Source: an uncultured Ruminococcus sp. (GTDB lineage: Bacteria; Bacillota; Clostridia; Oscillospirales; Acutalibacteraceae). Taken from it: a stretch of 50,369 nucleotides of DNA. A model generated the notes under the pieces. That model saw nothing but the letters and a program-made list of their open reading frames with translations. It did not search any database and was not told the origin of the DNA. A program made the position numbers and the translations under genes. The stretch lies in the NCBI GenBank assembly GCA_902773635.1, contig CACYFH010000005.1, forward strand, positions 1 through 50,369. The letters run 5' to 3'. Shown here piece after piece: positions 1-50,369 of the stretch; positions within the stretch are counted from its first letter, which is position 1, and every line of letters begins with the position of its first letter.

Positions 1-79
1 AGATTGCCACGGGCTGAAGCCCTCGCAATGACGTTTTTAATCGGTTGAGATTGCCACGGGCTGAAGCCCTCGCAATGAC
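1..79. repeat. Two direct copies of a 32-bp hairpin repeat, 47-bp period
   Basis: Identical 32-bp units lie at 1-32 and 48-79. Each begins AGATTGCCAC and ends TCGCAATGAC. ATTGC pairs with GCAAT at the ends, and an inner GGGCT/AGCCC stem makes a hairpin. The array may continue beyond the left edge of the window. A related element with the same ends but a different inner stem lies at 37650-37691, so this is a dispersed intergenic palindrome family. Confidence 0.8.
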
Positions 80-102
80 AATTTATAAGAAGAGGTGAGA
101 AC

Positions 103-2706
103 ATGGCGGAGTTATCTCCGATGATGAAGCAATATTTCCAGATCAAGGAGGAGAACAAGGACAGCATCCTGTTCTTCCGTCTCGGCGATTTCTACGAGAT
201 GTTCTATGATGATGCGAAGCTCGCTTCCAAGGAACTGGAGCTGACCCTCACCGGCCGCGACTGCGGTCAGGAGGAGCGCGCTCCGATGTGCGGCGTGCCG
301 TTCCACTCCGCTGAGAGCTATATCGCGCGGCTGGTCGCGAAGGGCTACAAGGTCGCGATCTGTGAGCAGACGGAGGATCCCGCCAAGGCGAAGGGGCTCG
401 TCCGCCGCGATATCATCCGCGTCATCACGCCCGGTACGGTCATGGAATCCTCCATGCTCGACGAGAGCGAGAACAACTATATCTGCTCCATGTTCGCGGA
501 TAAAAACGCCGTGGGCATTGCCTTCTGCGATATCTCCACGGGTCAGCTTTTTGTCTCTCACTTCAAGACGGATCACAGCTTCTCTCAGCTCAAGGATCTT
601 CTGACCTCTTATTCGCCGAAGGAGCTGCTGATCGCCGGCAGGCTCGCACAGAACAAGGTGCTCCACCTGTTCATTAAGGAGAAGCTGACGAACGCTTCCG
701 TTTCTCACCCTGACGAGAGCCTCTGCGGTCTGATCGACTGCACCGCGATCGTCAACAGTCATTTTGATGAAAAGAACACCGCGAAGATCGCGGATATGCC
801 GGAGGTCAATATCGCCCTCGGCGTGCTGATGTCCTATTTGAAGGACACCCAGAAAACCGGTCTCGAACGCATCGACACCATCGAGTTCTTTGCGGAAGAC
901 CAGTATATGAAGCTCGATTACAACACCCGCCGCAATCTGGAGCTGACCAAGACCATGATCGCGAAGGAGAAGAAGCACTCGCTCCTTTGGGTGCTGGACA
1001 AGACCCGCACCGCGATGGGAAAGCGCATGATCAAGTACTGGGTCGAGCACCCGCTCCTCAGCATCACCGCGATCCTCAAACGCCAGAACGCGGTGGAGGA
1101 GCTGGTCGGCGACACGGTGAACCGTTTGGAGCTGACCGCGAACCTCACGGGTATCTTTGATATCGAGCGCCTGATGACGAAGATCGTCTACGGCTCGGCG
1201 AATGCGCGCGAGTTGCGCTCGCTGTGTCAGGCATTCACCAATTTACCGACGCTGAAAGCGACGCTGGAGCCGTTCAAGTCGAAGCTGCTCCACGCGCTGT
1301 ATCAGGATCTCGACCCGCTCGACGATATGCGCGAGTTGATCGACACGGCGATCGTCGAGGACCCGCCGTTCTCCGTGCGTGAGGGCGGGTTGATCAAGGA
1401 GGGCTACTCCGCTCCCCTTGACGAGATCAAGCACGATATGACCGACTCGACCTCCTTGCTCGCTCGCATTGAAGCCGAGCAGAAGGAGCTGACCGGCATC
1501 CCGAAGCTCAAGGTCGGCTACAACCGCGTGTTCGGTTATTATATCGAGGTCACCAATTCGTATAAAAATCTGGTGCCCGAGACCTATATCAGAAAGCAGA
1601 CGCTCACCAACTGTGAGCGATACATCACCCCGGAGTTGAAGGAGCTGGAGAGCCGTATCCTCGGCGCGAAGGATCGCTCCGTCGCGATCGAGTACGAGCT
1701 GTTCAACGATGTGCGCGAGCAGGTCGCCTTGAACCTCGACCGCATCGAGCGCACCGCGAAGGCGATCGCCGTGCTGGATACGCTCGTCTCTCTCGCGAAT
1801 GTCGCGGCGGACAACCGCTACACCCGACCCGATATCACCCAAAGCTCCGTGATTCGTCTCAAGGACAGCCGCCATCCGGTGGTCGAGGCGCTGTTGAGTA
1901 ACGCGATGTTTGTGCCGAACGACGTTCTGCTCGACAACATGGAGAACCGCATCGCGATCATCACCGGCCCTAATATGGCGGGTAAATCCACCTATATGCG
2001 GCAGGTCGCGCTGATCGTGCTGATGGCGCAGATGGGCTCGTTCGTGCCTGCTTCGTACGCTCAGATCGGGCTTGTGGACGCGATCTTCACCCGTGTGGGT
2101 GCGTCCGACGACCTTGCGAGCGGTCAATCGACCTTCATGGTGGAGATGAACGAGGTCGCGAACATCGTCTCCCACGCGACGTCTAAGAGCCTGCTGATCC
2201 TCGACGAGATCGGCAGAGGTACCTCTACATATGACGGTATGAGCATTGCCCGCGCAGTGCTGGAATATGTCGCCGATAAGAAAAAGCTCGGCGCGAGAGC
2301 GCTTTTCGCGACCCATTACCATGAGCTGACCGTGATGGAAGAGCTGCTCGACGGCGTGAAGAATTACAATATCGCTGTCAAGAAGCGCGGCGACGAGATC
2401 ACCTTCCTGAGAAGGATCGTCCCCGGCGGCGCGGACGAGAGCTACGGCGTCGAAGTCGCAAAGCTCGCGGGTCTGCCCGACAGCATCATTGAAAGAGCAA
2501 AAGAGATATTAGCGGAGCTGAATGAACATGCCCCGCAGGAGCATACGGAAAGAACAGCTCCCGCAGAGGAGCCGGGCTTACAGCTCAGCCTCATGCCCTC
2601 ATCCGACGGCATGATCGAGCAGAAGCTCAGAAGCGTAGACGTCAACACCCTGACGCCCATAGAGGCGATGAACATCCTCTATGAGTTGAAGGGAATGGTA
2701 GAATAA
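103..2706 (+). CDS. mutS: DNA mismatch repair protein MutS
   Basis: MutS recognises base mismatches and small loops and recruits MutL. The 867-residue length is normal for the family. The mismatch-binding F-x-E motif is visible in GDFYEMF (Phe30, Glu32). The C-terminal ABC-type ATPase has Walker A GPNMAGKST near residue 621, followed by the LILDEIGRGTS Walker B/signature block and FATHYHEL. The ATG is preceded by AGAGGTGAG. It heads a repair pair with mutL. The last two codons and the stop lie inside a seven-base repeat tract (2701-2735), so its 3' end may have been reshaped by that tract. Confidence 0.97.
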   Translation: MAELSPMMKQYFQIKEENKDSILFFRLGDFYEMFYDDAKLASKELELTLTGRDCGQEERAPMCGVPFHSAESYIARLVAKGYKVAICEQTEDPAKAKGLVRRDIIRVITPGTVMESSMLDESENNYICSMFADKNAVGIAFCDISTGQLFVSHFKTDHSFSQLKDLLTSYSPKELLIAGRLAQNKVLHLFIKEKLTNASVSHPDESLCGLIDCTAIVNSHFDEKNTAKIADMPEVNIALGVLMSYLKDTQKTGLERIDTIEFFAEDQYMKLDYNTRRNLELTKTMIAKEKKHSLLWVLDKTRTAMGKRMIKYWVEHPLLSITAILKRQNAVEELVGDTVNRLELTANLTGIFDIERLMTKIVYGSANARELRSLCQAFTNLPTLKATLEPFKSKLLHALYQDLDPLDDMRELIDTAIVEDPPFSVREGGLIKEGYSAPLDEIKHDMTDSTSLLARIEAEQKELTGIPKLKVGYNRVFGYYIEVTNSYKNLVPETYIRKQTLTNCERYITPELKELESRILGAKDRSVAIEYELFNDVREQVALNLDRIERTAKAIAVLDTLVSLANVAADNRYTRPDITQSSVIRLKDSRHPVVEALLSNAMFVPNDVLLDNMENRIAIITGPNMAGKSTYMRQVALIVLMAQMGSFVPASYAQIGLVDAIFTRVGASDDLASGQSTFMVEMNEVANIVSHATSKSLLILDEIGRGTSTYDGMSIARAVLEYVADKKKLGARALFATHYHELTVMEELLDGVKNYNIAVKKRGDEITFLRRIVPGGADESYGVEVAKLAGLPDSIIERAKEILAELNEHAPQEHTERTAPAEEPGLQLSLMPSSDGMIEQKLRSVDVNTLTPIEAMNILYELKGMVE

Positions 2707-2735
2707 AGAATACGGAATAAAGAATAGTGAATAAT
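2701..2735 (+). repeat. Heptad tract H1-left, GAATAAN type
   Basis: Five consecutive seven-base units with consensus GAATANN start one codon before the mutS stop codon and include it (TAA at 2704-2706). TAA or TAG triplets occur at offsets 3, 17, 24 and 31 of the tract, so all three reading frames are closed. The reverse-complement tract is at 2794-2821. Confidence 0.85.
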
Positions 2736-2793
2736 TGCGGTTTCTCGTTTCACTCGATCAATTTGATTCGGGTGAGGGCAGAGCCCTGTCTTC

Positions 2794-2821
2794 ATTATTC
2801 ATTCTTCAATCTTCGGTATTC
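2794..2821 (-). repeat. Heptad tract H1-right, inverted
   Basis: Four units of the reverse complement of GAATAAN (ATTATTC, ATTCTTC, AATCTTC, GGTATTC) end just upstream of the mutL ribosome site. With 2701-2735 they bracket a 58-bp spacer that holds a small hairpin (AGGGC/GCCCT). The two arms could pair in RNA or as a cruciform. Confidence 0.8.
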
Positions 2822-2847
2822 ATTACGAAATGAGAGGAGGAACGGCA

Positions 2848-4830
2848 TTGGGCAGAATCAATATTTTGGATAAGCACGTTGCGGAGCTGATCGCGGCGGG
2901 CGAGGTCGTCGAGCGCCCTTCCTCCGTGATCAAGGAGCTGGTGGAGAACTCCATCGACGCCGGTTCCACTGTCGTTACCGTTGAGATCAAGAACGGGGGC
3001 GTGACCTTCATGCGCGTGTCCGATAACGGCTGCGGTATTTTGAAGGATGATATCCGTCCGGCGTTCATCCGCCACGCGACCTCCAAGGTGCGGGATGAGG
3101 ACGATCTCGGCGCGATTGCGACCCTGGGCTTCCGCGGCGAGGCGCTCGCCTCTGTGTCCTCCGTCTCCCATCTGGAGCTGATCACCAAGGCGCGTGAGGA
3201 GGAGACCGGCACCCGCTATCTGATCGAGGGCGGGGAAGAGGTATCCTTTGAGGATATCGGCTGTCCCGACGGCACGACCTTCATTATCCGCGACCTGTTC
3301 TACAATGTGCCCGCCCGCATGAAATTCCTGAAAACGGATATGGCGGAGGGCAACGCCGTATCGAATGTGGTCGATAAGATCGCGCTGTCTCACCCCGAGA
3401 TCGCGATCACCTATATCAAGGATCAGAAAACCGTCCTGCGTACCGCGGGCGACGGAAAGCTCCTGTCCGCGATTTACGCAGTTTACGGTCGTGATTTTGC
3501 ATCGTCGCTGATTCCGGTCGATTATACCCTGGGCGGGATCCATGTGTACGGCTTCATCAGCCGTCCCGAGAACGCCCGCCCCAACCGCAATATGCAGAAC
3601 TTTTTCATCAACCATCGCTACGTGATTTCCAAGACCGCGATGGCGGCGATCGGCGAAGCCTGCAAGGGGAGCGTGATGGTCGGCAAGTTCCCGTCCTGCG
3701 TGCTGAATCTCGATATGTCGTTCGGCGCGGTGGACGTCAACGTCCATCCGACCAAGCTGGAGGTGCGCTTCGTCAATGAGCGTCCTGTTTTCGACGCGGT
3801 GTATCACGCGGTGAAAACGGCGCTGCTGAACGGTGAGAAGCGCATCGAAGCAAAGCTCCCGAATAACCCGAAGGTGCGTGTCAATCCCTTTGAGCTGGCG
3901 CAGAAGGTGTTCCGCGAGAGGGATGAAAAGCCCGCGCCGATCGAGCAGAAGCGTTATGCACAGCCCCAAAAGCCCGCCGTGAAGCCTGCTCAGGTTGAAA
4001 GAAAGCCGAGCGACGACCTCTTCCGCATGCTCGACGAGCCTGTAGAAAAGCCCGCTGAAAAGCCGACCGGAAAGCCTGCTGAAACGCCTGCCGCGAATAT
4101 CGCGGATTCCGATTCTCCCTTCATGGAGGAATTCCGCAGGATGCAGGAGAGGAAGAAGGAAGAAAAGGCGCAGGTCGAGCAGAAGGCGGAGGCGGTCGCA
4201 GAGCCTGTAGAGGAGAAGGCGGAGCCCGCCGAGCCGCAGCCGCTGATCGAGCTCTCCGAGAACTATTACCGCGTGATCGGCGAAGCCTTCAAGACCTATA
4301 TCATCGTGGAGAAAAACGAGCGCGAGCTGATGCTCATTGACAAGCACGCCGCGCACGAGCGCATTATTTTTGAAAAGCTGAAAAAGGAGAAGGACAGCGG
4401 CTACAGCCAGCTCTTGCTGACCCCGCTGACCGTGACCCTCAACAAGATAGATTACAACGCTGTGATCTCGAACCTCGACGTATTCAGCGAGGCGGGCTTC
4501 GATATCGACGACTTCGGCAACGGCTCCGTGATCGTGCGGAGCGCGCCGCAGTATCTTCCCATCGAGGATATCGAAGATTCCGTCGTCGAGATGGCGGGAT
4601 ATCTCAGCGAGAACAAAAAGGAGATCCGTTCGGAGAAGATGGAATGGATCTACGCGAACGTGAGCTGCCGCGCCGCGATCAAGGGCGGCAACCGCACCAC
4701 CGAGCAGGAGCTGATCGCTCTCGCGCGTCAGGTGGAGGACGAGGATATCCGCCACTGTCCGCACGGTCGGCCCGTCTGTATCATTTTGAAGAAGCATGAG
4801 CTCGAGCGCATGTTCGGGAGGCTCCAATGA
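2848..4830 (+). CDS. mutL: DNA mismatch repair protein MutL (endonuclease type)
   Basis: MutL couples MutS mismatch recognition to strand incision. The N-terminal GHKL ATPase shows ELVENSIDAG, DNGCGI and GFRGEAL within the first 100 residues. A variable Pro/Glu/Lys-rich linker follows (about 335-465). The C-terminal domain carries DKHAAHERIIFE near residue 497, matching the DQHA(X)2E(X)4E metal-dependent nicking motif, and CPHGRPV near 636. I chose the TTG at 2848 because AGAGGAGG at 2833-2840 sits 7 bases upstream and the protein then starts MGRINILDKHVAELIAAGEV like the family. An upstream in-frame ATG at 2830 overlaps the ribosome site. The stop overlaps the miaA start by four bases. Confidence 0.96.
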   Translation: MGRINILDKHVAELIAAGEVVERPSSVIKELVENSIDAGSTVVTVEIKNGGVTFMRVSDNGCGILKDDIRPAFIRHATSKVRDEDDLGAIATLGFRGEALASVSSVSHLELITKAREEETGTRYLIEGGEEVSFEDIGCPDGTTFIIRDLFYNVPARMKFLKTDMAEGNAVSNVVDKIALSHPEIAITYIKDQKTVLRTAGDGKLLSAIYAVYGRDFASSLIPVDYTLGGIHVYGFISRPENARPNRNMQNFFINHRYVISKTAMAAIGEACKGSVMVGKFPSCVLNLDMSFGAVDVNVHPTKLEVRFVNERPVFDAVYHAVKTALLNGEKRIEAKLPNNPKVRVNPFELAQKVFRERDEKPAPIEQKRYAQPQKPAVKPAQVERKPSDDLFRMLDEPVEKPAEKPTGKPAETPAANIADSDSPFMEEFRRMQERKKEEKAQVEQKAEAVAEPVEEKAEPAEPQPLIELSENYYRVIGEAFKTYIIVEKNERELMLIDKHAAHERIIFEKLKKEKDSGYSQLLLTPLTVTLNKIDYNAVISNLDVFSEAGFDIDDFGNGSVIVRSAPQYLPIEDIEDSVVEMAGYLSENKKEIRSEKMEWIYANVSCRAAIKGGNRTTEQELIALARQVEDEDIRHCPHGRPVCIILKKHELERMFGRLQ

Positions 4831-5771
4831 CGGAGAAGATACCTGTCGTCGCCGTCGTCGGGCCTACCGCCTCGGGTAAGACCGCGCTCGCCGTCGCGCT
4901 GGCAAAGGCGCTGGACGGTGAGGTCGTCTCCGCGGATTCCATGCAGATCTACCGCCATATGGATATCGCGACCGCAAAGCCCAGTGAGGAAGAAAAGCAG
5001 GGGATACCCCATCACCTGATGGACTTCCTCGAGCCGACGGAGAGCTTCTCTGTCGCGCGCTACTGTGAGCTGGCGCATGCGGCGATCGGGGATATCCGCA
5101 GGAGAGGGAAGCTCCCGATCATCGCGGGCGGTACGGGCTTGTATGTCGACGCGCTCCTCGGCAATATGGCGTTTGAGGAGCAGGAGACCGATCCCGCTCT
5201 GCGTGAGGAGCTCCATGCTGAGCTGGAGGAAAAGGGACTCGACGCGCTTCTTGACGAGATCCGCTCCTTCGACCCCGCATCCTATGAGCGGTTGAAGGAA
5301 GGGCGCAACCCGCGCCGGATCGTGCGCTGTATCGAGGTCTACCGCTCCACCGGCATGACCCAGACGGCGCTCAACGAGAAGCAGATCACGCCGGAATCCC
5401 CCTACAAAGCCGTGAAATTCGGCTTGAAGGCGGCTGACCGCGAATATCTCTATGAGCGCATCAACCGCCGCGTCGATCTCATGATGGAGCAAGGATTGCT
5501 CGAAGAAACGCGGGCGTTCTATGCCGCAGACTTCGGCGATACCGCCGCTGCCGCGATCGGCTACAAGGAGCTTCTGCCGTATCTCAGCGGCGAAGCTGAG
5601 CTGGATGCTTGTCTCGAGAACCTCAAGCGCTCCACCCGCCGCTACGCGAAGCGTCAGCTGACGTGGTTCAGCCGTGACGAGAGCATCCGCTGGTACCTGA
5701 TCGACGAAGAGAGCTTTGACGAGATATGCGACAATGCTGTTTCACATATAAAGGAAGTATTTTATGAGTAA
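4827..5771 (+). CDS. miaA: tRNA dimethylallyltransferase MiaA
   Basis: MiaA adds the dimethylallyl group from DMAPP to N6 of A37 in tRNAs reading UNN codons. The P-loop GPTASGKT is at residues 12-19, followed by DSMQIYRHMDIATAKPS, which matches the substrate-contact region of the family, and GGTGLY near 105. The length of 314 residues is standard. It overlaps mutL by ATGA and the next gene by eight bases, which indicates translational coupling in one transcript. mutL-miaA adjacency is common in bacteria. Confidence 0.96.
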   Translation: MTEKIPVVAVVGPTASGKTALAVALAKALDGEVVSADSMQIYRHMDIATAKPSEEEKQGIPHHLMDFLEPTESFSVARYCELAHAAIGDIRRRGKLPIIAGGTGLYVDALLGNMAFEEQETDPALREELHAELEEKGLDALLDEIRSFDPASYERLKEGRNPRRIVRCIEVYRSTGMTQTALNEKQITPESPYKAVKFGLKAADREYLYERINRRVDLMMEQGLLEETRAFYAADFGDTAAAAIGYKELLPYLSGEAELDACLENLKRSTRRYAKRQLTWFSRDESIRWYLIDEESFDEICDNAVSHIKEVFYE

Positions 5772-7080
5772 AGAACCCTCAAAACGTTCTAAGATCACAA
5801 AAAGAATCATCATCGGCGTGGCAGTCGCCCTGGTGCTGGTGTACATCGTTTTCCTGTTCATCACCACTAACTTTCTCGGCAACAACAATCTGGTGACCGA
5901 GACCGCCTACCACGCGAAGGCTTACGATACCATTGAGAGCAAGGGCATGGTCGTGCGGGATGAAGAATATCTCCAGTCGACTGCGAACGGCGTGATGGTG
6001 TACGACGTCAGCGACGGTCTCAAGGTCAAGGCTGGCGGCACGATCGCGACCGCCTACGCCTCTCAGGAGGATGTCACGGCGGTACAGAAGGTCGAGGAGC
6101 TGGACGCGCAGATCGCGTTCCTCGAAAGCCTGGGTGCGGCGGGTTCCTCCGCGAACGTCGGCATCGACACCCTCAACAGCCAGATCAACGAGCGCCTTCT
6201 GACCCTGATGCAGGAGAAGAACAGCCACGATTTCGGCGCGAACATGACGATCGCGCGCGATAACCTCCTGACCTCCATCCTCAGGAAACAGATCCTCACC
6301 GGCGAGCAGGGCAATATCACGCAGAAGATCGACGAGCTGAAAAGCGAACGCGAGGCTGTGAAGGCGACCTGCGGCGCGCCGATCGGTACGGTCAAGTCGA
6401 CCTACTCGGGCTATTTTGTCTCGAAGGTGGACGGCTATGAGACGACCTTCGACACCTCCAAGCTCGACGAGATTAAGGCGTCCGACGTCAAGAACGCGAA
6501 GCCCGCGGATATCGACCCCGACGCCTATATCGGCAAGATCGTGCACAACGTCAACTGGTATCTGCTGTGTCCCGTCACAGCGGATGAAGCGACGGCGCTG
6601 AGCCACTCCGATTCTGAGGTTCAGGTGCGCCTGCCGTCCGTGCTGGACGAGCCGATTCCCGCGAAGATTATCCACGTCAATACCTTCAATGACAGTAATG
6701 AATCTCTCGCGGTGTTACAATGCAATTACATGAGCGACGCGCTCTCGAACCTCCGTCAGGATAATATCGAGATCATCGTCAACGAGTATGAGGGCTTGAA
6801 GATCAGCAAGTCCGCCCTCCATGACGACGAGGTCACCTATTATGAGGAGGACGCGAGCGGCAACGATATCGAGAAGAAGGAACGCGTGCAGGGCGTATAC
6901 ATCGTGTACGGCGCGGAGCTGGTGTTCAAGCAGGTCGCGATCACCTACGCGGGCGATGATTACATCATCTGCAACGAGAACCCCGACGAGGGGCTCCTGC
7001 TGAACGGTTCCACGATATCTCTGTATGACAAGGTCGTCGTAGAAGGAGGAGATCTGTTCAATGGCAAGATCATTCAGTGA
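5764..7080 (+). CDS. HlyD-like membrane-anchored protein of the division locus
   Basis: This 438-residue protein has a short basic N-terminus, one transmembrane helix (about 13-35) and a large extracytoplasmic region. The segment around GVMVYDVSDGLKVKAGG resembles the split barrel-sandwich (biotinyl-lipoyl-like) fold of HlyD/RND adaptors, followed by a helical part (about 110-200) and a second barrel half. Proteins of this type recur directly upstream of yggS-sepF in Clostridia; no efflux partner is encoded here, so an envelope or division role is more likely than transport. That role is inference. The 3' end overlaps yggS by 20 bases. Confidence 0.75.
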   Translation: MSKEPSKRSKITKRIIIGVAVALVLVYIVFLFITTNFLGNNNLVTETAYHAKAYDTIESKGMVVRDEEYLQSTANGVMVYDVSDGLKVKAGGTIATAYASQEDVTAVQKVEELDAQIAFLESLGAAGSSANVGIDTLNSQINERLLTLMQEKNSHDFGANMTIARDNLLTSILRKQILTGEQGNITQKIDELKSEREAVKATCGAPIGTVKSTYSGYFVSKVDGYETTFDTSKLDEIKASDVKNAKPADIDPDAYIGKIVHNVNWYLLCPVTADEATALSHSDSEVQVRLPSVLDEPIPAKIIHVNTFNDSNESLAVLQCNYMSDALSNLRQDNIEIIVNEYEGLKISKSALHDDEVTYYEEDASGNDIEKKERVQGVYIVYGAELVFKQVAITYAGDDYIICNENPDEGLLLNGSTISLYDKVVVEGGDLFNGKIIQ

Positions 7081-7774
7081 CGTAGAATACAATTACAAAA
7101 CCATCTGTGAGAATATCGCGAGGGCGGCGCAGTCGGTGGGCAAAACGGCGGAGGATATCACCTTCCTCGCCGCGACCAAGACCGTGGACGCGCCGACCAT
7201 CAACCACGCGATCTCTCTGGGGCTTCGCTATATCGGCGAGAACCGCGTGCAGGAGCTTCTGAGCAAGTATGAGGAATATGACCTCGAGCACGCTTCGCTC
7301 CAGTTCATCGGACATTTGCAGAGTAATAAGGTGCGCCAGATCGTCGGCAAGGTCGATCTGATCCAGTCAGTCGATTCCTTGAAGCTCGCCGAGGAGATCT
7401 CCCGCTGTTCTCAAAAGCTCGGTATCTCCACCGATATCCTGCTGGAGGTGAACATCGGCAGGGAGGAGAACAAGTCCGGCGTTCTGCCCGAAGCGCTGTA
7501 TGAACTGCTCGATCAGATACGGGAAATCCCTGCTGTGAAGGTCCGAGGACTGATGGCGATACCCCCGATTTGTGAAAATGCACAAGAAAATTGTAAATAT
7601 TTTGATAATATGCGTAATATGTTCCTTGACATTAGGAGCAAAAATATAGATAATATATCTATGGATATACTTAGCATGGGTATGTCTGACGATTACGCGG
7701 AGGCGATCCGCTGCGGCGCGAATATGGTGAGGGTCGGTTCGGCTCTCTTCGGCGCCCGCAATTATAACGTATAA
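7061..7774 (+). CDS. yggS: YggS/YlmE family pyridoxal phosphate homeostasis protein
   Basis: A 237-residue single-domain PLP-binding protein of the alanine-racemase-like TIM-barrel fold. It shows the PLP lysine in FLAATKTVD (Lys40), GENRVQE and the phosphate-binding end MGMSDDYAEAIRCGANMVRVGSALFG (discontinuous with the lysine). Family members control free PLP and amino-acid balance and have no proven enzymatic reaction. The ATG at 7061 lies inside the preceding gene, with AAGGAGGA at 7043-7050 upstream. This is the ylmE position of the Bacillus ylm division cluster. Codons 160-215 are visibly AT-richer than the rest. Confidence 0.93.
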   Translation: MARSFSDVEYNYKTICENIARAAQSVGKTAEDITFLAATKTVDAPTINHAISLGLRYIGENRVQELLSKYEEYDLEHASLQFIGHLQSNKVRQIVGKVDLIQSVDSLKLAEEISRCSQKLGISTDILLEVNIGREENKSGVLPEALYELLDQIREIPAVKVRGLMAIPPICENAQENCKYFDNMRNMFLDIRSKNIDNISMDILSMGMSDDYAEAIRCGANMVRVGSALFGARNYNV

Positions 7775-7813
7775 AGGTTTTTGATTTATAAACAGAAAAC
7801 GGAGGAAACCAAA

Positions 7814-8335
7814 ATGGCAGGATTTGTAGATAAGTTCAAGCGCATGTGGGATGCGCCCGACGATGAGTATGAGTACAACGACTATGAGGAATTTGAGGAT
7901 GAGACCGCCGGTGAGGAGCAGGCTCCTTCACGCCGTTCTTCCGCTTCTTCCTCCCGCTATGACGATTTCGACGACGTGAGCACGAGCCGCGACCGCGACC
8001 GTACCGCTTCCGCCTCTTCCCGCCGCAATAACGTTGTCAACATCAGCGCGACCGCGAAGCTGGCTGTCGCTCTTTTCAAGCCGGAGCGCTTCGGCGAGGA
8101 GACCCGCAACATCGCCGACGAGCTGATCAAGACCCACACCGTCGTCCTCAACCTGGAGAACACCAACAAGGATATGGCGCGCCGCATCATCGACTTTCTC
8201 TCCGGCGTTGCGTATGCGAACCGCGGCAAGATCAAGAAGGTCGCGACCTCTACCTTCATCATCATCCCCAACAACGTCGACCTCACCGGCGACGACCTGC
8301 TGGATGAGCTGGAGCACAGCGGCGTTTACTTCTGA
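7814..8335 (+). CDS. sepF: Cell division protein SepF
   Basis: SepF binds the C-terminus of FtsZ and tethers and bundles filaments at the septum. The 173-residue product has an N-terminal amphipathic segment (MAGFVDKFKRMWD) expected to bind membrane, an acidic, Ser/Arg-rich linker (about 20-75), and the conserved SepF domain with VVLNLENTNKDMARRIIDFLSG. The start at 7814 is chosen because GGAGG at 7801-7805 is correctly spaced; an in-frame ATG 11 codons upstream lacks a site. It sits between yggS and ylmH as in Bacillus, but no ylmG (YggT) gene lies in between. Confidence 0.94.
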   Translation: MAGFVDKFKRMWDAPDDEYEYNDYEEFEDETAGEEQAPSRRSSASSSRYDDFDDVSTSRDRDRTASASSRRNNVVNISATAKLAVALFKPERFGEETRNIADELIKTHTVVLNLENTNKDMARRIIDFLSGVAYANRGKIKKVATSTFIIIPNNVDLTGDDLLDELEHSGVYF

Positions 8336-8341
8336 TAAACG

Positions 8342-9079
8342 ATGAATACCCAGTCGGCGGAGGACAAGCTTCTGCTGAGCAAGGCTTATGACGCGATAGA
8401 GCTCTCCGAGCGCATCGGCGCTCCGCGGTTCCTCGGCTTTCTCAATGAGCATGAGAGCCTGTACCTGCGCGAGCACCTGCCGAAAAGGGCGGATATCCGC
8501 TTCTTCGGCGGCTACGAGGACGCGACGCGGCTGATGCTCGGCGCGGGCGCAGAGGAAGGCGACTTCCCGATCGTGCCCCTGGAGCTCAGTTACAAGCCCG
8601 AATTCGACCTCAGACACCGCGACTTCCTAGGCTCATTGATGGGGCTTGGGATCCGGCGCGATACCGTCGGCGATATCCTTGTCACGGACGGCAGAGCGGT
8701 GATCTTCGCGCGTGAGGACGTCGCGCCGTTCATCCTCTCTCAGGTGGAGAAGATCGGACGCGTCGGCGTGAAGGTCGGTTACGCGGAGCTTGAAGATCTC
8801 CCCGTCGCAAATGATATCGAGGAACTGGTCATCACCCTGAGCTCCCTGAGGCTGGACGCCTTTGTCGCCCATGCCGCAAAGCTCTCGCGGGACAAGGCCG
8901 CGGGGCTTATCAAGAATGAAACGGTCATGGTTGACCATATCATACAGACGAGCGCGTCGTATCAGCTCAAGGAGGGCGCGACCGTCACGATCAGGAAATA
9001 CGGTAAATTTGTTTTGTCAGGATTGCTCGGCGAATCCCGCAAGGGTAAGCTCAGGGTATCCGTCAAACACTATAGATAG
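8342..9079 (+). CDS. ylmH: YlmH, S4-domain RNA-binding protein
   Basis: A 245-residue protein with an N-terminal YlmH-type region and a C-terminal S4 RNA-binding domain (about 180-245, LRLDAFVAHAAKLSRDKAAGLI). Homologues in Firmicutes bind the ribosome in a quality-control context and are linked to division by location. It begins six bases after sepF, with no clear Shine-Dalgarno sequence, so it is probably translationally coupled. Identification rests on domain order and neighbours. Confidence 0.9.
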   Translation: MNTQSAEDKLLLSKAYDAIELSERIGAPRFLGFLNEHESLYLREHLPKRADIRFFGGYEDATRLMLGAGAEEGDFPIVPLELSYKPEFDLRHRDFLGSLMGLGIRRDTVGDILVTDGRAVIFAREDVAPFILSQVEKIGRVGVKVGYAELEDLPVANDIEELVITLSSLRLDAFVAHAAKLSRDKAAGLIKNETVMVDHIIQTSASYQLKEGATVTIRKYGKFVLSGLLGESRKGKLRVSVKHYR

Positions 9080-9096
9080 GATAGGAGTGTATCCCC

Positions 9097-9771
9097 ATGT
9101 TAACGATTGATGAAATTAAAGAAATCAGCTTCAGAACCGTCGGTAAAAAGGGTTACTACGGCGAAGAAGTAGACGCATTCATCGACGAGGTGATTGCAAC
9201 CGTTGAGCAGCTGACTGCTGAGAAGAACGAGTGTTTGCGTAAAATGGATATTCTGGCGGGCAAGGTAGAGCAGTATCGCGAGAAGGAAGAGACCATCAAC
9301 AACGCGCTGTACACCGCTGAGCAGCTCAAGGAAGAGAAGCTCAAGGAAGCGAAGGCGAAGGCTGACTACATCGTCAAGACCGCTGAGCAGAAGCGCCGTA
9401 CCATCCTCACCGAGGCTGAGATGGCGACCGAGCGCGAGAAGGATAAGTTCCAGGCGATGCAGGAGGATACCGCGAAGCTGCGCGAGGAGCTTCTCGCAGT
9501 CTACAAGAAGCACATCCTGCTGATCAAGGAGCTGCCCGATATGGACGCCGCCCTCAAGACCCGTGAGCAGCTCGACGAGAAATATCCCTTCGAGCCGGTA
9601 GACGACGCTGACGTCAAGATCGCTCCTGACCGCAACGAGGTAGAGGAAGCGGCTGAGGAAGCCGTCGAGGAGCCCGTTGAGGAAGCCGCTGAGACCGAGC
9701 AGCCCAAGCTCAAGCGCGAGCGCAACGACAAGTTCGAGAAGCTGCAGTTCGGCGACAACTACGACGTATAA
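9097..9771 (+). CDS. divIVA: Septum/pole site protein DivIVA
   Basis: DivIVA recognises negative membrane curvature at poles and septa. The N-terminus has the typical signature: LTIDEIKEISFRTVGKKGYY followed by DEVDAFID-like GEEVDAFIDEV. Residues 35-150 are predominantly charged and heptad-like, consistent with a long coiled coil. The tail (about 165-210) is Glu/Ala-rich. Its length of 224 residues is normal. AGGAG precedes the ATG. It ends the ylm-type division block and precedes ileS as in Bacillus. Confidence 0.93.
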   Translation: MLTIDEIKEISFRTVGKKGYYGEEVDAFIDEVIATVEQLTAEKNECLRKMDILAGKVEQYREKEETINNALYTAEQLKEEKLKEAKAKADYIVKTAEQKRRTILTEAEMATEREKDKFQAMQEDTAKLREELLAVYKKHILLIKELPDMDAALKTREQLDEKYPFEPVDDADVKIAPDRNEVEEAAEEAVEEPVEEAAETEQPKLKRERNDKFEKLQFGDNYDV

Positions 9772-9791
9772 TTAATAAGTTTGAAACGATC

Positions 9792-9823
9792 CGGTGCAGA
9801 GCGCGTGTGCATGCTCTGCACCG
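9792..9823 (+). other. Strong hairpin between divIVA and ileS
   Basis: CGGTGCAGAGC (9792-9802) pairs perfectly with GCTCTGCACCG (9813-9823). No T-run follows, so it is not a standard intrinsic terminator. It may be an mRNA processing or stability element. There is too little space for a T-box. Confidence 0.5.
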
Positions 9824-9850
9824 ATAATCTGATATTTGGAGTGTATGAAA

Positions 9851-12616
9851 ATGTCCCAGGATTACAATAAGACCCTGAATCTCCCGCAGACCGATTTCCC
9901 GATGCGCGGCGGTCTGCCCCAGTCAGAGCCGAAGACGCTCGAGCGCTGGGAGCAGGAGAAGGTCTATGACAAGTTGATCAAAAAGAACGACGGCAAGCCG
10001 CTTTATGTACTGCATGACGGCCCTCCCTACGCGAACGGCGATATCCATCTCGGCCATGCGCTGAACAAGATCCTCAAGGATTTTATTGTCCGCTATAAGA
10101 ATATGGCGGGCTTTCAGTCGCCCTTTGTACCCGGCTGGGATACCCACGGTCTGCCCACTGAGCTGAAGGCGCGCGCGAAGGCGGGTATCGGCAGTTCTGC
10201 TGATATTTCTGTATTGGAATTAAGAAAGCTCTGTGAGGAATTTGTCCGCGGCTATATCGACGACCAGAGAGTGCAGTTCAAGCGTCTCGGCATCATCGGC
10301 GAATGGGACAATCCCTACATCACCTTAAAGCCCGAGTTCGAGGCTGAGCAGATCAAGGTATTTGCTGAGATGGCGGATCGCGGCTATATCTACAAGGGCT
10401 TGAAGCCCGTATACTGGTGCCCTGAGTGCAAAACCGCGCTCGCGGAGGCTGAGATCGAGTACGCGGAGGATCCGTGCCACTCCATCTACGTCAAGTTCCG
10501 CGTGACGGACGACCTCGGCAAGTTCTCCGCCATGGGCATCGACCCCAAGAAGGTCAGCTTCGTCATCTGGACGACCACTACCTGGACCCTTCCCGCGAAC
10601 CTCGCGATCTGCGTCGGTCCGCGCTATGAATATTCCATCATCAAGTGCGGCGACGAGTACTATGTCATGGCGACCGACCTCTATGAGGGCGCGATGGCGG
10701 AGGCTGAGCTGACCGATTATGAGGTCGTCGGCACCATCCAGGGCGCTGAGCTGGAGTACATGAAGACCCAGCATCCGTTCCTCGACCGTGAGTCTCTGCT
10801 GATCGTCGGCGAGCACGTTACCCTCGAGAGCGGTACTGGCTGCGTTCATACCGCTCCCGGTCACGGCGTAGACGACTATAACGTCTGCCAGAATTACCCC
10901 GAGATTCCGACCATCTGCCCGGTAGACGCGAACGGCGTTCTCACTGAGGAGGCGGGTCAGTTCGCGGGTCTGACTACCGATGAAGCGAACAAGAAGATCG
11001 CGATCTATCTCGAGGAGACCGGCTCTCTCTTTGCTCTGAAAAAGATCATCCACCAGTATCCGCATTGCTGGCGCTGTAAGACCCCGATCCTCTTCCGCGC
11101 GACCGACCAGTGGTTCTGCTCTGTTGAAGATTTCAAGGAGCAGGCTGTCGACGCGATCAACACCGTAGAGTGGATCCCCGCATGGGGCAAGGATCGCATC
11201 ACCGCCATGGTGCGCGACCGCAAGGACTGGTGTATCTCCCGTCAGCGTAAATGGGGCGTGCCGATCCCGATCTTCTACTGCAAGGACTGCGGCGAGCCCT
11301 ACGTCAATAAGGACGCGATGATGGCTGTTGCCGACCTGTTCGGCAGGGAAGGTTCCAACGCGTGGTTCGAGAAGGATGCTTCCGAGATCCTGCCCGAGGG
11401 CACCAAGTGTCCGAAGTGCGGCGGCGCTTCCTTCGATAAGGAAAAGGATATCATGGACGTCTGGTTCGATTCCGGTTCGTCCTGGCGCTCTGTCTGCAAG
11501 CGCAGACCCTACCTCGGCGCTCCCGTTGACCTCTATCTCGAGGGCAACGATCAGTACCGCGGCTGGTTCCAGAGCTCCCTGCTGACCTCCGTTGCGACCG
11601 AAGGCGTCGCGCCCTACCGCACCGTCCTTACGCACGGCATGATCCTCGATATGGAGCGCCGCAAGATGAGTAAGTCGATGGGCAACGGCATCAGCCCGCA
11701 GGAGGTCACCCAGCAGTACGGCGCGGACGTGCTCCGTCTGTGGGTCGCTTCTTCCGACTACCAGTCCGATATCACCATCTCCCGCGATATCTTAAAGCAG
11801 ATGTCTGAGGCTTATCGCAAGATCAGAAACACCGCGCGCTACATCCTCGGCAACCTCAGCGACTTCGACCCCGACAAGGATATGGTCGCGGCTGACGAGC
11901 TGACCCCGATCGACAAGTGGGCGATGGTCAAGCTCAACGAGCTGATCGAAAAGTGCCTGAACGCTTACGATAAATTCGAATTCCATCAGGTCTATCATTC
12001 CATCCACAAGTTCTGTGTCGTCGATATGAGTAACTTCTACCTCGACGTACTCAAGGACAGATTATATACCGAGAAGGCTGACTCCGTTGAGCGCCGCGCC
12101 GCACAGACCGCAATGTACAGGATCCTCGACGCGCTGACCCGTATGCTCACGCCAATCCTGGCATACACCGCCGACGAGATCTGGAGATACATGCCGCATA
12201 CTGCCGCGGACGACAAGGAGAACGTCCTTTACAACGAGATGCCCAAGACCGTTGACGTCACCGTCGACGAGAGCTTCATCTCCGACTGGGATCGCATCCA
12301 TGAGCTGCGCGACACCGTGAAGAAGTCTCTCGAGGTCGTCATCAAGGACAAGACCGTCAAGACCTCTCTGGAGACCTGCGTCACCCTGAAAGCGAGCGGC
12401 GAGGAGTACATGTTCATCGAGAGCGTTCTGCCCGAGTTGAAGGCTGTGTTCATCGTCTCCGACGTCAAGCTCGTTGAGGACGACGGCGAACTGGCTGTTG
12501 AAGTCAGCAAGGCGGAAGGCGAGAAGTGCGAGCGCTGCTGGGCTTATTCGACCACCGTCGGCTCCTGCGCGGAGCATCCGACCCTCTGCGCGCGCTGTGC
12601 CGCGATCCTCGGCTAA
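9851..12616 (+). CDS. ileS: Isoleucyl-tRNA synthetase
   Basis: Charges tRNA-Ile, with an editing domain that removes valine. The class I signatures are present: HIGH-type GDIHLGH near residue 60 and KMSKSMGNG near 604. CP1 editing-domain sequence TTTTWTLPANLA is also seen. The C-terminus carries Cys pairs (CERCWAY and LCARC) typical of the zinc-binding end of bacterial IleRS. Length is 921 residues from the ATG at 9851, which is nine bases after GGAG; an ATG at 9845 and a TTG at 9836 are in frame but too close to or overlapping that site. The divIVA-ileS-lspA order matches Bacillus. Confidence 0.97.
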   Translation: MSQDYNKTLNLPQTDFPMRGGLPQSEPKTLERWEQEKVYDKLIKKNDGKPLYVLHDGPPYANGDIHLGHALNKILKDFIVRYKNMAGFQSPFVPGWDTHGLPTELKARAKAGIGSSADISVLELRKLCEEFVRGYIDDQRVQFKRLGIIGEWDNPYITLKPEFEAEQIKVFAEMADRGYIYKGLKPVYWCPECKTALAEAEIEYAEDPCHSIYVKFRVTDDLGKFSAMGIDPKKVSFVIWTTTTWTLPANLAICVGPRYEYSIIKCGDEYYVMATDLYEGAMAEAELTDYEVVGTIQGAELEYMKTQHPFLDRESLLIVGEHVTLESGTGCVHTAPGHGVDDYNVCQNYPEIPTICPVDANGVLTEEAGQFAGLTTDEANKKIAIYLEETGSLFALKKIIHQYPHCWRCKTPILFRATDQWFCSVEDFKEQAVDAINTVEWIPAWGKDRITAMVRDRKDWCISRQRKWGVPIPIFYCKDCGEPYVNKDAMMAVADLFGREGSNAWFEKDASEILPEGTKCPKCGGASFDKEKDIMDVWFDSGSSWRSVCKRRPYLGAPVDLYLEGNDQYRGWFQSSLLTSVATEGVAPYRTVLTHGMILDMERRKMSKSMGNGISPQEVTQQYGADVLRLWVASSDYQSDITISRDILKQMSEAYRKIRNTARYILGNLSDFDPDKDMVAADELTPIDKWAMVKLNELIEKCLNAYDKFEFHQVYHSIHKFCVVDMSNFYLDVLKDRLYTEKADSVERRAAQTAMYRILDALTRMLTPILAYTADEIWRYMPHTAADDKENVLYNEMPKTVDVTVDESFISDWDRIHELRDTVKKSLEVVIKDKTVKTSLETCVTLKASGEEYMFIESVLPELKAVFIVSDVKLVEDDGELAVEVSKAEGEKCERCWAYSTTVGSCAEHPTLCARCAAILG

Positions 12617-12635
12617 AAAACCAAAAACAACAATC

Positions 12636-12663
12636 ATGCGGTGTACCGCCCGGTACACCGCAT
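12636..12663 (+). other. Hairpin between ileS and lspA
   Basis: ATGCGGTGTACC (12636-12647) pairs with GGTACACCGCAT (12652-12663) around a GCCC loop: a 12-bp perfect stem. No T-run follows. It resembles the hairpin in front of ileS in position and strength, so it may be an intra-operon processing or attenuation element. Confidence 0.5.
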
Positions 12664-12682
12664 TCTCATAGGAAGTGAAACG

Positions 12683-13168
12683 ATGATTTTTCTCTATATC
12701 GCGATCATCATTCTGATCCCGGTGCTCGCCGAGGTCATCCGCGGGCTGATCGTCGGCGGCGTGACGCCCGTCGGCACAGTCAGCGTGATCCCCGGGCTGT
12801 TCGACCTGACCTATTCGGAGAACCGCGGCGTCGCCTTCGGACTGTTCCAGGACGGCACGGTCTTCTTTGCGGTCACGACCGGTATCGTGATCATTGTCGC
12901 GGCAATATTTCTTGTAAAGAATTATAAGAAGAGCAAGCTGTTCTCGATCGCGCTCTCGCTGATCATCGGCGGAGGGCTGGGAAACCTGTTCGAGCGCGTG
13001 TATTACGGTTATGTGACCGACTATCTCAGCCTGTCCTTCTTCCCGCCGATCTGCAACTTTGCGGATTACTGTATCACGGCGGGCACCGTCTGTCTCGTGA
13101 TCTATCTCCTGTTCTTCTCGGATTTCTTGAAGAGCGACAAGAAAAAGAGCGAAAATGGAGAGGCTTGA
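12683..13168 (+). CDS. lspA: Lipoprotein signal peptidase (signal peptidase II)
   Basis: LspA cleaves prolipoprotein signal peptides in the membrane. The 161-residue product has four hydrophobic helices. The catalytic aspartates are Asp113 in YVTDYLSL and Asp128 in CNFADYCITAG, and the conserved YSENRGVAFGLF segment precedes helix 2. The start at 12683 follows AGGAAG; a longer in-frame ATG at 12641 lies inside the preceding hairpin and lacks a site. The first helix begins immediately after Met1. It overlaps rluD by 14 bases. Confidence 0.95.
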   Translation: MIFLYIAIIILIPVLAEVIRGLIVGGVTPVGTVSVIPGLFDLTYSENRGVAFGLFQDGTVFFAVTTGIVIIVAAIFLVKNYKKSKLFSIALSLIIGGGLGNLFERVYYGYVTDYLSLSFFPPICNFADYCITAGTVCLVIYLLFFSDFLKSDKKKSENGEA

Positions 13169-14075
13169 TTTCATTGTCGCGGATGTCTATGGCGGCGTTC
13201 GGCTTGACAAATTTCTCTCAGAGAATATTCCCGGCCTCAGCCGCTCTGCGATCACCAAGCTGATCGAGGACGGAATGGTCACGGTAGGGGAGAAGGCGGT
13301 CAAGAAGAATTACAAGACAGCCGTCGGCGACGCCGTTTCTGTTTTGATCGACGACCCCCAGCCGGTCGACATCACACCGGAGAACATCCCGCTCGACATC
13401 GTGTATGAGGACAGCGACCTGCTCGTGGTCAATAAGCCGAAGGGCATGGTCGTCCATCCTGCGCCCGGCAATTACAGCGGCACGCTGGTCAACGCCCTGA
13501 TGTACCATTGCGGCGAGGAGCTCAGCGGCATCAACGGTGAGCTGCGCCCCGGCATCGTCCACCGCATCGACAAGAATACCAGCGGACTTCTGGCGGTCGC
13601 AAAGTCCGATATCGCCCACGCGGGGCTGAGCGAGCAGATCAAGGAGCACAGCTTTACCCGCGAGTATCTCGCAATCTGTTACGGTAATCTAAAGGAGGAA
13701 GAGCGCACGGTCGACGCGCCCATCGGCAGGCATAAGCTCGACCGCAAGCGCATGTGCGTGACGCAGCTCAACAGTAAGCCCGCCGTTACCCATATCAAGG
13801 TACTGGAGCGCTACGGCGGCTTCACCTATGTGAAATGTATTCTGGAGACGGGCCGCACCCACCAGATCCGCGTCCACATGGCGCATATCGGGCACCCGCT
13901 CGCGGGAGATGACGTCTACGGACCGTCAAAGGTGATCACAGAGCTGCACGGTCAGTGTCTCCACGCCTATAAACTCGGTTTTATCCATCCTGTCAGCGGA
14001 GAGTATCTGGAATTCACCGCTGACCCGCCGGAGAGCTTCGTCAGGTTCAAGGAAAAGCTGAGAAACGCCCTGTAG
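13155..14075 (+). CDS. rluD: Ribosomal large subunit pseudouridine synthase, RluD family
   Basis: A 306-residue RluA-family pseudouridine synthase. It has an N-terminal S4 domain (VRLDKFLSENIPGLSRSAI, about 14-60) and a catalytic domain with HRIDKNTSGLL, where the aspartate near residue 138 is the nucleophile, and GRTHQIRVHMAHIGHPLAGD. The substrate, probably uridines of 23S rRNA helix 69 or similar, is inferred from the family. It overlaps lspA and is translationally coupled to it, like Bacillus ylyB. The next gene has its own promoter. Confidence 0.92.
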   Translation: MERLDFIVADVYGGVRLDKFLSENIPGLSRSAITKLIEDGMVTVGEKAVKKNYKTAVGDAVSVLIDDPQPVDITPENIPLDIVYEDSDLLVVNKPKGMVVHPAPGNYSGTLVNALMYHCGEELSGINGELRPGIVHRIDKNTSGLLAVAKSDIAHAGLSEQIKEHSFTREYLAICYGNLKEEERTVDAPIGRHKLDRKRMCVTQLNSKPAVTHIKVLERYGGFTYVKCILETGRTHQIRVHMAHIGHPLAGDDVYGPSKVITELHGQCLHAYKLGFIHPVSGEYLEFTADPPESFVRFKEKLRNAL

Positions 14076-14128
14076 AGTTCCGAGAATCAGGATATAATCA
14101 ACGAATTTGTTGATTATTAAAAAAACAC

Positions 14129-14157
14129 TTGCATTTATCAGCGTTTTGTGGTAATAT
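14129..14157 (+). promoter_or_regulatory. Sigma-A type promoter of rplS
   Basis: TTGCAT at 14129-14134 and TAATAT at 14152-14157 are separated by 17 bp. The region is AT-rich and precedes a leader of about 125 nt. Confidence 0.75.
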
Positions 14158-14175
14158 ATTTAGGCATTTGAATAC

Positions 14176-14289
14176 CGTCCTGTCCGGGACGGGGTTCAGA
14201 TCTGAACAAAGGTTCAAATTTGAAGCGGATAGTCCTCTGCACGGCGATATCGCCGGAGTACGAATATCTGAAAAAAACAGGAGGAAAAT
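14176..14289 (+). promoter_or_regulatory. Structured 5' leader of rplS
   Basis: The untranslated leader contains several small stems: CCGTCC/GGACGG, GTTCAG/CTGAAC and CGGCGATATCGCCG. L19 leaders that bind the protein and repress rplS are known in low-GC Firmicutes, and the position fits. I cannot confirm the consensus from sequence alone. Confidence 0.45.
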
Positions 14290-14637
14290 ATGGACGCATT
14301 AAAGAAAATCGCAGAAGGCTCCGTCAAGGAGACCACTCCCGAATTCCGCATCGGCGATACCGTAAAGGTTTCCGTTAACATTCGCGAGGGCGAGAGAGAA
14401 AGAATTCAGATGTTCGAGGGTACTGTCATCGCGCGCCGCGGTTCCGGCGTTGCCGAGACCTTCACCGTTCGCCGCCTTTCCTACGGCGTAGGCGTCGAGA
14501 GAGTATTCCCGCTCCACAGCCCGAACGTTGTCGACGTTAAGGTCGTTCGTCGCGGTAAGGTTCGCCGCAGCAAGCTCTACTATCTGCGTGACAGAGTCGG
14601 TAAGGCTGCTAAGGTCAAGGAAGAAATTCGTAAATAA
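14290..14637 (+). CDS. rplS: 50S ribosomal protein L19
   Basis: L19 lies at the 30S-50S interface. The 115-residue protein shows the family blocks [50 protein letters not shown] and [26 protein letters not shown] precedes the ATG. It is a single-gene unit, with its own promoter, a structured leader and a terminator at 14655-14680. Downstream rbgA, a 50S assembly GTPase, keeps the usual neighbourhood. Confidence 0.98.
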
Positions 14638-14654
14638 TTTTTGAATTATTTCGC

Positions 14655-14680
14655 AGGGGGCTTTACAGCCCCCTTTTTCC
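14655..14680 (+). terminator. Terminator after rplS
   Basis: GGGGGCT/AGCCCCC stem followed by a T-run. The same sequence, including the following CC(A/G)TG(C/T)TATT, recurs at 15343-15367 after the first lepB. This marks the boundary of a tandem duplication. Confidence 0.9.
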
Positions 14681-14712
14681 ATGCTATTTTATGAAGGCAT
14701 GGAGGCGATTTG

Positions 14713-15318
14713 ATGAAAAAAATGAAGATAGTGCTCAACAAGAGTCCGCATACCTCGGCTACGCTTGACTGGCTCGGCAACTTTTTGAAGCTTCTCTCGA
14801 TTTTTCTGATTCTTTCTACGTTTGTATTTCGTATCGCTGTTGTGGATGGACGTAGCATGGAGACTACGCTGATTGATACCGATCGCCTTTTGGTGACCGA
14901 TCTGTTCTATGTGCCGCAAAACGGCGATATAATTGTCATAAGCCGCGGCGCTGAGATTGACAAGCCGCTTGTCAAACGCGTGATTGCTGTTGCAGGGCAG
15001 GAACTCCGTATCGATTATGAGAAAAACTCCGTATATGTGGACGGAGTAATGTTGGATGAGCCTTATATTCAAGGGAAAACCATCCGCGGTACCGTCCCGG
15101 AGAGTGAGTTGAATGGCATCGTACCTCAGGGTAAGGTGTTTGTTATGGGTGATAACCGCGAGCATTCTACTGACAGCCGCTTCTACAGCATCGGTCTGAT
15201 CGACATGGAGAACATCATTGGTAAGGTGCAGCTTAAGCTGCTGCCACATAGCTATGATGCCGGTGATCTGACCATTGATTTCAGTCGCTTTGGTTCTGTT
15301 TATTCTAAACAAGAATGA
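14713..15318 (+). CDS. lepB: Signal peptidase I, copy 1 (variant SMETTL motif)
   Basis: A type I signal peptidase of 201 residues that cleaves signal peptides of exported proteins outside the membrane. It has one N-terminal transmembrane helix (about 22-42), catalytic Ser48 in DGRSMETTL, catalytic Lys88 in PLVKRVIA and the box E block GDNREHSTDSR. The usual SMxPT motif has Thr in place of Pro here. GGAGG at 14701-14705 decides the ATG at 14713. The coding sequence is visibly AT-richer and uses different codons from copy 2, so one copy was acquired or has drifted. The flanking terminators are duplicated. Confidence 0.93.
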   Translation: MKKMKIVLNKSPHTSATLDWLGNFLKLLSIFLILSTFVFRIAVVDGRSMETTLIDTDRLLVTDLFYVPQNGDIIVISRGAEIDKPLVKRVIAVAGQELRIDYEKNSVYVDGVMLDEPYIQGKTIRGTVPESELNGIVPQGKVFVMGDNREHSTDSRFYSIGLIDMENIIGKVQLKLLPHSYDAGDLTIDFSRFGSVYSKQE

Positions 15319-15342
15319 TAACGAATAAAAAAATATTTCTTT

Positions 15343-15367
15343 GGGGGCTTTACAGCCCCCTTTTTCC
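15343..15367 (+). terminator. Terminator after lepB copy 1 (duplicate of the rplS terminator)
   Basis: The same GGGGGCTTTACAGCCCCC stem and T-run as at 14655-14680. Confidence 0.9.
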
Positions 15368-15433
15368 GTGTTATTATATTCTCATACAGAAACTAAAATG
15401 TGTCGGCTCAGTCGACTATGGAGATGTTCCCCC

Positions 15434-16102
15434 TTGAAAATAGATAACGAATTACTCGATATCCTCTTTGTTGAGGAAGCGGGAGTCCCTGTTGAGAATG
15501 AAGAAGAGGGAAAGCCCGAAATCAAAATTGTAAAAAATAACGTTGCCTCGACCGTCTTTGACTGGCTGGGCAGCTTGTTCTCTGCGCTTGTCGTGGTGCT
15601 GATCGTCATGACGTTCTTCTTCCGCATCATCGACGTCGACGGCCGCAGCATGGAGCCGACCCTGATCGACACCGACAAGGTCGTCATCACCAACCTGTTC
15701 TATACGCCGCAAAACGGCGATATCGTCATCATCAGCCACGCGACCAACTATTCAAAGCCTCTCGTCAAACGCGTGATCGCGACCGCCGGTCAGGAGGTAC
15801 GCATCGACTATGCGAACAACGCGGTCTATGTGGACGGTCAAAAGCTCGACGAACCGTATATCCAGGGCATCACCGTGCAGGGCGATATCCCTGAATCGGA
15901 GCTCAACGGCATCGTCCCGGAGGGCAAGGTGTTCGTCATGGGCGATAACCGCACGGTCTCTCTGGACAGCCGCTACCGCGAGGTCGGCTATATTGACGTC
16001 GACGCGATCATCGGCAAGGCACAGCTGGACATCATCCCGCATAAGTATGAGGACGGCAAGCTGAAATTTGATATCAGCGGCATCCGCTATGTGTATAACT
16101 GA
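15434..16102 (+). CDS. lepB: Signal peptidase I, copy 2
   Basis: A second type I signal peptidase, 222 residues. An acidic cytoplasmic N-terminal extension (about 1-40) precedes the transmembrane helix (about 44-65). The catalytic residues are Ser72 in the canonical DGRSMEPTL and Lys112 in PLVKRVIA, with box E GDNRTVSLDSR. The TTG start at 15434 is chosen because ATGGAG upstream aligns with the ATGGAGG ribosome site of copy 1; an ATG at 15398 is in frame but lacks a site. It is close to copy 1 along its whole catalytic domain. GC content matches the neighbouring genes, so this is probably the ancestral copy. Confidence 0.9.
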   Translation: MKIDNELLDILFVEEAGVPVENEEEGKPEIKIVKNNVASTVFDWLGSLFSALVVVLIVMTFFFRIIDVDGRSMEPTLIDTDKVVITNLFYTPQNGDIVIISHATNYSKPLVKRVIATAGQEVRIDYANNAVYVDGQKLDEPYIQGITVQGDIPESELNGIVPEGKVFVMGDNRTVSLDSRYREVGYIDVDAIIGKAQLDIIPHKYEDGKLKFDISGIRYVYN

Positions 16103-16117
16103 TCGAGAATAACTGCG

Positions 16118-16146
16118 AAGGGCTGTCCTTGCGACAGCCCTTTTTT
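16118..16146 (+). terminator. Terminator after lepB copy 2
   Basis: AGGGCTGTC/GACAGCCCT stem with a CTTGC loop, then TTTTTT. Confidence 0.9.
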
Positions 16147-16159
16147 GAAGGAATGAACC

Positions 16160-17203
16160 ATGAGTACAGTCAAAAAGAACAATAAAAAGAATTACGGCGC
16201 GAAGCCCGCTCCCAAAGGGCGCTCCGGCGCACGGATGAATCAGGGAGCAAAACAGCAGAAGCCGAAAGCCGTTCCCGCGAAGACGGTCAAGCCGAAGAAG
16301 GAAAAACCGGCTTTCAACAGAGATAAAAAGAAGGATAACGCGGGCGTTCACAATCAAATCATCCAGTGGTACCCCGGTCATATGACCAAGACCAAGCGCC
16401 GCATGGAGAAGGACTTGAAGCTGGTGGACGCCGTCGCGGAGATCATCGACGCGCGTATCCCGATCTCGTCGAGAAATCCCGATATCGCCCGCCTCACCGC
16501 AGGCAAGCCGCGTATCGTCCTGCTGAACAAGTGCGATATGGCGGATAAACGCGCGACCGCGAGGTGGGTGGAGGCGCTGAGCAGTGAGAATGTCCGTGCG
16601 ATTCCGGTTGATTGCAAAAGCGGCAGGGGCGTGGACAGGTTCGTCCCCGTTCTGACGGAGATGCTCGCGGGCAGGATCGAGAGCTACAAGGCGAAGGGCA
16701 TGGTGAATCCATCCATGCGCGTGATGATCGTCGGCATCCCCAATGTCGGCAAATCGACCTTCATCAACCGTATCTCCAAGAAAACGAAGGCGGTCTCCGC
16801 AGACCGTCCCGGCGTGACGCGCGGCAACCAGTGGTTCACCGTCAGCAAGGGCTTCGAGATGCTCGACACACCCGGCGTGCTGTGGCCGAAGTTCGACGAC
16901 CAGACGGTGGGCGAGCGCTTAGCGTTCACCGGCGCGATCAAAAGCGACGTCATGGACACGGAGCTGCTCGCGGTGCGCTTGCTCGATCTGCTGAAGGATC
17001 TGGCGACGCCCGAATTCATCGAGCGCTATCAGCTCACAGAGGACGATTTACAGCTGGAGAGCTATGCGCTTTTGGCGCTGATCGCAAAGCACAGGGGCAT
17101 GCTTGTCTCCGGCGGCGAGCCGGACACCGAACGCGCGGCGTATACCGTTCTCGATGAATTCCGCGCCGCAAAGCTCGGAAAGCTGACGCTGGAAATGCCG
17201 TGA
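16160..17203 (+). CDS. rbgA: Ribosome biogenesis GTPase RbgA (YlqF)
   Basis: A circularly permuted GTPase needed for late 50S subunit assembly. The motif order is permuted as expected: G4 LLNKCD near residue 122, G1 GIPNVGKST near 190, G3 DTPG near 235. The IQWYPGHMTKTKR motif near 70 is characteristic of the family. An extra Lys/Arg/Ala/Pro-rich N-terminal tail of about 65 residues precedes it, longer than in Bacillus and probably RNA-binding (inference). Location between rplS and rnhB is the conserved Firmicutes arrangement. Confidence 0.95.
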   Translation: MSTVKKNNKKNYGAKPAPKGRSGARMNQGAKQQKPKAVPAKTVKPKKEKPAFNRDKKKDNAGVHNQIIQWYPGHMTKTKRRMEKDLKLVDAVAEIIDARIPISSRNPDIARLTAGKPRIVLLNKCDMADKRATARWVEALSSENVRAIPVDCKSGRGVDRFVPVLTEMLAGRIESYKAKGMVNPSMRVMIVGIPNVGKSTFINRISKKTKAVSADRPGVTRGNQWFTVSKGFEMLDTPGVLWPKFDDQTVGERLAFTGAIKSDVMDTELLAVRLLDLLKDLATPEFIERYQLTEDDLQLESYALLALIAKHRGMLVSGGEPDTERAAYTVLDEFRAAKLGKLTLEMP

Positions 17204-17210
17204 CGCTTCT

Positions 17211-17280
17211 TGTAGGGACGAGCATTGCTCGTCCGAAATCAGATTTCGTTATGCGGACGACCGATGGTCGTCCCTACGAT
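17211..17280. repeat. Inverted-repeat intergenic element (GTAGGGACGA ends)
   Basis: GTAGGGACGA (17212-17221) is the reverse complement of TCGTCCCTAC (17268-17277). Nested inside are GAGC/GCTC, GTCCG/CGGAC and GACC/GGTC pairs, giving a near-continuous long hairpin. It lies between rbgA and rnhB and carries no gene. It looks like a small palindromic repeat element. Confidence 0.75.
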
Positions 17281-17298
17281 TCATGAAAGGAGTTTCCC

Positions 17299-17910
17299 GT
17301 GGATTGGTTATATTACGAAAAAGAAGCGATGGCGAAGGGCTACCGACATATCTGCGGCGTGGATGAAGCAGGCCGCGGGCCGCTTGCCGGACCTGTCTGT
17401 GCCGCCGCGGTGATTTTGCCCGAGGGCTGTATCATAGAGGGTGTGAATGATTCAAAGAAGCTCACCGAAAAGAAGCGTGAGGCGCTGTTCGACGTGATCA
17501 TCGAGACGGCGGTCTCCTGCTCCATCGCCTTCGGCACGGTGGAGGAGATCGAGCGCGACAACATCCTCGCGACCACGATGAATACGATGAAGCGTGCTGT
17601 TGAGGGGTTGAGCGTGAAGGCGGACTACGCCATGATCGACGGCAACCGTCTCCCGCCGCTGGACATCCCCGCCGAGACGATCGTCAAGGGTGACGCGAAC
17701 TCCATGTCGATCGCCGCCGCGTCTATTCTGGCGAAGGTCAGCAGGGATCGCCTGATGCTCGAATACGCGAAGAAGTACCCGGAGTATGAGTTTGAGAAGC
17801 ACAAGGGCTACGGCACGAAGCTCCATATCGAGAAGATACTGGAGTTCGGCGAGACCCCCATCCACCGTCCGTCCTTCCTCAAAAAGATCTACGCGAAGTA
17901 TCGCCGTTAG
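17299..17910 (+). CDS. rnhB: Ribonuclease HII
   Basis: Cleaves RNA in RNA-DNA hybrids, including single ribonucleotides in DNA. The 203-residue protein has the active-site start GVDEAGRGPLAGP (Asp22, Glu23), a further Asp near residue 113 in MIDGNRLP, and ASILAKVSRDRLM. The GTG start at 17299 is supported by AAGGAG eight bases upstream. It is followed by yraN after 11 bases, a common Firmicutes pair. Confidence 0.96.
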   Translation: MDWLYYEKEAMAKGYRHICGVDEAGRGPLAGPVCAAAVILPEGCIIEGVNDSKKLTEKKREALFDVIIETAVSCSIAFGTVEEIERDNILATTMNTMKRAVEGLSVKADYAMIDGNRLPPLDIPAETIVKGDANSMSIAAASILAKVSRDRLMLEYAKKYPEYEFEKHKGYGTKLHIEKILEFGETPIHRPSFLKKIYAKYRR

Positions 17911-17921
17911 GCTCCCTTATC

Positions 17922-18317
17922 ATGATGAAGCATTACACCGATGCAGAATTCGGCGCTTTGGGCGAGAAGCTCGCCGCCGACTATCTGAAAAAGAAGCGTT
18001 ATAAAATTCTTGAAAAGAATTATAAGATACAAGCCGGCGAGGTGGATATCATCGCCGCAACAGGGGAGAGGATCGTTTTCGTCGAGGTGAAAACGCGCGG
18101 AAGGGATCCGATGTTCCCCGGTCATACCGCCGTCACCCGCGAGAAACAGTTGCGATTGTTGCGCGCCGCGTCCATGTACATGCGGCTGACGAAGTGCAGG
18201 CTCTCGCCGCGCTTCGACGTGATCGAGCTGGAGATCGACCGCGGCACGGGCAAGCTGATCCGGCTCAACCATTATGAGAGCGCCTTCTCCCAGACGGAGA
18301 GCTACGCTCGGTTTTGA
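17922..18317 (+). CDS. yraN: YraN/UPF0102 family endonuclease-like protein
   Basis: A 131-residue protein of the UPF0102 family with a restriction-endonuclease-like core: GALGEKLAADYLKKK, YKIQAGEVDIIAATG and IVFVEVKTRG give the E..D..ExK pattern. Its biochemical role is not settled; co-location with rnhB suggests nucleic acid metabolism. Two adjacent ATG codons (17922, 17925) are possible starts, with no strong ribosome site, consistent with coupling to rnhB. A terminator follows directly. Confidence 0.9.
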   Translation: MMKHYTDAEFGALGEKLAADYLKKKRYKILEKNYKIQAGEVDIIAATGERIVFVEVKTRGRDPMFPGHTAVTREKQLRLLRAASMYMRLTKCRLSPRFDVIELEIDRGTGKLIRLNHYESAFSQTESYARF

Positions 18318-18348
18318 ACGCCTTTTCCGTTACCGGAAAGGCGTTTTT
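18317..18348 (+). terminator. Terminator after yraN
   Basis: AACGCC...GGCGTT stem with inner TCCG/CGGA pairing, followed by TTTTT. Confidence 0.85.
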
Positions 18349-18393
18349 GCTATAAAAGTCGGCATTTCAGCGGCTTTTTTGTTTTATTGACTA

Positions 18394-18422
18394 TTGCGGA
18401 AAAGTCGGATTTATGGTACAAT
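18394..18422 (+). promoter_or_regulatory. Promoter of thrC
   Basis: TTGCGG (18394-18399), 17-bp spacer, TACAAT (18417-18422). It lies inside a longer upstream open frame and so supports the downstream ATG at 18456. Confidence 0.6.
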
Positions 18423-18455
18423 ACGAAGATGATAAAATGGGTTAGGAGGGTCTAT

Positions 18456-19964
18456 ATGTTCTATCATTCTACTCAGGACAAAAACAAGACGGTCGAGTCC
18501 GCTCAGGCGATCGCCCAGGGCATTTCTCAGGACGGCGGCTTGTTTGTTCCCGAAAGCTTCCCTCAGCTTTCTGAGGAGGAGCTGCGCGCGATGCTCTCCA
18601 TGTCGTATCGGGAGAGAGCGAAGCTCGTCATCGGCAAGTATCTCACCGACTTCACCGCCGAGGAGATCGCCGACTGCGTTGACAGCGCGTATACAACAGA
18701 AAAATTCGGCTCCGAGAATCCCGCTCCCATCGCGTCCGTTGATTATAACGGCGCGGAGCTGAACCTTCTCGAGCTGTGGCACGGTCCGACCTGCGCCTTC
18801 AAGGATATGGCGCTGCAGATCCTGCCGCATTTCCTCACAAAGTCGCTGAAAAAGGTCGGCGGCGGTCGTGAGGCGGTCATCCTGGTCGCCACCTCCGGCG
18901 ATACCGGCAAGGCGGCGCTCGAGGGCTTCAAGGACGTCGATCATACCAAGATCATCGTGTTCTATCCCGTGGACGGCGTGTCCGCGATGCAGAAGCACCA
19001 GATGAACACCCAGGAGGGCGGAAACGTCTACGTCTGCGCTATCCGCGGTAACTTTGACGACGCCCAGACTGCGGTCAAGAGAATCTTCACCGACAAGGAG
19101 ACGCAGGATATCTTGGCGGAGCACAACATGATGTTCTCATCCGCAAACTCCATCAACTGGGGTCGTCTGCTCCCGCAGATCGTCTACTATATTTCCGCTT
19201 ACTGCGATATGGTCAACCTCGGCAAGGTCGCCTTCGGTGAGAAGATCAATATCACCGTCCCGACCGGCAACTTCGGCAACATCCTCGCCGCGTATTATGC
19301 CTATGAAATGGGTCTGCCGGTGAATCGCTTCATCTGCGCTTCCAACTCCAACAACGTGCTGACCGACTTCATCCGTACCGGCGTGTATGATAAAAACCGC
19401 GATTTCTATACCACCGTCTCTCCGTCGATGGATATTCTGGTGTCCTCCAATCTGGAGCGCCTGCTCTACGCGATGTCCGGCAACAACGACGTCGAGACGA
19501 AGAGCTACATGGACGCGCTGAAAACAAAGGGCGTGTATGAGGTCTCAGACACGATCAAGGAGAAGATCGCGGCGCTCTTCTGGGGCGGCTACGCCGATGA
19601 GGACGCGACCAAGGCGACCATCCACGGTCTCTTTGAACAGCAGCATTATCTGAGCGATACGCATACCGCGGTCGCCGTCGCCGTCTGTGACGACTACATC
19701 CGCGAGACAGGGGATAAGACCCCGGTGGTCATCGCTTCCACCGCAAGCCCCTACAAGTTCTCCAAAGCCGTTCTCGGCGCGCTCGATCGGGGCGATCTGC
19801 CCGAGACCGAGTTCGATATGGTCGAGCAGCTCCACGAGATCACCGGCGCTCCGGTTCCCGCTCCGCTCGCGTCTCTGCGCGGCAAGACGGCGCGCTTCGG
19901 CGACGTCACCGATAAGGATGCGATGCAGGGCGTCGTGCTCCGCGCACTGGGTATCGGCGAATGA
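18456..19964 (+). CDS. thrC: Threonine synthase
   Basis: PLP enzyme that converts O-phosphohomoserine to threonine. The 502-residue length and the sequence GPTCAFKDMALQ, with the PLP lysine near residue 116, match the long (yeast/E. coli) ThrC class; VATSGDTGKAA and VPTGNFGN are cofactor-binding blocks. The ATG at 18456 follows GGAGGG closely. No threonine-biosynthesis neighbour (hom, thrB) is present. The last four bases overlap the next gene. Confidence 0.96.
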   Translation: MFYHSTQDKNKTVESAQAIAQGISQDGGLFVPESFPQLSEEELRAMLSMSYRERAKLVIGKYLTDFTAEEIADCVDSAYTTEKFGSENPAPIASVDYNGAELNLLELWHGPTCAFKDMALQILPHFLTKSLKKVGGGREAVILVATSGDTGKAALEGFKDVDHTKIIVFYPVDGVSAMQKHQMNTQEGGNVYVCAIRGNFDDAQTAVKRIFTDKETQDILAEHNMMFSSANSINWGRLLPQIVYYISAYCDMVNLGKVAFGEKINITVPTGNFGNILAAYYAYEMGLPVNRFICASNSNNVLTDFIRTGVYDKNRDFYTTVSPSMDILVSSNLERLLYAMSGNNDVETKSYMDALKTKGVYEVSDTIKEKIAALFWGGYADEDATKATIHGLFEQQHYLSDTHTAVAVAVCDDYIRETGDKTPVVIASTASPYKFSKAVLGALDRGDLPETEFDMVEQLHEITGAPVPAPLASLRGKTARFGDVTDKDAMQGVVLRALGIGE

Positions 19965-20653
19965 GTCTGTTCGCGATAGCGGATACGCACCTCTCCTTCG
20001 GTACGGATAAGCCGATGGACGTGTTTCGCGGCTGGTCAGATTACACCGACCGCCTCAAGCGCAACTGGGAGCACCTCGTGACGGACGACGACACGGTCGT
20101 GATCGCGGGTGATATTTCCTGGGCGATGAAGCTCGAGGACTGCCACGCGGACTTCGCCTTTCTCAACAGTCTCCCCGGCAGGAAGATCATCCTCAAGGGC
20201 AACCACGATTACTGGTGGACGACCAAGAAGAAGATGGACGACTACCTCGTCGCCTGCGGCTTTGACACCATGAGGATCCTGTTCAACAACAGCTTTCTGA
20301 TCGAGGGCAGAACGATCTGCGGCACGCGCGGCTGGTACTACGACAAAGAGGGCGAGCACGATATGAAGGTGATCAACCGGGAGATCGGGCGTCTCAAAAT
20401 GTCCTTTGCCGAAGCGAAGAAGCTGAGCGATGTGACACCGATCGCCTTCCTCCACTATCCGCCGGTCTATGCCGACGTGGAGTGTGAGGAGATCATGCAG
20501 GCTTTGCTTGATTTAGGTATCAGGGAGTGTTATTACGGACATCTTCACGGCGAGAACACCCACCGCAACGCGGTCGTCGGAGAGTACAAGGGGATCAACT
20601 TCCACCTGATCGCGGGCGATTATACGCGATTTACCCCTATTTTAGTCCGATAA
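19961..20653 (+). CDS. Metallophosphoesterase (calcineurin-like)
   Basis: A 230-residue predicted phosphohydrolase. The metal-binding motifs are in order: FAIADTHLS (Asp8, His10), VIAGDIS, LKGNHDYWW, FLHYPPV and YYGHLHG. It belongs to the calcineurin-like superfamily, probably the COG1768-type group; the natural substrate is unknown. ATGA overlap with thrC indicates co-expression, though a functional link is not obvious. Confidence 0.88.
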   Translation: MSLFAIADTHLSFGTDKPMDVFRGWSDYTDRLKRNWEHLVTDDDTVVIAGDISWAMKLEDCHADFAFLNSLPGRKIILKGNHDYWWTTKKKMDDYLVACGFDTMRILFNNSFLIEGRTICGTRGWYYDKEGEHDMKVINREIGRLKMSFAEAKKLSDVTPIAFLHYPPVYADVECEEIMQALLDLGIRECYYGHLHGENTHRNAVVGEYKGINFHLIAGDYTRFTPILVR

Positions 20654-20770
20654 ATCCCGATATTTTTACAAATTATCCATAGTATTTTTCAGCTATATAT
20701 GATATAGTATGTTAGACCAAAATCAAAGATGGTCAAATGAATGTGTAATAATTCTTAGGAGGAATATAAA

Positions 20771-22048
20771 ATGGCTTTAAAATCATCTGCCAAGACTGAG
20801 GCAAACACCTACGAGGTAGAAGTTACCGTAGACGGCGAGACCTTTATGGTAGCCGTTGCGAAGGTATTTAAGAAGGAAAGCAAGAAGATCACTGTTCCCG
20901 GTTTCCGCAAGGGCAAGGCGCCCCGCGCGATCATCGAGAAGATGTACGGTAAGGACGTATTCTATGAGGATGCGATGCAGGAGTGCTATCCTGAGGCGCT
21001 GGACGAGGCGTGCAAGGAAGCTGACCTGAATGTCATCACCGTCACCGGTCTCGAGGCGACCGAGGTCTCTGAGGACGGCTTCACCTTCAAGGCGACCGTG
21101 ATCGTAGAGCCTGAGATCGAGATCAAGGATTACAAGGGTATCGAGGTAGAGAAGCTCTCCACCGAGGTTACCGAGGAAATGATCGACGAGGAGATCAACT
21201 CTGTGCGCGAGCGCAACAGCCGCATGGTCACCGTTGAGGACAGAGCCGCTCAGAACGGCGACACCGTTGTCATCGACTTTGAGGGCTTCTGCGACGGCGA
21301 GGCTTTCGACGGCGGCAAGGCTGAGGAATACAACCTCGAGCTCGGCTCCGGCAACTTCATCCCCGGCTTTGAGGAGCAGATCGTCGGCCACAACACCGGC
21401 GACGAGTTCACCATCGACGTCAAGTTCCCCGAGGAGTATCAGGCGGAGAACCTCAAGGGCAAGGACGCGCAGTTCAAGATCAAGCTCCATGAGATCAAGG
21501 TCAAGGAGCTGCCCGAGGTAGACGACGATTTCGTCAAGGACGTTTCCGAGAAGGATACCGTCGCTGAGTACCGCGAGGAGCTCAAGAAGACCGTCGCAAA
21601 GCGTCTGGAGTCCGCTTCCGAGCGCGACCTCGACGACAAGCTGACCAACGCTGTCATCGAGAAGGTCGAGGGCGAGATCCCCTCCCAGATGATCGACAGA
21701 GAGGCTCAGAACATGATCCAGGAGATGGATATGCGTCTGCGCCAGCAGGGTATGGACTTCGACACCTATATGAAGTACACCGGCATGAATGCGGACTCCG
21801 TTCTGGAGATGTATAAGCCCGAGGCCGAGCGCAGAGTCAAGATGCGTCTGGCTCTCGAGAAGATCGCTGAGCTGGAGAAGATCGAGCCGACTGAGGAGGA
21901 TATCGAGGCTGAGTACAACAGAATGGCTGAGTCTTACAAGATGGAAGCCGACAAGGTCAAGGAGATCATCCCCGCAGAGAGCCTGAAAGAGGATCTCGGC
22001 GTTCAGCTCGCGATGAAGCTCGTCAAGGATAACGCTGTTATCAAGTGA
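20771..22048 (+). CDS. tig: Trigger factor
   Basis: Ribosome-associated chaperone with peptidyl-prolyl isomerase activity. The N-terminal ribosome-binding domain contains VPGFRKGKAPRAIIEKMYG; the FKBP-type domain (about 155-245) contains GDTVVIDFEGFCDG and FIPGFEEQIVG; the C-terminal arms are helical and charged. Length is 425 residues. AGGAGG precedes the ATG. The 5' region is AT-rich with TATA-like hexamers, but I cannot assign a single promoter. The stop codon lies inside a seven-base repeat tract (22044-22071). Confidence 0.97.
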   Translation: MALKSSAKTEANTYEVEVTVDGETFMVAVAKVFKKESKKITVPGFRKGKAPRAIIEKMYGKDVFYEDAMQECYPEALDEACKEADLNVITVTGLEATEVSEDGFTFKATVIVEPEIEIKDYKGIEVEKLSTEVTEEMIDEEINSVRERNSRMVTVEDRAAQNGDTVVIDFEGFCDGEAFDGGKAEEYNLELGSGNFIPGFEEQIVGHNTGDEFTIDVKFPEEYQAENLKGKDAQFKIKLHEIKVKELPEVDDDFVKDVSEKDTVAEYREELKKTVAKRLESASERDLDDKLTNAVIEKVEGEIPSQMIDREAQNMIQEMDMRLRQQGMDFDTYMKYTGMNADSVLEMYKPEAERRVKMRLALEKIAELEKIEPTEEDIEAEYNRMAESYKMEADKVKEIIPAESLKEDLGVQLAMKLVKDNAVIK

Positions 22049-22071
22049 TCAGTGGTCAGTGACCAGTGACC
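22044..22071 (+). repeat. Heptad tract H2, AGTGACC type
   Basis: Four seven-base units with consensus AGTGNNC begin two bases before the tig stop codon and contain it. The stop triplet TGA recurs in two reading frames. No inverted partner is visible before clpP; a short ACAGGCG/CGCCTGT hairpin follows at about 22079-22099. Confidence 0.8.
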
Positions 22072-22158
22072 GGTTATAACAGGCGACGACCGCCTGTTGC
22101 TGAAGAATAATATTCAACCGTTTGAAACATACTATAATACTGCGAAAGGATGGTTGTT

Positions 22159-22740
22159 ATGGCATTAGTACCTTATGTAGTAGAACAAACAAACCGCGGC
22201 GAGCGTTCCTATGATATTTTCTCTCGCTTGCTGAACGATAGAATCATTATGCTCAATGAAGAGGTCAACTCCACGACTGCGAGCCTCGTTGTCGCCCAGC
22301 TTTTGTACCTCGAGGGTCAGGATCCCAACAAGGATATCTCCCTGTATATCAATTCTCCGGGCGGCTCCGTGACCGACGGCATGGCGATCTATGACACCAT
22401 GCAGTATATCAAGTGCGACGTCTCCACCATCTGCATGGGCATGGCGGCGTCCATGGGCGCGTTCCTGCTCGCAGCAGGCACAAAGGGCAAGCGCTATGCG
22501 CTCCCGAACGCGGACATCATGATCCACCAGCCCTCCGGCGGCGCTCAGGGTCAGGCGACCGATATCGAGATCCATACCCAGCATATCCTGCACACCAAGC
22601 AGAAGCTCAATGAGATCCTTGCAAAGAACACCGGTCAGCCCCTCGAGACCATACAGCGCGACACCGAGCGCGACAACTTCATGACCGCACAGCAGGCGCT
22701 GGAGTACGGTCTGATCGACAAGGTCATCGAGCACAGATAA
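22159..22740 (+). CDS. clpP: ATP-dependent Clp protease proteolytic subunit ClpP
   Basis: Serine protease subunit that forms a tetradecameric chamber with ClpX. The catalytic triad is Ser98 in GMAASMGA, His123 in MIHQP and Asp172 in TERDNF. The mature 193-residue protein is normal. The ATG at 22159 is chosen over 22150 because AAAGGA (22145-22150) has proper spacing to it and the N-terminus [20 protein letters not shown] matches the family. A TATAAT at 22133-22138 may be the -10 of a local promoter. It precedes clpX. Confidence 0.97.
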
Positions 22741-22832
22741 AATATTTGTGTGGGAGCGTCGCCCTCGACGCCCCGTATGGAACGACAGTGATCATCGTAG
22801 GCTGTCAATTCGTGGTTAGTTAGGAGAGCTTT

Positions 22833-24113
<1,281 letters not shown>

Positions 24114-24123
24114 GCATTGACTT

Positions 24124-24197
24124 TATACTGCAAAGGCGCAGTATACATGAATAGACGAACTGCATAGAAAAGGCTGTATGTCAACGCATACAGCCTT
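24124..24197 (+). other. Two hairpins between clpX and lon
   Basis: TATACTGC/GCAGTATA (24124-24131 with 24138-24145) and AAGGCTGTATG/CATACAGCCTT (24170-24180 with 24187-24197). The second looks like a terminator without a T-run. No clear promoter follows, so they may tune expression between clpX and lon. Confidence 0.5.
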
Positions 24198-24241
24198 ATG
24201 CTGATTATATAGGAAGCTGATTATAATTCTAAAGGAGAATT

Positions 24242-26647
24242 ATGGATACCGTAAAACCCAGTGTAAATCTACCGGTTCTGCCGCTTCGGGGCGTGGTCAT
24301 GTTCCCGAAGATGATGCTGAACTTTGACGTGAACCGAAAGCGCTCCAAGAAGGCGCTGGATCTCGCCATGAACGGCGACCAGCTGATCTTCCTCACGGCG
24401 CAGATGGATCCGTCCCAGAACGAGCCGACCGCCGACGACGTCTACAAGGTCGGCACCGTCTGCCGCGTCAAGCAGGTCGTCCGCGAGGATCACGGCTCGA
24501 CCCGCGTGGTGGTCGAGGGTCTGTGGCGCGGCGCGATCGTCGAGACCGAGCCGAACGATGGCTGTCTTTATGCCGCGATCGAGCCCTACGGCGAGGCGCG
24601 CTCCCATGCGCTGACCACCCGCGATATCGCCCTCATGCGCTCTCTGAAAGCGACCTTTGAGCGCTATATGGAACTGACACCGAAGCTCCCTGCCGATATT
24701 CTCTTCAAGATCGGCATGTCCAATGAGCCGGGCGATCTGGCGGACTATGTCGCATCCAACGTGATGCTCGACGCGGAGATCAAGCAGATCATCCTGGAAA
24801 CGGTCAACCTTTCCGACCGCCTGGAGGTGCTGATCGACGCGATGCAGAATGAGATCTACATCCTCACCGTCGAGCAGGATATCATGGACAAGGCGAAATC
24901 CCGCATCGACCAGAGCCAGCGCGACTATTATCTGCGCGAGCAGATGAACGTCATCCGCGACGAGCTCGGCGACAACGGCGACTTCAACGATATCGACGAG
25001 CTGCGCAAGAAGATCGCCGATATGAAGCTCCCCGAGGACGTGGAGAAGGCGCTGAATAAGGAGTGCTCCCGCTTGGAGCGTCTGCCTGTCGGGACGAACG
25101 AATCCAGCGTGATCGAGACCTACATAGACACCGTGCTTGACCTGCCGTGGAACACGATGACCGAGGAGAATATCGACCTCGACGCCGTGCGCGAGCAGCT
25201 CGACCGCGATCACTACGGCTTGGATAAGGTCAAGAAGCATATCATCGAGCAACTGGCTGTCAGGAAGCTCAGCGATAAGGCGAAGGGGCAGATTCTCTGT
25301 CTCGTCGGCCCTCCCGGTGTGGGCAAGACCTCCATCGCGACCTCGATCGGCGACGCGATCGGCAGAAAGAGCCAGCGTGTGGCGCTCGGCGGCGTGCGTG
25401 ATGAAGCGGAGATCCGCGGTCACAGACGCACCTACATCGCCTCCATGCCCGGACGCATCATCAACGCGATCCGCAAGTGCGGTGCGCGCAACCCGCTCCT
25501 GATCCTCGACGAGGTGGATAAGCTCTCCGCCGACTACAAGGGCGACCCGTCCTCGGCGCTGTTGGAGGTGCTCGACAGCGAGCAGAATTACGCCTTCGTC
25601 GATCATTATATCGACCTGCCGTTCGACCTCTCCGACGTTATGTTCATCACCACGGCGAACGACGCTGACCTGATCCCTGCGCCCCTGCGCGACCGTATGG
25701 ACGTGATCGAGCTGCCGTCTTATACCCGCGTGGAGAAGTTCAATATCGCGAAAAAGCACCTGCTCCCGAAGCAGATGGCGCAGTGCGGCATCAAGCGCAA
25801 GAACTTCCGCATGAGCGACAAGGCGATCTACGCCGTGATCGACTTCTATACCCGCGAGGCGGGCGTGCGTAACCTCGAACGCGAGCTGAAAGCGATCCTC
25901 CGCAAGGCGGCTGTCGCGATCCTCGCCGATCCCGAGACCGTCGTGAAGGTCACGGACAAGAACATCGACGCCTATCTGGGCGTGAAGAAATATCTCGATG
26001 ATATCGCCGCGAAGAAGGACGAGGTCGGCATGGTGAACGGTCTCGCTTGGACTGCTGTCGGCGGCACGCTTCTGCCGCTGGAATGTGTCGTCATGCACGG
26101 CACCGGAAAGCTGGAGCTGACCGGCTCTCTCGGCGACGTGATGCAGGAGAGCGCCAAGGCGGCGATCACCGCGATCCGTACCCGCGCGGAGAAATATCAT
26201 ATCGACCCCGATTTCTATAAAAACAAGGATATCCACATCCACGCGCTGGAGGGCGCGATCCCGAAGGATGGACCCTCCGCGGGCGTGACGATGGCGACCG
26301 CGCTGTACTCTGCGTTGACCGGTCAGGCTGTCCGCGCCGACGTCGCGATGACCGGCGAGATCAGTATTTCCGGACGCGTCCTGCCCATCGGCGGCTTGAA
26401 GGAGAAGAGTATGGCGGCGTATAAGGCAGGCGTGAAGCACGTCATCATCCCCAAGGAGAATGAGCGCGACCTCGCGGACTTTGACCCGGAGATCAGGGAG
26501 AGCATCACCTATCATCCCGTTTCCACCATCGACGAGGTGCTCAAGCTCGCCATCGCCGAGGAGAAGAAGCCCGCCGCAAAGCCGAAGAACAGCAGGAAGA
26601 AAGCGGCTAAAATAGTGAGGAGTGAGGAATTAGGAGTGAGGAGTTAA
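24242..26647 (+). CDS. lon: ATP-dependent Lon protease
   Basis: A homohexameric AAA+ protease of 801 residues. The N-terminal substrate domain starts LPVLPLRGVVMFP. The ATPase has Walker A GPPGVGKT near residue 355. The protease domain has the Ser/Lys dyad: Ser679 in PKDGPSAG and Lys720 in GGLKEK. After a Lys/Ala/Pro-rich tail, the final eleven codons and the stop (26612-26647) are read from a seven-base repeat tract and encode IVRSEELGVRS, which is not a Lon feature. The extra tail could act on stability but that is untested. AAAGGAG precedes the ATG. Confidence 0.97.
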   Translation: MDTVKPSVNLPVLPLRGVVMFPKMMLNFDVNRKRSKKALDLAMNGDQLIFLTAQMDPSQNEPTADDVYKVGTVCRVKQVVREDHGSTRVVVEGLWRGAIVETEPNDGCLYAAIEPYGEARSHALTTRDIALMRSLKATFERYMELTPKLPADILFKIGMSNEPGDLADYVASNVMLDAEIKQIILETVNLSDRLEVLIDAMQNEIYILTVEQDIMDKAKSRIDQSQRDYYLREQMNVIRDELGDNGDFNDIDELRKKIADMKLPEDVEKALNKECSRLERLPVGTNESSVIETYIDTVLDLPWNTMTEENIDLDAVREQLDRDHYGLDKVKKHIIEQLAVRKLSDKAKGQILCLVGPPGVGKTSIATSIGDAIGRKSQRVALGGVRDEAEIRGHRRTYIASMPGRIINAIRKCGARNPLLILDEVDKLSADYKGDPSSALLEVLDSEQNYAFVDHYIDLPFDLSDVMFITTANDADLIPAPLRDRMDVIELPSYTRVEKFNIAKKHLLPKQMAQCGIKRKNFRMSDKAIYAVIDFYTREAGVRNLERELKAILRKAAVAILADPETVVKVTDKNIDAYLGVKKYLDDIAAKKDEVGMVNGLAWTAVGGTLLPLECVVMHGTGKLELTGSLGDVMQESAKAAITAIRTRAEKYHIDPDFYKNKDIHIHALEGAIPKDGPSAGVTMATALYSALTGQAVRADVAMTGEISISGRVLPIGGLKEKSMAAYKAGVKHVIIPKENERDLADFDPEIRESITYHPVSTIDEVLKLAIAEEKKPAAKPKNSRKKAAKIVRSEELGVRS
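26613..26647 (+). repeat. Heptad tract H3, GAGTGAG/GAATTAG type, translated as the Lon C-terminus
   Basis: Five seven-base units lie exactly between 26613 and 26647. Their stop triplets cover all three frames; the Lon frame is the last to close, at the final base of the tract. A degenerate inverted partner (CTCATAA, TTCCAAA) is at 26662-26675. Confidence 0.85.
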
Positions 26648-26683
26648 CGCTCGCAACATCGCTCATAATTCCAAATTAGAAAT

Positions 26684-27259
26684 ATGCTGAATGTTGAATT
26701 TACCTATTCCGCGGGGCTTAGCTCTCAGCTGCGCCCGGACGACCGCCTCGACGTGGTCTTTTCCGGCCGCTCCAACGTGGGCAAGTCCTCGCTGATCAAT
26801 AAGCTGTGCAACCGCAAATCCCTCGCGCGCGTCAGCTCCAAGCCCGGCAAGACTGCTACCATCAACTTCTTTGACGCAAAGACCTTCAACCTCGTCGACC
26901 TTCCCGGCTACGGCTACGCGAAGGTCAGCAAGGTTGAGAAGCTGAGGTGGGCGGAGCTGGTGGAGGGGTATTTCGCCGCAGGGAGAAATATCGCGCTCGT
27001 CGTGCAGATCATCGACATGCGCCATAAGCCGACCGCTGACGATATGAATATGATCCGCTTTCTCTATGACAGCGGCATCCCGTTCATCGTCGTGATGACG
27101 AAGTCGGACAAGCTCAACAAGAGCGAGTATCAGGCGCAGATGGCGCAGATCTCCGAGATCATGGCGGAGTTCGAGAACGTGAGGCTGTACCCGTTCTCAG
27201 CCGTCAAGGGCGAAGGCGCAGAGGCGATCACCGAGGCGATACAGGCGCATCTTTCGTAA
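26684..27259 (+). CDS. engB: Ribosome biogenesis GTP-binding protein EngB (YsxC)
   Basis: A GTPase for 50S subunit maturation. The 191-residue protein has G1 GRSNVGKSS near residue 29, the switch region GKTATINFF, G3 LVDLPGYGYAKV and G4 VMTKSDK. It follows lon as in Bacillus. The ATG at 26684 has no recognisable Shine-Dalgarno sequence: the bases upstream belong to the degenerate right arm of the repeat element, so the original site may have been lost or displaced. Later in-frame starts would remove conserved sequence. Confidence 0.95.
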   Translation: MLNVEFTYSAGLSSQLRPDDRLDVVFSGRSNVGKSSLINKLCNRKSLARVSSKPGKTATINFFDAKTFNLVDLPGYGYAKVSKVEKLRWAELVEGYFAAGRNIALVVQIIDMRHKPTADDMNMIRFLYDSGIPFIVVMTKSDKLNKSEYQAQMAQISEIMAEFENVRLYPFSAVKGEGAEAITEAIQAHLS

Positions 27260-27268
27260 CATGAAACA

Positions 27269-27293
27269 CGGCGGGAGCAAGCCCCCGCCCTAC
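27269..27293 (+). repeat. Short GGCGGG/CCCGCC hairpin repeat
   Basis: A GC-rich hairpin ending CCCTAC, without T-run, between engB and lysA. It resembles the outer part of the 17211-17280 element. A comparable GC-rich remnant with GAGCGTCGCCCTCGACG lies at about 22752-22772 between clpP and clpX. Confidence 0.5.
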
Positions 27294-27319
27294 AAAATGG
27301 CTATATAGGGAGGTAAAGT

Positions 27320-28600
27320 ATGAAAAAGACACCGTTTCTGACCAAAGAAATGGCGCAGGATATCATCCGCGATATCCCCACGCCGTTCCACATCTACGAT
27401 GAAAAGGGCATCCGCGAGAACTGCCGCCGTCTGTACAAGGCGTTCAGTTGGAACAAGGGCTTCAAGGAGTATTTCGCCGTCAAGGCGACCCCGAACCCCT
27501 ATCTGCTGAGCATCCTGAAGGAAGAGGGCTGTGGCGTGGACTGCTCGTCCCTGACGGAGCTCGTCATGAGCGAAGCATGCGGATTCTCCGGCGACGACAT
27601 CATGTTTTCCTCCAACGTCACGCCCGAGGAGGATATGGTGAAGGCGTATCAGCTCGGCGCGTACATCAACCTGGACGATATCAACTTCGTTCCCTTTATC
27701 GAGCGCGTCTGCGGCGTTCCGGAGACCGTTTGTTGCCGCTATAATCCGGGCGGCACCTTTGAGCTTGCGGCGTCCCGCACGGGCGTGCAGGTCATGGACA
27801 ACCCCGGCGAGGCGAAGTACGGCATGAGCGAGGATCAGATGGCTCAGGCGTTCACCCGCCTGAAAGCGGACGGCGCGAAGCACTTCGGCATCCACGCATT
27901 TTTAGCCTCCAATACCGTTTCCAACGAGTATTACGCGGAGCTTGCGTCCATCCTGTTCAAGCTCGCTGTGCGCCTTCGCGACCGCTGCGGCGTGCACATC
28001 AGCTTCATCAACCTGTCCGGCGGTATCGGTGTGGACTACCGTCCTGAGGAACCGACCAACGATATCATGATCATCGGCGATCTCGTCCGTCAGAAGTATG
28101 AGGAGATCCTCGTGCCCGAGGGCATGGACGACGTCGCGATCTTCTCTGAGCTTGGCCGCTACATGATGGCGCCCTACGGCGCGCTGATCGCGAAGTGCTT
28201 GCACACCAAGCACATTTACAAGGACTACATCGGTCTGGACGCCTGCGCCGCGAACCTTATGCGCCCCGCGATGTACGGCTCCTACCACCACATCACCGTG
28301 CTCGGCAAGGAGAACGAGCCGTGCACCTTCAAGTATGACGTGACCGGCGGTCTGTGCGAGAACAACGACAAGTTCGCCGTCGACCGCATGCTCCCGGAGA
28401 TCCTGCCGGATGATCTGATCTACATCCACGACACCGGCGCGCACGGCTTCTCGATGGGCTATAATTATAACGGCAAGCTGAGATCGGCGGAGGTACTCCT
28501 CAGGGAGGACGGCTCCCATCAGCTCATCCGCCGCGCGGAGACGATGGACGATTATTTCGCGACCTTCGACTTCTCGCCCTATCATTTTAAAACTAAATAG
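27320..28600 (+). CDS. lysA: Diaminopimelate decarboxylase
   Basis: A PLP enzyme that decarboxylates meso-diaminopimelate to lysine. It is a fold-type III decarboxylase of 426 residues: PLP lysine Lys55 in FAVKATPNP, phosphate-binding glycines in NLSGGIGVDY, SELGRYMMAP, and GGLCENNDKFA with the catalytic cysteine across the dimer. The ATG follows GGGAGG. The active-site wording departs a little from Bacillus LysA (SELGR instead of EPGR), so a related decarboxylase is possible, but lysine synthesis is the best call. A strong terminator follows. Confidence 0.85.
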   Translation: MKKTPFLTKEMAQDIIRDIPTPFHIYDEKGIRENCRRLYKAFSWNKGFKEYFAVKATPNPYLLSILKEEGCGVDCSSLTELVMSEACGFSGDDIMFSSNVTPEEDMVKAYQLGAYINLDDINFVPFIERVCGVPETVCCRYNPGGTFELAASRTGVQVMDNPGEAKYGMSEDQMAQAFTRLKADGAKHFGIHAFLASNTVSNEYYAELASILFKLAVRLRDRCGVHISFINLSGGIGVDYRPEEPTNDIMIIGDLVRQKYEEILVPEGMDDVAIFSELGRYMMAPYGALIAKCLHTKHIYKDYIGLDACAANLMRPAMYGSYHHITVLGKENEPCTFKYDVTGGLCENNDKFAVDRMLPEILPDDLIYIHDTGAHGFSMGYNYNGKLRSAEVLLREDGSHQLIRRAETMDDYFATFDFSPYHFKTK

Positions 28601-28625
28601 GGGAGAGCCGCGCGAACTGAATAAT

Positions 28626-28666
28626 AAAAAAGGGATGTCACATTTTCGTGTGACATCCCTTTTTTT
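28626..28666. terminator. Bidirectional terminator between lysA and the minus-strand exoprotein operon
   Basis: AAAAAAGGGATGTCACA pairs with TGTGACATCCCTTTTTT around a six-base loop, so it has a T-run in both directions and serves convergent transcripts. Confidence 0.95.
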
Positions 28667-28674
28667 GCCATTGA

Positions 28675-28848
28675 TTAATACCAACCGTTGGTGGTGGGAA
28701 CTTCTCTATCGCCGCTGCCGTCCAGATCCTTCAGTAGGCTGTAGGCATTATGACGATCCTTTAATAATAATCCACCGGAGGTCGTGATGACGTCCTCGCT
28801 GTCAAACTCCGTGAGTTTTAATACAGGCTTCTCATAGATTTCGTTCAT
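28675..28848 (-). CDS. 57-residue peptide with EDVITTSGG motif, unknown function
   Basis: A short gene read on the minus strand. Its product begins MNEIYEKPVLKLTEF, continues DSEDVITTSGG, and ends with a Gly/Asp-rich tail and NGWY. GGAGG lies seven bases before the ATG, immediately after the stop of the exoprotein gene, so the two genes form one operon with only 14 bases between them. There is no signal peptide or transmembrane helix. The Y-x-K-P-x-L...F-x-x-EDVITTSG pattern resembles short proteins I recall from gut Firmicutes, but I know no proven function. Possibilities are a modified peptide precursor or a small regulator; both are guesses. A terminator follows. Confidence 0.75.
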   Translation of the reverse strand: MNEIYEKPVLKLTEFDSEDVITTSGGLLLKDRHNAYSLLKDLDGSGDREVPTTNGWY

Positions 28849-28862
28849 GTTTTTACCTCCTG

Positions 28863-31415
28863 TTATGCTACGTCGTTATAACTGAAATAGCAGCCGCCGA
28901 GTATGTGGGAATTTCCGTTATAATCGCTGTATGCAACACGCTCCAGACCGTTCGCGTTGGTGTAATGGATGTAGGGGCGGGCGAGAACCTTCAAATCTTT
29001 GTTTGCGTCTGGTTCCTCATAGGTGACGACGAGGGTATAGAGCAGATAGTCGCCGTATCTGCGGTGATCCCGCGCGACATATTTGCTGTTGCTGTTGCTT
29101 TTGTTGGATTCTTGGGAAGTACAGTTTACATTCGTTGCAAAGCCGAAGTAGGTATCATCCGGCGCCTCGGAAGAAGATGTGTCGATTCCGTTTGCAGAAT
29201 CGCTGACATATTGCAGCTTATGGCTGTTAGCGTTATGATATTTGATCCAGCCTAATTTGTTATCGGTAGCGGTGACATAGCCGTATTCAATATCGGTGTC
29301 GTTATCGAGGGCGTTGATTTCGTCGACGACCTTCGTGCTCAGAGAGGTGATGAAGCGCATGCCGCCGGGCATCTGCTTATTGTCGAAATTCGTGTCGATG
29401 ACGCCCTCACGGATCTGTACGCCCGCCAGGTCAAACCCGCCGTATTGGGTATATCCTTGGGGAAGACTATATTCATCTAAGCTGTCCTTGTCGACGTTAT
29501 CGACCTTGATCCAGTGGGCGTAGATGTCGGTGCTGCTTGAATATATGGTATCAAAGCTGATAGGGGATTCGTCATCGTTGTTGCCTTTATCCAGATACCA
29601 GCCTTTGAAAATATAGCCCTCATGCTCCGGGAGATCGTAAAAAACAGGGACTTTTCCCATGACCAGATTTTCGACAGTATAGGTGCGGAACGGTTCCTCG
29701 TTATCGTTGAAGTTTGCGTAGAAGTTGATGACGAAATCCTGTATACCGAACATCGGGTGAACGTCTACTCCTATAGAGCCGTCCTCAGAGGCGGGATTCG
29801 TCATTTTCCACGTCAGGTAACGGTATTCCGAACCGCTCGTTTCCAACTCGGCGTTTTTATCACTGACCCATTGATTCAGTGTGTAGAGCAGATTGCCGGC
29901 AAGAGGTTCATCTGAGATGATCTCGCTTTCACCTGTTGTCATTGTCGCGGGATAAACGATTCCGTCGATATCCGCTGAGGTGTAATAACCTATATGCGAA
30001 GTAGAAATCACCGTGCCGGAATTGGTTCCGATACACTTTGTTCCGCTAGGAGAAAAAGCGTTGCTCACGGAAGTGTTCTGGATTTCGGCACTGACATTTC
30101 CGGAAGAAACGCCACCGTTCACTGTACCGAAATTGTACGCATTCACTATAATAGAGTTTGCCGAGGTAGAGGAGGTGTCCTGAATAATACCGCATAAGCC
30201 GCCTACAAAGTTAGTGTTTCCGCCGTTAACGGTTCCTGTATTATAGCAGTTGACTAACGAGTTGAATTGCTCGGGGAAGTAAATGGTTTCGGTTCCTCCC
30301 GTATACACGGGAGCGCCGGTTTGTTCGGTTCTGAACTGACCGACGATTCCTCCTAATGTATTCGAGTCCAATGCGGTTACTGTACCGGTATTGTATGTGT
30401 TCTGTATGGAGCAATAAGCTACTTCACCGGCTATACCGCCGCTGCCGCTTGCACAGCTTCCGTTTACGGTGATATCTCCGTGATTAATACACCTGTCAAT
30501 ATACACAGTTGACCAGCTGAAGCTTTCTGCTAAGATACCTGCCATTCTTTTGGTGCCGTTTCCGTGTACAGAGGAGGATATGTTGCCGTAATTGGTGCAA
30601 TCCGTTATTGTCAGCGAATTATCGTTGGAAGAGTCAGATGTAACCGTTCCGACAATACCACTCGCGATATAACTGGATTCAACGTCAGCTCTGTTGACAC
30701 AGTTGCTGATCAACGTGTTTTCTCCGTAATATCTTACATACGCGAGAATTCCTCCGGCTACTCTGTATTGTGTAGAATTGGTCGTTCCGATGATACGAAC
30801 GTTTTCGCCTACGGTACAATCCCTGATCTCAAGACTGCCCTGATAGTTGTCAGCGATGATGCCTGCTGTATAGTTCCAGTTTTTACTAAAGTTTTCATCG
30901 GACTTGATCAAACAGTTACCTTCCAGATGGCAGTTGATGATTTTGTCATTTCCCAATGAAACAGGAGCAAAAGCCGCATTCCATGATTTACCGTTTTCTA
31001 TGGTAACATCTTTCAGCGTCAGATCTTTGATGGTTGCGTTACCGATAAACGGGAAAAAGGACACGGTAGAATTATCCGAAGAAACCATATTGAGATTGGA
31101 GATCGTATGGTTGTTTCCGTTGAAGGTTCCGAAAAAATAGACATCTTTAGCTCCATTTGAGCAAGGCGATATATATGTTCTCCCTTCGGAGATTTCAATA
31201 TCGCTGAGAAGGTTTATTTCAATACCCTCATATTGCTGCTCGTTATCAAGCGAATCTCTGAACGCAAAGAGATCATCCTCGGTGGTGATATCATACACGC
31301 CATTGTCAGGATCCCATGTGTTTGATGCCGCGTTCACCGTGATCGGGAGCGATGTGATCATCGTGGTGATCATGACGACTGCGAGCAGGATACTCAGACA
31401 TTTTTTCATCCTCAT
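28863..31415 (-). CDS. Secreted GLUG-like / Listeria-Bacteroides repeat exoprotein
   Basis: An 850-residue exported protein. A Sec signal peptide (MRMKKCLSILLAVVMITTM..., ending near VNAAS) is followed by a parallel-repeat region (about 60-460) with recurring GGIVG/GGIAG and C-x-N-x-G-x-V units typical of GLUG-type adhesins, one InlB B-type repeat (about 550-630, ending GYIFKGWYLDKG...IYAHW) and a C-terminal domain (about 660-850) starting GVQIREG with PGGMRFITSL and EYGYVTA. No LPXTG or dockerin is visible. The ATG at 31415 has GGAGG six bases upstream; 26 upstream in-frame codons lack a site. Base composition is clearly AT-richer than neighbours, suggesting transfer. Likely surface adhesion or host/mucus contact (inference). 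Confidence 0.85.
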   Translation of the reverse strand: MRMKKCLSILLAVVMITTMITSLPITVNAASNTWDPDNGVYDITTEDDLFAFRDSLDNEQQYEGIEINLLSDIEISEGRTYISPCSNGAKDVYFFGTFNGNNHTISNLNMVSSDNSTVSFFPFIGNATIKDLTLKDVTIENGKSWNAAFAPVSLGNDKIINCHLEGNCLIKSDENFSKNWNYTAGIIADNYQGSLEIRDCTVGENVRIIGTTNSTQYRVAGGILAYVRYYGENTLISNCVNRADVESSYIASGIVGTVTSDSSNDNSLTITDCTNYGNISSSVHGNGTKRMAGILAESFSWSTVYIDRCINHGDITVNGSCASGSGGIAGEVAYCSIQNTYNTGTVTALDSNTLGGIVGQFRTEQTGAPVYTGGTETIYFPEQFNSLVNCYNTGTVNGGNTNFVGGLCGIIQDTSSTSANSIIVNAYNFGTVNGGVSSGNVSAEIQNTSVSNAFSPSGTKCIGTNSGTVISTSHIGYYTSADIDGIVYPATMTTGESEIISDEPLAGNLLYTLNQWVSDKNAELETSGSEYRYLTWKMTNPASEDGSIGVDVHPMFGIQDFVINFYANFNDNEEPFRTYTVENLVMGKVPVFYDLPEHEGYIFKGWYLDKGNNDDESPISFDTIYSSSTDIYAHWIKVDNVDKDSLDEYSLPQGYTQYGGFDLAGVQIREGVIDTNFDNKQMPGGMRFITSLSTKVVDEINALDNDTDIEYGYVTATDNKLGWIKYHNANSHKLQYVSDSANGIDTSSSEAPDDTYFGFATNVNCTSQESNKSNSNSKYVARDHRRYGDYLLYTLVVTYEEPDANKDLKVLARPYIHYTNANGLERVAYSDYNGNSHILGGCYFSYNDVA

Positions 31416-31591
31416 TGTTTTCCTCCTCAATGAAAAAATTATTAACAATTTATACCTAAAAACATCGAATCGTATCATTCTGCAATATACCATTTTTAAT
31501 TATAATAAATTGTTCAAGATAATTCAAGTAGAGAAAGAAAAAAAGTATGGATTTTCACTACAATTTTGTTATATTGTTTGTGCAGATTCCA

Positions 31592-31597
31592 TATAAT
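31592..31597 (+). promoter_or_regulatory. TATAAT -10 element upstream of the SpoIID-like operon
   Basis: A perfect TATAAT sits 23 bases before the first start codon region at 31620. The -35 is not clear (TTATAT at 17 bp or TTGTTA at 20 bp). Confidence 0.4.
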
Positions 31598-31619
31598 GAC
31601 GGTAAAAGGGGGATTAATC

Positions 31620-31718
31620 ATGAGAATAAGGTTTGTCGCTCCGCTCAATGATACAATCCCTCAGTCCGCTGACACGCGTGTCAGCGGACAGCTCCCTTTA
31701 CCAAAGGGAGCCTATTGA
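31620..31718 (+). CDS. Possible 32-residue leader ORF running into a palindromic repeat
   Basis: ATG with a good AAGGGGG ribosome site seven bases upstream, encoding MRIRFVAPLNDTIPQ and then residues dictated by the palindromes at 31665-31711. The following gene has a very similar start context (GAAGGGGG-AATTAT-ATG). It may be a leader peptide, or the original start of the downstream gene separated by insertion of the repeat. Confidence 0.3.
   Translation: MRIRFVAPLNDTIPQSADTRVSGQLPLPKGAY
31665..31711. repeat. Palindromic repeat (24-bp perfect palindrome plus hairpin)
   Basis: 31665-31688 is a perfect palindrome around GACACG|CGTGTC. It is followed by GCTCCCTTT-ACC-AAAGGGAGC (31691-31711), a 9-bp perfect stem. 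The core GACACGCGTGTC recurs at 35047-35058 in another intergenic element. Confidence 0.8.
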
Positions 31719-31730
31719 AGGGGGAATTAT

Positions 31731-32198
31731 ATGTACAGAGATTACTTGAACAGCGAGGCGCTGCCGCGTGATATCTACGCGCAGCCGCGGATGATCCCGC
31801 GGGGAGAGACGCCCTTTCGCGATGAGTACGAGACCTATATTCAGGCGTACCCCGGTCGCGGTACCTTGAAGGTACAGATCAGCGTGGCGCGCGGGGCGTT
31901 TCCGCTGAAAAACGTGCTCGTCGATGTGTCCCAAATCTACAACGGCGTGCGCTACAGCTTATATAACGACGTGACGGATATCTCCGGGATCGTCGATAAC
32001 ATGGTGCTGCCCGCAAGGTCGCTGGAAAGCACGCTGAATTTTGAGGACGCGCAGATCCCGGAGGCGGAGTACCTCGTCACGATCTTCCACCCTGATTTTC
32101 AGGAGCTGTCCGACTGCTCGGTCGTGATCCATGACAAGACGGAGACCATCCTGCCGATCTCGCTGGTACCGCTGACGGAGGGTAGGGACAATGGCTGA
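31731..32198 (+). CDS. Unknown protein, predicted beta-sandwich, partner of the SpoIID-like protein
   Basis: A 155-residue protein without signal peptide or membrane segment. After an N-terminal extension (about 1-45), GTLKVQISVARGAFPLKNVLVDVSQ and DISGIVDNMVLP resemble the alternating strands of a carboxypeptidase-regulatory or CNA-B-like beta-sandwich (fold-level inference). AAGGGGG precedes the ATG. It overlaps the next gene by eight bases, so the products are probably made together and may bind each other. I do not recognise a named family. Confidence 0.8.
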   Translation: MYRDYLNSEALPRDIYAQPRMIPRGETPFRDEYETYIQAYPGRGTLKVQISVARGAFPLKNVLVDVSQIYNGVRYSLYNDVTDISGIVDNMVLPARSLESTLNFEDAQIPEAEYLVTIFHPDFQELSDCSVVIHDKTETILPISLVPLTEGRDNG

Positions 32199-33534
32199 CC
32201 TGCCGACCATACCGACCTTCATCACCGTTCACCTCGGCGCGCCGAACGCGCCCGCTGAGAATGTGACGGTGGCTTTCTCCGATTACATCAAGAACGTCGC
32301 CTCGTCGGAAATATACCCGAACTGGCCGCAGGAGGCGCTCAGGGCGAATATCCTCGCCCAGATATCCTACACGCTCAACAAGGTCTACACCGAGTTCTAC
32401 CCCAGCCGCGGCTATGACTTCGACATCACCAACGATACTCGCTACGACCACGCCTACACCAAAAACGGCGAGGTTTTCGACACGATCGGATTGATTGTGG
32501 ATGAGATCTTCAATAACTACATCCGCCGCGAGGGTGCAGTCGAGCCGCTCGCCGCGAAGTTCTGTGACGGCGTGATCACGCTCTGTGACGGGCTTCTGCA
32601 ATGGGGTACGGTGGAGCTTGCAAATCAGGGCTACTCCGCGATGGATATTCTGCGCTACTACTACGGCAACGACATCGTGCTGGTGGAGAACGCGCCGCTC
32701 GCGGATAAAACGCAGTCTTATCCGGGCGTGGCGCTCTCACGCGGGTCGTTCGGCGACGACGTGCGCGTCATCAAGAATGAGCTGAACCGCATCCGCCGCA
32801 ATTATCCCGCTATCCCCGCGATCAACTCCGCGACCTCGGTCTTTGACGCGGAGACCGAGGCGGCTGTGCGCTCCTTTCAGCAGATCTTCAACCTGACGGC
32901 GGACGGCATCGTCGGCAAGGCGACATGGTACCGCATCAAGCAGGTGTTCGCCGCCGTGAAGCGGCTCTCTGAGCTGACCAGCGAGGGCTTGACCATCCCG
33001 GAGATCGAGCGCGTGTTCAGGACGGAGCTGAGCGTCGGCGATCAGGGGGTAGAGGTCGAGGCGGTGCAGTATTATCTTGCCTTCCTCGGGTACTTCTATC
33101 CGCAATTGCCGCCCATACCGATCAGCGGCTTCTTTGACGATGCGACCCGCGACGCGGTGTTCACCTTCCAGAGCGTGTACGGTCTGCCTGTCACGGGTGC
33201 GGTCGACCTCGCGACCTACTACACCATTGAGCGCGAGTACCGTCAGGCGGTCTCTCAGCTTCCGCAGAATTATCAGAGCGCGATCGGCGAGCCGTATCCC
33301 GGGCGCTTTCTGGTGGAGGGCGACAGGGGAGAGGAGGTGCGCGTGATCCAGGGGTATATCAACCGCATCGCCCGCACCGACCCCGCGATCCCGGAGATCA
33401 GCGTGGACGGCGTTTTCGGTCCACAGACAAAGGCGGCGGTCATCGCTATCCAGGCACAGCTAGGCGTTGAGCAGAACGGCGCGATCGGCCCTGTGGAATG
33501 GGTGGAGATCATTATGAGAGGAAGTCAGATATAG
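32191..33534 (+). CDS. SpoIID-like protein with three peptidoglycan-binding domains
   Basis: A 447-residue protein. Residues about 25-130 look like the SpoIID/LytB domain: YIKNVASSEIYPNWPQEALR, with the glutamate that is catalytic in SpoIID, then YDFDITNDTRYDHAY and AV-like repeats. Three PG_binding_1 domains follow (about 180-250, 285-350, 375-445), each with the G-D-x-V-x-x-(V/L)Q...F-x-F pattern ending in GPQTKAAV-type sequence. Unlike SpoIID it lacks a signal peptide or membrane anchor, so it may act in the mother cell during spore coat or cortex assembly (inference). Its stop codon is the first triplet of a heptad tract. Confidence 0.75.
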   Translation: MADLPTIPTFITVHLGAPNAPAENVTVAFSDYIKNVASSEIYPNWPQEALRANILAQISYTLNKVYTEFYPSRGYDFDITNDTRYDHAYTKNGEVFDTIGLIVDEIFNNYIRREGAVEPLAAKFCDGVITLCDGLLQWGTVELANQGYSAMDILRYYYGNDIVLVENAPLADKTQSYPGVALSRGSFGDDVRVIKNELNRIRRNYPAIPAINSATSVFDAETEAAVRSFQQIFNLTADGIVGKATWYRIKQVFAAVKRLSELTSEGLTIPEIERVFRTELSVGDQGVEVEAVQYYLAFLGYFYPQLPPIPISGFFDDATRDAVFTFQSVYGLPVTGAVDLATYYTIEREYRQAVSQLPQNYQSAIGEPYPGRFLVEGDRGEEVRVIQGYINRIARTDPAIPEISVDGVFGPQTKAAVIAIQAQLGVEQNGAIGPVEWVEIIMRGSQI

Positions 33535-33566
33535 TGAGGAGTTAGGAGTGAGGAGTTAGGAGTTAA
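33532..33566 (+). repeat. Heptad tract H4-left, GAGTTAG/GAGTGAG type
   Basis: Five seven-base units start exactly at the TAG stop of the SpoIID-like gene. Stop triplets occur in all three frames. The inverted partner is at 33678-33705. Confidence 0.85.
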
Positions 33567-33600
33567 GGGTGGGCTTTGCCCACACCCATTTGAAATAATG

Positions 33601-33639
33601 AAAACGCTTGCAAGCCGTTCGTTCGGTTGCAAGCGTTTT
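33601..33639. terminator. Bidirectional terminator inside the H4 element
   Basis: AAAACGCTTGCAA pairs with TTGCAAGCGTTTT across a 13-base loop. A smaller GTGGGC/GCCCAC hairpin precedes it. It serves the convergent genes on both sides. Confidence 0.8.
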
Positions 33640-33677
33640 GCTTATCATATCAATCAAAAGCCGTCAGGCTTTCCCAA

Positions 33678-33705
33678 AATTCCTAATTCCTAACTCCTAA
33701 CTAAC
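33678..33705 (-). repeat. Heptad tract H4-right, inverted
   Basis: Four units (AATTCCT twice, AACTCCT, AACTAAC) form the reverse complement of the H4-left type. Read on the minus strand, the tract starts two bases before the TAG stop of the convergent gene (33701-33703). Confidence 0.85.
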
Positions 33706-34261
33706 TCCACGGGTCGTCTGCCTTGGGGGTGCGGACGCCGACGAGGATCATCTGCTCGCTGAGGTACCATTTGCCCTCGCTCGGCTTTAATCTCAGCTTG
33801 ATCTGGCGGGGAGAATCCGCACCGCCGGAATTCAAGTGCAGGGTCGCCCAGCCCTCATTTCCGAAGGAATAGGGATTCGAGAAAACCGTCAGCGTGAAGG
33901 GCTGAGAGGGTGTATAGCTGTTCTCAGGGGTCGCGCCGGCGAAGTAGGAGAAGGGCACGAGCTTGGAGTCGCGGAAGCGGTCGTTGAGGAAGCTGATCTC
34001 ATACGCAGAGAGCGGCGCGGGACCTTTGAGGAAGTTGAGCATCTCCTGTCCGATCTCGGGAGCGGCGGCGTAGGCGCACAGGGCGCAGACGGTCAGCGCC
34101 GCGGTTTTGTAGGGCGTGTCGAGAGCGGCTTCGGGGAGCGCTTTCAGCTCGTCGAGGCTCTCGGGCAGTGCGTTGAACACAAAGGTGAAGGAGCCTTCCT
34201 CGACCTTTCCTGCCGAATGCTCAGCGGGAGCTGCCTGCTTCAAATTATCAAAAATACTCAT
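33701..34261 (-). CDS. Protein of unknown function (possible DUF6935-type)
   Basis: A 186-residue soluble protein. The N-terminal part (MSIFDNLKQAAPAE) is followed by a helical region and a C-terminal conserved-looking part with PFSYFAGATPENSYTPSQPF and LKPSEGKWYLSEQMILVGVRTPK. It has no signal peptide. I recall similar proteins in gut Clostridia as a domain of unknown function, but the family label is uncertain. The ATG at 34261 has GGAGG seven bases upstream; the open frame extends 22 codons further without a site. It has its own divergent promoter and ends in a heptad tract. Confidence 0.8.
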   Translation of the reverse strand: MSIFDNLKQAAPAEHSAGKVEEGSFTFVFNALPESLDELKALPEAALDTPYKTAALTVCALCAYAAAPEIGQEMLNFLKGPAPLSAYEISFLNDRFRDSKLVPFSYFAGATPENSYTPSQPFTLTVFSNPYSFGNEGWATLHLNSGGADSPRQIKLRLKPSEGKWYLSEQMILVGVRTPKADDPWS

Positions 34262-34285
34262 GTCATGACCTCCTTTTCTGCTTTC

Positions 34286-34314
34286 ATCATACCATGCGGT
34301 AGGTGATTTGTAAA
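34286..34314 (-). promoter_or_regulatory. Promoter of the 33701-34261 gene
   Basis: On the minus strand TTTACA (34314-34309), 17-bp spacer, TATGAT (34291-34286). It is divergent from the promoter of the Sfp-type gene. Confidence 0.7.
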
Positions 34315-34321
34315 TATTTAT

Positions 34322-34350
34322 TTGCATTGGTGCGTGAAATCATGTATGAT
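34322..34350 (+). promoter_or_regulatory. Promoter of the phosphopantetheinyl transferase gene
   Basis: TTGCAT (34322-34327), 17-bp spacer, TATGAT (34345-34350). Its -35 lies seven bases from the -35 of the divergent promoter. Confidence 0.7.
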
Positions 34351-34378
34351 AGGGGCAGAAAATGATTTGAGGGACGAT

Positions 34379-34984
34379 ATGAAGATTCTGTACGTCGATA
34401 TCAGCCGATATGAATATGAGGATCTGCGCCGGTATGAAGCGCTCCTGCCCCCTGAGAGAAGGGAGAAGATCGCGCGTTTTCGCTTTGACGGGGACAAGCT
34501 GCGCTCGCTCGTCGCGGGGCTGCTCCTGCGGCATGAGATCGGGGAGAGGGCGGTCGCTCTCGGCGAACACGGCAAGCCGTATGCAGAGGACGTGTACTTC
34601 TCCTTATCCCACAGCGGAAGCATTGTCGCGATCGCGGTCGATGACGCGGAGGTCGGCTGTGATGTGGAGGAAATCGCTCAGGAAAGCCGTTTGAAGATCG
34701 CCGAACGGTTTTATCACCCCCATGAGCGGGAGACGGTGCGGAATGCCGCCGACCAGCCGCGCGCCTTCACCCGAATCTGGACGCGCAAGGAAGCGTATCT
34801 GAAAATGACGGGCGAGGGTATCTCCACCGACCTGACCGCCTTCGATACCGACGCGCCGCCGCTCTCGGATCAGATCGTGAGTTTTGATTTGGAAGGGTAT
34901 TGCCTTTCGGTTTGCTCAGCGGAGAAACTTAATGCAGATGTTGCTTATATTTCCGAAATAGAATTATCGAGACTGTTACGATAA
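34379..34984 (+). CDS. Sfp-type 4'-phosphopantetheinyl transferase
   Basis: Transfers the phosphopantetheine arm from CoA to carrier proteins. The 201-residue length and the motifs VGCDVEEI near residue 92 (magnesium-binding Asp and Glu) and WTRKEAYLKMTGEG near 138 identify the Sfp/EntD/HetI branch rather than the short AcpS branch. The N-terminal half shows FSLSHSGSIVAIAV. The start at 34379 follows GAGGGA. No polyketide or non-ribosomal peptide gene is adjacent, so it may serve fatty acid synthesis or a distant cluster. Confidence 0.88.
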   Translation: MKILYVDISRYEYEDLRRYEALLPPERREKIARFRFDGDKLRSLVAGLLLRHEIGERAVALGEHGKPYAEDVYFSLSHSGSIVAIAVDDAEVGCDVEEIAQESRLKIAERFYHPHERETVRNAADQPRAFTRIWTRKEAYLKMTGEGISTDLTAFDTDAPPLSDQIVSFDLEGYCLSVCSAEKLNADVAYISEIELSRLLR

Positions 34985-35044
34985 ACGTAACCTGTGGAGC
35001 GTTGTAATTCCTATCTATGGTTTGAGAGGTTCTGCTTTGCCCCC

Positions 35045-35107
35045 GTGACACGCGTGTCCGTCAGAGGGGGCGGACTAAGCACCGCGGTGCCGTCAGAGGG
35101 GGCGGAC
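35045..35107. repeat. Direct-repeat/palindrome element downstream of the Sfp-type gene
   Basis: CCGTCAGAGGGGGCGGA occurs twice, at 35058-35074 and 35090-35106. Each is preceded by a short palindrome: GACACGCGTGTC at 35047-35058 and GCACCGCGGTGC at 35079-35090. The GACACGCGTGTC core also occurs at 31671-31682. Confidence 0.75.
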
Positions 35108-35128
35108 AAACTACTTTATCGACAAGCT

Positions 35129-35156
35129 AAAAAGGCTCCGTAGCGGAGCCTTTTTT
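35129..35156. terminator. Bidirectional terminator
   Basis: AAAAAGGCTCCG and CGGAGCCTTTTTT form a stem with T-runs in both directions, between the convergent Sfp-type and CNNM-type genes. Confidence 0.9.
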
Positions 35157-35163
35157 GATGGGG

Positions 35164-36414
35164 TTATTCGATTCGTTCTTTCTTTTCCACGAGGGCGGAG
35201 ATGATGCGGCGGTTTTTCACGCGCTTGACGGTGAAGACTAAGTCCTCATACTTCACGCGCTGACCGCGGATGGGGATATCGCCGTGCTGCTCGACGATGA
35301 AGCCGCCCACGGAGTTGCTTTCGATGTCGTCGTCGCGCTTCATTTCGAAGAGCTCCAGCATTTCGTCGAGCTCCATGTCGCCCGAGACGAGGTACTTGTT
35401 CTCGCCGAGCTTGGTGCAGGTATGCTCCTCATCTTCATCCTCGTCCCAGATATCGCCGACGATCTCTTCCAAAAGATCCTCCATCGTGACGATGCCGAGC
35501 ATGCCGCCGTACTCGTCGGTGACGATGGCGATGTGCAGCTTGTTCTGACGGAAATCGTTGAGGATGTCGGAGAGCTTGAGGTTCTTGTAGATGAAATGCG
35601 GCGGCGTGAGCATGGAGCGGATGTCCACCTCGCCGTCGATGGCTTTCTCCAGATAATCGCGGGTGTGCAGGATGCCGATGATGTTGTCGATCTCGCCCTC
35701 ATAGACCGGGATGCGGGAGTAGCGCTCGCGGATGATCAGATCGTGGATTTCCTCTAAGCTGTCGTCGATGTCGATGACCGTCACGTCCACGCGCGGGGTG
35801 AGGATCTCCTGCGCGGTTTTCTCATCGAATTCCAGCGCGGACTGCACCAGCTCGCTCTCCTGTTCTTCGAGGATGCCTTCCTCCTCGATGGATTCGATGA
35901 TGTATTTGAGCTCATCCTCGGTGACGGAGGGGCTGTCCTTCTTGATGTGCGCGAGCTTCATGAAGGCTGTTTTGATTCCCGTAAAGAAATATACCAGCGG
36001 ATAGAGGATGTAGGTGAAGATCTTCAGGATCAGTCCCGTGTGCAGGACGATGCCGTCGCTCATCTCGCGCCCGATGCACTTCGGGATGACCTCGCCGAAG
36101 GTCAGGACGAGCAGGGTGGTGCCGCCGGTCGCGATCGCCGCGCCGTAGTTCTCAAATATATTCAGACAGAGGATGGTCGCGAGGGACGAACAGCCGAGGT
36201 TGACCACGTTGTTGCCGATCAGGATGGCGGTCAGCGCCTTGTCAAAGTTGTCGCACACCCACAGCGCGTTCTTCGCGCGGCGGTTGCCGTTGTCGATCAA
36301 CGATTTCAGCCGGATGGTGTTCGCGCCGGAAAAAGCCGTTTCCACACAGGAGAAGAAGCCGGAAAGTAATATCAGAACGGCGATGATGACGCCGTATACT
36401 CCGTTGGTACTCAT
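35164..36414 (-). CDS. CNNM/HlyC-CorC family membrane protein with CBS domains
   Basis: A 416-residue protein of the CNNM/CorC group, members of which move or sense magnesium and other divalent cations. The N-terminal DUF21 transmembrane domain (about 1-165) shows FFSCVETAFSGANTIRL and FGEVIPK. Two CBS motifs follow (about 195-320; TPRVDVTVIDID, YSRIPVYEG, DEYGGMLGIVTMEDLLEEIVG). The C-terminal CorC_HlyC domain (about 335-410) shows SVGGFIVEQHGDIP. Older annotations call such proteins hemolysins; that role is unlikely. GGAGG precedes the ATG. Confidence 0.92.
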   Translation of the reverse strand: MSTNGVYGVIIAVLILLSGFFSCVETAFSGANTIRLKSLIDNGNRRAKNALWVCDNFDKALTAILIGNNVVNLGCSSLATILCLNIFENYGAAIATGGTTLLVLTFGEVIPKCIGREMSDGIVLHTGLILKIFTYILYPLVYFFTGIKTAFMKLAHIKKDSPSVTEDELKYIIESIEEEGILEEQESELVQSALEFDEKTAQEILTPRVDVTVIDIDDSLEEIHDLIIRERYSRIPVYEGEIDNIIGILHTRDYLEKAIDGEVDIRSMLTPPHFIYKNLKLSDILNDFRQNKLHIAIVTDEYGGMLGIVTMEDLLEEIVGDIWDEDEDEEHTCTKLGENKYLVSGDMELDEMLELFEMKRDDDIESNSVGGFIVEQHGDIPIRGQRVKYEDLVFTVKRVKNRRIISALVEKKERIE

Positions 36415-36448
36415 TTTTCCTCCAAAGATTCATATATATTATTAGCAT

Positions 36449-36477
36449 ACTATAGAATTGTATCATTAATATGACAA
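36449..36477 (-). promoter_or_regulatory. Promoter of the CNNM-type gene
   Basis: On the minus strand TTGTCA (36477-36472), 17-bp spacer, TATAGT (36454-36449). Confidence 0.7.
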
Positions 36478-36501
36478 ATTCGAAATATAATCATTTTCTT
36501 C

Positions 36502-36550
36502 TTGAAGAATTCAGCGGTTAATGGTATACTGTATCTTGGTATGATACCAT
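36502..36550 (+). promoter_or_regulatory. Promoter of uppP with an inverted repeat over the start site
   Basis: TTGAAG (36502-36507), 17-bp spacer, TATACT (36525-36530). ATGGTAT (36521-36527) and ATACCAT (36544-36550) form an inverted repeat that covers the -10 and the expected start point, a possible operator. Confidence 0.6.
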
Positions 36551-36593
36551 CAATTTGACGGCATATCCTGTATCATAGTTTAAGGAGTACATT

Positions 36594-37538
36594 ATGACGA
36601 TTCTTGATTCGGTCGTTCAGGGCGTTGTTCAGGGCTTGACGGAGTTCCTGCCTGTATCCAGCAGCGGCCATCTGACTATCACCCAGCATATCCTCGGCGT
36701 GTCGGGCACAGGAGAGGAGAACCTCTTCTTTAACGTCATGCTGCATATCGGCACGCTGATCGCGGTCGTCGCCTTCTATCACAAGCTGATCGGGCGGCTG
36801 ATCGTGGAGTTCTTCCGCATGATCGGCGATATCTTCACCGGCAGGTTCAAGTGGAAGTCGATGAACGAGGAGCGCCGCATGATCATCATGCTGATCATCG
36901 GGCTTCTGCCGCTGATGCTCCTCTTCCTGCCTGTTCCCGGAACCGGACAGAATTTGAAGGACTATGTGGAGCTGTTCACGGGTCAGAAGTATTTCATCGT
37001 CGTGGGCGTATGTCTGCTCTTGACCTCCGTCCTGCTCTTCATCGGCAGCCGATGCTCCCGCGCGGTTCAGCCCCTGCGTTACGCGAAAAGCGGGGAAGAG
37101 GGCGGACGCTCCTACATCACTGTCCCGGACGCGATCCTGATCGGTATCGCGCAGTGCTTTGCGGTGCTGCCGGGACTTTCCCGCTCCGGCTCGACCCTCG
37201 CGGTCGGTCAGATGCGCGGCGTGAATAAGCAGAAGGCGCTCGACTACACCTTCATCCTCGGTACGCCCGCCATCATCGCGGCGGCGGCGCTGGAGCTCAA
37301 GGACGCGCTCAAAGCCGAGGACGGTCTCAATATCGAGATCGCGCCCATCCTGATCGGCATGGTGGTCGCGGCTGTGGTGGGCTATCTGTCCATCGTGCTG
37401 TTCAAGTGGCTGCTCAAAACGGATAAGATGATCATTTTCATCCTGTATACCGCGGTCGTCGGCATCGCCGTCATCGCTATCAGCATCATCGAGATGAATA
37501 CCGGCGTGAACTTCTTCACGAAAACGCCGATCGTGTAA
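36594..37538 (+). CDS. uppP: Undecaprenyl-diphosphatase UppP (BacA family)
   Basis: An integral membrane phosphatase that recycles undecaprenyl pyrophosphate to the monophosphate lipid carrier for cell wall synthesis; it also confers bacitracin tolerance. The 314-residue protein has the signature QGLTEFLPVSSSGHL near the N-terminus (catalytic glutamate) and LPGLSRSGST near residue 195. About eight hydrophobic helices are visible. AAGGAG precedes the ATG. A loop of charged residues around 170-180 (KSGEEGGRS) is typical of the longer clostridial forms. Confidence 0.94.
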   Translation: MTILDSVVQGVVQGLTEFLPVSSSGHLTITQHILGVSGTGEENLFFNVMLHIGTLIAVVAFYHKLIGRLIVEFFRMIGDIFTGRFKWKSMNEERRMIIMLIIGLLPLMLLFLPVPGTGQNLKDYVELFTGQKYFIVVGVCLLLTSVLLFIGSRCSRAVQPLRYAKSGEEGGRSYITVPDAILIGIAQCFAVLPGLSRSGSTLAVGQMRGVNKQKALDYTFILGTPAIIAAAALELKDALKAEDGLNIEIAPILIGMVVAAVVGYLSIVLFKWLLKTDKMIIFILYTAVVGIAVIAISIIEMNTGVNFFTKTPIV

Positions 37539-37564
37539 CAAAAAACCTGTGAACTCGCGGTCAC

Positions 37565-37691
37565 TCCGAGACACATTTATGTGTCGTGGGAATCCCACAA
37601 AGAGGGACGCATTATCTTCTCTTACATCATTCAGCATGAATGACCGTGGGATTGCCACACCCTTGACGATGCGTCAAGGGTTCGCAATGAC
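37565..37691. repeat. Composite palindromic intergenic element between uppP and ftsK
   Basis: The region has GACACATTTATGTGTC and GTGGGAATCCCAC palindromes at its left part. The right part, 37650-37691, starts GATTGCCAC and ends TCGCAATGAC around an ACCCTTGAC/GTCAAGGGT stem. The right unit shares its ends with the 1-79 repeats but has a different inner stem. Confidence 0.7.
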
Positions 37692-37733
37692 ATTTTTACA
37701 GAAAAACAGAACCATAAAATGAGGAGTGATTCT

Positions 37734-40532
37734 TTGGCTGCGAAAAAGGCTACAGCGCAAAAACGTACAAGCAGCTCCAAAAAGCCCGCGCAATCTCGCG
37801 GGAAAAGCAATAAACAGCAAGCCGTCGCGGAGAGAAGGCGGCTGAACCCGCAATTCAAGGCGATCCTGCTCTGTGCGGTCGGCGTGATCATGCTCGCGCT
37901 GGTCATCATCCAGGGCGGCGCTCTGTGGAAGGATATCCATTTCTTCCTCTTCGGCGTGTTCGGCGTGTGTTCGCTTCTGGTGCCGGTCGTCCTGATCTAT
38001 CTGGGCATCATGACCGCCAAGGAGAAGCAGATGGCGCATAAAGGGGTGAAGATCACCCTCTCCGTTCTGCTGGTGCTGTTTGTCAGCACCCTGATCTACC
38101 TCTTCGGCAGGATCGACTACAACGACGGCAACAGCTATTTCAGCGCGCTCGGCGCGGCATATCAGGGTTCGTTCAAGCTCGAGAGCCTCTGCGGACTGAT
38201 CGGCGCGCTCTTAGGCTTCCCGATGCGCGCGCTCCTGACCACGACCCCTTCCGTGATCGTTTGTCTGGTCGGAGTCGCGGCGTGCATCATGTTCCTGTTC
38301 CGCATCACCCTGGTGGATATCGCGAACGTGGCGAAGCGGGGTTATCGCAAGACCCGCGAGCATCATGAGCGTGTCCGTGAGCAAAGGCAGGAGCGCAGAG
38401 AGGAGCGCGAGCGTCAGCGTGAGCAGCGCGTTGCCGCACAGCAGCAAGAAGCGTATGACGATTCCTATGACCTTTCGAAGTATGCAGAGACGCCTGTGAC
38501 GCCTGCCTATGATATTCCCGCTGAGAGACCCCGCCGCTCGGGCAGGGATCGCATCGACATCCCGCTCGACAAGCCGCAGAAGGACATGCCGCGTCAGAAG
38601 GACGCCGAGAAAGCCGTGCAGGACGGACAGGATCAGGAGCTTCTGAACATCATCATGAACGCGAACGCGGGGCTTGCGGCTTCCAAAACGCCAGCTTCCG
38701 CCTCCGATATTGCGAAGCAGATCACAGAGGAAAAGACCAGCCGCCGCATGAGCAAGGGCGCAAAGCAGCCCGACCCCCAGACGGTCGCGGTCGATTTAGA
38801 GGACGAGGACGAGCCTGTTTTTGACGACAAGATCGACCTCATGGGCGAGACCCGCAAGATGCGCGCGGAGGTCAAGAAGGCGGAGAGCGAGAAGGTCAAC
38901 AAGCCTGCCTATGTGTTCCCGCCGACAAAGCTCTTAGAGCCCGCCATCGACACGGAGAGCGCCAGCGCCATCAATGAGATGCAGAACAACGCAACCAAGC
39001 TGATCGAGACGCTCGACAGCTTCGGCGTCAAGGCGAAGATCGTCAACATCTGCCGCGGCCCGTCCGTCACCCGCTATGAGCTCCAGCCCGCACCGGGCGT
39101 GAAGATCTCTAAGATCACCAACCTCTCGGACGATATCGCGCTGAACCTCGCCGCCAACGGCGTGCGTATGGAAGCGCCCATCCCCGGCAAGGCGGCGATC
39201 GGCATCGAGGTGCCGAACAAGGTCACCTCCACCGTCACCCTGCGCGAGCTGGTGGAGACGGATGAATTCAAGCAGCATCCGAGCAAGCTTAACTGCGTGC
39301 TCGGCAGAAATATCTCCGGTGAGATCATCTGCACCGACCTGAGCAAGATGCCCCATCTGCTGATCGCAGGTACCACCGGCTCCGGTAAGTCCGTCTGCGT
39401 AAACGCGCTCTTGATGTCCATTCTGTTCAAGGCGACGCCGGACGAGGTCAAGCTCCTCCTGGTCGACCCGAAGATGGTCGAATTCTCAAAGTATAAGGGC
39501 ATCCCGCACCTGCTCGTCCCGGTCGTCTCCGACGCGAAGAAGGCGGCGGGCGCGCTCAACTGGGCTGTCAGCGAGATGCTCAGCCGTTACCGCATCTTCT
39601 CCGAGTACGACTGCAAGGGCATCGACAGCTACAACGCGCTGGTGGACAAGAACCTCGCGTACATCGAGGACGAGAAGCTCAAGCCCGACTATGACCCCGA
39701 GGCGGAGGATCAGCCCTGCTTAGAGGTCGACGGCTTGAAGGTCCCGACCGAGCACATGTGCCGCATCGTGATCGCGATCGACGAGTTGGCTGACCTGATG
39801 ATGGCGGCGCCCGCCGAGGTCGAGGAGAGCATCTGCCGTCTGGCGCAGATGGCGCGTGCCGCAGGTATGCACCTGATTTTGGCGACCCAGCGACCCACCG
39901 TTAACGTTATCACGGGTCTGATCAAGGCGAATATCCCTTCGCGAATTGCGCTGAAGGTCACGTCCCAGATCGATTCCCGCACCATCCTCGACACAGGCGG
40001 CGCGGAGAAGCTGATCGGACGCGGCGATCTTCTGTATTCTCCTGTCGGCGCACCCAAGCCCATCCGTGTGCAGTGCTGTTTCACCCGCGATGAAGAGATC
40101 GAGCGCGTGACGGACTTCATCAAGAGGTCCCACACCGCCGAGTATAACAAGGAGATCGAGGAGAAGATCCGCAAGATCGCCGCCGAGGAGCTGAACAACG
40201 GCAAGGGCAAGGGCGACAGCGGCGTTTCCCCCGGCAACGCGCCCGACGTGGACGGCATGATGGAGGAAGCGATCAAGGTCGTGATCGAGAGCGGACAGGC
40301 CTCTACCTCCATGCTCCAGCGGCGCTTGAAGGTCGGCTACGCGCGCGCGGGCCGCATGATCGACGATATGGAGCAGATGGGCATTGTCGGCCCGCACCAG
40401 GGCTCCAAGCCCCGCGACGTGCTCATGACCTATAACGAGTGGCTCGAGCGCAATAATGTGCTGGGTACAGCGGAGGAAAACACCGACGGCGAGGGAGAGG
40501 AGCTCCCGACCGACGAGGACGATCCGTGGTGA
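37734..40532 (+). CDS. ftsK: DNA translocase FtsK/SpoIIIE
   Basis: A membrane-anchored DNA pump that clears chromosomes from the septum or moves them into the forespore. The 932-residue protein has a basic N-terminus, four transmembrane helices (about 35-205), a charged linker (about 205-400), the RecA-like motor with Walker [10 protein letters not shown] near residue 546 and Walker [12 protein letters not shown], and a C-terminal gamma domain (about 840-905, [21 protein letters not shown]). TTG at 37734 is chosen: GAGGAG at 37721-37726 lies seven bases upstream and overlaps an alternative ATG at 37719. Confidence 0.95.
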
Positions 40533-40538
40533 GATGCC

Positions 40539-40560
40539 GGGTCGTCGGGGACGACGACCC
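40539..40560 (+). repeat. GGGTCGTC/GACGACCC hairpin after ftsK
   Basis: An 8-bp stem with a six-base loop, no T-run. It is similar in style to the GC-rich palindromes after rbgA and engB. It may be a remnant of the same class. Confidence 0.45.
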
Positions 40561-40578
40561 CTGCATGGTACAAAACAC

Positions 40579-40607
40579 TTGACCTTTTCGACAAAAGGCA
40601 CTATACT
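40579..40607 (+). promoter_or_regulatory. Promoter of tyrS
   Basis: TTGACC (40579-40584), 17-bp spacer, TATACT (40602-40607), a near-consensus sigma-A promoter. The leader is only about 30 nt, too short for a T-box. Confidence 0.8.
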
Positions 40608-40643
40608 ATATTTGATTCTGACAACATTTAAGGAGGAAGATTG

Positions 40644-41867
40644 TTGGGAGTATATGAAGAACTGGTAGCTCGCGGTCTGATCGCGCAGGTTACCGACGAA
40701 AAAGAAATCAGAGAACTGGTGAACAGCGGCAAGGCGGTGTTCTACATCGGCTTCGACCCGACCGCCGACAGCCTGCATGTAGGTCACTTCATGGCGCTGT
40801 GCCTGATGAAGCGTCTGCAGTTAGCGGGCAATAAGCCGATCGCTCTCGTGGGCGGCGGCACCGGCATGATCGGCGACCCTTCGGGCAGAACCGATATGCG
40901 CCAGATGATGACCAAGGAGACCATCGAGCACAACTGCGAGTGCTTCAAGAAGCAGATGAGCAAGTTTATCGACTTCTCGGACGGCAAGGCGATGATGGTC
41001 AATAACGCCGACTGGCTCTTAGACCTCAACTATGTGGAGCTGCTCCGCGAGGTCGGCGCGTGCTTCTCCGTCAACAATATGCTGCGCGCCGAGTGCTACA
41101 AGCAGCGCATGGAGAAGGGCTTGTCCTTCCTCGAATTCAACTACATGATCATGCAGAGCTACGACTTCTACGCGCTGTACCAGAAGTACGGCTGTAATAT
41201 GCAGTTCGGCGGCGACGATCAGTGGAGCAACATGCTCGGCGGTACGGAGCTGATCCGCAGAAAGCTCGGCAAGGACGCTTACGCCATGACCATCAACCTG
41301 CTCTTGAACAGCGAGGGCAAGAAGATGGGCAAGACCCAGAAGGGCGCTGTCTGGCTCGACGCCAACAAGACCACTCCCTTCGAGTTCTACCAGTACTGGC
41401 GCAACGTCGACGACACGGACGTTATCAAGTGTTTGAAGATGCTGACCTTCCTGCCGCTCGACGAGATCGAGAAGATGGCGGCTTGGGAAGGCTCAGAGCT
41501 GAACAAGGCGAAGGAGATCCTTGCTTTCGAGCTGACCAAGATGATCCACGGCGAGGACGAGGCAAACAAAGCGCAGGAGGGCGCGAGAGCTCTCTTCGGC
41601 GGCGGCGCGAATACTGAGAACATGCCCACCACCGAGCTTAGTGACGACGATTTCACCGACGGCGGCATTACGATCCTCGATCTGCTGTTGAAATGCAAGC
41701 TCATCCCCTCAAAGGGCGAGGGCAAGCGCCTGATCCAGCAGGGCGGCGTCTCCGTCGACGACGAGAAGGTCACCGACATGTTCCACAAGGTGGAGAAGGC
41801 GGCGTTCGAGAAGGGTCACGTCATCATCAAGAAGGGCAAGAAGGTCTTTCATAAGGCGGTACTGTAA
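40644..41867 (+). CDS. tyrS: Tyrosyl-tRNA synthetase
   Basis: A class I synthetase of 407 residues. The HIGH-type motif is HVGHF near residue 45. The KMSKS-type loop is KMGKTQKG near 227, as in TyrRS. A C-terminal S4 RNA-binding domain (about 340-405) ends the protein. The TTG at 40644 is preferred over the adjacent TTG at 40641 because AGGAGG (40631-40636) is then seven bases away. The stop codon is inside the first unit of a heptad tract. Confidence 0.96.
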
Positions 41868-41898
41868 GTTAGGAGTGAGGAGTTAGGAGTAAGGAGTT
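41864..41898 (+). repeat. Heptad tract H5a, AGGAGTN type
   Basis: Five seven-base units include the tyrS stop codon (TAA 41865-41867) in the first unit. TAA, TGA and TAG triplets cover all three frames. A second tract of a different family follows after three bases. Confidence 0.85.
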
Positions 41899-41901
41899 TT
41901 G

Positions 41902-41943
41902 CTACCGCAAACTACCGACTGCCGGCTACCAACTGCCAACTAT
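41902..41943 (+). repeat. Heptad tract H5b, CTACCAA/CTGCCAA type
   Basis: Six seven-base units alternate CTAC and CTGC cores (for example CGACTGC, CGGCTAC, CAACTGC). The sequence is unrelated to H5a but has the same period. It ends 27 bases before mscL. Confidence 0.8.
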
Positions 41944-41970
41944 CAAAAATATTATCAAGGAGTGTAGAAA

Positions 41971-42447
41971 ATGAAAAAGTTTGCATCTGAATTCAAGGAA
42001 TTCATCATGCGCGGAAACGTCATGGATATGGCTGTCGGCGTTATCATCGGCGGCGCGTTCCAGGCGATCGTCAACTCGCTGATCAACGATCTGCTGATGC
42101 CCTTCATCGGTCTCTTGACCGGCGGCGGCAACTTCAACGAGGCGTTCGTTATCCTCAAGCTGCCCGAGGGCGTAGAGCGTTCTCAGGTCACCTACGGCAA
42201 CGCCGCCGAGCTCGGCGCGACCATCTGGGGCTACGGCGCGTTCATTTCCGCCGTCATCAACTTCCTGATCATGGCTCTCGTGATCTTCTGCCTGGTGAAG
42301 GCGATCAACAAGATCGCGAATGCCCGCAAGAAGCCCGAGCCCGAGGCTGAGCCCACCACCAAGACCTGCCCGCACTGCTGTGAAGAGGTCAACATCAACG
42401 CCACCAAGTGCCCGCACTGCACCGGCGATATCCCTGCTGAAGAGTAA
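41971..42447 (+). CDS. mscL: Large-conductance mechanosensitive channel MscL with C-terminal zinc ribbon
   Basis: Releases solutes on hypo-osmotic shock. The 158-residue protein has the N-terminal amphipathic segment, TM1 with GNVMDMAVGVIIGGAFQAIVN, an extracellular loop and TM2 (about 88-110). The C-terminal helix is followed by a two-pair cysteine ribbon (TCPHCCEEV and KCPHCTGDI, about 132-152) that E. coli MscL lacks and that resembles zinc ribbons seen in some clostridial MscL proteins. AAGGAG precedes the ATG. Confidence 0.94.
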   Translation: MKKFASEFKEFIMRGNVMDMAVGVIIGGAFQAIVNSLINDLLMPFIGLLTGGGNFNEAFVILKLPEGVERSQVTYGNAAELGATIWGYGAFISAVINFLIMALVIFCLVKAINKIANARKKPEPEAEPTTKTCPHCCEEVNINATKCPHCTGDIPAEE

Positions 42448-42459
42448 TCGGTCTACTTT

Positions 42460-42494
42460 AGTGATCAGTGGTTTTTTAGTGACCAGTGACTGGT
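42460..42494 (+). repeat. Heptad tract H6-left, AGTGACC type
   Basis: Five degenerate seven-base units (AGTGATC, AGTGGTT, TTTTAGT, GACCAGT, GACTGGT), 12 bases after the mscL stop. It is the same family as the tract after tig. The inverted partner is at 42589-42609. Confidence 0.75.
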
Positions 42495-42523
42495 TGCTTT
42501 CATGATAAGTGAATAAAATGGAT

Positions 42524-42556
42524 AAGCTCCCGGTAAAAAACTTACCGGGAGCTTTT
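42524..42556. terminator. Bidirectional terminator inside the H6 element
   Basis: AAGCTCCCGGTAA pairs perfectly with TTACCGGGAGCTT. It serves the convergent mscL and alcohol dehydrogenase genes. Confidence 0.9.
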
Positions 42557-42588
42557 GAATTATATGGATTGTGATGCTACAGTAAACC

Positions 42589-42609
42589 GGTCACCAGTCA
42601 CCGGTCACT
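42589..42609 (-). repeat. Heptad tract H6-right, inverted
   Basis: Three units (GGTCACC, AGTCACC, GGTCACT). Read on the minus strand, it starts one base after the TAA stop of the alcohol dehydrogenase gene. Confidence 0.8.
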
Positions 42610-42610
42610 C

Positions 42611-43759
42611 TTACGCCATGATCTTCTTGTACAGTTCCTTGAGATCCTCTACGCTCGTTTCCTTGGGGTTGCCGGGGCGGCAGGCGTCTGCGTAAGCGTC
42701 TGCGGCGAGGACGTCCAGAGCCTCTGCCTTGACCTTCTCGTTCTTCTCGGGGATGCCGACGTCCTTGGAGAGCTGACGGACAGCGTCGATCGCCGCCTTG
42801 CGGTACTCCTCCTGAGACATCGCGTCAACACCCTGAACACCCATCGCGCGGGCGATCTCGCGGAACTTCTCGCCGGTGCACTCCTGGTTGTACTCCATGA
42901 CGATCGGGAGCATCATCGCACAGGCAACGCCGTGAGGTGTGTCATAGTGCGCGCCGAGGGTATGAGCAATGGAGTGAGCGATGCCGAGACCTACGTTCGA
43001 GAAGCCCATACCGGCGATGTACTGCGCCAGCGCCATGCCCTCTCTGTCCTCGGGCTTGTTCTCGACAGCGCCGCGCAGGTGCTTTGCGATCAGGCGGATT
43101 GCCTCGAGATGGAACATATCGGTCATCTCCCAAGCCGCCGCGGTGGTGTAGCCCTCGATCGCGTGGGTCAGCGCGTCCATACCGGTGGAGGCGGTCAGAC
43201 CCTTGGGCATGCTGGACATCATATCAGGATCGACGACAGCATCGGCGGGGATATCGTGCTCGTCAACGCAGACGAACTTGCGCTCCTTCTGCACGTCGGT
43301 GATAACGTAGTTGATGGTGACCTCAGCCGCAGTACCCGCGGTGGTGGGGACTGCGATGGTCGGGACGGCGTGGTTCTTGGTGGGAGCGACGCCCTCTAAG
43401 GAGCGGACGTCAGCGAACTCGGGGTTGGTGATGATGACGCCGATCGCCTTCGCGGTATCCATCGCGGAGCCGCCGCCGATGGCGATGATAGAGTCAGCCT
43501 GCGCCGCCTTGAAGGCGTCCACGCCTGCCTGCACGTTCTCGATGGTGGGGTTCGCCTTGACCTCGGAGAAGATCGCGTAGGGGAGACCGCACTGATCGAG
43601 CAGGCCGGTGACCTTCTGCGCGACGTTGAACTTGATCAGGTCGGGGTCGGTGACGACCAGTACCTTGGTAAAGCCCTTAGCCTTTGCGATCGCGGGGATC
43701 TCCTTGATCGCGCCCTTGCCGTGGTAGGAAGTGTTGTTGAGAATGATTCTGTTTGCCAT
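42611..43759 (-). CDS. fucO: Iron-dependent alcohol dehydrogenase, lactaldehyde reductase (FucO) type
   Basis: A group III, metal-dependent alcohol dehydrogenase of 382 residues. FucO reduces L-lactaldehyde to 1,2-propanediol with NADH during anaerobic fucose or rhamnose breakdown. The sequence closely follows E. coli FucO as I recall it: MANRIILN, NPEFADVRSLEG, AVPTTAGTAAEVTINYVITD, KFVCVDEHDIP, DALTHAIEGY and HTLGAHYDTPHGVA with the metal-binding histidines. No fucose or rhamnose genes are adjacent, so the physiological substrate could be another aldehyde. GGAGG precedes the ATG and a good promoter lies upstream. Confidence 0.88.
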   Translation of the reverse strand: MANRIILNNTSYHGKGAIKEIPAIAKAKGFTKVLVVTDPDLIKFNVAQKVTGLLDQCGLPYAIFSEVKANPTIENVQAGVDAFKAAQADSIIAIGGGSAMDTAKAIGVIITNPEFADVRSLEGVAPTKNHAVPTIAVPTTAGTAAEVTINYVITDVQKERKFVCVDEHDIPADAVVDPDMMSSMPKGLTASTGMDALTHAIEGYTTAAAWEMTDMFHLEAIRLIAKHLRGAVENKPEDREGMALAQYIAGMGFSNVGLGIAHSIAHTLGAHYDTPHGVACAMMLPIVMEYNQECTGEKFREIARAMGVQGVDAMSQEEYRKAAIDAVRQLSKDVGIPEKNEKVKAEALDVLAADAYADACRPGNPKETSVEDLKELYKKIMA

Positions 43760-43788
43760 AATTTACCTCCGTAAATATTATTACTTAT

Positions 43789-43817
43789 ATTGTAGTATTT
43801 TTAACAATCAAATGCAA
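43789..43817 (-). promoter_or_regulatory. Promoter of the fucO-like gene
   Basis: On the minus strand TTGCAT (43817-43812), 17-bp spacer, TACAAT (43794-43789). Confidence 0.7.
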
Positions 43818-43957
43818 TTGCTTTGTATAGAGAATTTTCAGAGAAAATTTCAGTAAAAAAGCCGAACGGCACGTGCATCGAAGTCTGTGATAAGTCGATT
43901 TTTGAGACTTTAGAACCGCAAAAGGAGATGGAGTGCAAAACAGATTAAAAAACCGAT

Positions 43958-43987
43958 GAAAAAAGCGGCACGCTAAGCGTACCGCTT
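43958..43987 (-). terminator. Terminator after the NlpC/P60 gene
   Basis: On the minus strand AAGCGGTACGC pairs with GCGTGCCGCTT (one mismatch), followed by a T-run. Confidence 0.8.
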
Positions 43988-44019
43988 CATCATACTAAGC
44001 TGCGTTAGTATTTATCAAG

Positions 44020-45594
44020 TCAGGAAAAGCGTCTGGCCGAGTACGCCTTTCTCTGTCTTTTCTTCTCAACCACATAGACCACGGAGAACGCGATCAGCAT
44101 GACCACGATCATGACAGCCAGCCACAGCAGGAACTCGAAGTTGGTGGCGTTGGCGCCTCTGCGGAAGATGGGGGACTCTGCAACCGCCGCGACAGCCTTG
44201 GAGGACATCTGGGAGTTGCTGACCTCTACGTCGGTGTTCGGCGCGGAGGCGGTGGAGCTGTTAGCGCTCGTCTGAGCGGGGGAGACGGAAGCCGCTGCCG
44301 CAGTCTTGGGCAGGTTCGCAGTAAGCGCATCCTCGGGCTTCTTATCCTCGGTCTCGGTCTCGACAGCCGCCTTGACAGCGGTCTCGGAGAAGAGCTTATC
44401 GTAGGTGTCCTGTTCGATGACGCCGGTGGCGGTCAGACCGTTTGCAGTCTGGAAAGCCTTGACAGCTTCCTCGGTCTTGGTGCCGAAGTCGCCGTCTGCA
44501 GTACCGGTGAGGTAGCCCAGGGAGATCAGCTTCTCCTGAGCGAGAGCGATCTCGTCGCTGTAGTCGCCCTTCGCGAGCTTCATAGCGGTCTCCTCGACCT
44601 TTTCCTCAGCCTGCGCTTCTTCCTCGCCTGTGCCGGTCTGAGCAAGCTCGGTCTCGGACTTCTTGGTGATGACGACCTCTTCGTCGTCCTCGTCCTCGGT
44701 CTCAGCCTTCTTGCTCTCGATCACATAGGAGGGAGCGTCGTCCGCATAGAGCGCGTCGGCGTCGCTGCCTGCGATACCGTCAACGTAGAGACCGGCGGTC
44801 TGCTGGAAGAGCTTGAACGCCTTCTCAGTGTTCGCGCCGAAGTCGCCGTCGATGGAGCCGTTGTAGTAACCCAGCTCCTGGAGTCTCGTCTGCAGCTTCT
44901 CAACGCGGGTGCCGGTGGAACCCTTCTTCAGAGCACCGGTGTCGCTGGAGCTTGAAGAGGAAGAGGACTTGGAGCTTGAGGAGCTAGAGGTAGAGGTGTA
45001 AGAGGAAGGCGCGGAGCTGCTGCGACCCTTGGAGTCGAAGCTGTAGGTCACGCCGTCGATGGTGCGGGAGGTGTTGGTGATGTACTCACCGTTCTCATAA
45101 TAGTAGCTGTCGCCGTTGAACTCTTCCCAGCCGCTGTAGGTGTAGGTGATGGCGGTGAGCTTGAACCAGCAGGTCCAGTTGTTCCAGCCGCCGATCTCGT
45201 CGTAGCATACGCCGTAGTCGGAGCCGCGCGCGTCGACTTCCATATTGTCACCGATGTAAACGCCGACGTGGTTCGGGCGGGAGAGACCCAGTCCGTGGAC
45301 ATTCGGGATACCGTTGCTGACGTAGCCCCAGTCTCTGCCGTTCGCCTTCGCGTCGTCAAGCATGGTGGTTCTGTTGCCGCCGCAGTAAGAGGTGATCAGA
45401 CCCGAGCAGTCGACTGCGCCGGGTGTGTCGCCGCCCCAAACGTAGGACCAGCCGCTGTAGTAGGCGTTGAGCGCCCACTCAGCCAGGCCTGCGCCGGTGC
45501 CGGACGCCGAAGTGGAGACCGTGCTCACAACTGCGACGCTCGCGATCACCGCGGCGATCATGATGATTGAGATAATCTTTTTGAACTTCTTCAT
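44020..45594 (-). CDS. NlpC/P60 peptidoglycan hydrolase with two binding domains and a C-terminal membrane anchor
   Basis: A 524-residue cell-wall hydrolase. A signal peptide (about 1-31, ending STSAS) precedes an NlpC/P60-like amidase domain with catalytic Cys63 in AVDCSGLI and His109 in RPNHVGVYIG. A short YYYENGEYITNT/IDGVTYSFD block resembles a cell-wall-binding repeat. A Ser-rich linker (about 205-230) leads to two PG_binding_1 domains (about 232-300 and 350-410), an Ala/Ser/Thr-rich stretch, and a terminal transmembrane helix (about 486-510) with a basic tail. Such C-terminal anchoring is unusual for this class. GGAGG precedes the ATG at 45594. Likely role: division or wall turnover. 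Confidence 0.9.
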   Translation of the reverse strand: MKKFKKIISIIMIAAVIASVAVVSTVSTSASGTGAGLAEWALNAYYSGWSYVWGGDTPGAVDCSGLITSYCGGNRTTMLDDAKANGRDWGYVSNGIPNVHGLGLSRPNHVGVYIGDNMEVDARGSDYGVCYDEIGGWNNWTCWFKLTAITYTYSGWEEFNGDSYYYENGEYITNTSRTIDGVTYSFDSKGRSSSAPSSYTSTSSSSSSKSSSSSSSSDTGALKKGSTGTRVEKLQTRLQELGYYNGSIDGDFGANTEKAFKLFQQTAGLYVDGIAGSDADALYADDAPSYVIESKKAETEDEDDEEVVITKKSETELAQTGTGEEEAQAEEKVEETAMKLAKGDYSDEIALAQEKLISLGYLTGTADGDFGTKTEEAVKAFQTANGLTATGVIEQDTYDKLFSETAVKAAVETETEDKKPEDALTANLPKTAAAASVSPAQTSANSSTASAPNTDVEVSNSQMSSKAVAAVAESPIFRRGANATNFEFLLWLAVMIVVMLIAFSVVYVVEKKRQRKAYSARRFS

Positions 45595-46002
45595 AAAAAC
45601 CTCCGTAAGTCCGTCCGACACCTAAATGACGCCATATATAGTATATAGAGTCGTCGGCGGACGCTGTATATGATGTTTTCAGATTAGTTTGGTAACAAAA
45701 CTGTCATTATTATATCAGAGAATTAATCCAAATTCAAGTATTTGAGGGAAATTATTGTGATAATGACAAGAGAATTAAGAATTTGTTCATAATTATATAC
45801 AAAATAGCCAAAAATAGGACAGGTTACAACCGGTTACAGCTTGTAACCTTTTATTTCTGAGGAGAAAAAAGAGCCATTCGGACAAGTTTCAACAATTCCC
45901 GACAGGAAAAATAAGCGGCTTTTTTTGCATATTTAGAATTAACTGTTACGCAAATGTTAACATTCTGCGGACAGGCTTTGAATAAATGGTTACAAAGGTA
46001 AT
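45595..46002. promoter_or_regulatory. AT-rich upstream region of the NlpC/P60 gene with GGTTACA repeats
   Basis: No gene is visible. GGTTACA occurs directly repeated at 45822-45828 and 45832-45838, inverted at 45842-45848, and again at 45989-45995. On the minus strand the repeats read TGTAACC, like half-sites of the WalR consensus TGTWAH, but the spacing is 10 bases instead of 11. A control site for the hydrolase gene is plausible. Confidence 0.4.
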
Positions 46003-46044
46003 GGAATGAGGAATTAGGAATGAGAAATTAGGAATTAGGAATTC
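46003..46044 (+). repeat. Heptad tract H7-left, GGAATTA type
   Basis: Six consecutive seven-base units of consensus GGAATKA. There is no gene end next to it: the preceding gene is on the other strand and starts 400 bases away. The inverted partner at 46134-46196 is longer. Confidence 0.85.
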
Positions 46045-46133
46045 AGGGAAACGCTTCGCGTTTTGGATTCCTATTGTTCAGAGCAAAACGTTTCCGTTCC
46101 TTCTATCAATCAGGTGCGGACAGCGTCCGCCAT

Positions 46134-46196
46134 TCATTCCTCATTCCTCATTCCTCATTCCTAATTCCTAACTCCTAACTCCTAACTCCTGACTCC
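46134..46196 (-). repeat. Heptad tract H7-right, inverted, nine units
   Basis: Nine consecutive units: TCATTCC four times, TAATTCC once, TAACTCC three times, TGACTCC once. It is the longest tract in the window and shows blocks of identical neighbours, the pattern expected from expansion by unit duplication. The 89-bp spacer holds AAACGC/GCGTTT and GCGGAC/GTCCGC hairpins. Confidence 0.9.
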
Positions 46197-46202
46197 CCTT
46201 AG

Positions 46203-46275
46203 CCCGCATGGATACTGGCTTCCTACTGAGAGTAGAGCGCGTTTCCACCCTCGGGATAGCGGCTCTCAGTGCGGG
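46203..46275 (+). ncRNA. Possible structured RNA upstream of degV
   Basis: CCCGC (46203-46207) pairs with GCGGG (46271-46275), and ACTGAGAG (46225-46232) pairs with CTCTCAGT (46263-46270), so the right arms are continuous and the left arms are separated by a 17-base bulge. The region shows no convincing ORF. It matches no RNA class I can name. Confidence 0.3.
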
Positions 46276-46321
46276 GAGAATCGGGAGCGCGGGAGGGTAG
46301 AGCGCAAAAGCGCTTTGTAGA

Positions 46322-46350
46322 TTGCACTTTTCTCCGCTTTCGCGTATGAT
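46322..46350 (+). promoter_or_regulatory. Promoter of degV
   Basis: TTGCAC (46322-46327), 17-bp spacer, TATGAT (46345-46350). Confidence 0.7.
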
Positions 46351-46392
46351 AGAAGTAATGAAAATTATGTAAACCTTTCCGGAGGAAATGAC

Positions 46393-47271
46393 ATGAGCTT
46401 TTCGATTCTGACAGACACCTCCGCCAATCTGCCCTCAGCCTACCTGCTGGAGCACGGCGTGAGCGTGATCCCCTATCACTATATCATCTGCGACAAGCAG
46501 TATTCCTGCCTCGACACCGAGGGCTTTGACGGAAAGAAGTTTTATAAGGCGATGCGTCTGGGTGCGGATATCTCGACCTCCGCGATCAACCCACAGAGCT
46601 ATGTGGACTTCTTCGAGAGCTTCCTCATGAGCGGCAACGATATCCTGTTTATCAGCATGTCGTCGGGCATCAGCTCGTCCTTCCGCTGTGCGCAGATGGC
46701 GAAGGAGGAGCTGCAGAGCAGATACCCCGACCGCATGATCTGTCTGGTCGATACGCTCGGCGCGTCTCTGGGCGAGGGAATCTTCGCGATGATGGCGGTC
46801 GAGTACCGCGATGCGGGCTATCCGCTCAAGAAGGTCTACCGCATGCTCGAGGAGAAGAAGGCGTGCATGTACCAGGTCTTTACCGTTGACGACCTCATGT
46901 ACTTGAAAAAGACGGGTCGCCTGACGGGTTCCGCCGCGATCATCGGCAATATGCTGCAGGTCAAGCCGCTCCTCAAAGGCAACGAGAACGGCGAGATCGT
47001 GAATTTCAGCAAGGTCATCGGGCGCAAGAAGGCGATCGCCAGCCTCGCCCAGCGCTACAATATGCTGGTTGATAAGCCTGAGGAGCAGGTCGTCGGCATT
47101 GCGCACGCCGATTGCGAGGACGACGCGAAGTACCTGATCGAGCTGTTGAATAAGAAGAAGCCGCCGAAGGAGATCCTGACGGTCATGTACGAGCCGGTCA
47201 CGGGCTCCCATGTCGGCCCCGGAACGCTCGCGCTGTTCTTCCTCGGAGACAGCAGGGTCAGATACCGATAA
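46393..47271 (+). CDS. DegV family fatty-acid-binding protein
   Basis: A 292-residue protein of the DegV/FakB family, which binds a fatty acid and, with FakA, presents it for phosphorylation. Family features are ILTDTSANLPS at the N-terminus, STSAINPQSY, SMSSGISSSFRCAQMA and a C-terminal GSHVGPGTLALFF that closes the lipid carboxylate site. GGAGGAA precedes the ATG. No fakA is nearby. It stands alone between its own promoter and a terminator. Confidence 0.9.
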   Translation: MSFSILTDTSANLPSAYLLEHGVSVIPYHYIICDKQYSCLDTEGFDGKKFYKAMRLGADISTSAINPQSYVDFFESFLMSGNDILFISMSSGISSSFRCAQMAKEELQSRYPDRMICLVDTLGASLGEGIFAMMAVEYRDAGYPLKKVYRMLEEKKACMYQVFTVDDLMYLKKTGRLTGSAAIIGNMLQVKPLLKGNENGEIVNFSKVIGRKKAIASLAQRYNMLVDKPEEQVVGIAHADCEDDAKYLIELLNKKKPPKEILTVMYEPVTGSHVGPGTLALFFLGDSRVRYR

Positions 47272-47284
47272 GCGGCACCTGATG

Positions 47285-47309
47285 GGGCGGGGTAGCTCCC
47301 GCCCTTTTT
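47285..47309 (+). terminator. Terminator after degV
   Basis: GGGCGGG/CCCGCCC stem with a six-base loop, then TTTTT. Confidence 0.85.
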
Positions 47310-47340
47310 GCTTATTTTTATTCGAATCCGCTGAAATCGC

Positions 47341-47369
47341 TTGACATTTCGCATGAACTGTGGTATATT
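47341..47369 (+). promoter_or_regulatory. Promoter of the tRNA-Ser pair
   Basis: TTGACA (47341-47346), 17-bp spacer, TATATT (47364-47369), the closest match to the sigma-A consensus in the window, 15 bases before the first tRNA. Confidence 0.85.
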
Positions 47370-47383
47370 ATTACTTGCTTTAT

Positions 47384-47472
47384 GGAGAGATGTCCGAGTG
47401 GTTTAAGGAGCTAGTCTTGAAAACTAGTGATCCCGCAAGGGACCAAGGGTTCGAATCCCTTTCTCTCCGCCA
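47384..47472 (+). tRNA. tRNA-Ser (anticodon UGA)
   Basis: Acceptor GGAGAGA pairs with TCTCTCC. The anticodon stem CTAGT/ACTAG carries the loop CTTGAAA, anticodon TGA. A long variable arm (TCCCGCAAGGGA) and the T-arm GGGTTCGAATCCC are present. CCA is encoded (47470-47472). Confidence 0.97.
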
Positions 47473-47504
47473 ACTGAATATAAAGTTATGAACTTTACAT
47501 ACAT

Positions 47505-47594
47505 GGAGGATTACTCAAGTGGTGAAGAGGCTCCCCTGCTAAGGGAGTAGGTCGCGAAAGCGGCGCGAGAGTTCGAATCTCTTGTCCTCCGCCA
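47505..47594 (+). tRNA. tRNA-Ser (anticodon GCU)
   Basis: Acceptor GGAGGA pairs with TCCTCC. The anticodon stem CTCCC/GGGAG carries the loop CTGCTAA, anticodon GCT. The long variable arm and the T-arm GAGTTCGAATCTC are present. CCA is encoded (47592-47594). It is probably cotranscribed with the preceding tRNA-Ser. Confidence 0.97.
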
Positions 47595-47631
47595 AAAGAA
47601 ATCCTGTCACGCAAGTGGCAGGATTTCTTTT
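47595..47631 (+). terminator. Terminator after the tRNA-Ser pair
   Basis: AAAGAAATCCTGTCAC and GTGGCAGGATTTCTTTT form a long stem with a GCAA loop and a T-run. Confidence 0.9.
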
Positions 47632-47633
47632 GT

Positions 47634-47668
47634 ATTATTCATTATTCAGTCTTAAGTTTTCAGTATTC
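47634..47668 (-). repeat. Heptad tract H8, inverted GAATAAT type, single
   Basis: Five units (ATTATTC twice, AGTCTTA, AGTTTTC, AGTATTC), the reverse complement of the H1 family. No left partner is visible; the tract starts directly after the tRNA terminator. Confidence 0.8.
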
Positions 47669-47747
47669 ATTAAAAACCTGTCCGGCTGAACTTTAACCGT
47701 ATAATGAATTGTATAATGTCTGTGTAATCCCCTTTCAGGAGGTCATC

Positions 47748-48416
47748 GTGTCACAGAAAAACAACAAGCGCCGTCTGCGGGATATGATCGCCGCGGACAG
47801 AGCGCGTATGCTGCCGATCATGTTCCGGATGGCTTATATCGTCACGCCGATCTATGTGGCGGTGACCTTCATCCTTTTGATCGCGTTTTGCAGTCTGATG
47901 GATCAGGGGAAGGTTCCTGCGGGGCTGATCTGTCTCGGGATCGCGGCGGTGCTGACGGCGGCAGTCCTCACAGCGGTGCCGATCGTCCGCAAAAGGGCGA
48001 TACGCGCGGAGCTGGAGCGCTATGATCTCGACGGTATGCTGCGGGAGCGCGACGCGCTTGCTTCGCAGGAGGTGTGGGATTTTTCTACAGAAGAAATATC
48101 CCTGACCTTCGACCGCTACGGCATGAAGCTCAGCGGCGAACGCTTCTATTATAACCACCTGACAAAGCTCCTGCTCACCGATAACCCCGGCAGCCGCGTG
48201 GCGATCTATCTGTATTTCGCGATATTGGATCGTGAGGAAGGCGGCGTAGCCGTGCCTCTGACTGCCGAGACGCTGAAAATGCTCAGCGATTTTGACTTGA
48301 AGCTCGATAACCAGCCGATGCTGGACGCGCTTTTCGCCCATCCCGAGGAAGCCTTCGCACAGATTTTCAAGAAGGGTCACATCAGCGCGGAGCTTGCCGA
48401 GTATGCTGAAAAGTAA
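47748..48416 (+). CDS. Small membrane protein of unknown function
   Basis: A 222-residue protein. A basic N-terminus (about 1-25) is followed by two hydrophobic helices (about 28-52 and 58-80, with AGLICLGIAAVLTAAVLTAVP between charged flanks), then a cytosolic region (about 85-222) with an alternating beta pattern: VWDFSTEEISLTFDRYG, SRVAIYLYFAILDREEGG and a helical C-terminus. It recalls the YcxB-like/PH-like arrangement of two helices plus a soluble domain, but this is only a fold impression. The GTG at 47748 is supported by AGGAGG five bases upstream. Two TATAAT hexamers (47700, 47712) precede it. Confidence 0.8.
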   Translation: MSQKNNKRRLRDMIAADRARMLPIMFRMAYIVTPIYVAVTFILLIAFCSLMDQGKVPAGLICLGIAAVLTAAVLTAVPIVRKRAIRAELERYDLDGMLRERDALASQEVWDFSTEEISLTFDRYGMKLSGERFYYNHLTKLLLTDNPGSRVAIYLYFAILDREEGGVAVPLTAETLKMLSDFDLKLDNQPMLDALFAHPEEAFAQIFKKGHISAELAEYAEK

Positions 48417-48431
48417 ACAACTGCACATGAA

Positions 48432-48457
48432 AAAGCCCTCCCGATCGGGAGGGCTTT
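48432..48457. terminator. Bidirectional terminator
   Basis: AAAGCCCTCCCGATCGGGAG-type perfect palindrome with A- and T-runs, between the convergent membrane protein and aquaporin genes. Confidence 0.9.
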
Positions 48458-48473
48458 GCTGTTATGATGTGGA

Positions 48474-49169
48474 TTATTCCGCTTCCTTGGACTTGATCAG
48501 GAATCTGAACACGACTGCCGCGATTGCCGCGCCGACCAGCGGGCCTACCAGGAATACCCAGTAAGCGGAGATGGCGGTGGGGTCGCCTGCAAACGCCTTG
48601 ATCAGCGCAGGACCGAAGGAACGCGCCGGGTTGACGGAGGTGCCGGTGAAGTAGATGCCGAAGATATGTACCAGCGTGAGGGTGAAGCCGATGACCAGAC
48701 CGGCGCACTTCTCATACTTCTTCTTGGAGGTGACGGACAGGATGACCAGCACGAAGATGAAGGTCAGGATGACCTCAACCAGCAGGGAGCGCTTCCAGCT
48801 GCCGGCGAAAGTCTCGGTTGCAGCATACCAGCCGTTGGCACCGAGGCTCGTGTTGAAGCCGACCAAAAGCCCCAGCACAGCCGCGCCCGCGGTCGCGCCG
48901 AGGAACTGGGAGATGATGTAGACAATGAACTCGGTGATGCTCATGCCGCCGTTCAGAAGAACGCCCAGAGAGACCGCCGGGTTGATGTGACAGCCGGAGA
49001 CGTTGCCGATGGAGTACGCCATTGCGATGATGACGAGACCGAACGCCAGAGCCGTCAGGATGTAGGCGCCTGTATGCTGGGGGGAGCAGTTGAGCACGGT
49101 GGCTGTTCCGCACGCGAGCAGTACCAGCGTGAAGGTGCCGATGAATTCTGCGCAAAACTTCTTTATCAT
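48474..49169 (-). CDS. MIP family aquaporin
   Basis: A water or small-solute channel of 231 residues with six transmembrane helices and two half-helices. Both NPA motifs are intact: GCHINPAVSLG near residue 60 and SVNPARSFGPAL near 180. The Arg after the second NPA is present. The absence of the glycerol-channel NPARD aspartate (NPARSFG instead) places it with AqpZ-type aquaporins rather than GlpF. GGAGAG precedes the ATG. Confidence 0.92.
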   Translation of the reverse strand: MIKKFCAEFIGTFTLVLLACGTATVLNCSPQHTGAYILTALAFGLVIIAMAYSIGNVSGCHINPAVSLGVLLNGGMSITEFIVYIISQFLGATAGAAVLGLLVGFNTSLGANGWYAATETFAGSWKRSLLVEVILTFIFVLVILSVTSKKKYEKCAGLVIGFTLTLVHIFGIYFTGTSVNPARSFGPALIKAFAGDPTAISAYWVFLVGPLVGAAIAAVVFRFLIKSKEAE

Positions 49170-49205
49170 GTTTTTCTCTCCTTTTAGAATAAATTTTGCA
49201 CTTCT

Positions 49206-49234
49206 ATCTTACCAAATTATTTCTGAAAAAGCAA
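49206..49234 (-). promoter_or_regulatory. Promoter of the aquaporin gene
   Basis: On the minus strand TTGCTT (49234-49229), 17-bp spacer, TAAGAT (49211-49206). Confidence 0.6.
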
Positions 49235-49283
49235 TATAAATTTGCGATTTTGGAAAAATAATTTGTGTAAAATGCTTCGGATA

Positions 49284-49862
49284 TCACACCTGTATCAGCC
49301 CGGTATAGCCCGCGAGGATGCCCACAGCCGCGGAGCCGGCAATGATCAGGATGGGGTTGAGCTTCTTGTATAAGAGCAGGAACAGCGCGACCGCGAAGAT
49401 GACGAGCGAGATATAGAAGTTCGCCGTGGTGAATACCTGTGCGCTGATTCCTCCTGAGAAAAATACTTCCTTTCCGACAGAGAGGACGGTCGCCGCGATC
49501 AGTCCGACAACGGTGCTTTTCAGTCCGAGCATCGCGCCCTGAACCAGTGTGTTTTTCTTGAACTTCTCATAGACCTTCGCGATCAGCAGGATGATCAGGA
49601 AGGGCGGGAGCACCAGCCCGAAGGTCGCGCAGATCGCGCCGAGGATACCGCCGACCTCCGCGCCGACGTAGGTGGAGATGTTCACGGCAAAGGCGCCCGG
49701 GGTGCTCTCGGAGACGGCGATGAAGTCCACCAACTCGCGGGTGGTCATCCACTCGTGTCTGAGGACGGTCTCCTCGATGAATGGGATCATCGCGTAGCCG
49801 CCGCCGAAGGTCAGCGCGCCCATCTTGAAGAATTCGAGGAAGAGTAACAGCAGTGGATTCAT
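49284..49862 (-). CDS. Chromate transporter family protein, half-size, second of a pair
   Basis: A 192-residue CHR-domain membrane protein. The family motif FFKMGALTFGGGYAMIPFIE is at the N-terminus, followed by SESTPGAFAVNISTYVGAEVGG and about five to six hydrophobic helices. Half-size CHR proteins usually work as pairs of opposite topology. The start at 49862 overlaps the stop of the upstream partner by four bases. An open frame running further upstream in the same frame is an artefact over the partner gene. Chromate export is the family label; the substrate here is not known. Confidence 0.88.
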   Translation of the reverse strand: MNPLLLLFLEFFKMGALTFGGGYAMIPFIEETVLRHEWMTTRELVDFIAVSESTPGAFAVNISTYVGAEVGGILGAICATFGLVLPPFLIILLIAKVYEKFKKNTLVQGAMLGLKSTVVGLIAATVLSVGKEVFFSGGISAQVFTTANFYISLVIFAVALFLLLYKKLNPILIIAGSAAVGILAGYTGLIQV

Positions 49863-50369
49863 AGCTCTTTCCCCGCTTTCTTGGCGATCAGCGTCGCCGC
49901 CAGTCCGATGACCGCCGCTGAGACGATGACGACGATGACGTTTGCGGAGAAGAACGCGACCGCTGCGAAGGACGCCGCCATGATGAGGTAGGCGATGATG
50001 TTCTTGGGCGCTTTCTTGAACATGGAGACGACCGCCTTGATCAGCAGAGCGAGCACGCCCGCGCGGATGCCGAAGAAAGCGTATTTGACGATCCTGACTG
50101 CCTCGAAGGTTCTCAGGAACAGGGAGATCAGGAAGATGATGACGAACGACGGGAGCACGACCCCGAAGGTGGAGCAGAACGCCCCGAGGACGCCGCCCAC
50201 GCGGTAGCCGATGAAGGTCGCGGCGCAGATGGCGATGGGTCCCGGCGTCGTCTCGGAGATCGCGACGACCTCCAAAAGATCGTCGGCGCTGATCCATCCC
50301 TTTTTATCGGTGATCTCGTTCTCGATGATGGGGATCATCGCGTAACCGCCGCCGAAGGTGACCACGCCG
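49859..50369 (-). CDS. Chromate transporter family protein, first of a pair (5' end outside the window)
   Basis: The partner of the previous gene. The visible part starts in VTFGGGYAMIPIIENEI, which in the family follows roughly ten to twenty N-terminal residues, so the start codon lies beyond the right edge. SETTPGPIAICAATFIGYRVGG and several hydrophobic helices follow. The two proteins share fold and motifs but differ along the sequence, as expected for an old duplication. Confidence 0.88.
   Translation of the reverse strand, partial: GVVTFGGGYAMIPIIENEITDKKGWISADDLLEVVAISETTPGPIAICAATFIGYRVGGVLGAFCSTFGVVLPSFVIIFLISLFLRTFEAVRIVKYAFFGIRAGVLALLIKAVVSMFKKAPKNIIAYLIMAASFAAVAFFSANVIVVIVSAAVIGLAATLIAKKAGKEL

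What the first reader, a model, noticed from the sequence alone, without database searches (positions are those of the whole stretch)
2701..47668. Seven-base tandem tracts of several unrelated sequences, one architecture, clustered at gene ends
Eight intergenic sites carry 3-9 consecutive 7-bp units: 2701-2735/2794-2821, 22044-22071, 26613-26647, 33532-33566/33678-33705, 41864-41943, 42460-42494/42589-42609, 46003-46044/46134-46196 and 47634-47668. Unit sequences differ (GAATAAN, AGTGACC, GAGTTAG/GAGTGAG, GGAATTA, CTACCAA), but the period is always 7. Four or five sites have an inverted tract closing the element. This suggests a shared generating process or selection on period and position rather than descent from one sequence. 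Heptanucleotide repeats are known in filamentous cyanobacteria; I know no mechanism linking them to stop codons in Clostridia.
Basis: partly seen in the sequence, partly recalled or inferred. Interest (0 to 1): 0.78.

Follow-up and report, generated by a model that had tools for sequence, protein, structure and literature searches.

The report
Inverted seven-base repeats at gene ends
Small pieces of non-coding DNA carrying runs of a seven-letter repeat, often as mirror-image pairs, have been inserted between the genes of this Clostridia-type bacterium, often right at a stop codon, and the same repeat grammar turns up in other genera and in a phage contig, so something not yet identified may read or write it.

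Summary
Period 7 is the dominant tandem period in the window and in 450 kb of its genome (57 tracts; Markov control 1). Half the tracts (32 of 63) use one degenerate unit, GGARTKA: five positions nearly fixed, two varying almost only A/G and T/G, with exactly four units as a sharp mode. In 17 of 39 tract-bearing spacers two tracts are present, mostly as inverted arms around a core; one 90-bp core has 26 matches in this genome. At two sites all five same-genus genomes have shorter spacers, so these are insertions. Tracts reach or overlap 18 of 40 gene 3' ends and 0 of 38 5' ends. One site exists in two alleles with the core inverted and the arms changed. Only 24 of 398 family genomes match the arm pattern, in bursts; mixed four-unit arms also occur in a phage contig. 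Best reading: non-coding foldback (MITE-like) insertion elements with heptad-array ends, moved by an unidentified factor (0.45). No target duplication was found; RAYT, reverse transcriptase and DUF559 are not required. Published Xanthomonas and Nostoc heptamer repeats share several hallmarks: a new variant of a known kind.

The parts
2699..2735 (+). left arm, GAATAAT-type units, overlapping the stop codon of the gene ending at 2706 (mutS by my reading)
   Evidence: insertion against five relatives
2736..2785 (.). core between the arms with hairpin modules
2786..2825 (-). right inverted arm of the same element
22042..22077 (+). single tract AGTGATC/AGTGGTC/AGTGACC; the stop codon TGA (22046-22048) lies inside it
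   Evidence: spacer 101 bp against 44-60 in five of five relatives
26613..26647 (+). single GGARTKA tract read as the C-terminus of the ORF 24242-26647 (lon by my reading)
33531..33572 (+). left GGARTKA arm overlapping the stop of the + gene
33573..33672 (.). spacer with a GGGTGGGC hairpin and an inverted repeat that looks like a native terminator (no hit in the terminator scan)
33673..33706 (-). right inverted arm overlapping the stop of the - gene (convergent pair)
41863..41901 (+). GGARTKA tract directly at the stop of the gene ending at 41867 (tyrosyl-tRNA synthetase by my reading)
41905..41946 (-). degenerate CTACCAA-type tract completing the insert before the next gene (mscL by my reading)
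42460..42500 (+). weak AGTGATC/AGTGACC tract, interrupted, below my detection threshold
42580..42610 (-). short inverted ACCGGTC-type tract at the stop of the opposing gene
46001..46047 (+). left GGARTKA arm of the core-1 element
46045..46134 (.). core 1, 90 bp, 26 matches in the genome
46128..46200 (-). right inverted GGARTKA arm of the core-1 element
47633..47672 (-). single tract ATTCATT/ATTCAGT type, downstream of a tRNA-Ser

Best explanation
The tracts are the ends, or what is left of the ends, of small non-coding foldback (MITE-like) insertion elements. The clearest form is (ARTKAGG)4, then a hairpin-rich core, then the inverted copy (CCTMAYT)4, mostly 130-210 bp. Elements have been inserted between genes, preferentially at the stop codon, where the arm can supply a new stop. 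Shown: insertion against empty sites in relatives; dispersal of one core; inverted arms of matching unit family; a degenerate but fixed grammar; a sharp mode of four units; tracts on stop codons; arms that differ between copies with nearly identical cores; one site present in both core orientations. Inferred: each heptad is a binding site for one subunit of a trans-acting protein (transposase or recombinase), so that four sites make one working end; the arms change length by slippage and exchange by recombination, which also inverts the core; single tracts are decayed, fused or solo ends; patchy bursts follow gain and loss of that protein. The protein is not identified. On recount I lowered this from 0.50 to 0.45, because two tracts are seen in 17 of 39 spacers, not in most.
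For: Empty sites: mutS-mutL spacer 141 bp against 12-42 bp in 5 of 5 same-genus genomes; site 22048, 101 against 44-60 in 5 of 5; TyrRS-MscL, 107 on the measure used against 19-33 in the 3 of 5 same-genus loci read and 22-89 in 7 named relatives; of 80 named TyrRS loci only L007 has a tract at the strict threshold, and not in this spacer. Dispersal: core 1 has 26 matches in G000, 24 of them 85 bases or longer, two of them the alleles of one site; all 8 hits in the 450-kb sample have an arm on each side. Arms: 33 two-armed elements (450 kb plus loci fetched by core 1), 27 with both arms GGARTKA, 6 with neither, 0 mixed; in the 450 kb alone 13 and 4 of 17; inverted score 24.6 against 5.1 direct; share of AGT over AAT units correlates between arms, r = 0.73, p = 0.0002. 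Grammar: 127 inner units of the 32 GGARTKA tracts in the 450 kb, position 4 = A 73/G 54, position 6 = T 86/G 40/A 1, others 123-127 of 127; loosening the admission from 85 to 75% adds no tract. Four units: 20 of 35 runs in the 450 kb, 50 of 72 in other family genomes, 78 of 191 in viral-labelled contigs. Inverted allele: flanks 49/49 and 86/88 identical, core 87/90 when reversed, arms different. Bursts: G000 167 placements against 5,0,0,0,0 in its genus draw; 24 of 398 in the family.
Against: 22 of 39 tract-bearing spacers show only one tract. No target-site duplication of 2 bp or more above shuffles in 22 own and 16 other elements. No mobilising enzyme found: Y1_Tnp is missing from 2, RVT_1 from 7 and DUF559 from 3 of the 11 rich genomes. 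Core 1 is not shared with other genomes, unlike an ordinary MITE family. The longest B/C-type tracts (up to 26 units) have no core, and AGTGRTY runs show no peak at four, so slippage alone may make some tracts. In other genera 4 of 16 paired tracts mix arm families, partly through nesting or chance neighbours. Whole-arm similarity within GGARTKA elements is not above shuffled pairs (p = 0.36). The inverted allele rests on two contig ends of one MAG.
Confidence: 0.45

Rival explanations
1. Plain replication slippage: heptamers are a favoured slippage length (a view of Mrazek and colleagues as quoted in PMC4679880), and tracts grow anywhere selection tolerates them, mostly behind stop codons.
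For: Arm length differs by whole units between copies. 22 of 39 spacers show one tract only. B/C-type tracts run to 16-26 units. No enzyme found.
Against: A sharp mode at four units, two positions that vary almost only A/G and T/G, inverted matched arms, a dispersed core, and spacers shorter in relatives. Genus neighbours have 0-5 placements.
Confidence: 0.24
2. Selection for nucleic-acid structure: four GG runs per arm allow a two-layer G-quadruplex, or the paired arms form a long mRNA hairpin that protects or ends transcripts; the elements persist because of this. This follows the proposal of Rehm et al. for GGGNATC repeats.
For: The four-unit mode is seen in the GG-containing family and was also reported for Xanthomonas and Nostoc (abstract of PMC4692102). 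Strong folds: z -6.1, -4.4 and -11.0. Placement behind stop codons.
Against: GAATAAT- and AATKCGT-type arms have no GG runs, and AATKCGT runs, though only 8, also have four as the commonest count (3 of 8). Folding of the arms on each other competes with quadruplexes. Structure does not explain dispersal of core 1 or lineage bursts.
Confidence: 0.15
3. A REP/RAYT-type system: a Y1 tyrosine transposase mobilises the elements as single strands, which would explain the lack of target duplication.
For: G000 encodes a RAYT-like protein (NF047646, 70.8 bits, below its cut-off of 80). Y1_Tnp of any kind is in 9 of 11 rich and 7 of 15 zero-hit genomes (G121 only a fragment). RAYT matches are in 13 of 24 family genomes with the arm pattern and 93 of 374 without (p = 0.003), though the query alignment was built from RAYTs mostly of arm-bearing genomes, which favours this result. 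A tract lies about 60 bp behind one RAYT gene of G153 (L224).
Against: Among the 11 genomes with 10 or more placements only 5 match the RAYT alignment against 101 of 387 others (p = 0.17); G080 (99% complete) and G356 (96%) have no Y1_Tnp match. RAYT loci in G289, G162 and G382 carry GTAG-type palindromes and the G000 RAYT gene itself contains one; these are not heptads. Tracts were seen in 4 of 11 Y1 loci fetched, all but one farther from the gene.
Confidence: 0.08
4. Template-directed addition of heptads to both 3' ends of a break, as a telomerase-like enzyme would do, followed by joining; this would give inverted arms with the G-rich strand inward at both sides and the same unit family on both arms.
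For: Arm orientation and matching, constant degenerate positions as from one template, no target duplication.
Against: RVT_1 absent from 7 of the 11 richest genomes (G000 is only 75% complete). Core 1 is a copied element, not a random join.
Confidence: 0.05

Closest known systems
GGGAATC / GGGGAYT heptamer repeats of Xanthomonas and Nostoc (Rehm et al. 2015, PMC4692102; abstract, discussion and passages read)
   Same: 7-base units, intergenic, spread over the genome, preference for four units, placement at or over stop codons on the sense strand, inverted pairs at 70 and 75 sites, repeat number varying between relatives.
   Different: Different unit; here several unit families, the main one with two degenerate positions. 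Here a dispersed core, insertion against empty sites and an inverted allele. There 90% of repeats lay between the same genes in both species; here five same-genus species have 0-5 pattern placements against 167.
TAACTGA repeats of Beggiatoaceae, Cyanobacteria and Bacteroidetes (MacGregor 2015, PMC4679880; abstract and sections 3, 8, 10, 24 read)
   Same: Intergenic heptamer arrays, patchy among relatives, mixed with other heptamers in Microcystis, 7-nt length steps.
   Different: In that genome mostly just upstream of start codons, related heptamers rarely repeated, 169 direct sets and one indirect repeat. Here inverted pairs are common and tracts sit on stop codons.
MITEs and eukaryotic foldback elements (Galileo, Tm1: listing only; FB of Drosophila and its tandem-repeat ends recalled)
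   Same: Non-coding, inverted ends, variable middle; foldback ends made of tandem short repeats of variable number.
   Different: No target duplication found, no transposase known, 7-base period and stop-codon preference.
REP/RAYT and BIME systems
   Same: Short intergenic palindromic elements, high copy in some genomes.
   Different: No GTAG-type tail seen on these elements; the RAYT alignment matches only 5 of 11 rich genomes.

Membership tests
Heptamer repeats of the Xanthomonas/Nostoc kind | tandem 7-base units, intergenic | tested here: met
Heptamer repeats of the Xanthomonas/Nostoc kind | preference for four units | tested here: met
   20 of 35, 50 of 72, 78 of 191 for ARTKAGG; not for AGTGRTY (0 of 10); RGTTGCT 3 of 10
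Heptamer repeats of the Xanthomonas/Nostoc kind | unit GGGNATC | tested here: not met
   units are GGARTKA and others
Heptamer repeats of the Xanthomonas/Nostoc kind | G-quadruplex formation in vitro | not testable with these tools
   needs CD spectroscopy
MITE | inverted ends enclosing a non-coding middle, many copies | tested here: met
MITE | target-site duplication | tested here: not met
   38 elements, none above shuffles at 2 bp or more
MITE | ends matching a full-length transposon with a transposase | tested here: inconclusive
   one DUF559-bearing foldback in G356; G000 is 75% complete
REP/RAYT | palindrome with GTAG (or CGTC) tag | tested here: not met
   by eye in the element sequences; GTAG palindromes seen at RAYT genes
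REP/RAYT | RAYT gene present in genomes with the repeats | tested here: not met
   5 of 11 rich genomes and 13 of 24 with any pattern match
Simple slippage microsatellite | monotonic fall of copy number, variants at random positions | tested here: not met
   for the ARTKAGG family only
Known RNA family (Rfam 15) | covariance model hit at gathering score | tested here: not met
   only two tRNAs in the window

The most novel reading that the evidence does not exclude
A class of mobile DNA not yet described, shared by Clostridia, other bacteria and phages, whose ends are four tandem heptads of a degenerate code (ARTKAGG) read by an unknown enzyme that inserts without target duplication at or beside stop codons, lets unrelated cores be carried between the same ends, and flips them; the heptamer repeats of Xanthomonas, Nostoc and Beggiatoaceae would be other codes of the same class.
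Probability: 0.28. Interest if true: 0.82.

Novelty: new variant of a known kind. Interest (0 to 1): 0.6.

Why it matters
Heptamer repeats have been reported piecemeal in distant bacteria, and the two papers read here offer no settled mechanism. Here they are tied to small elements with matched inverted ends, a fixed degenerate code, a preferred count of four, shorter spacers in relatives and an inverted allele. That turns a statistical oddity into something with ends, an insertion site and a predicted reader protein. The bursts in single species next to sister species with few or none make a gene-content comparison for that protein directly feasible.

Tried and rejected
Candidate drivers: Y1_Tnp and a RAYT alignment, RVT_1, DUF559; none is present in all rich genomes. 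DUF559: 8 of 11 rich and 5 of 15 zero-hit genomes (6 with a fragment in G190), p = 0.11 for 5. 16 of 29 DUF559 loci hold an inverted repeat of 14 bp or more with distant arms, but only one (L281, the same place as L241) was seen with GGARTKA arms on both sides.

Universal 'ARTK in every heptad': only moderately supported outside the A family: own genome 6 of 31 against 1.9 by column permutation (the largest of 200 permutations also reached 6), other genera 9 of 14 against 2.4 (maximum 7). Dropped as a general rule.

Alternation of unit types along a tract: no convincing signal; largest z 2.8 at lag 2. K-state does not correlate between arms (r = -0.28), and whole-arm similarity within GGARTKA elements is no higher in own pairs than in shuffled pairs (p = 0.36); only the R-state share is.

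Match of tracts or an element to the plasmid and phage collections by BLAST: no match; these queries are repetitive and may be masked. Phylum draw: outside the family only 4 genomes have hits, 1-2 each, no more than the reversed control gives, so I first took the grammar to be family-bound; the viral-labelled contigs then showed otherwise.

Rows dropped: 7 of 63 own tracts were not between two called genes and are not in the stop-codon count. The gene caller is my own and simple; in other loci I used open frames of 100 codons or more. Terminator scan at 33400-33900 found none.
Full report
What was checked. The window is contig 5 of a 68-contig, 1.66-Mb, 75%-complete genome. By its TyrRS its nearest named relatives are records called uncultured Clostridiales and uncultured Ruminococcus. 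Gene names such as mutS, mutL, lon, TyrRS and mscL are my reading of the sequence and come from no call. Period 7 dominates in the window and in 450 kb of the genome: 57 tracts against 1 in a Markov-3 control, with none at period 8.

Anatomy. At a slightly looser threshold the 450 kb hold 63 tracts. 39 spacers between called genes have tracts; 17 have two, 22 have one. In the 450 kb 17 pairs qualify as two-armed elements, 128-376 bp long: 13 with both arms of the GGARTKA family, 4 with neither, none mixed. With loci fetched by core 1 added, 33 elements: 27, 6 and none (two may be alleles of one site). The arms match as inverted repeats (mean score 24.6), not as direct repeats (5.1). Inside the GGARTKA elements the share of AGT over AAT units agrees between the two arms (r = 0.73, p = 0.0002), while the T/G position does not. 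RNA folds of three window elements pair the arms (z -6.1, -4.4, -11.0).

The unit grammar. 32 of 63 tracts in the 450 kb fit GGARTKA; admission at 85% or 75% fit gives the same 32. In their 127 inner units positions 1, 2, 3, 5 and 7 are fixed in 123-127; position 4 is A 73, G 54; position 6 is T 86, G 40, A 1. With further own loci: 61 tracts, 239 units, A 149/G 90 and T 167/G 70/A 1/C 1. In 38 tracts of other genomes, which were fetched with the R/K pattern and so partly selected for it, 108 units show A 45/G 63 and T 56/G 52. Run length of ARTKAGG, one mismatch allowed inside a run, peaks at four: 20 of 35 runs in the 450 kb, which was not chosen for tracts; 50 of 72 in other family genomes; 78 of 191 in viral-labelled contigs. 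The last two sets were fetched with a pattern needing three units. Read in the GGARTKA phase the peak is broader, at three and four. Ten AGTGRTY runs have no run of four; of ten RGTTGCT runs three have four.

Cores. The 90-bp core of the 46001-46200 element has 26 matches in this genome, 24 of 85 bases or more. Of 33 other genomes searched, 32 have none and one has a single 24-bp match. In the 450-kb sample 8 of 8 hits, two of them partial, have an arm on each side. Exact units within 130 bp of a core range from 0 to 10 per side, most often four, while cores are 75-100% identical. One partial copy (L205) keeps the core hairpin but has arms of another unit family on both sides. Other genera have the same arm grammar around cores that look different by eye. 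In G356 a roughly 1.1-kb foldback has nested layers of arms and carries a DUF559 gene.

Insertion. At mutS-mutL the spacer is 141 bp here and 12-42 bp in all five same-genus genomes, with the protein C-terminus conserved to the last few codons. At 22048 it is 101 bp against 44-60 bp in all five, and the stop codon lies inside the tract. At lon the reading frame runs into the tract and ends there; the relatives' C-terminal tails do not align with it. Between TyrRS and MscL the distance is 107 bp on the measure used, against 19-33 bp in the three same-genus loci that the script read and 22-89 bp in seven named relatives. Of the 80 named TyrRS loci only L007 has a tract at the strict threshold.

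Position. Of 40 gene 3' ends facing an element, 18 are reached or overlapped by a tract; uniform placement in the same spacers gives 6.7 on average and at most 11 in 5000 trials. Of 38 gene 5' ends, none is, against 0.8 expected. Tract edges are uncertain by a few bases. Seven of 63 tracts were outside this count because they were not between two called genes. In viral-labelled contigs, with open frames for genes, 53 of 86 arms that face a 3' end lie within 20 bp of it or overlap it, 25 overlapping; of 32 facing a 5' end, none overlaps and 8 lie within 20 bp; 14 of these 118 arms lie more than 40 bp inside an open frame. In other family genomes the bias is weaker (9 overlapping and 7 within 20 bp of 39; 0 and 4 of 20). 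In some convergent pairs both stop codons carry an arm and what look like native terminators lie between (the scan found none at 33400-33900).

An inverted allele. The end of contig 48 and the start of contig 22 cover the same spacer. Flanks agree at 49 of 49 and 86 of 88 bases; the core agrees at 87 of 90 bases only when one copy is reversed (61 of 109 columns when not); the arms differ in unit number and sequence. This looks like two strains in the MAG with the element in opposite orientation. It is one case; 89 contig ends were compared.

No target duplication. In 22 own and 16 other elements with exact ends, direct repeats of 2 bp or more at the borders are no more common than in shuffled pairs; one base is shared in 10 of 22 against 5.3 expected, within the range of the shuffles.

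Distribution. With three units as the pattern, 24 of 398 genomes of the family draw have a match; G000 has 167 placements (overlapping ones counted), its five genus neighbours 5, 0, 0, 0, 0; G289 has 98 while its genus mates drawn have 0; G121 has 89. In a draw of 398 genomes of the phylum 5 have a match, the own genome and four others with one or two each, comparable to the reversed control. In IMG/VR contigs the pattern finds 100 stretches. In all 237 viral-labelled loci fetched, 73 of 117 GGARTKA tracts mix units at one or both free positions, against 16 of 155 in three control grammars. Ten proteins from five of these loci were scanned: L385 has a phage portal protein and a D5 primase domain, L399 a terminase, so at least two look like true phages. 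L385 has an inverted pair of mixed four-unit arms; L399 has many arms but only the unit AGTTAGG.

The missing enzyme. Y1_Tnp of any kind is in 9 of 11 rich and 7 of 15 zero-hit genomes. RAYT-like proteins match in 13 of 24 family genomes with the arm pattern and 93 of 374 without, but only in 5 of the 11 rich ones; the query was built mostly from arm-bearing genomes. RVT_1 is absent from 7 of 11 rich genomes, DUF559 from 3. None is required in all.

Relation to what is known. Rehm et al. (PMC4692102; abstract, discussion and passages read) describe GGGNATC heptamers in Xanthomonas and Nostoc with a preference for four units, overlap with stop codons on the sense strand and 70-75 inverted pairs in Xanthomonas, and find no function. 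MacGregor (PMC4679880; abstract and sections 3, 8, 10, 24 read) describes TAACTGA arrays in Beggiatoaceae, Cyanobacteria and Bacteroidetes and considers that a binding protein may be the mobile element. A survey of prokaryotic satellites mentions a (GATAGRA)n heptamer in Chloroflexus (PMC6749651, passages). General searches on heptamer repeats and searches with Faecalibacterium or Ruminococcus among the terms listed no paper on them in Clostridia, judged by titles and abstract starts; the library lacks most subscription journals.

Verdict. What is shown is a class of small insertions with heptad arms of a fixed grammar, often in matched inverted pairs, four units by preference in the main family, sitting on stop codons and spreading in bursts. 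What is inferred is that a trans-acting protein reads the heptads. The architecture works like a foldback or MITE element, but membership in the MITE class fails on target duplication and is open on the transposase.

Noticed in passing
L399 (IMG/VR contig, 14.2 kb): A contig with a terminase gene carries 22 period-7 tracts in 14 kb, of several unit families including GATTTTG; some lie inside open frames.
   Followed up: partly
L216:2379-2903 (own genome, contig 13): A RAYT-like gene directly follows another gene's stop codon and holds an inverted GTAGGGCGGGGGC-type palindrome inside its own coding sequence.
   Followed up: partly
L148:8062-8191, L132:14118-14245 and elsewhere; window 1-80: A separate roughly 130-bp inverted-repeat element (TCATTCCGAGGGAGC...GCAATGACA) has many matches in the 450 kb, most without heptad arms nearby; the window's first 79 bases match the start of contig 12 and partly match this element.
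   Followed up: partly
L241:850-2200 (G356 contig 30): Onion-like foldback of about 1.1 kb with nested arm families AATKCGT and GGARTKA and a DUF559 gene in the middle; a possible autonomous relative.
   Followed up: partly
L261-L290: 16 of 29 DUF559 loci hold an inverted repeat of 14 bp or more with arms over 350 bp apart, mostly without heptads.
   Followed up: no
L007:3843-3876: A named relative has an AAGAATG-type heptamer tract about where its mscL gene should end, while its TyrRS-MscL spacer has none.
   Followed up: no
L147:9537-9914: A DUF559 gene starts overlapping the stop codon of the gene before it (racemase-like by my reading), the same kind of site as the heptad elements.
   Followed up: no
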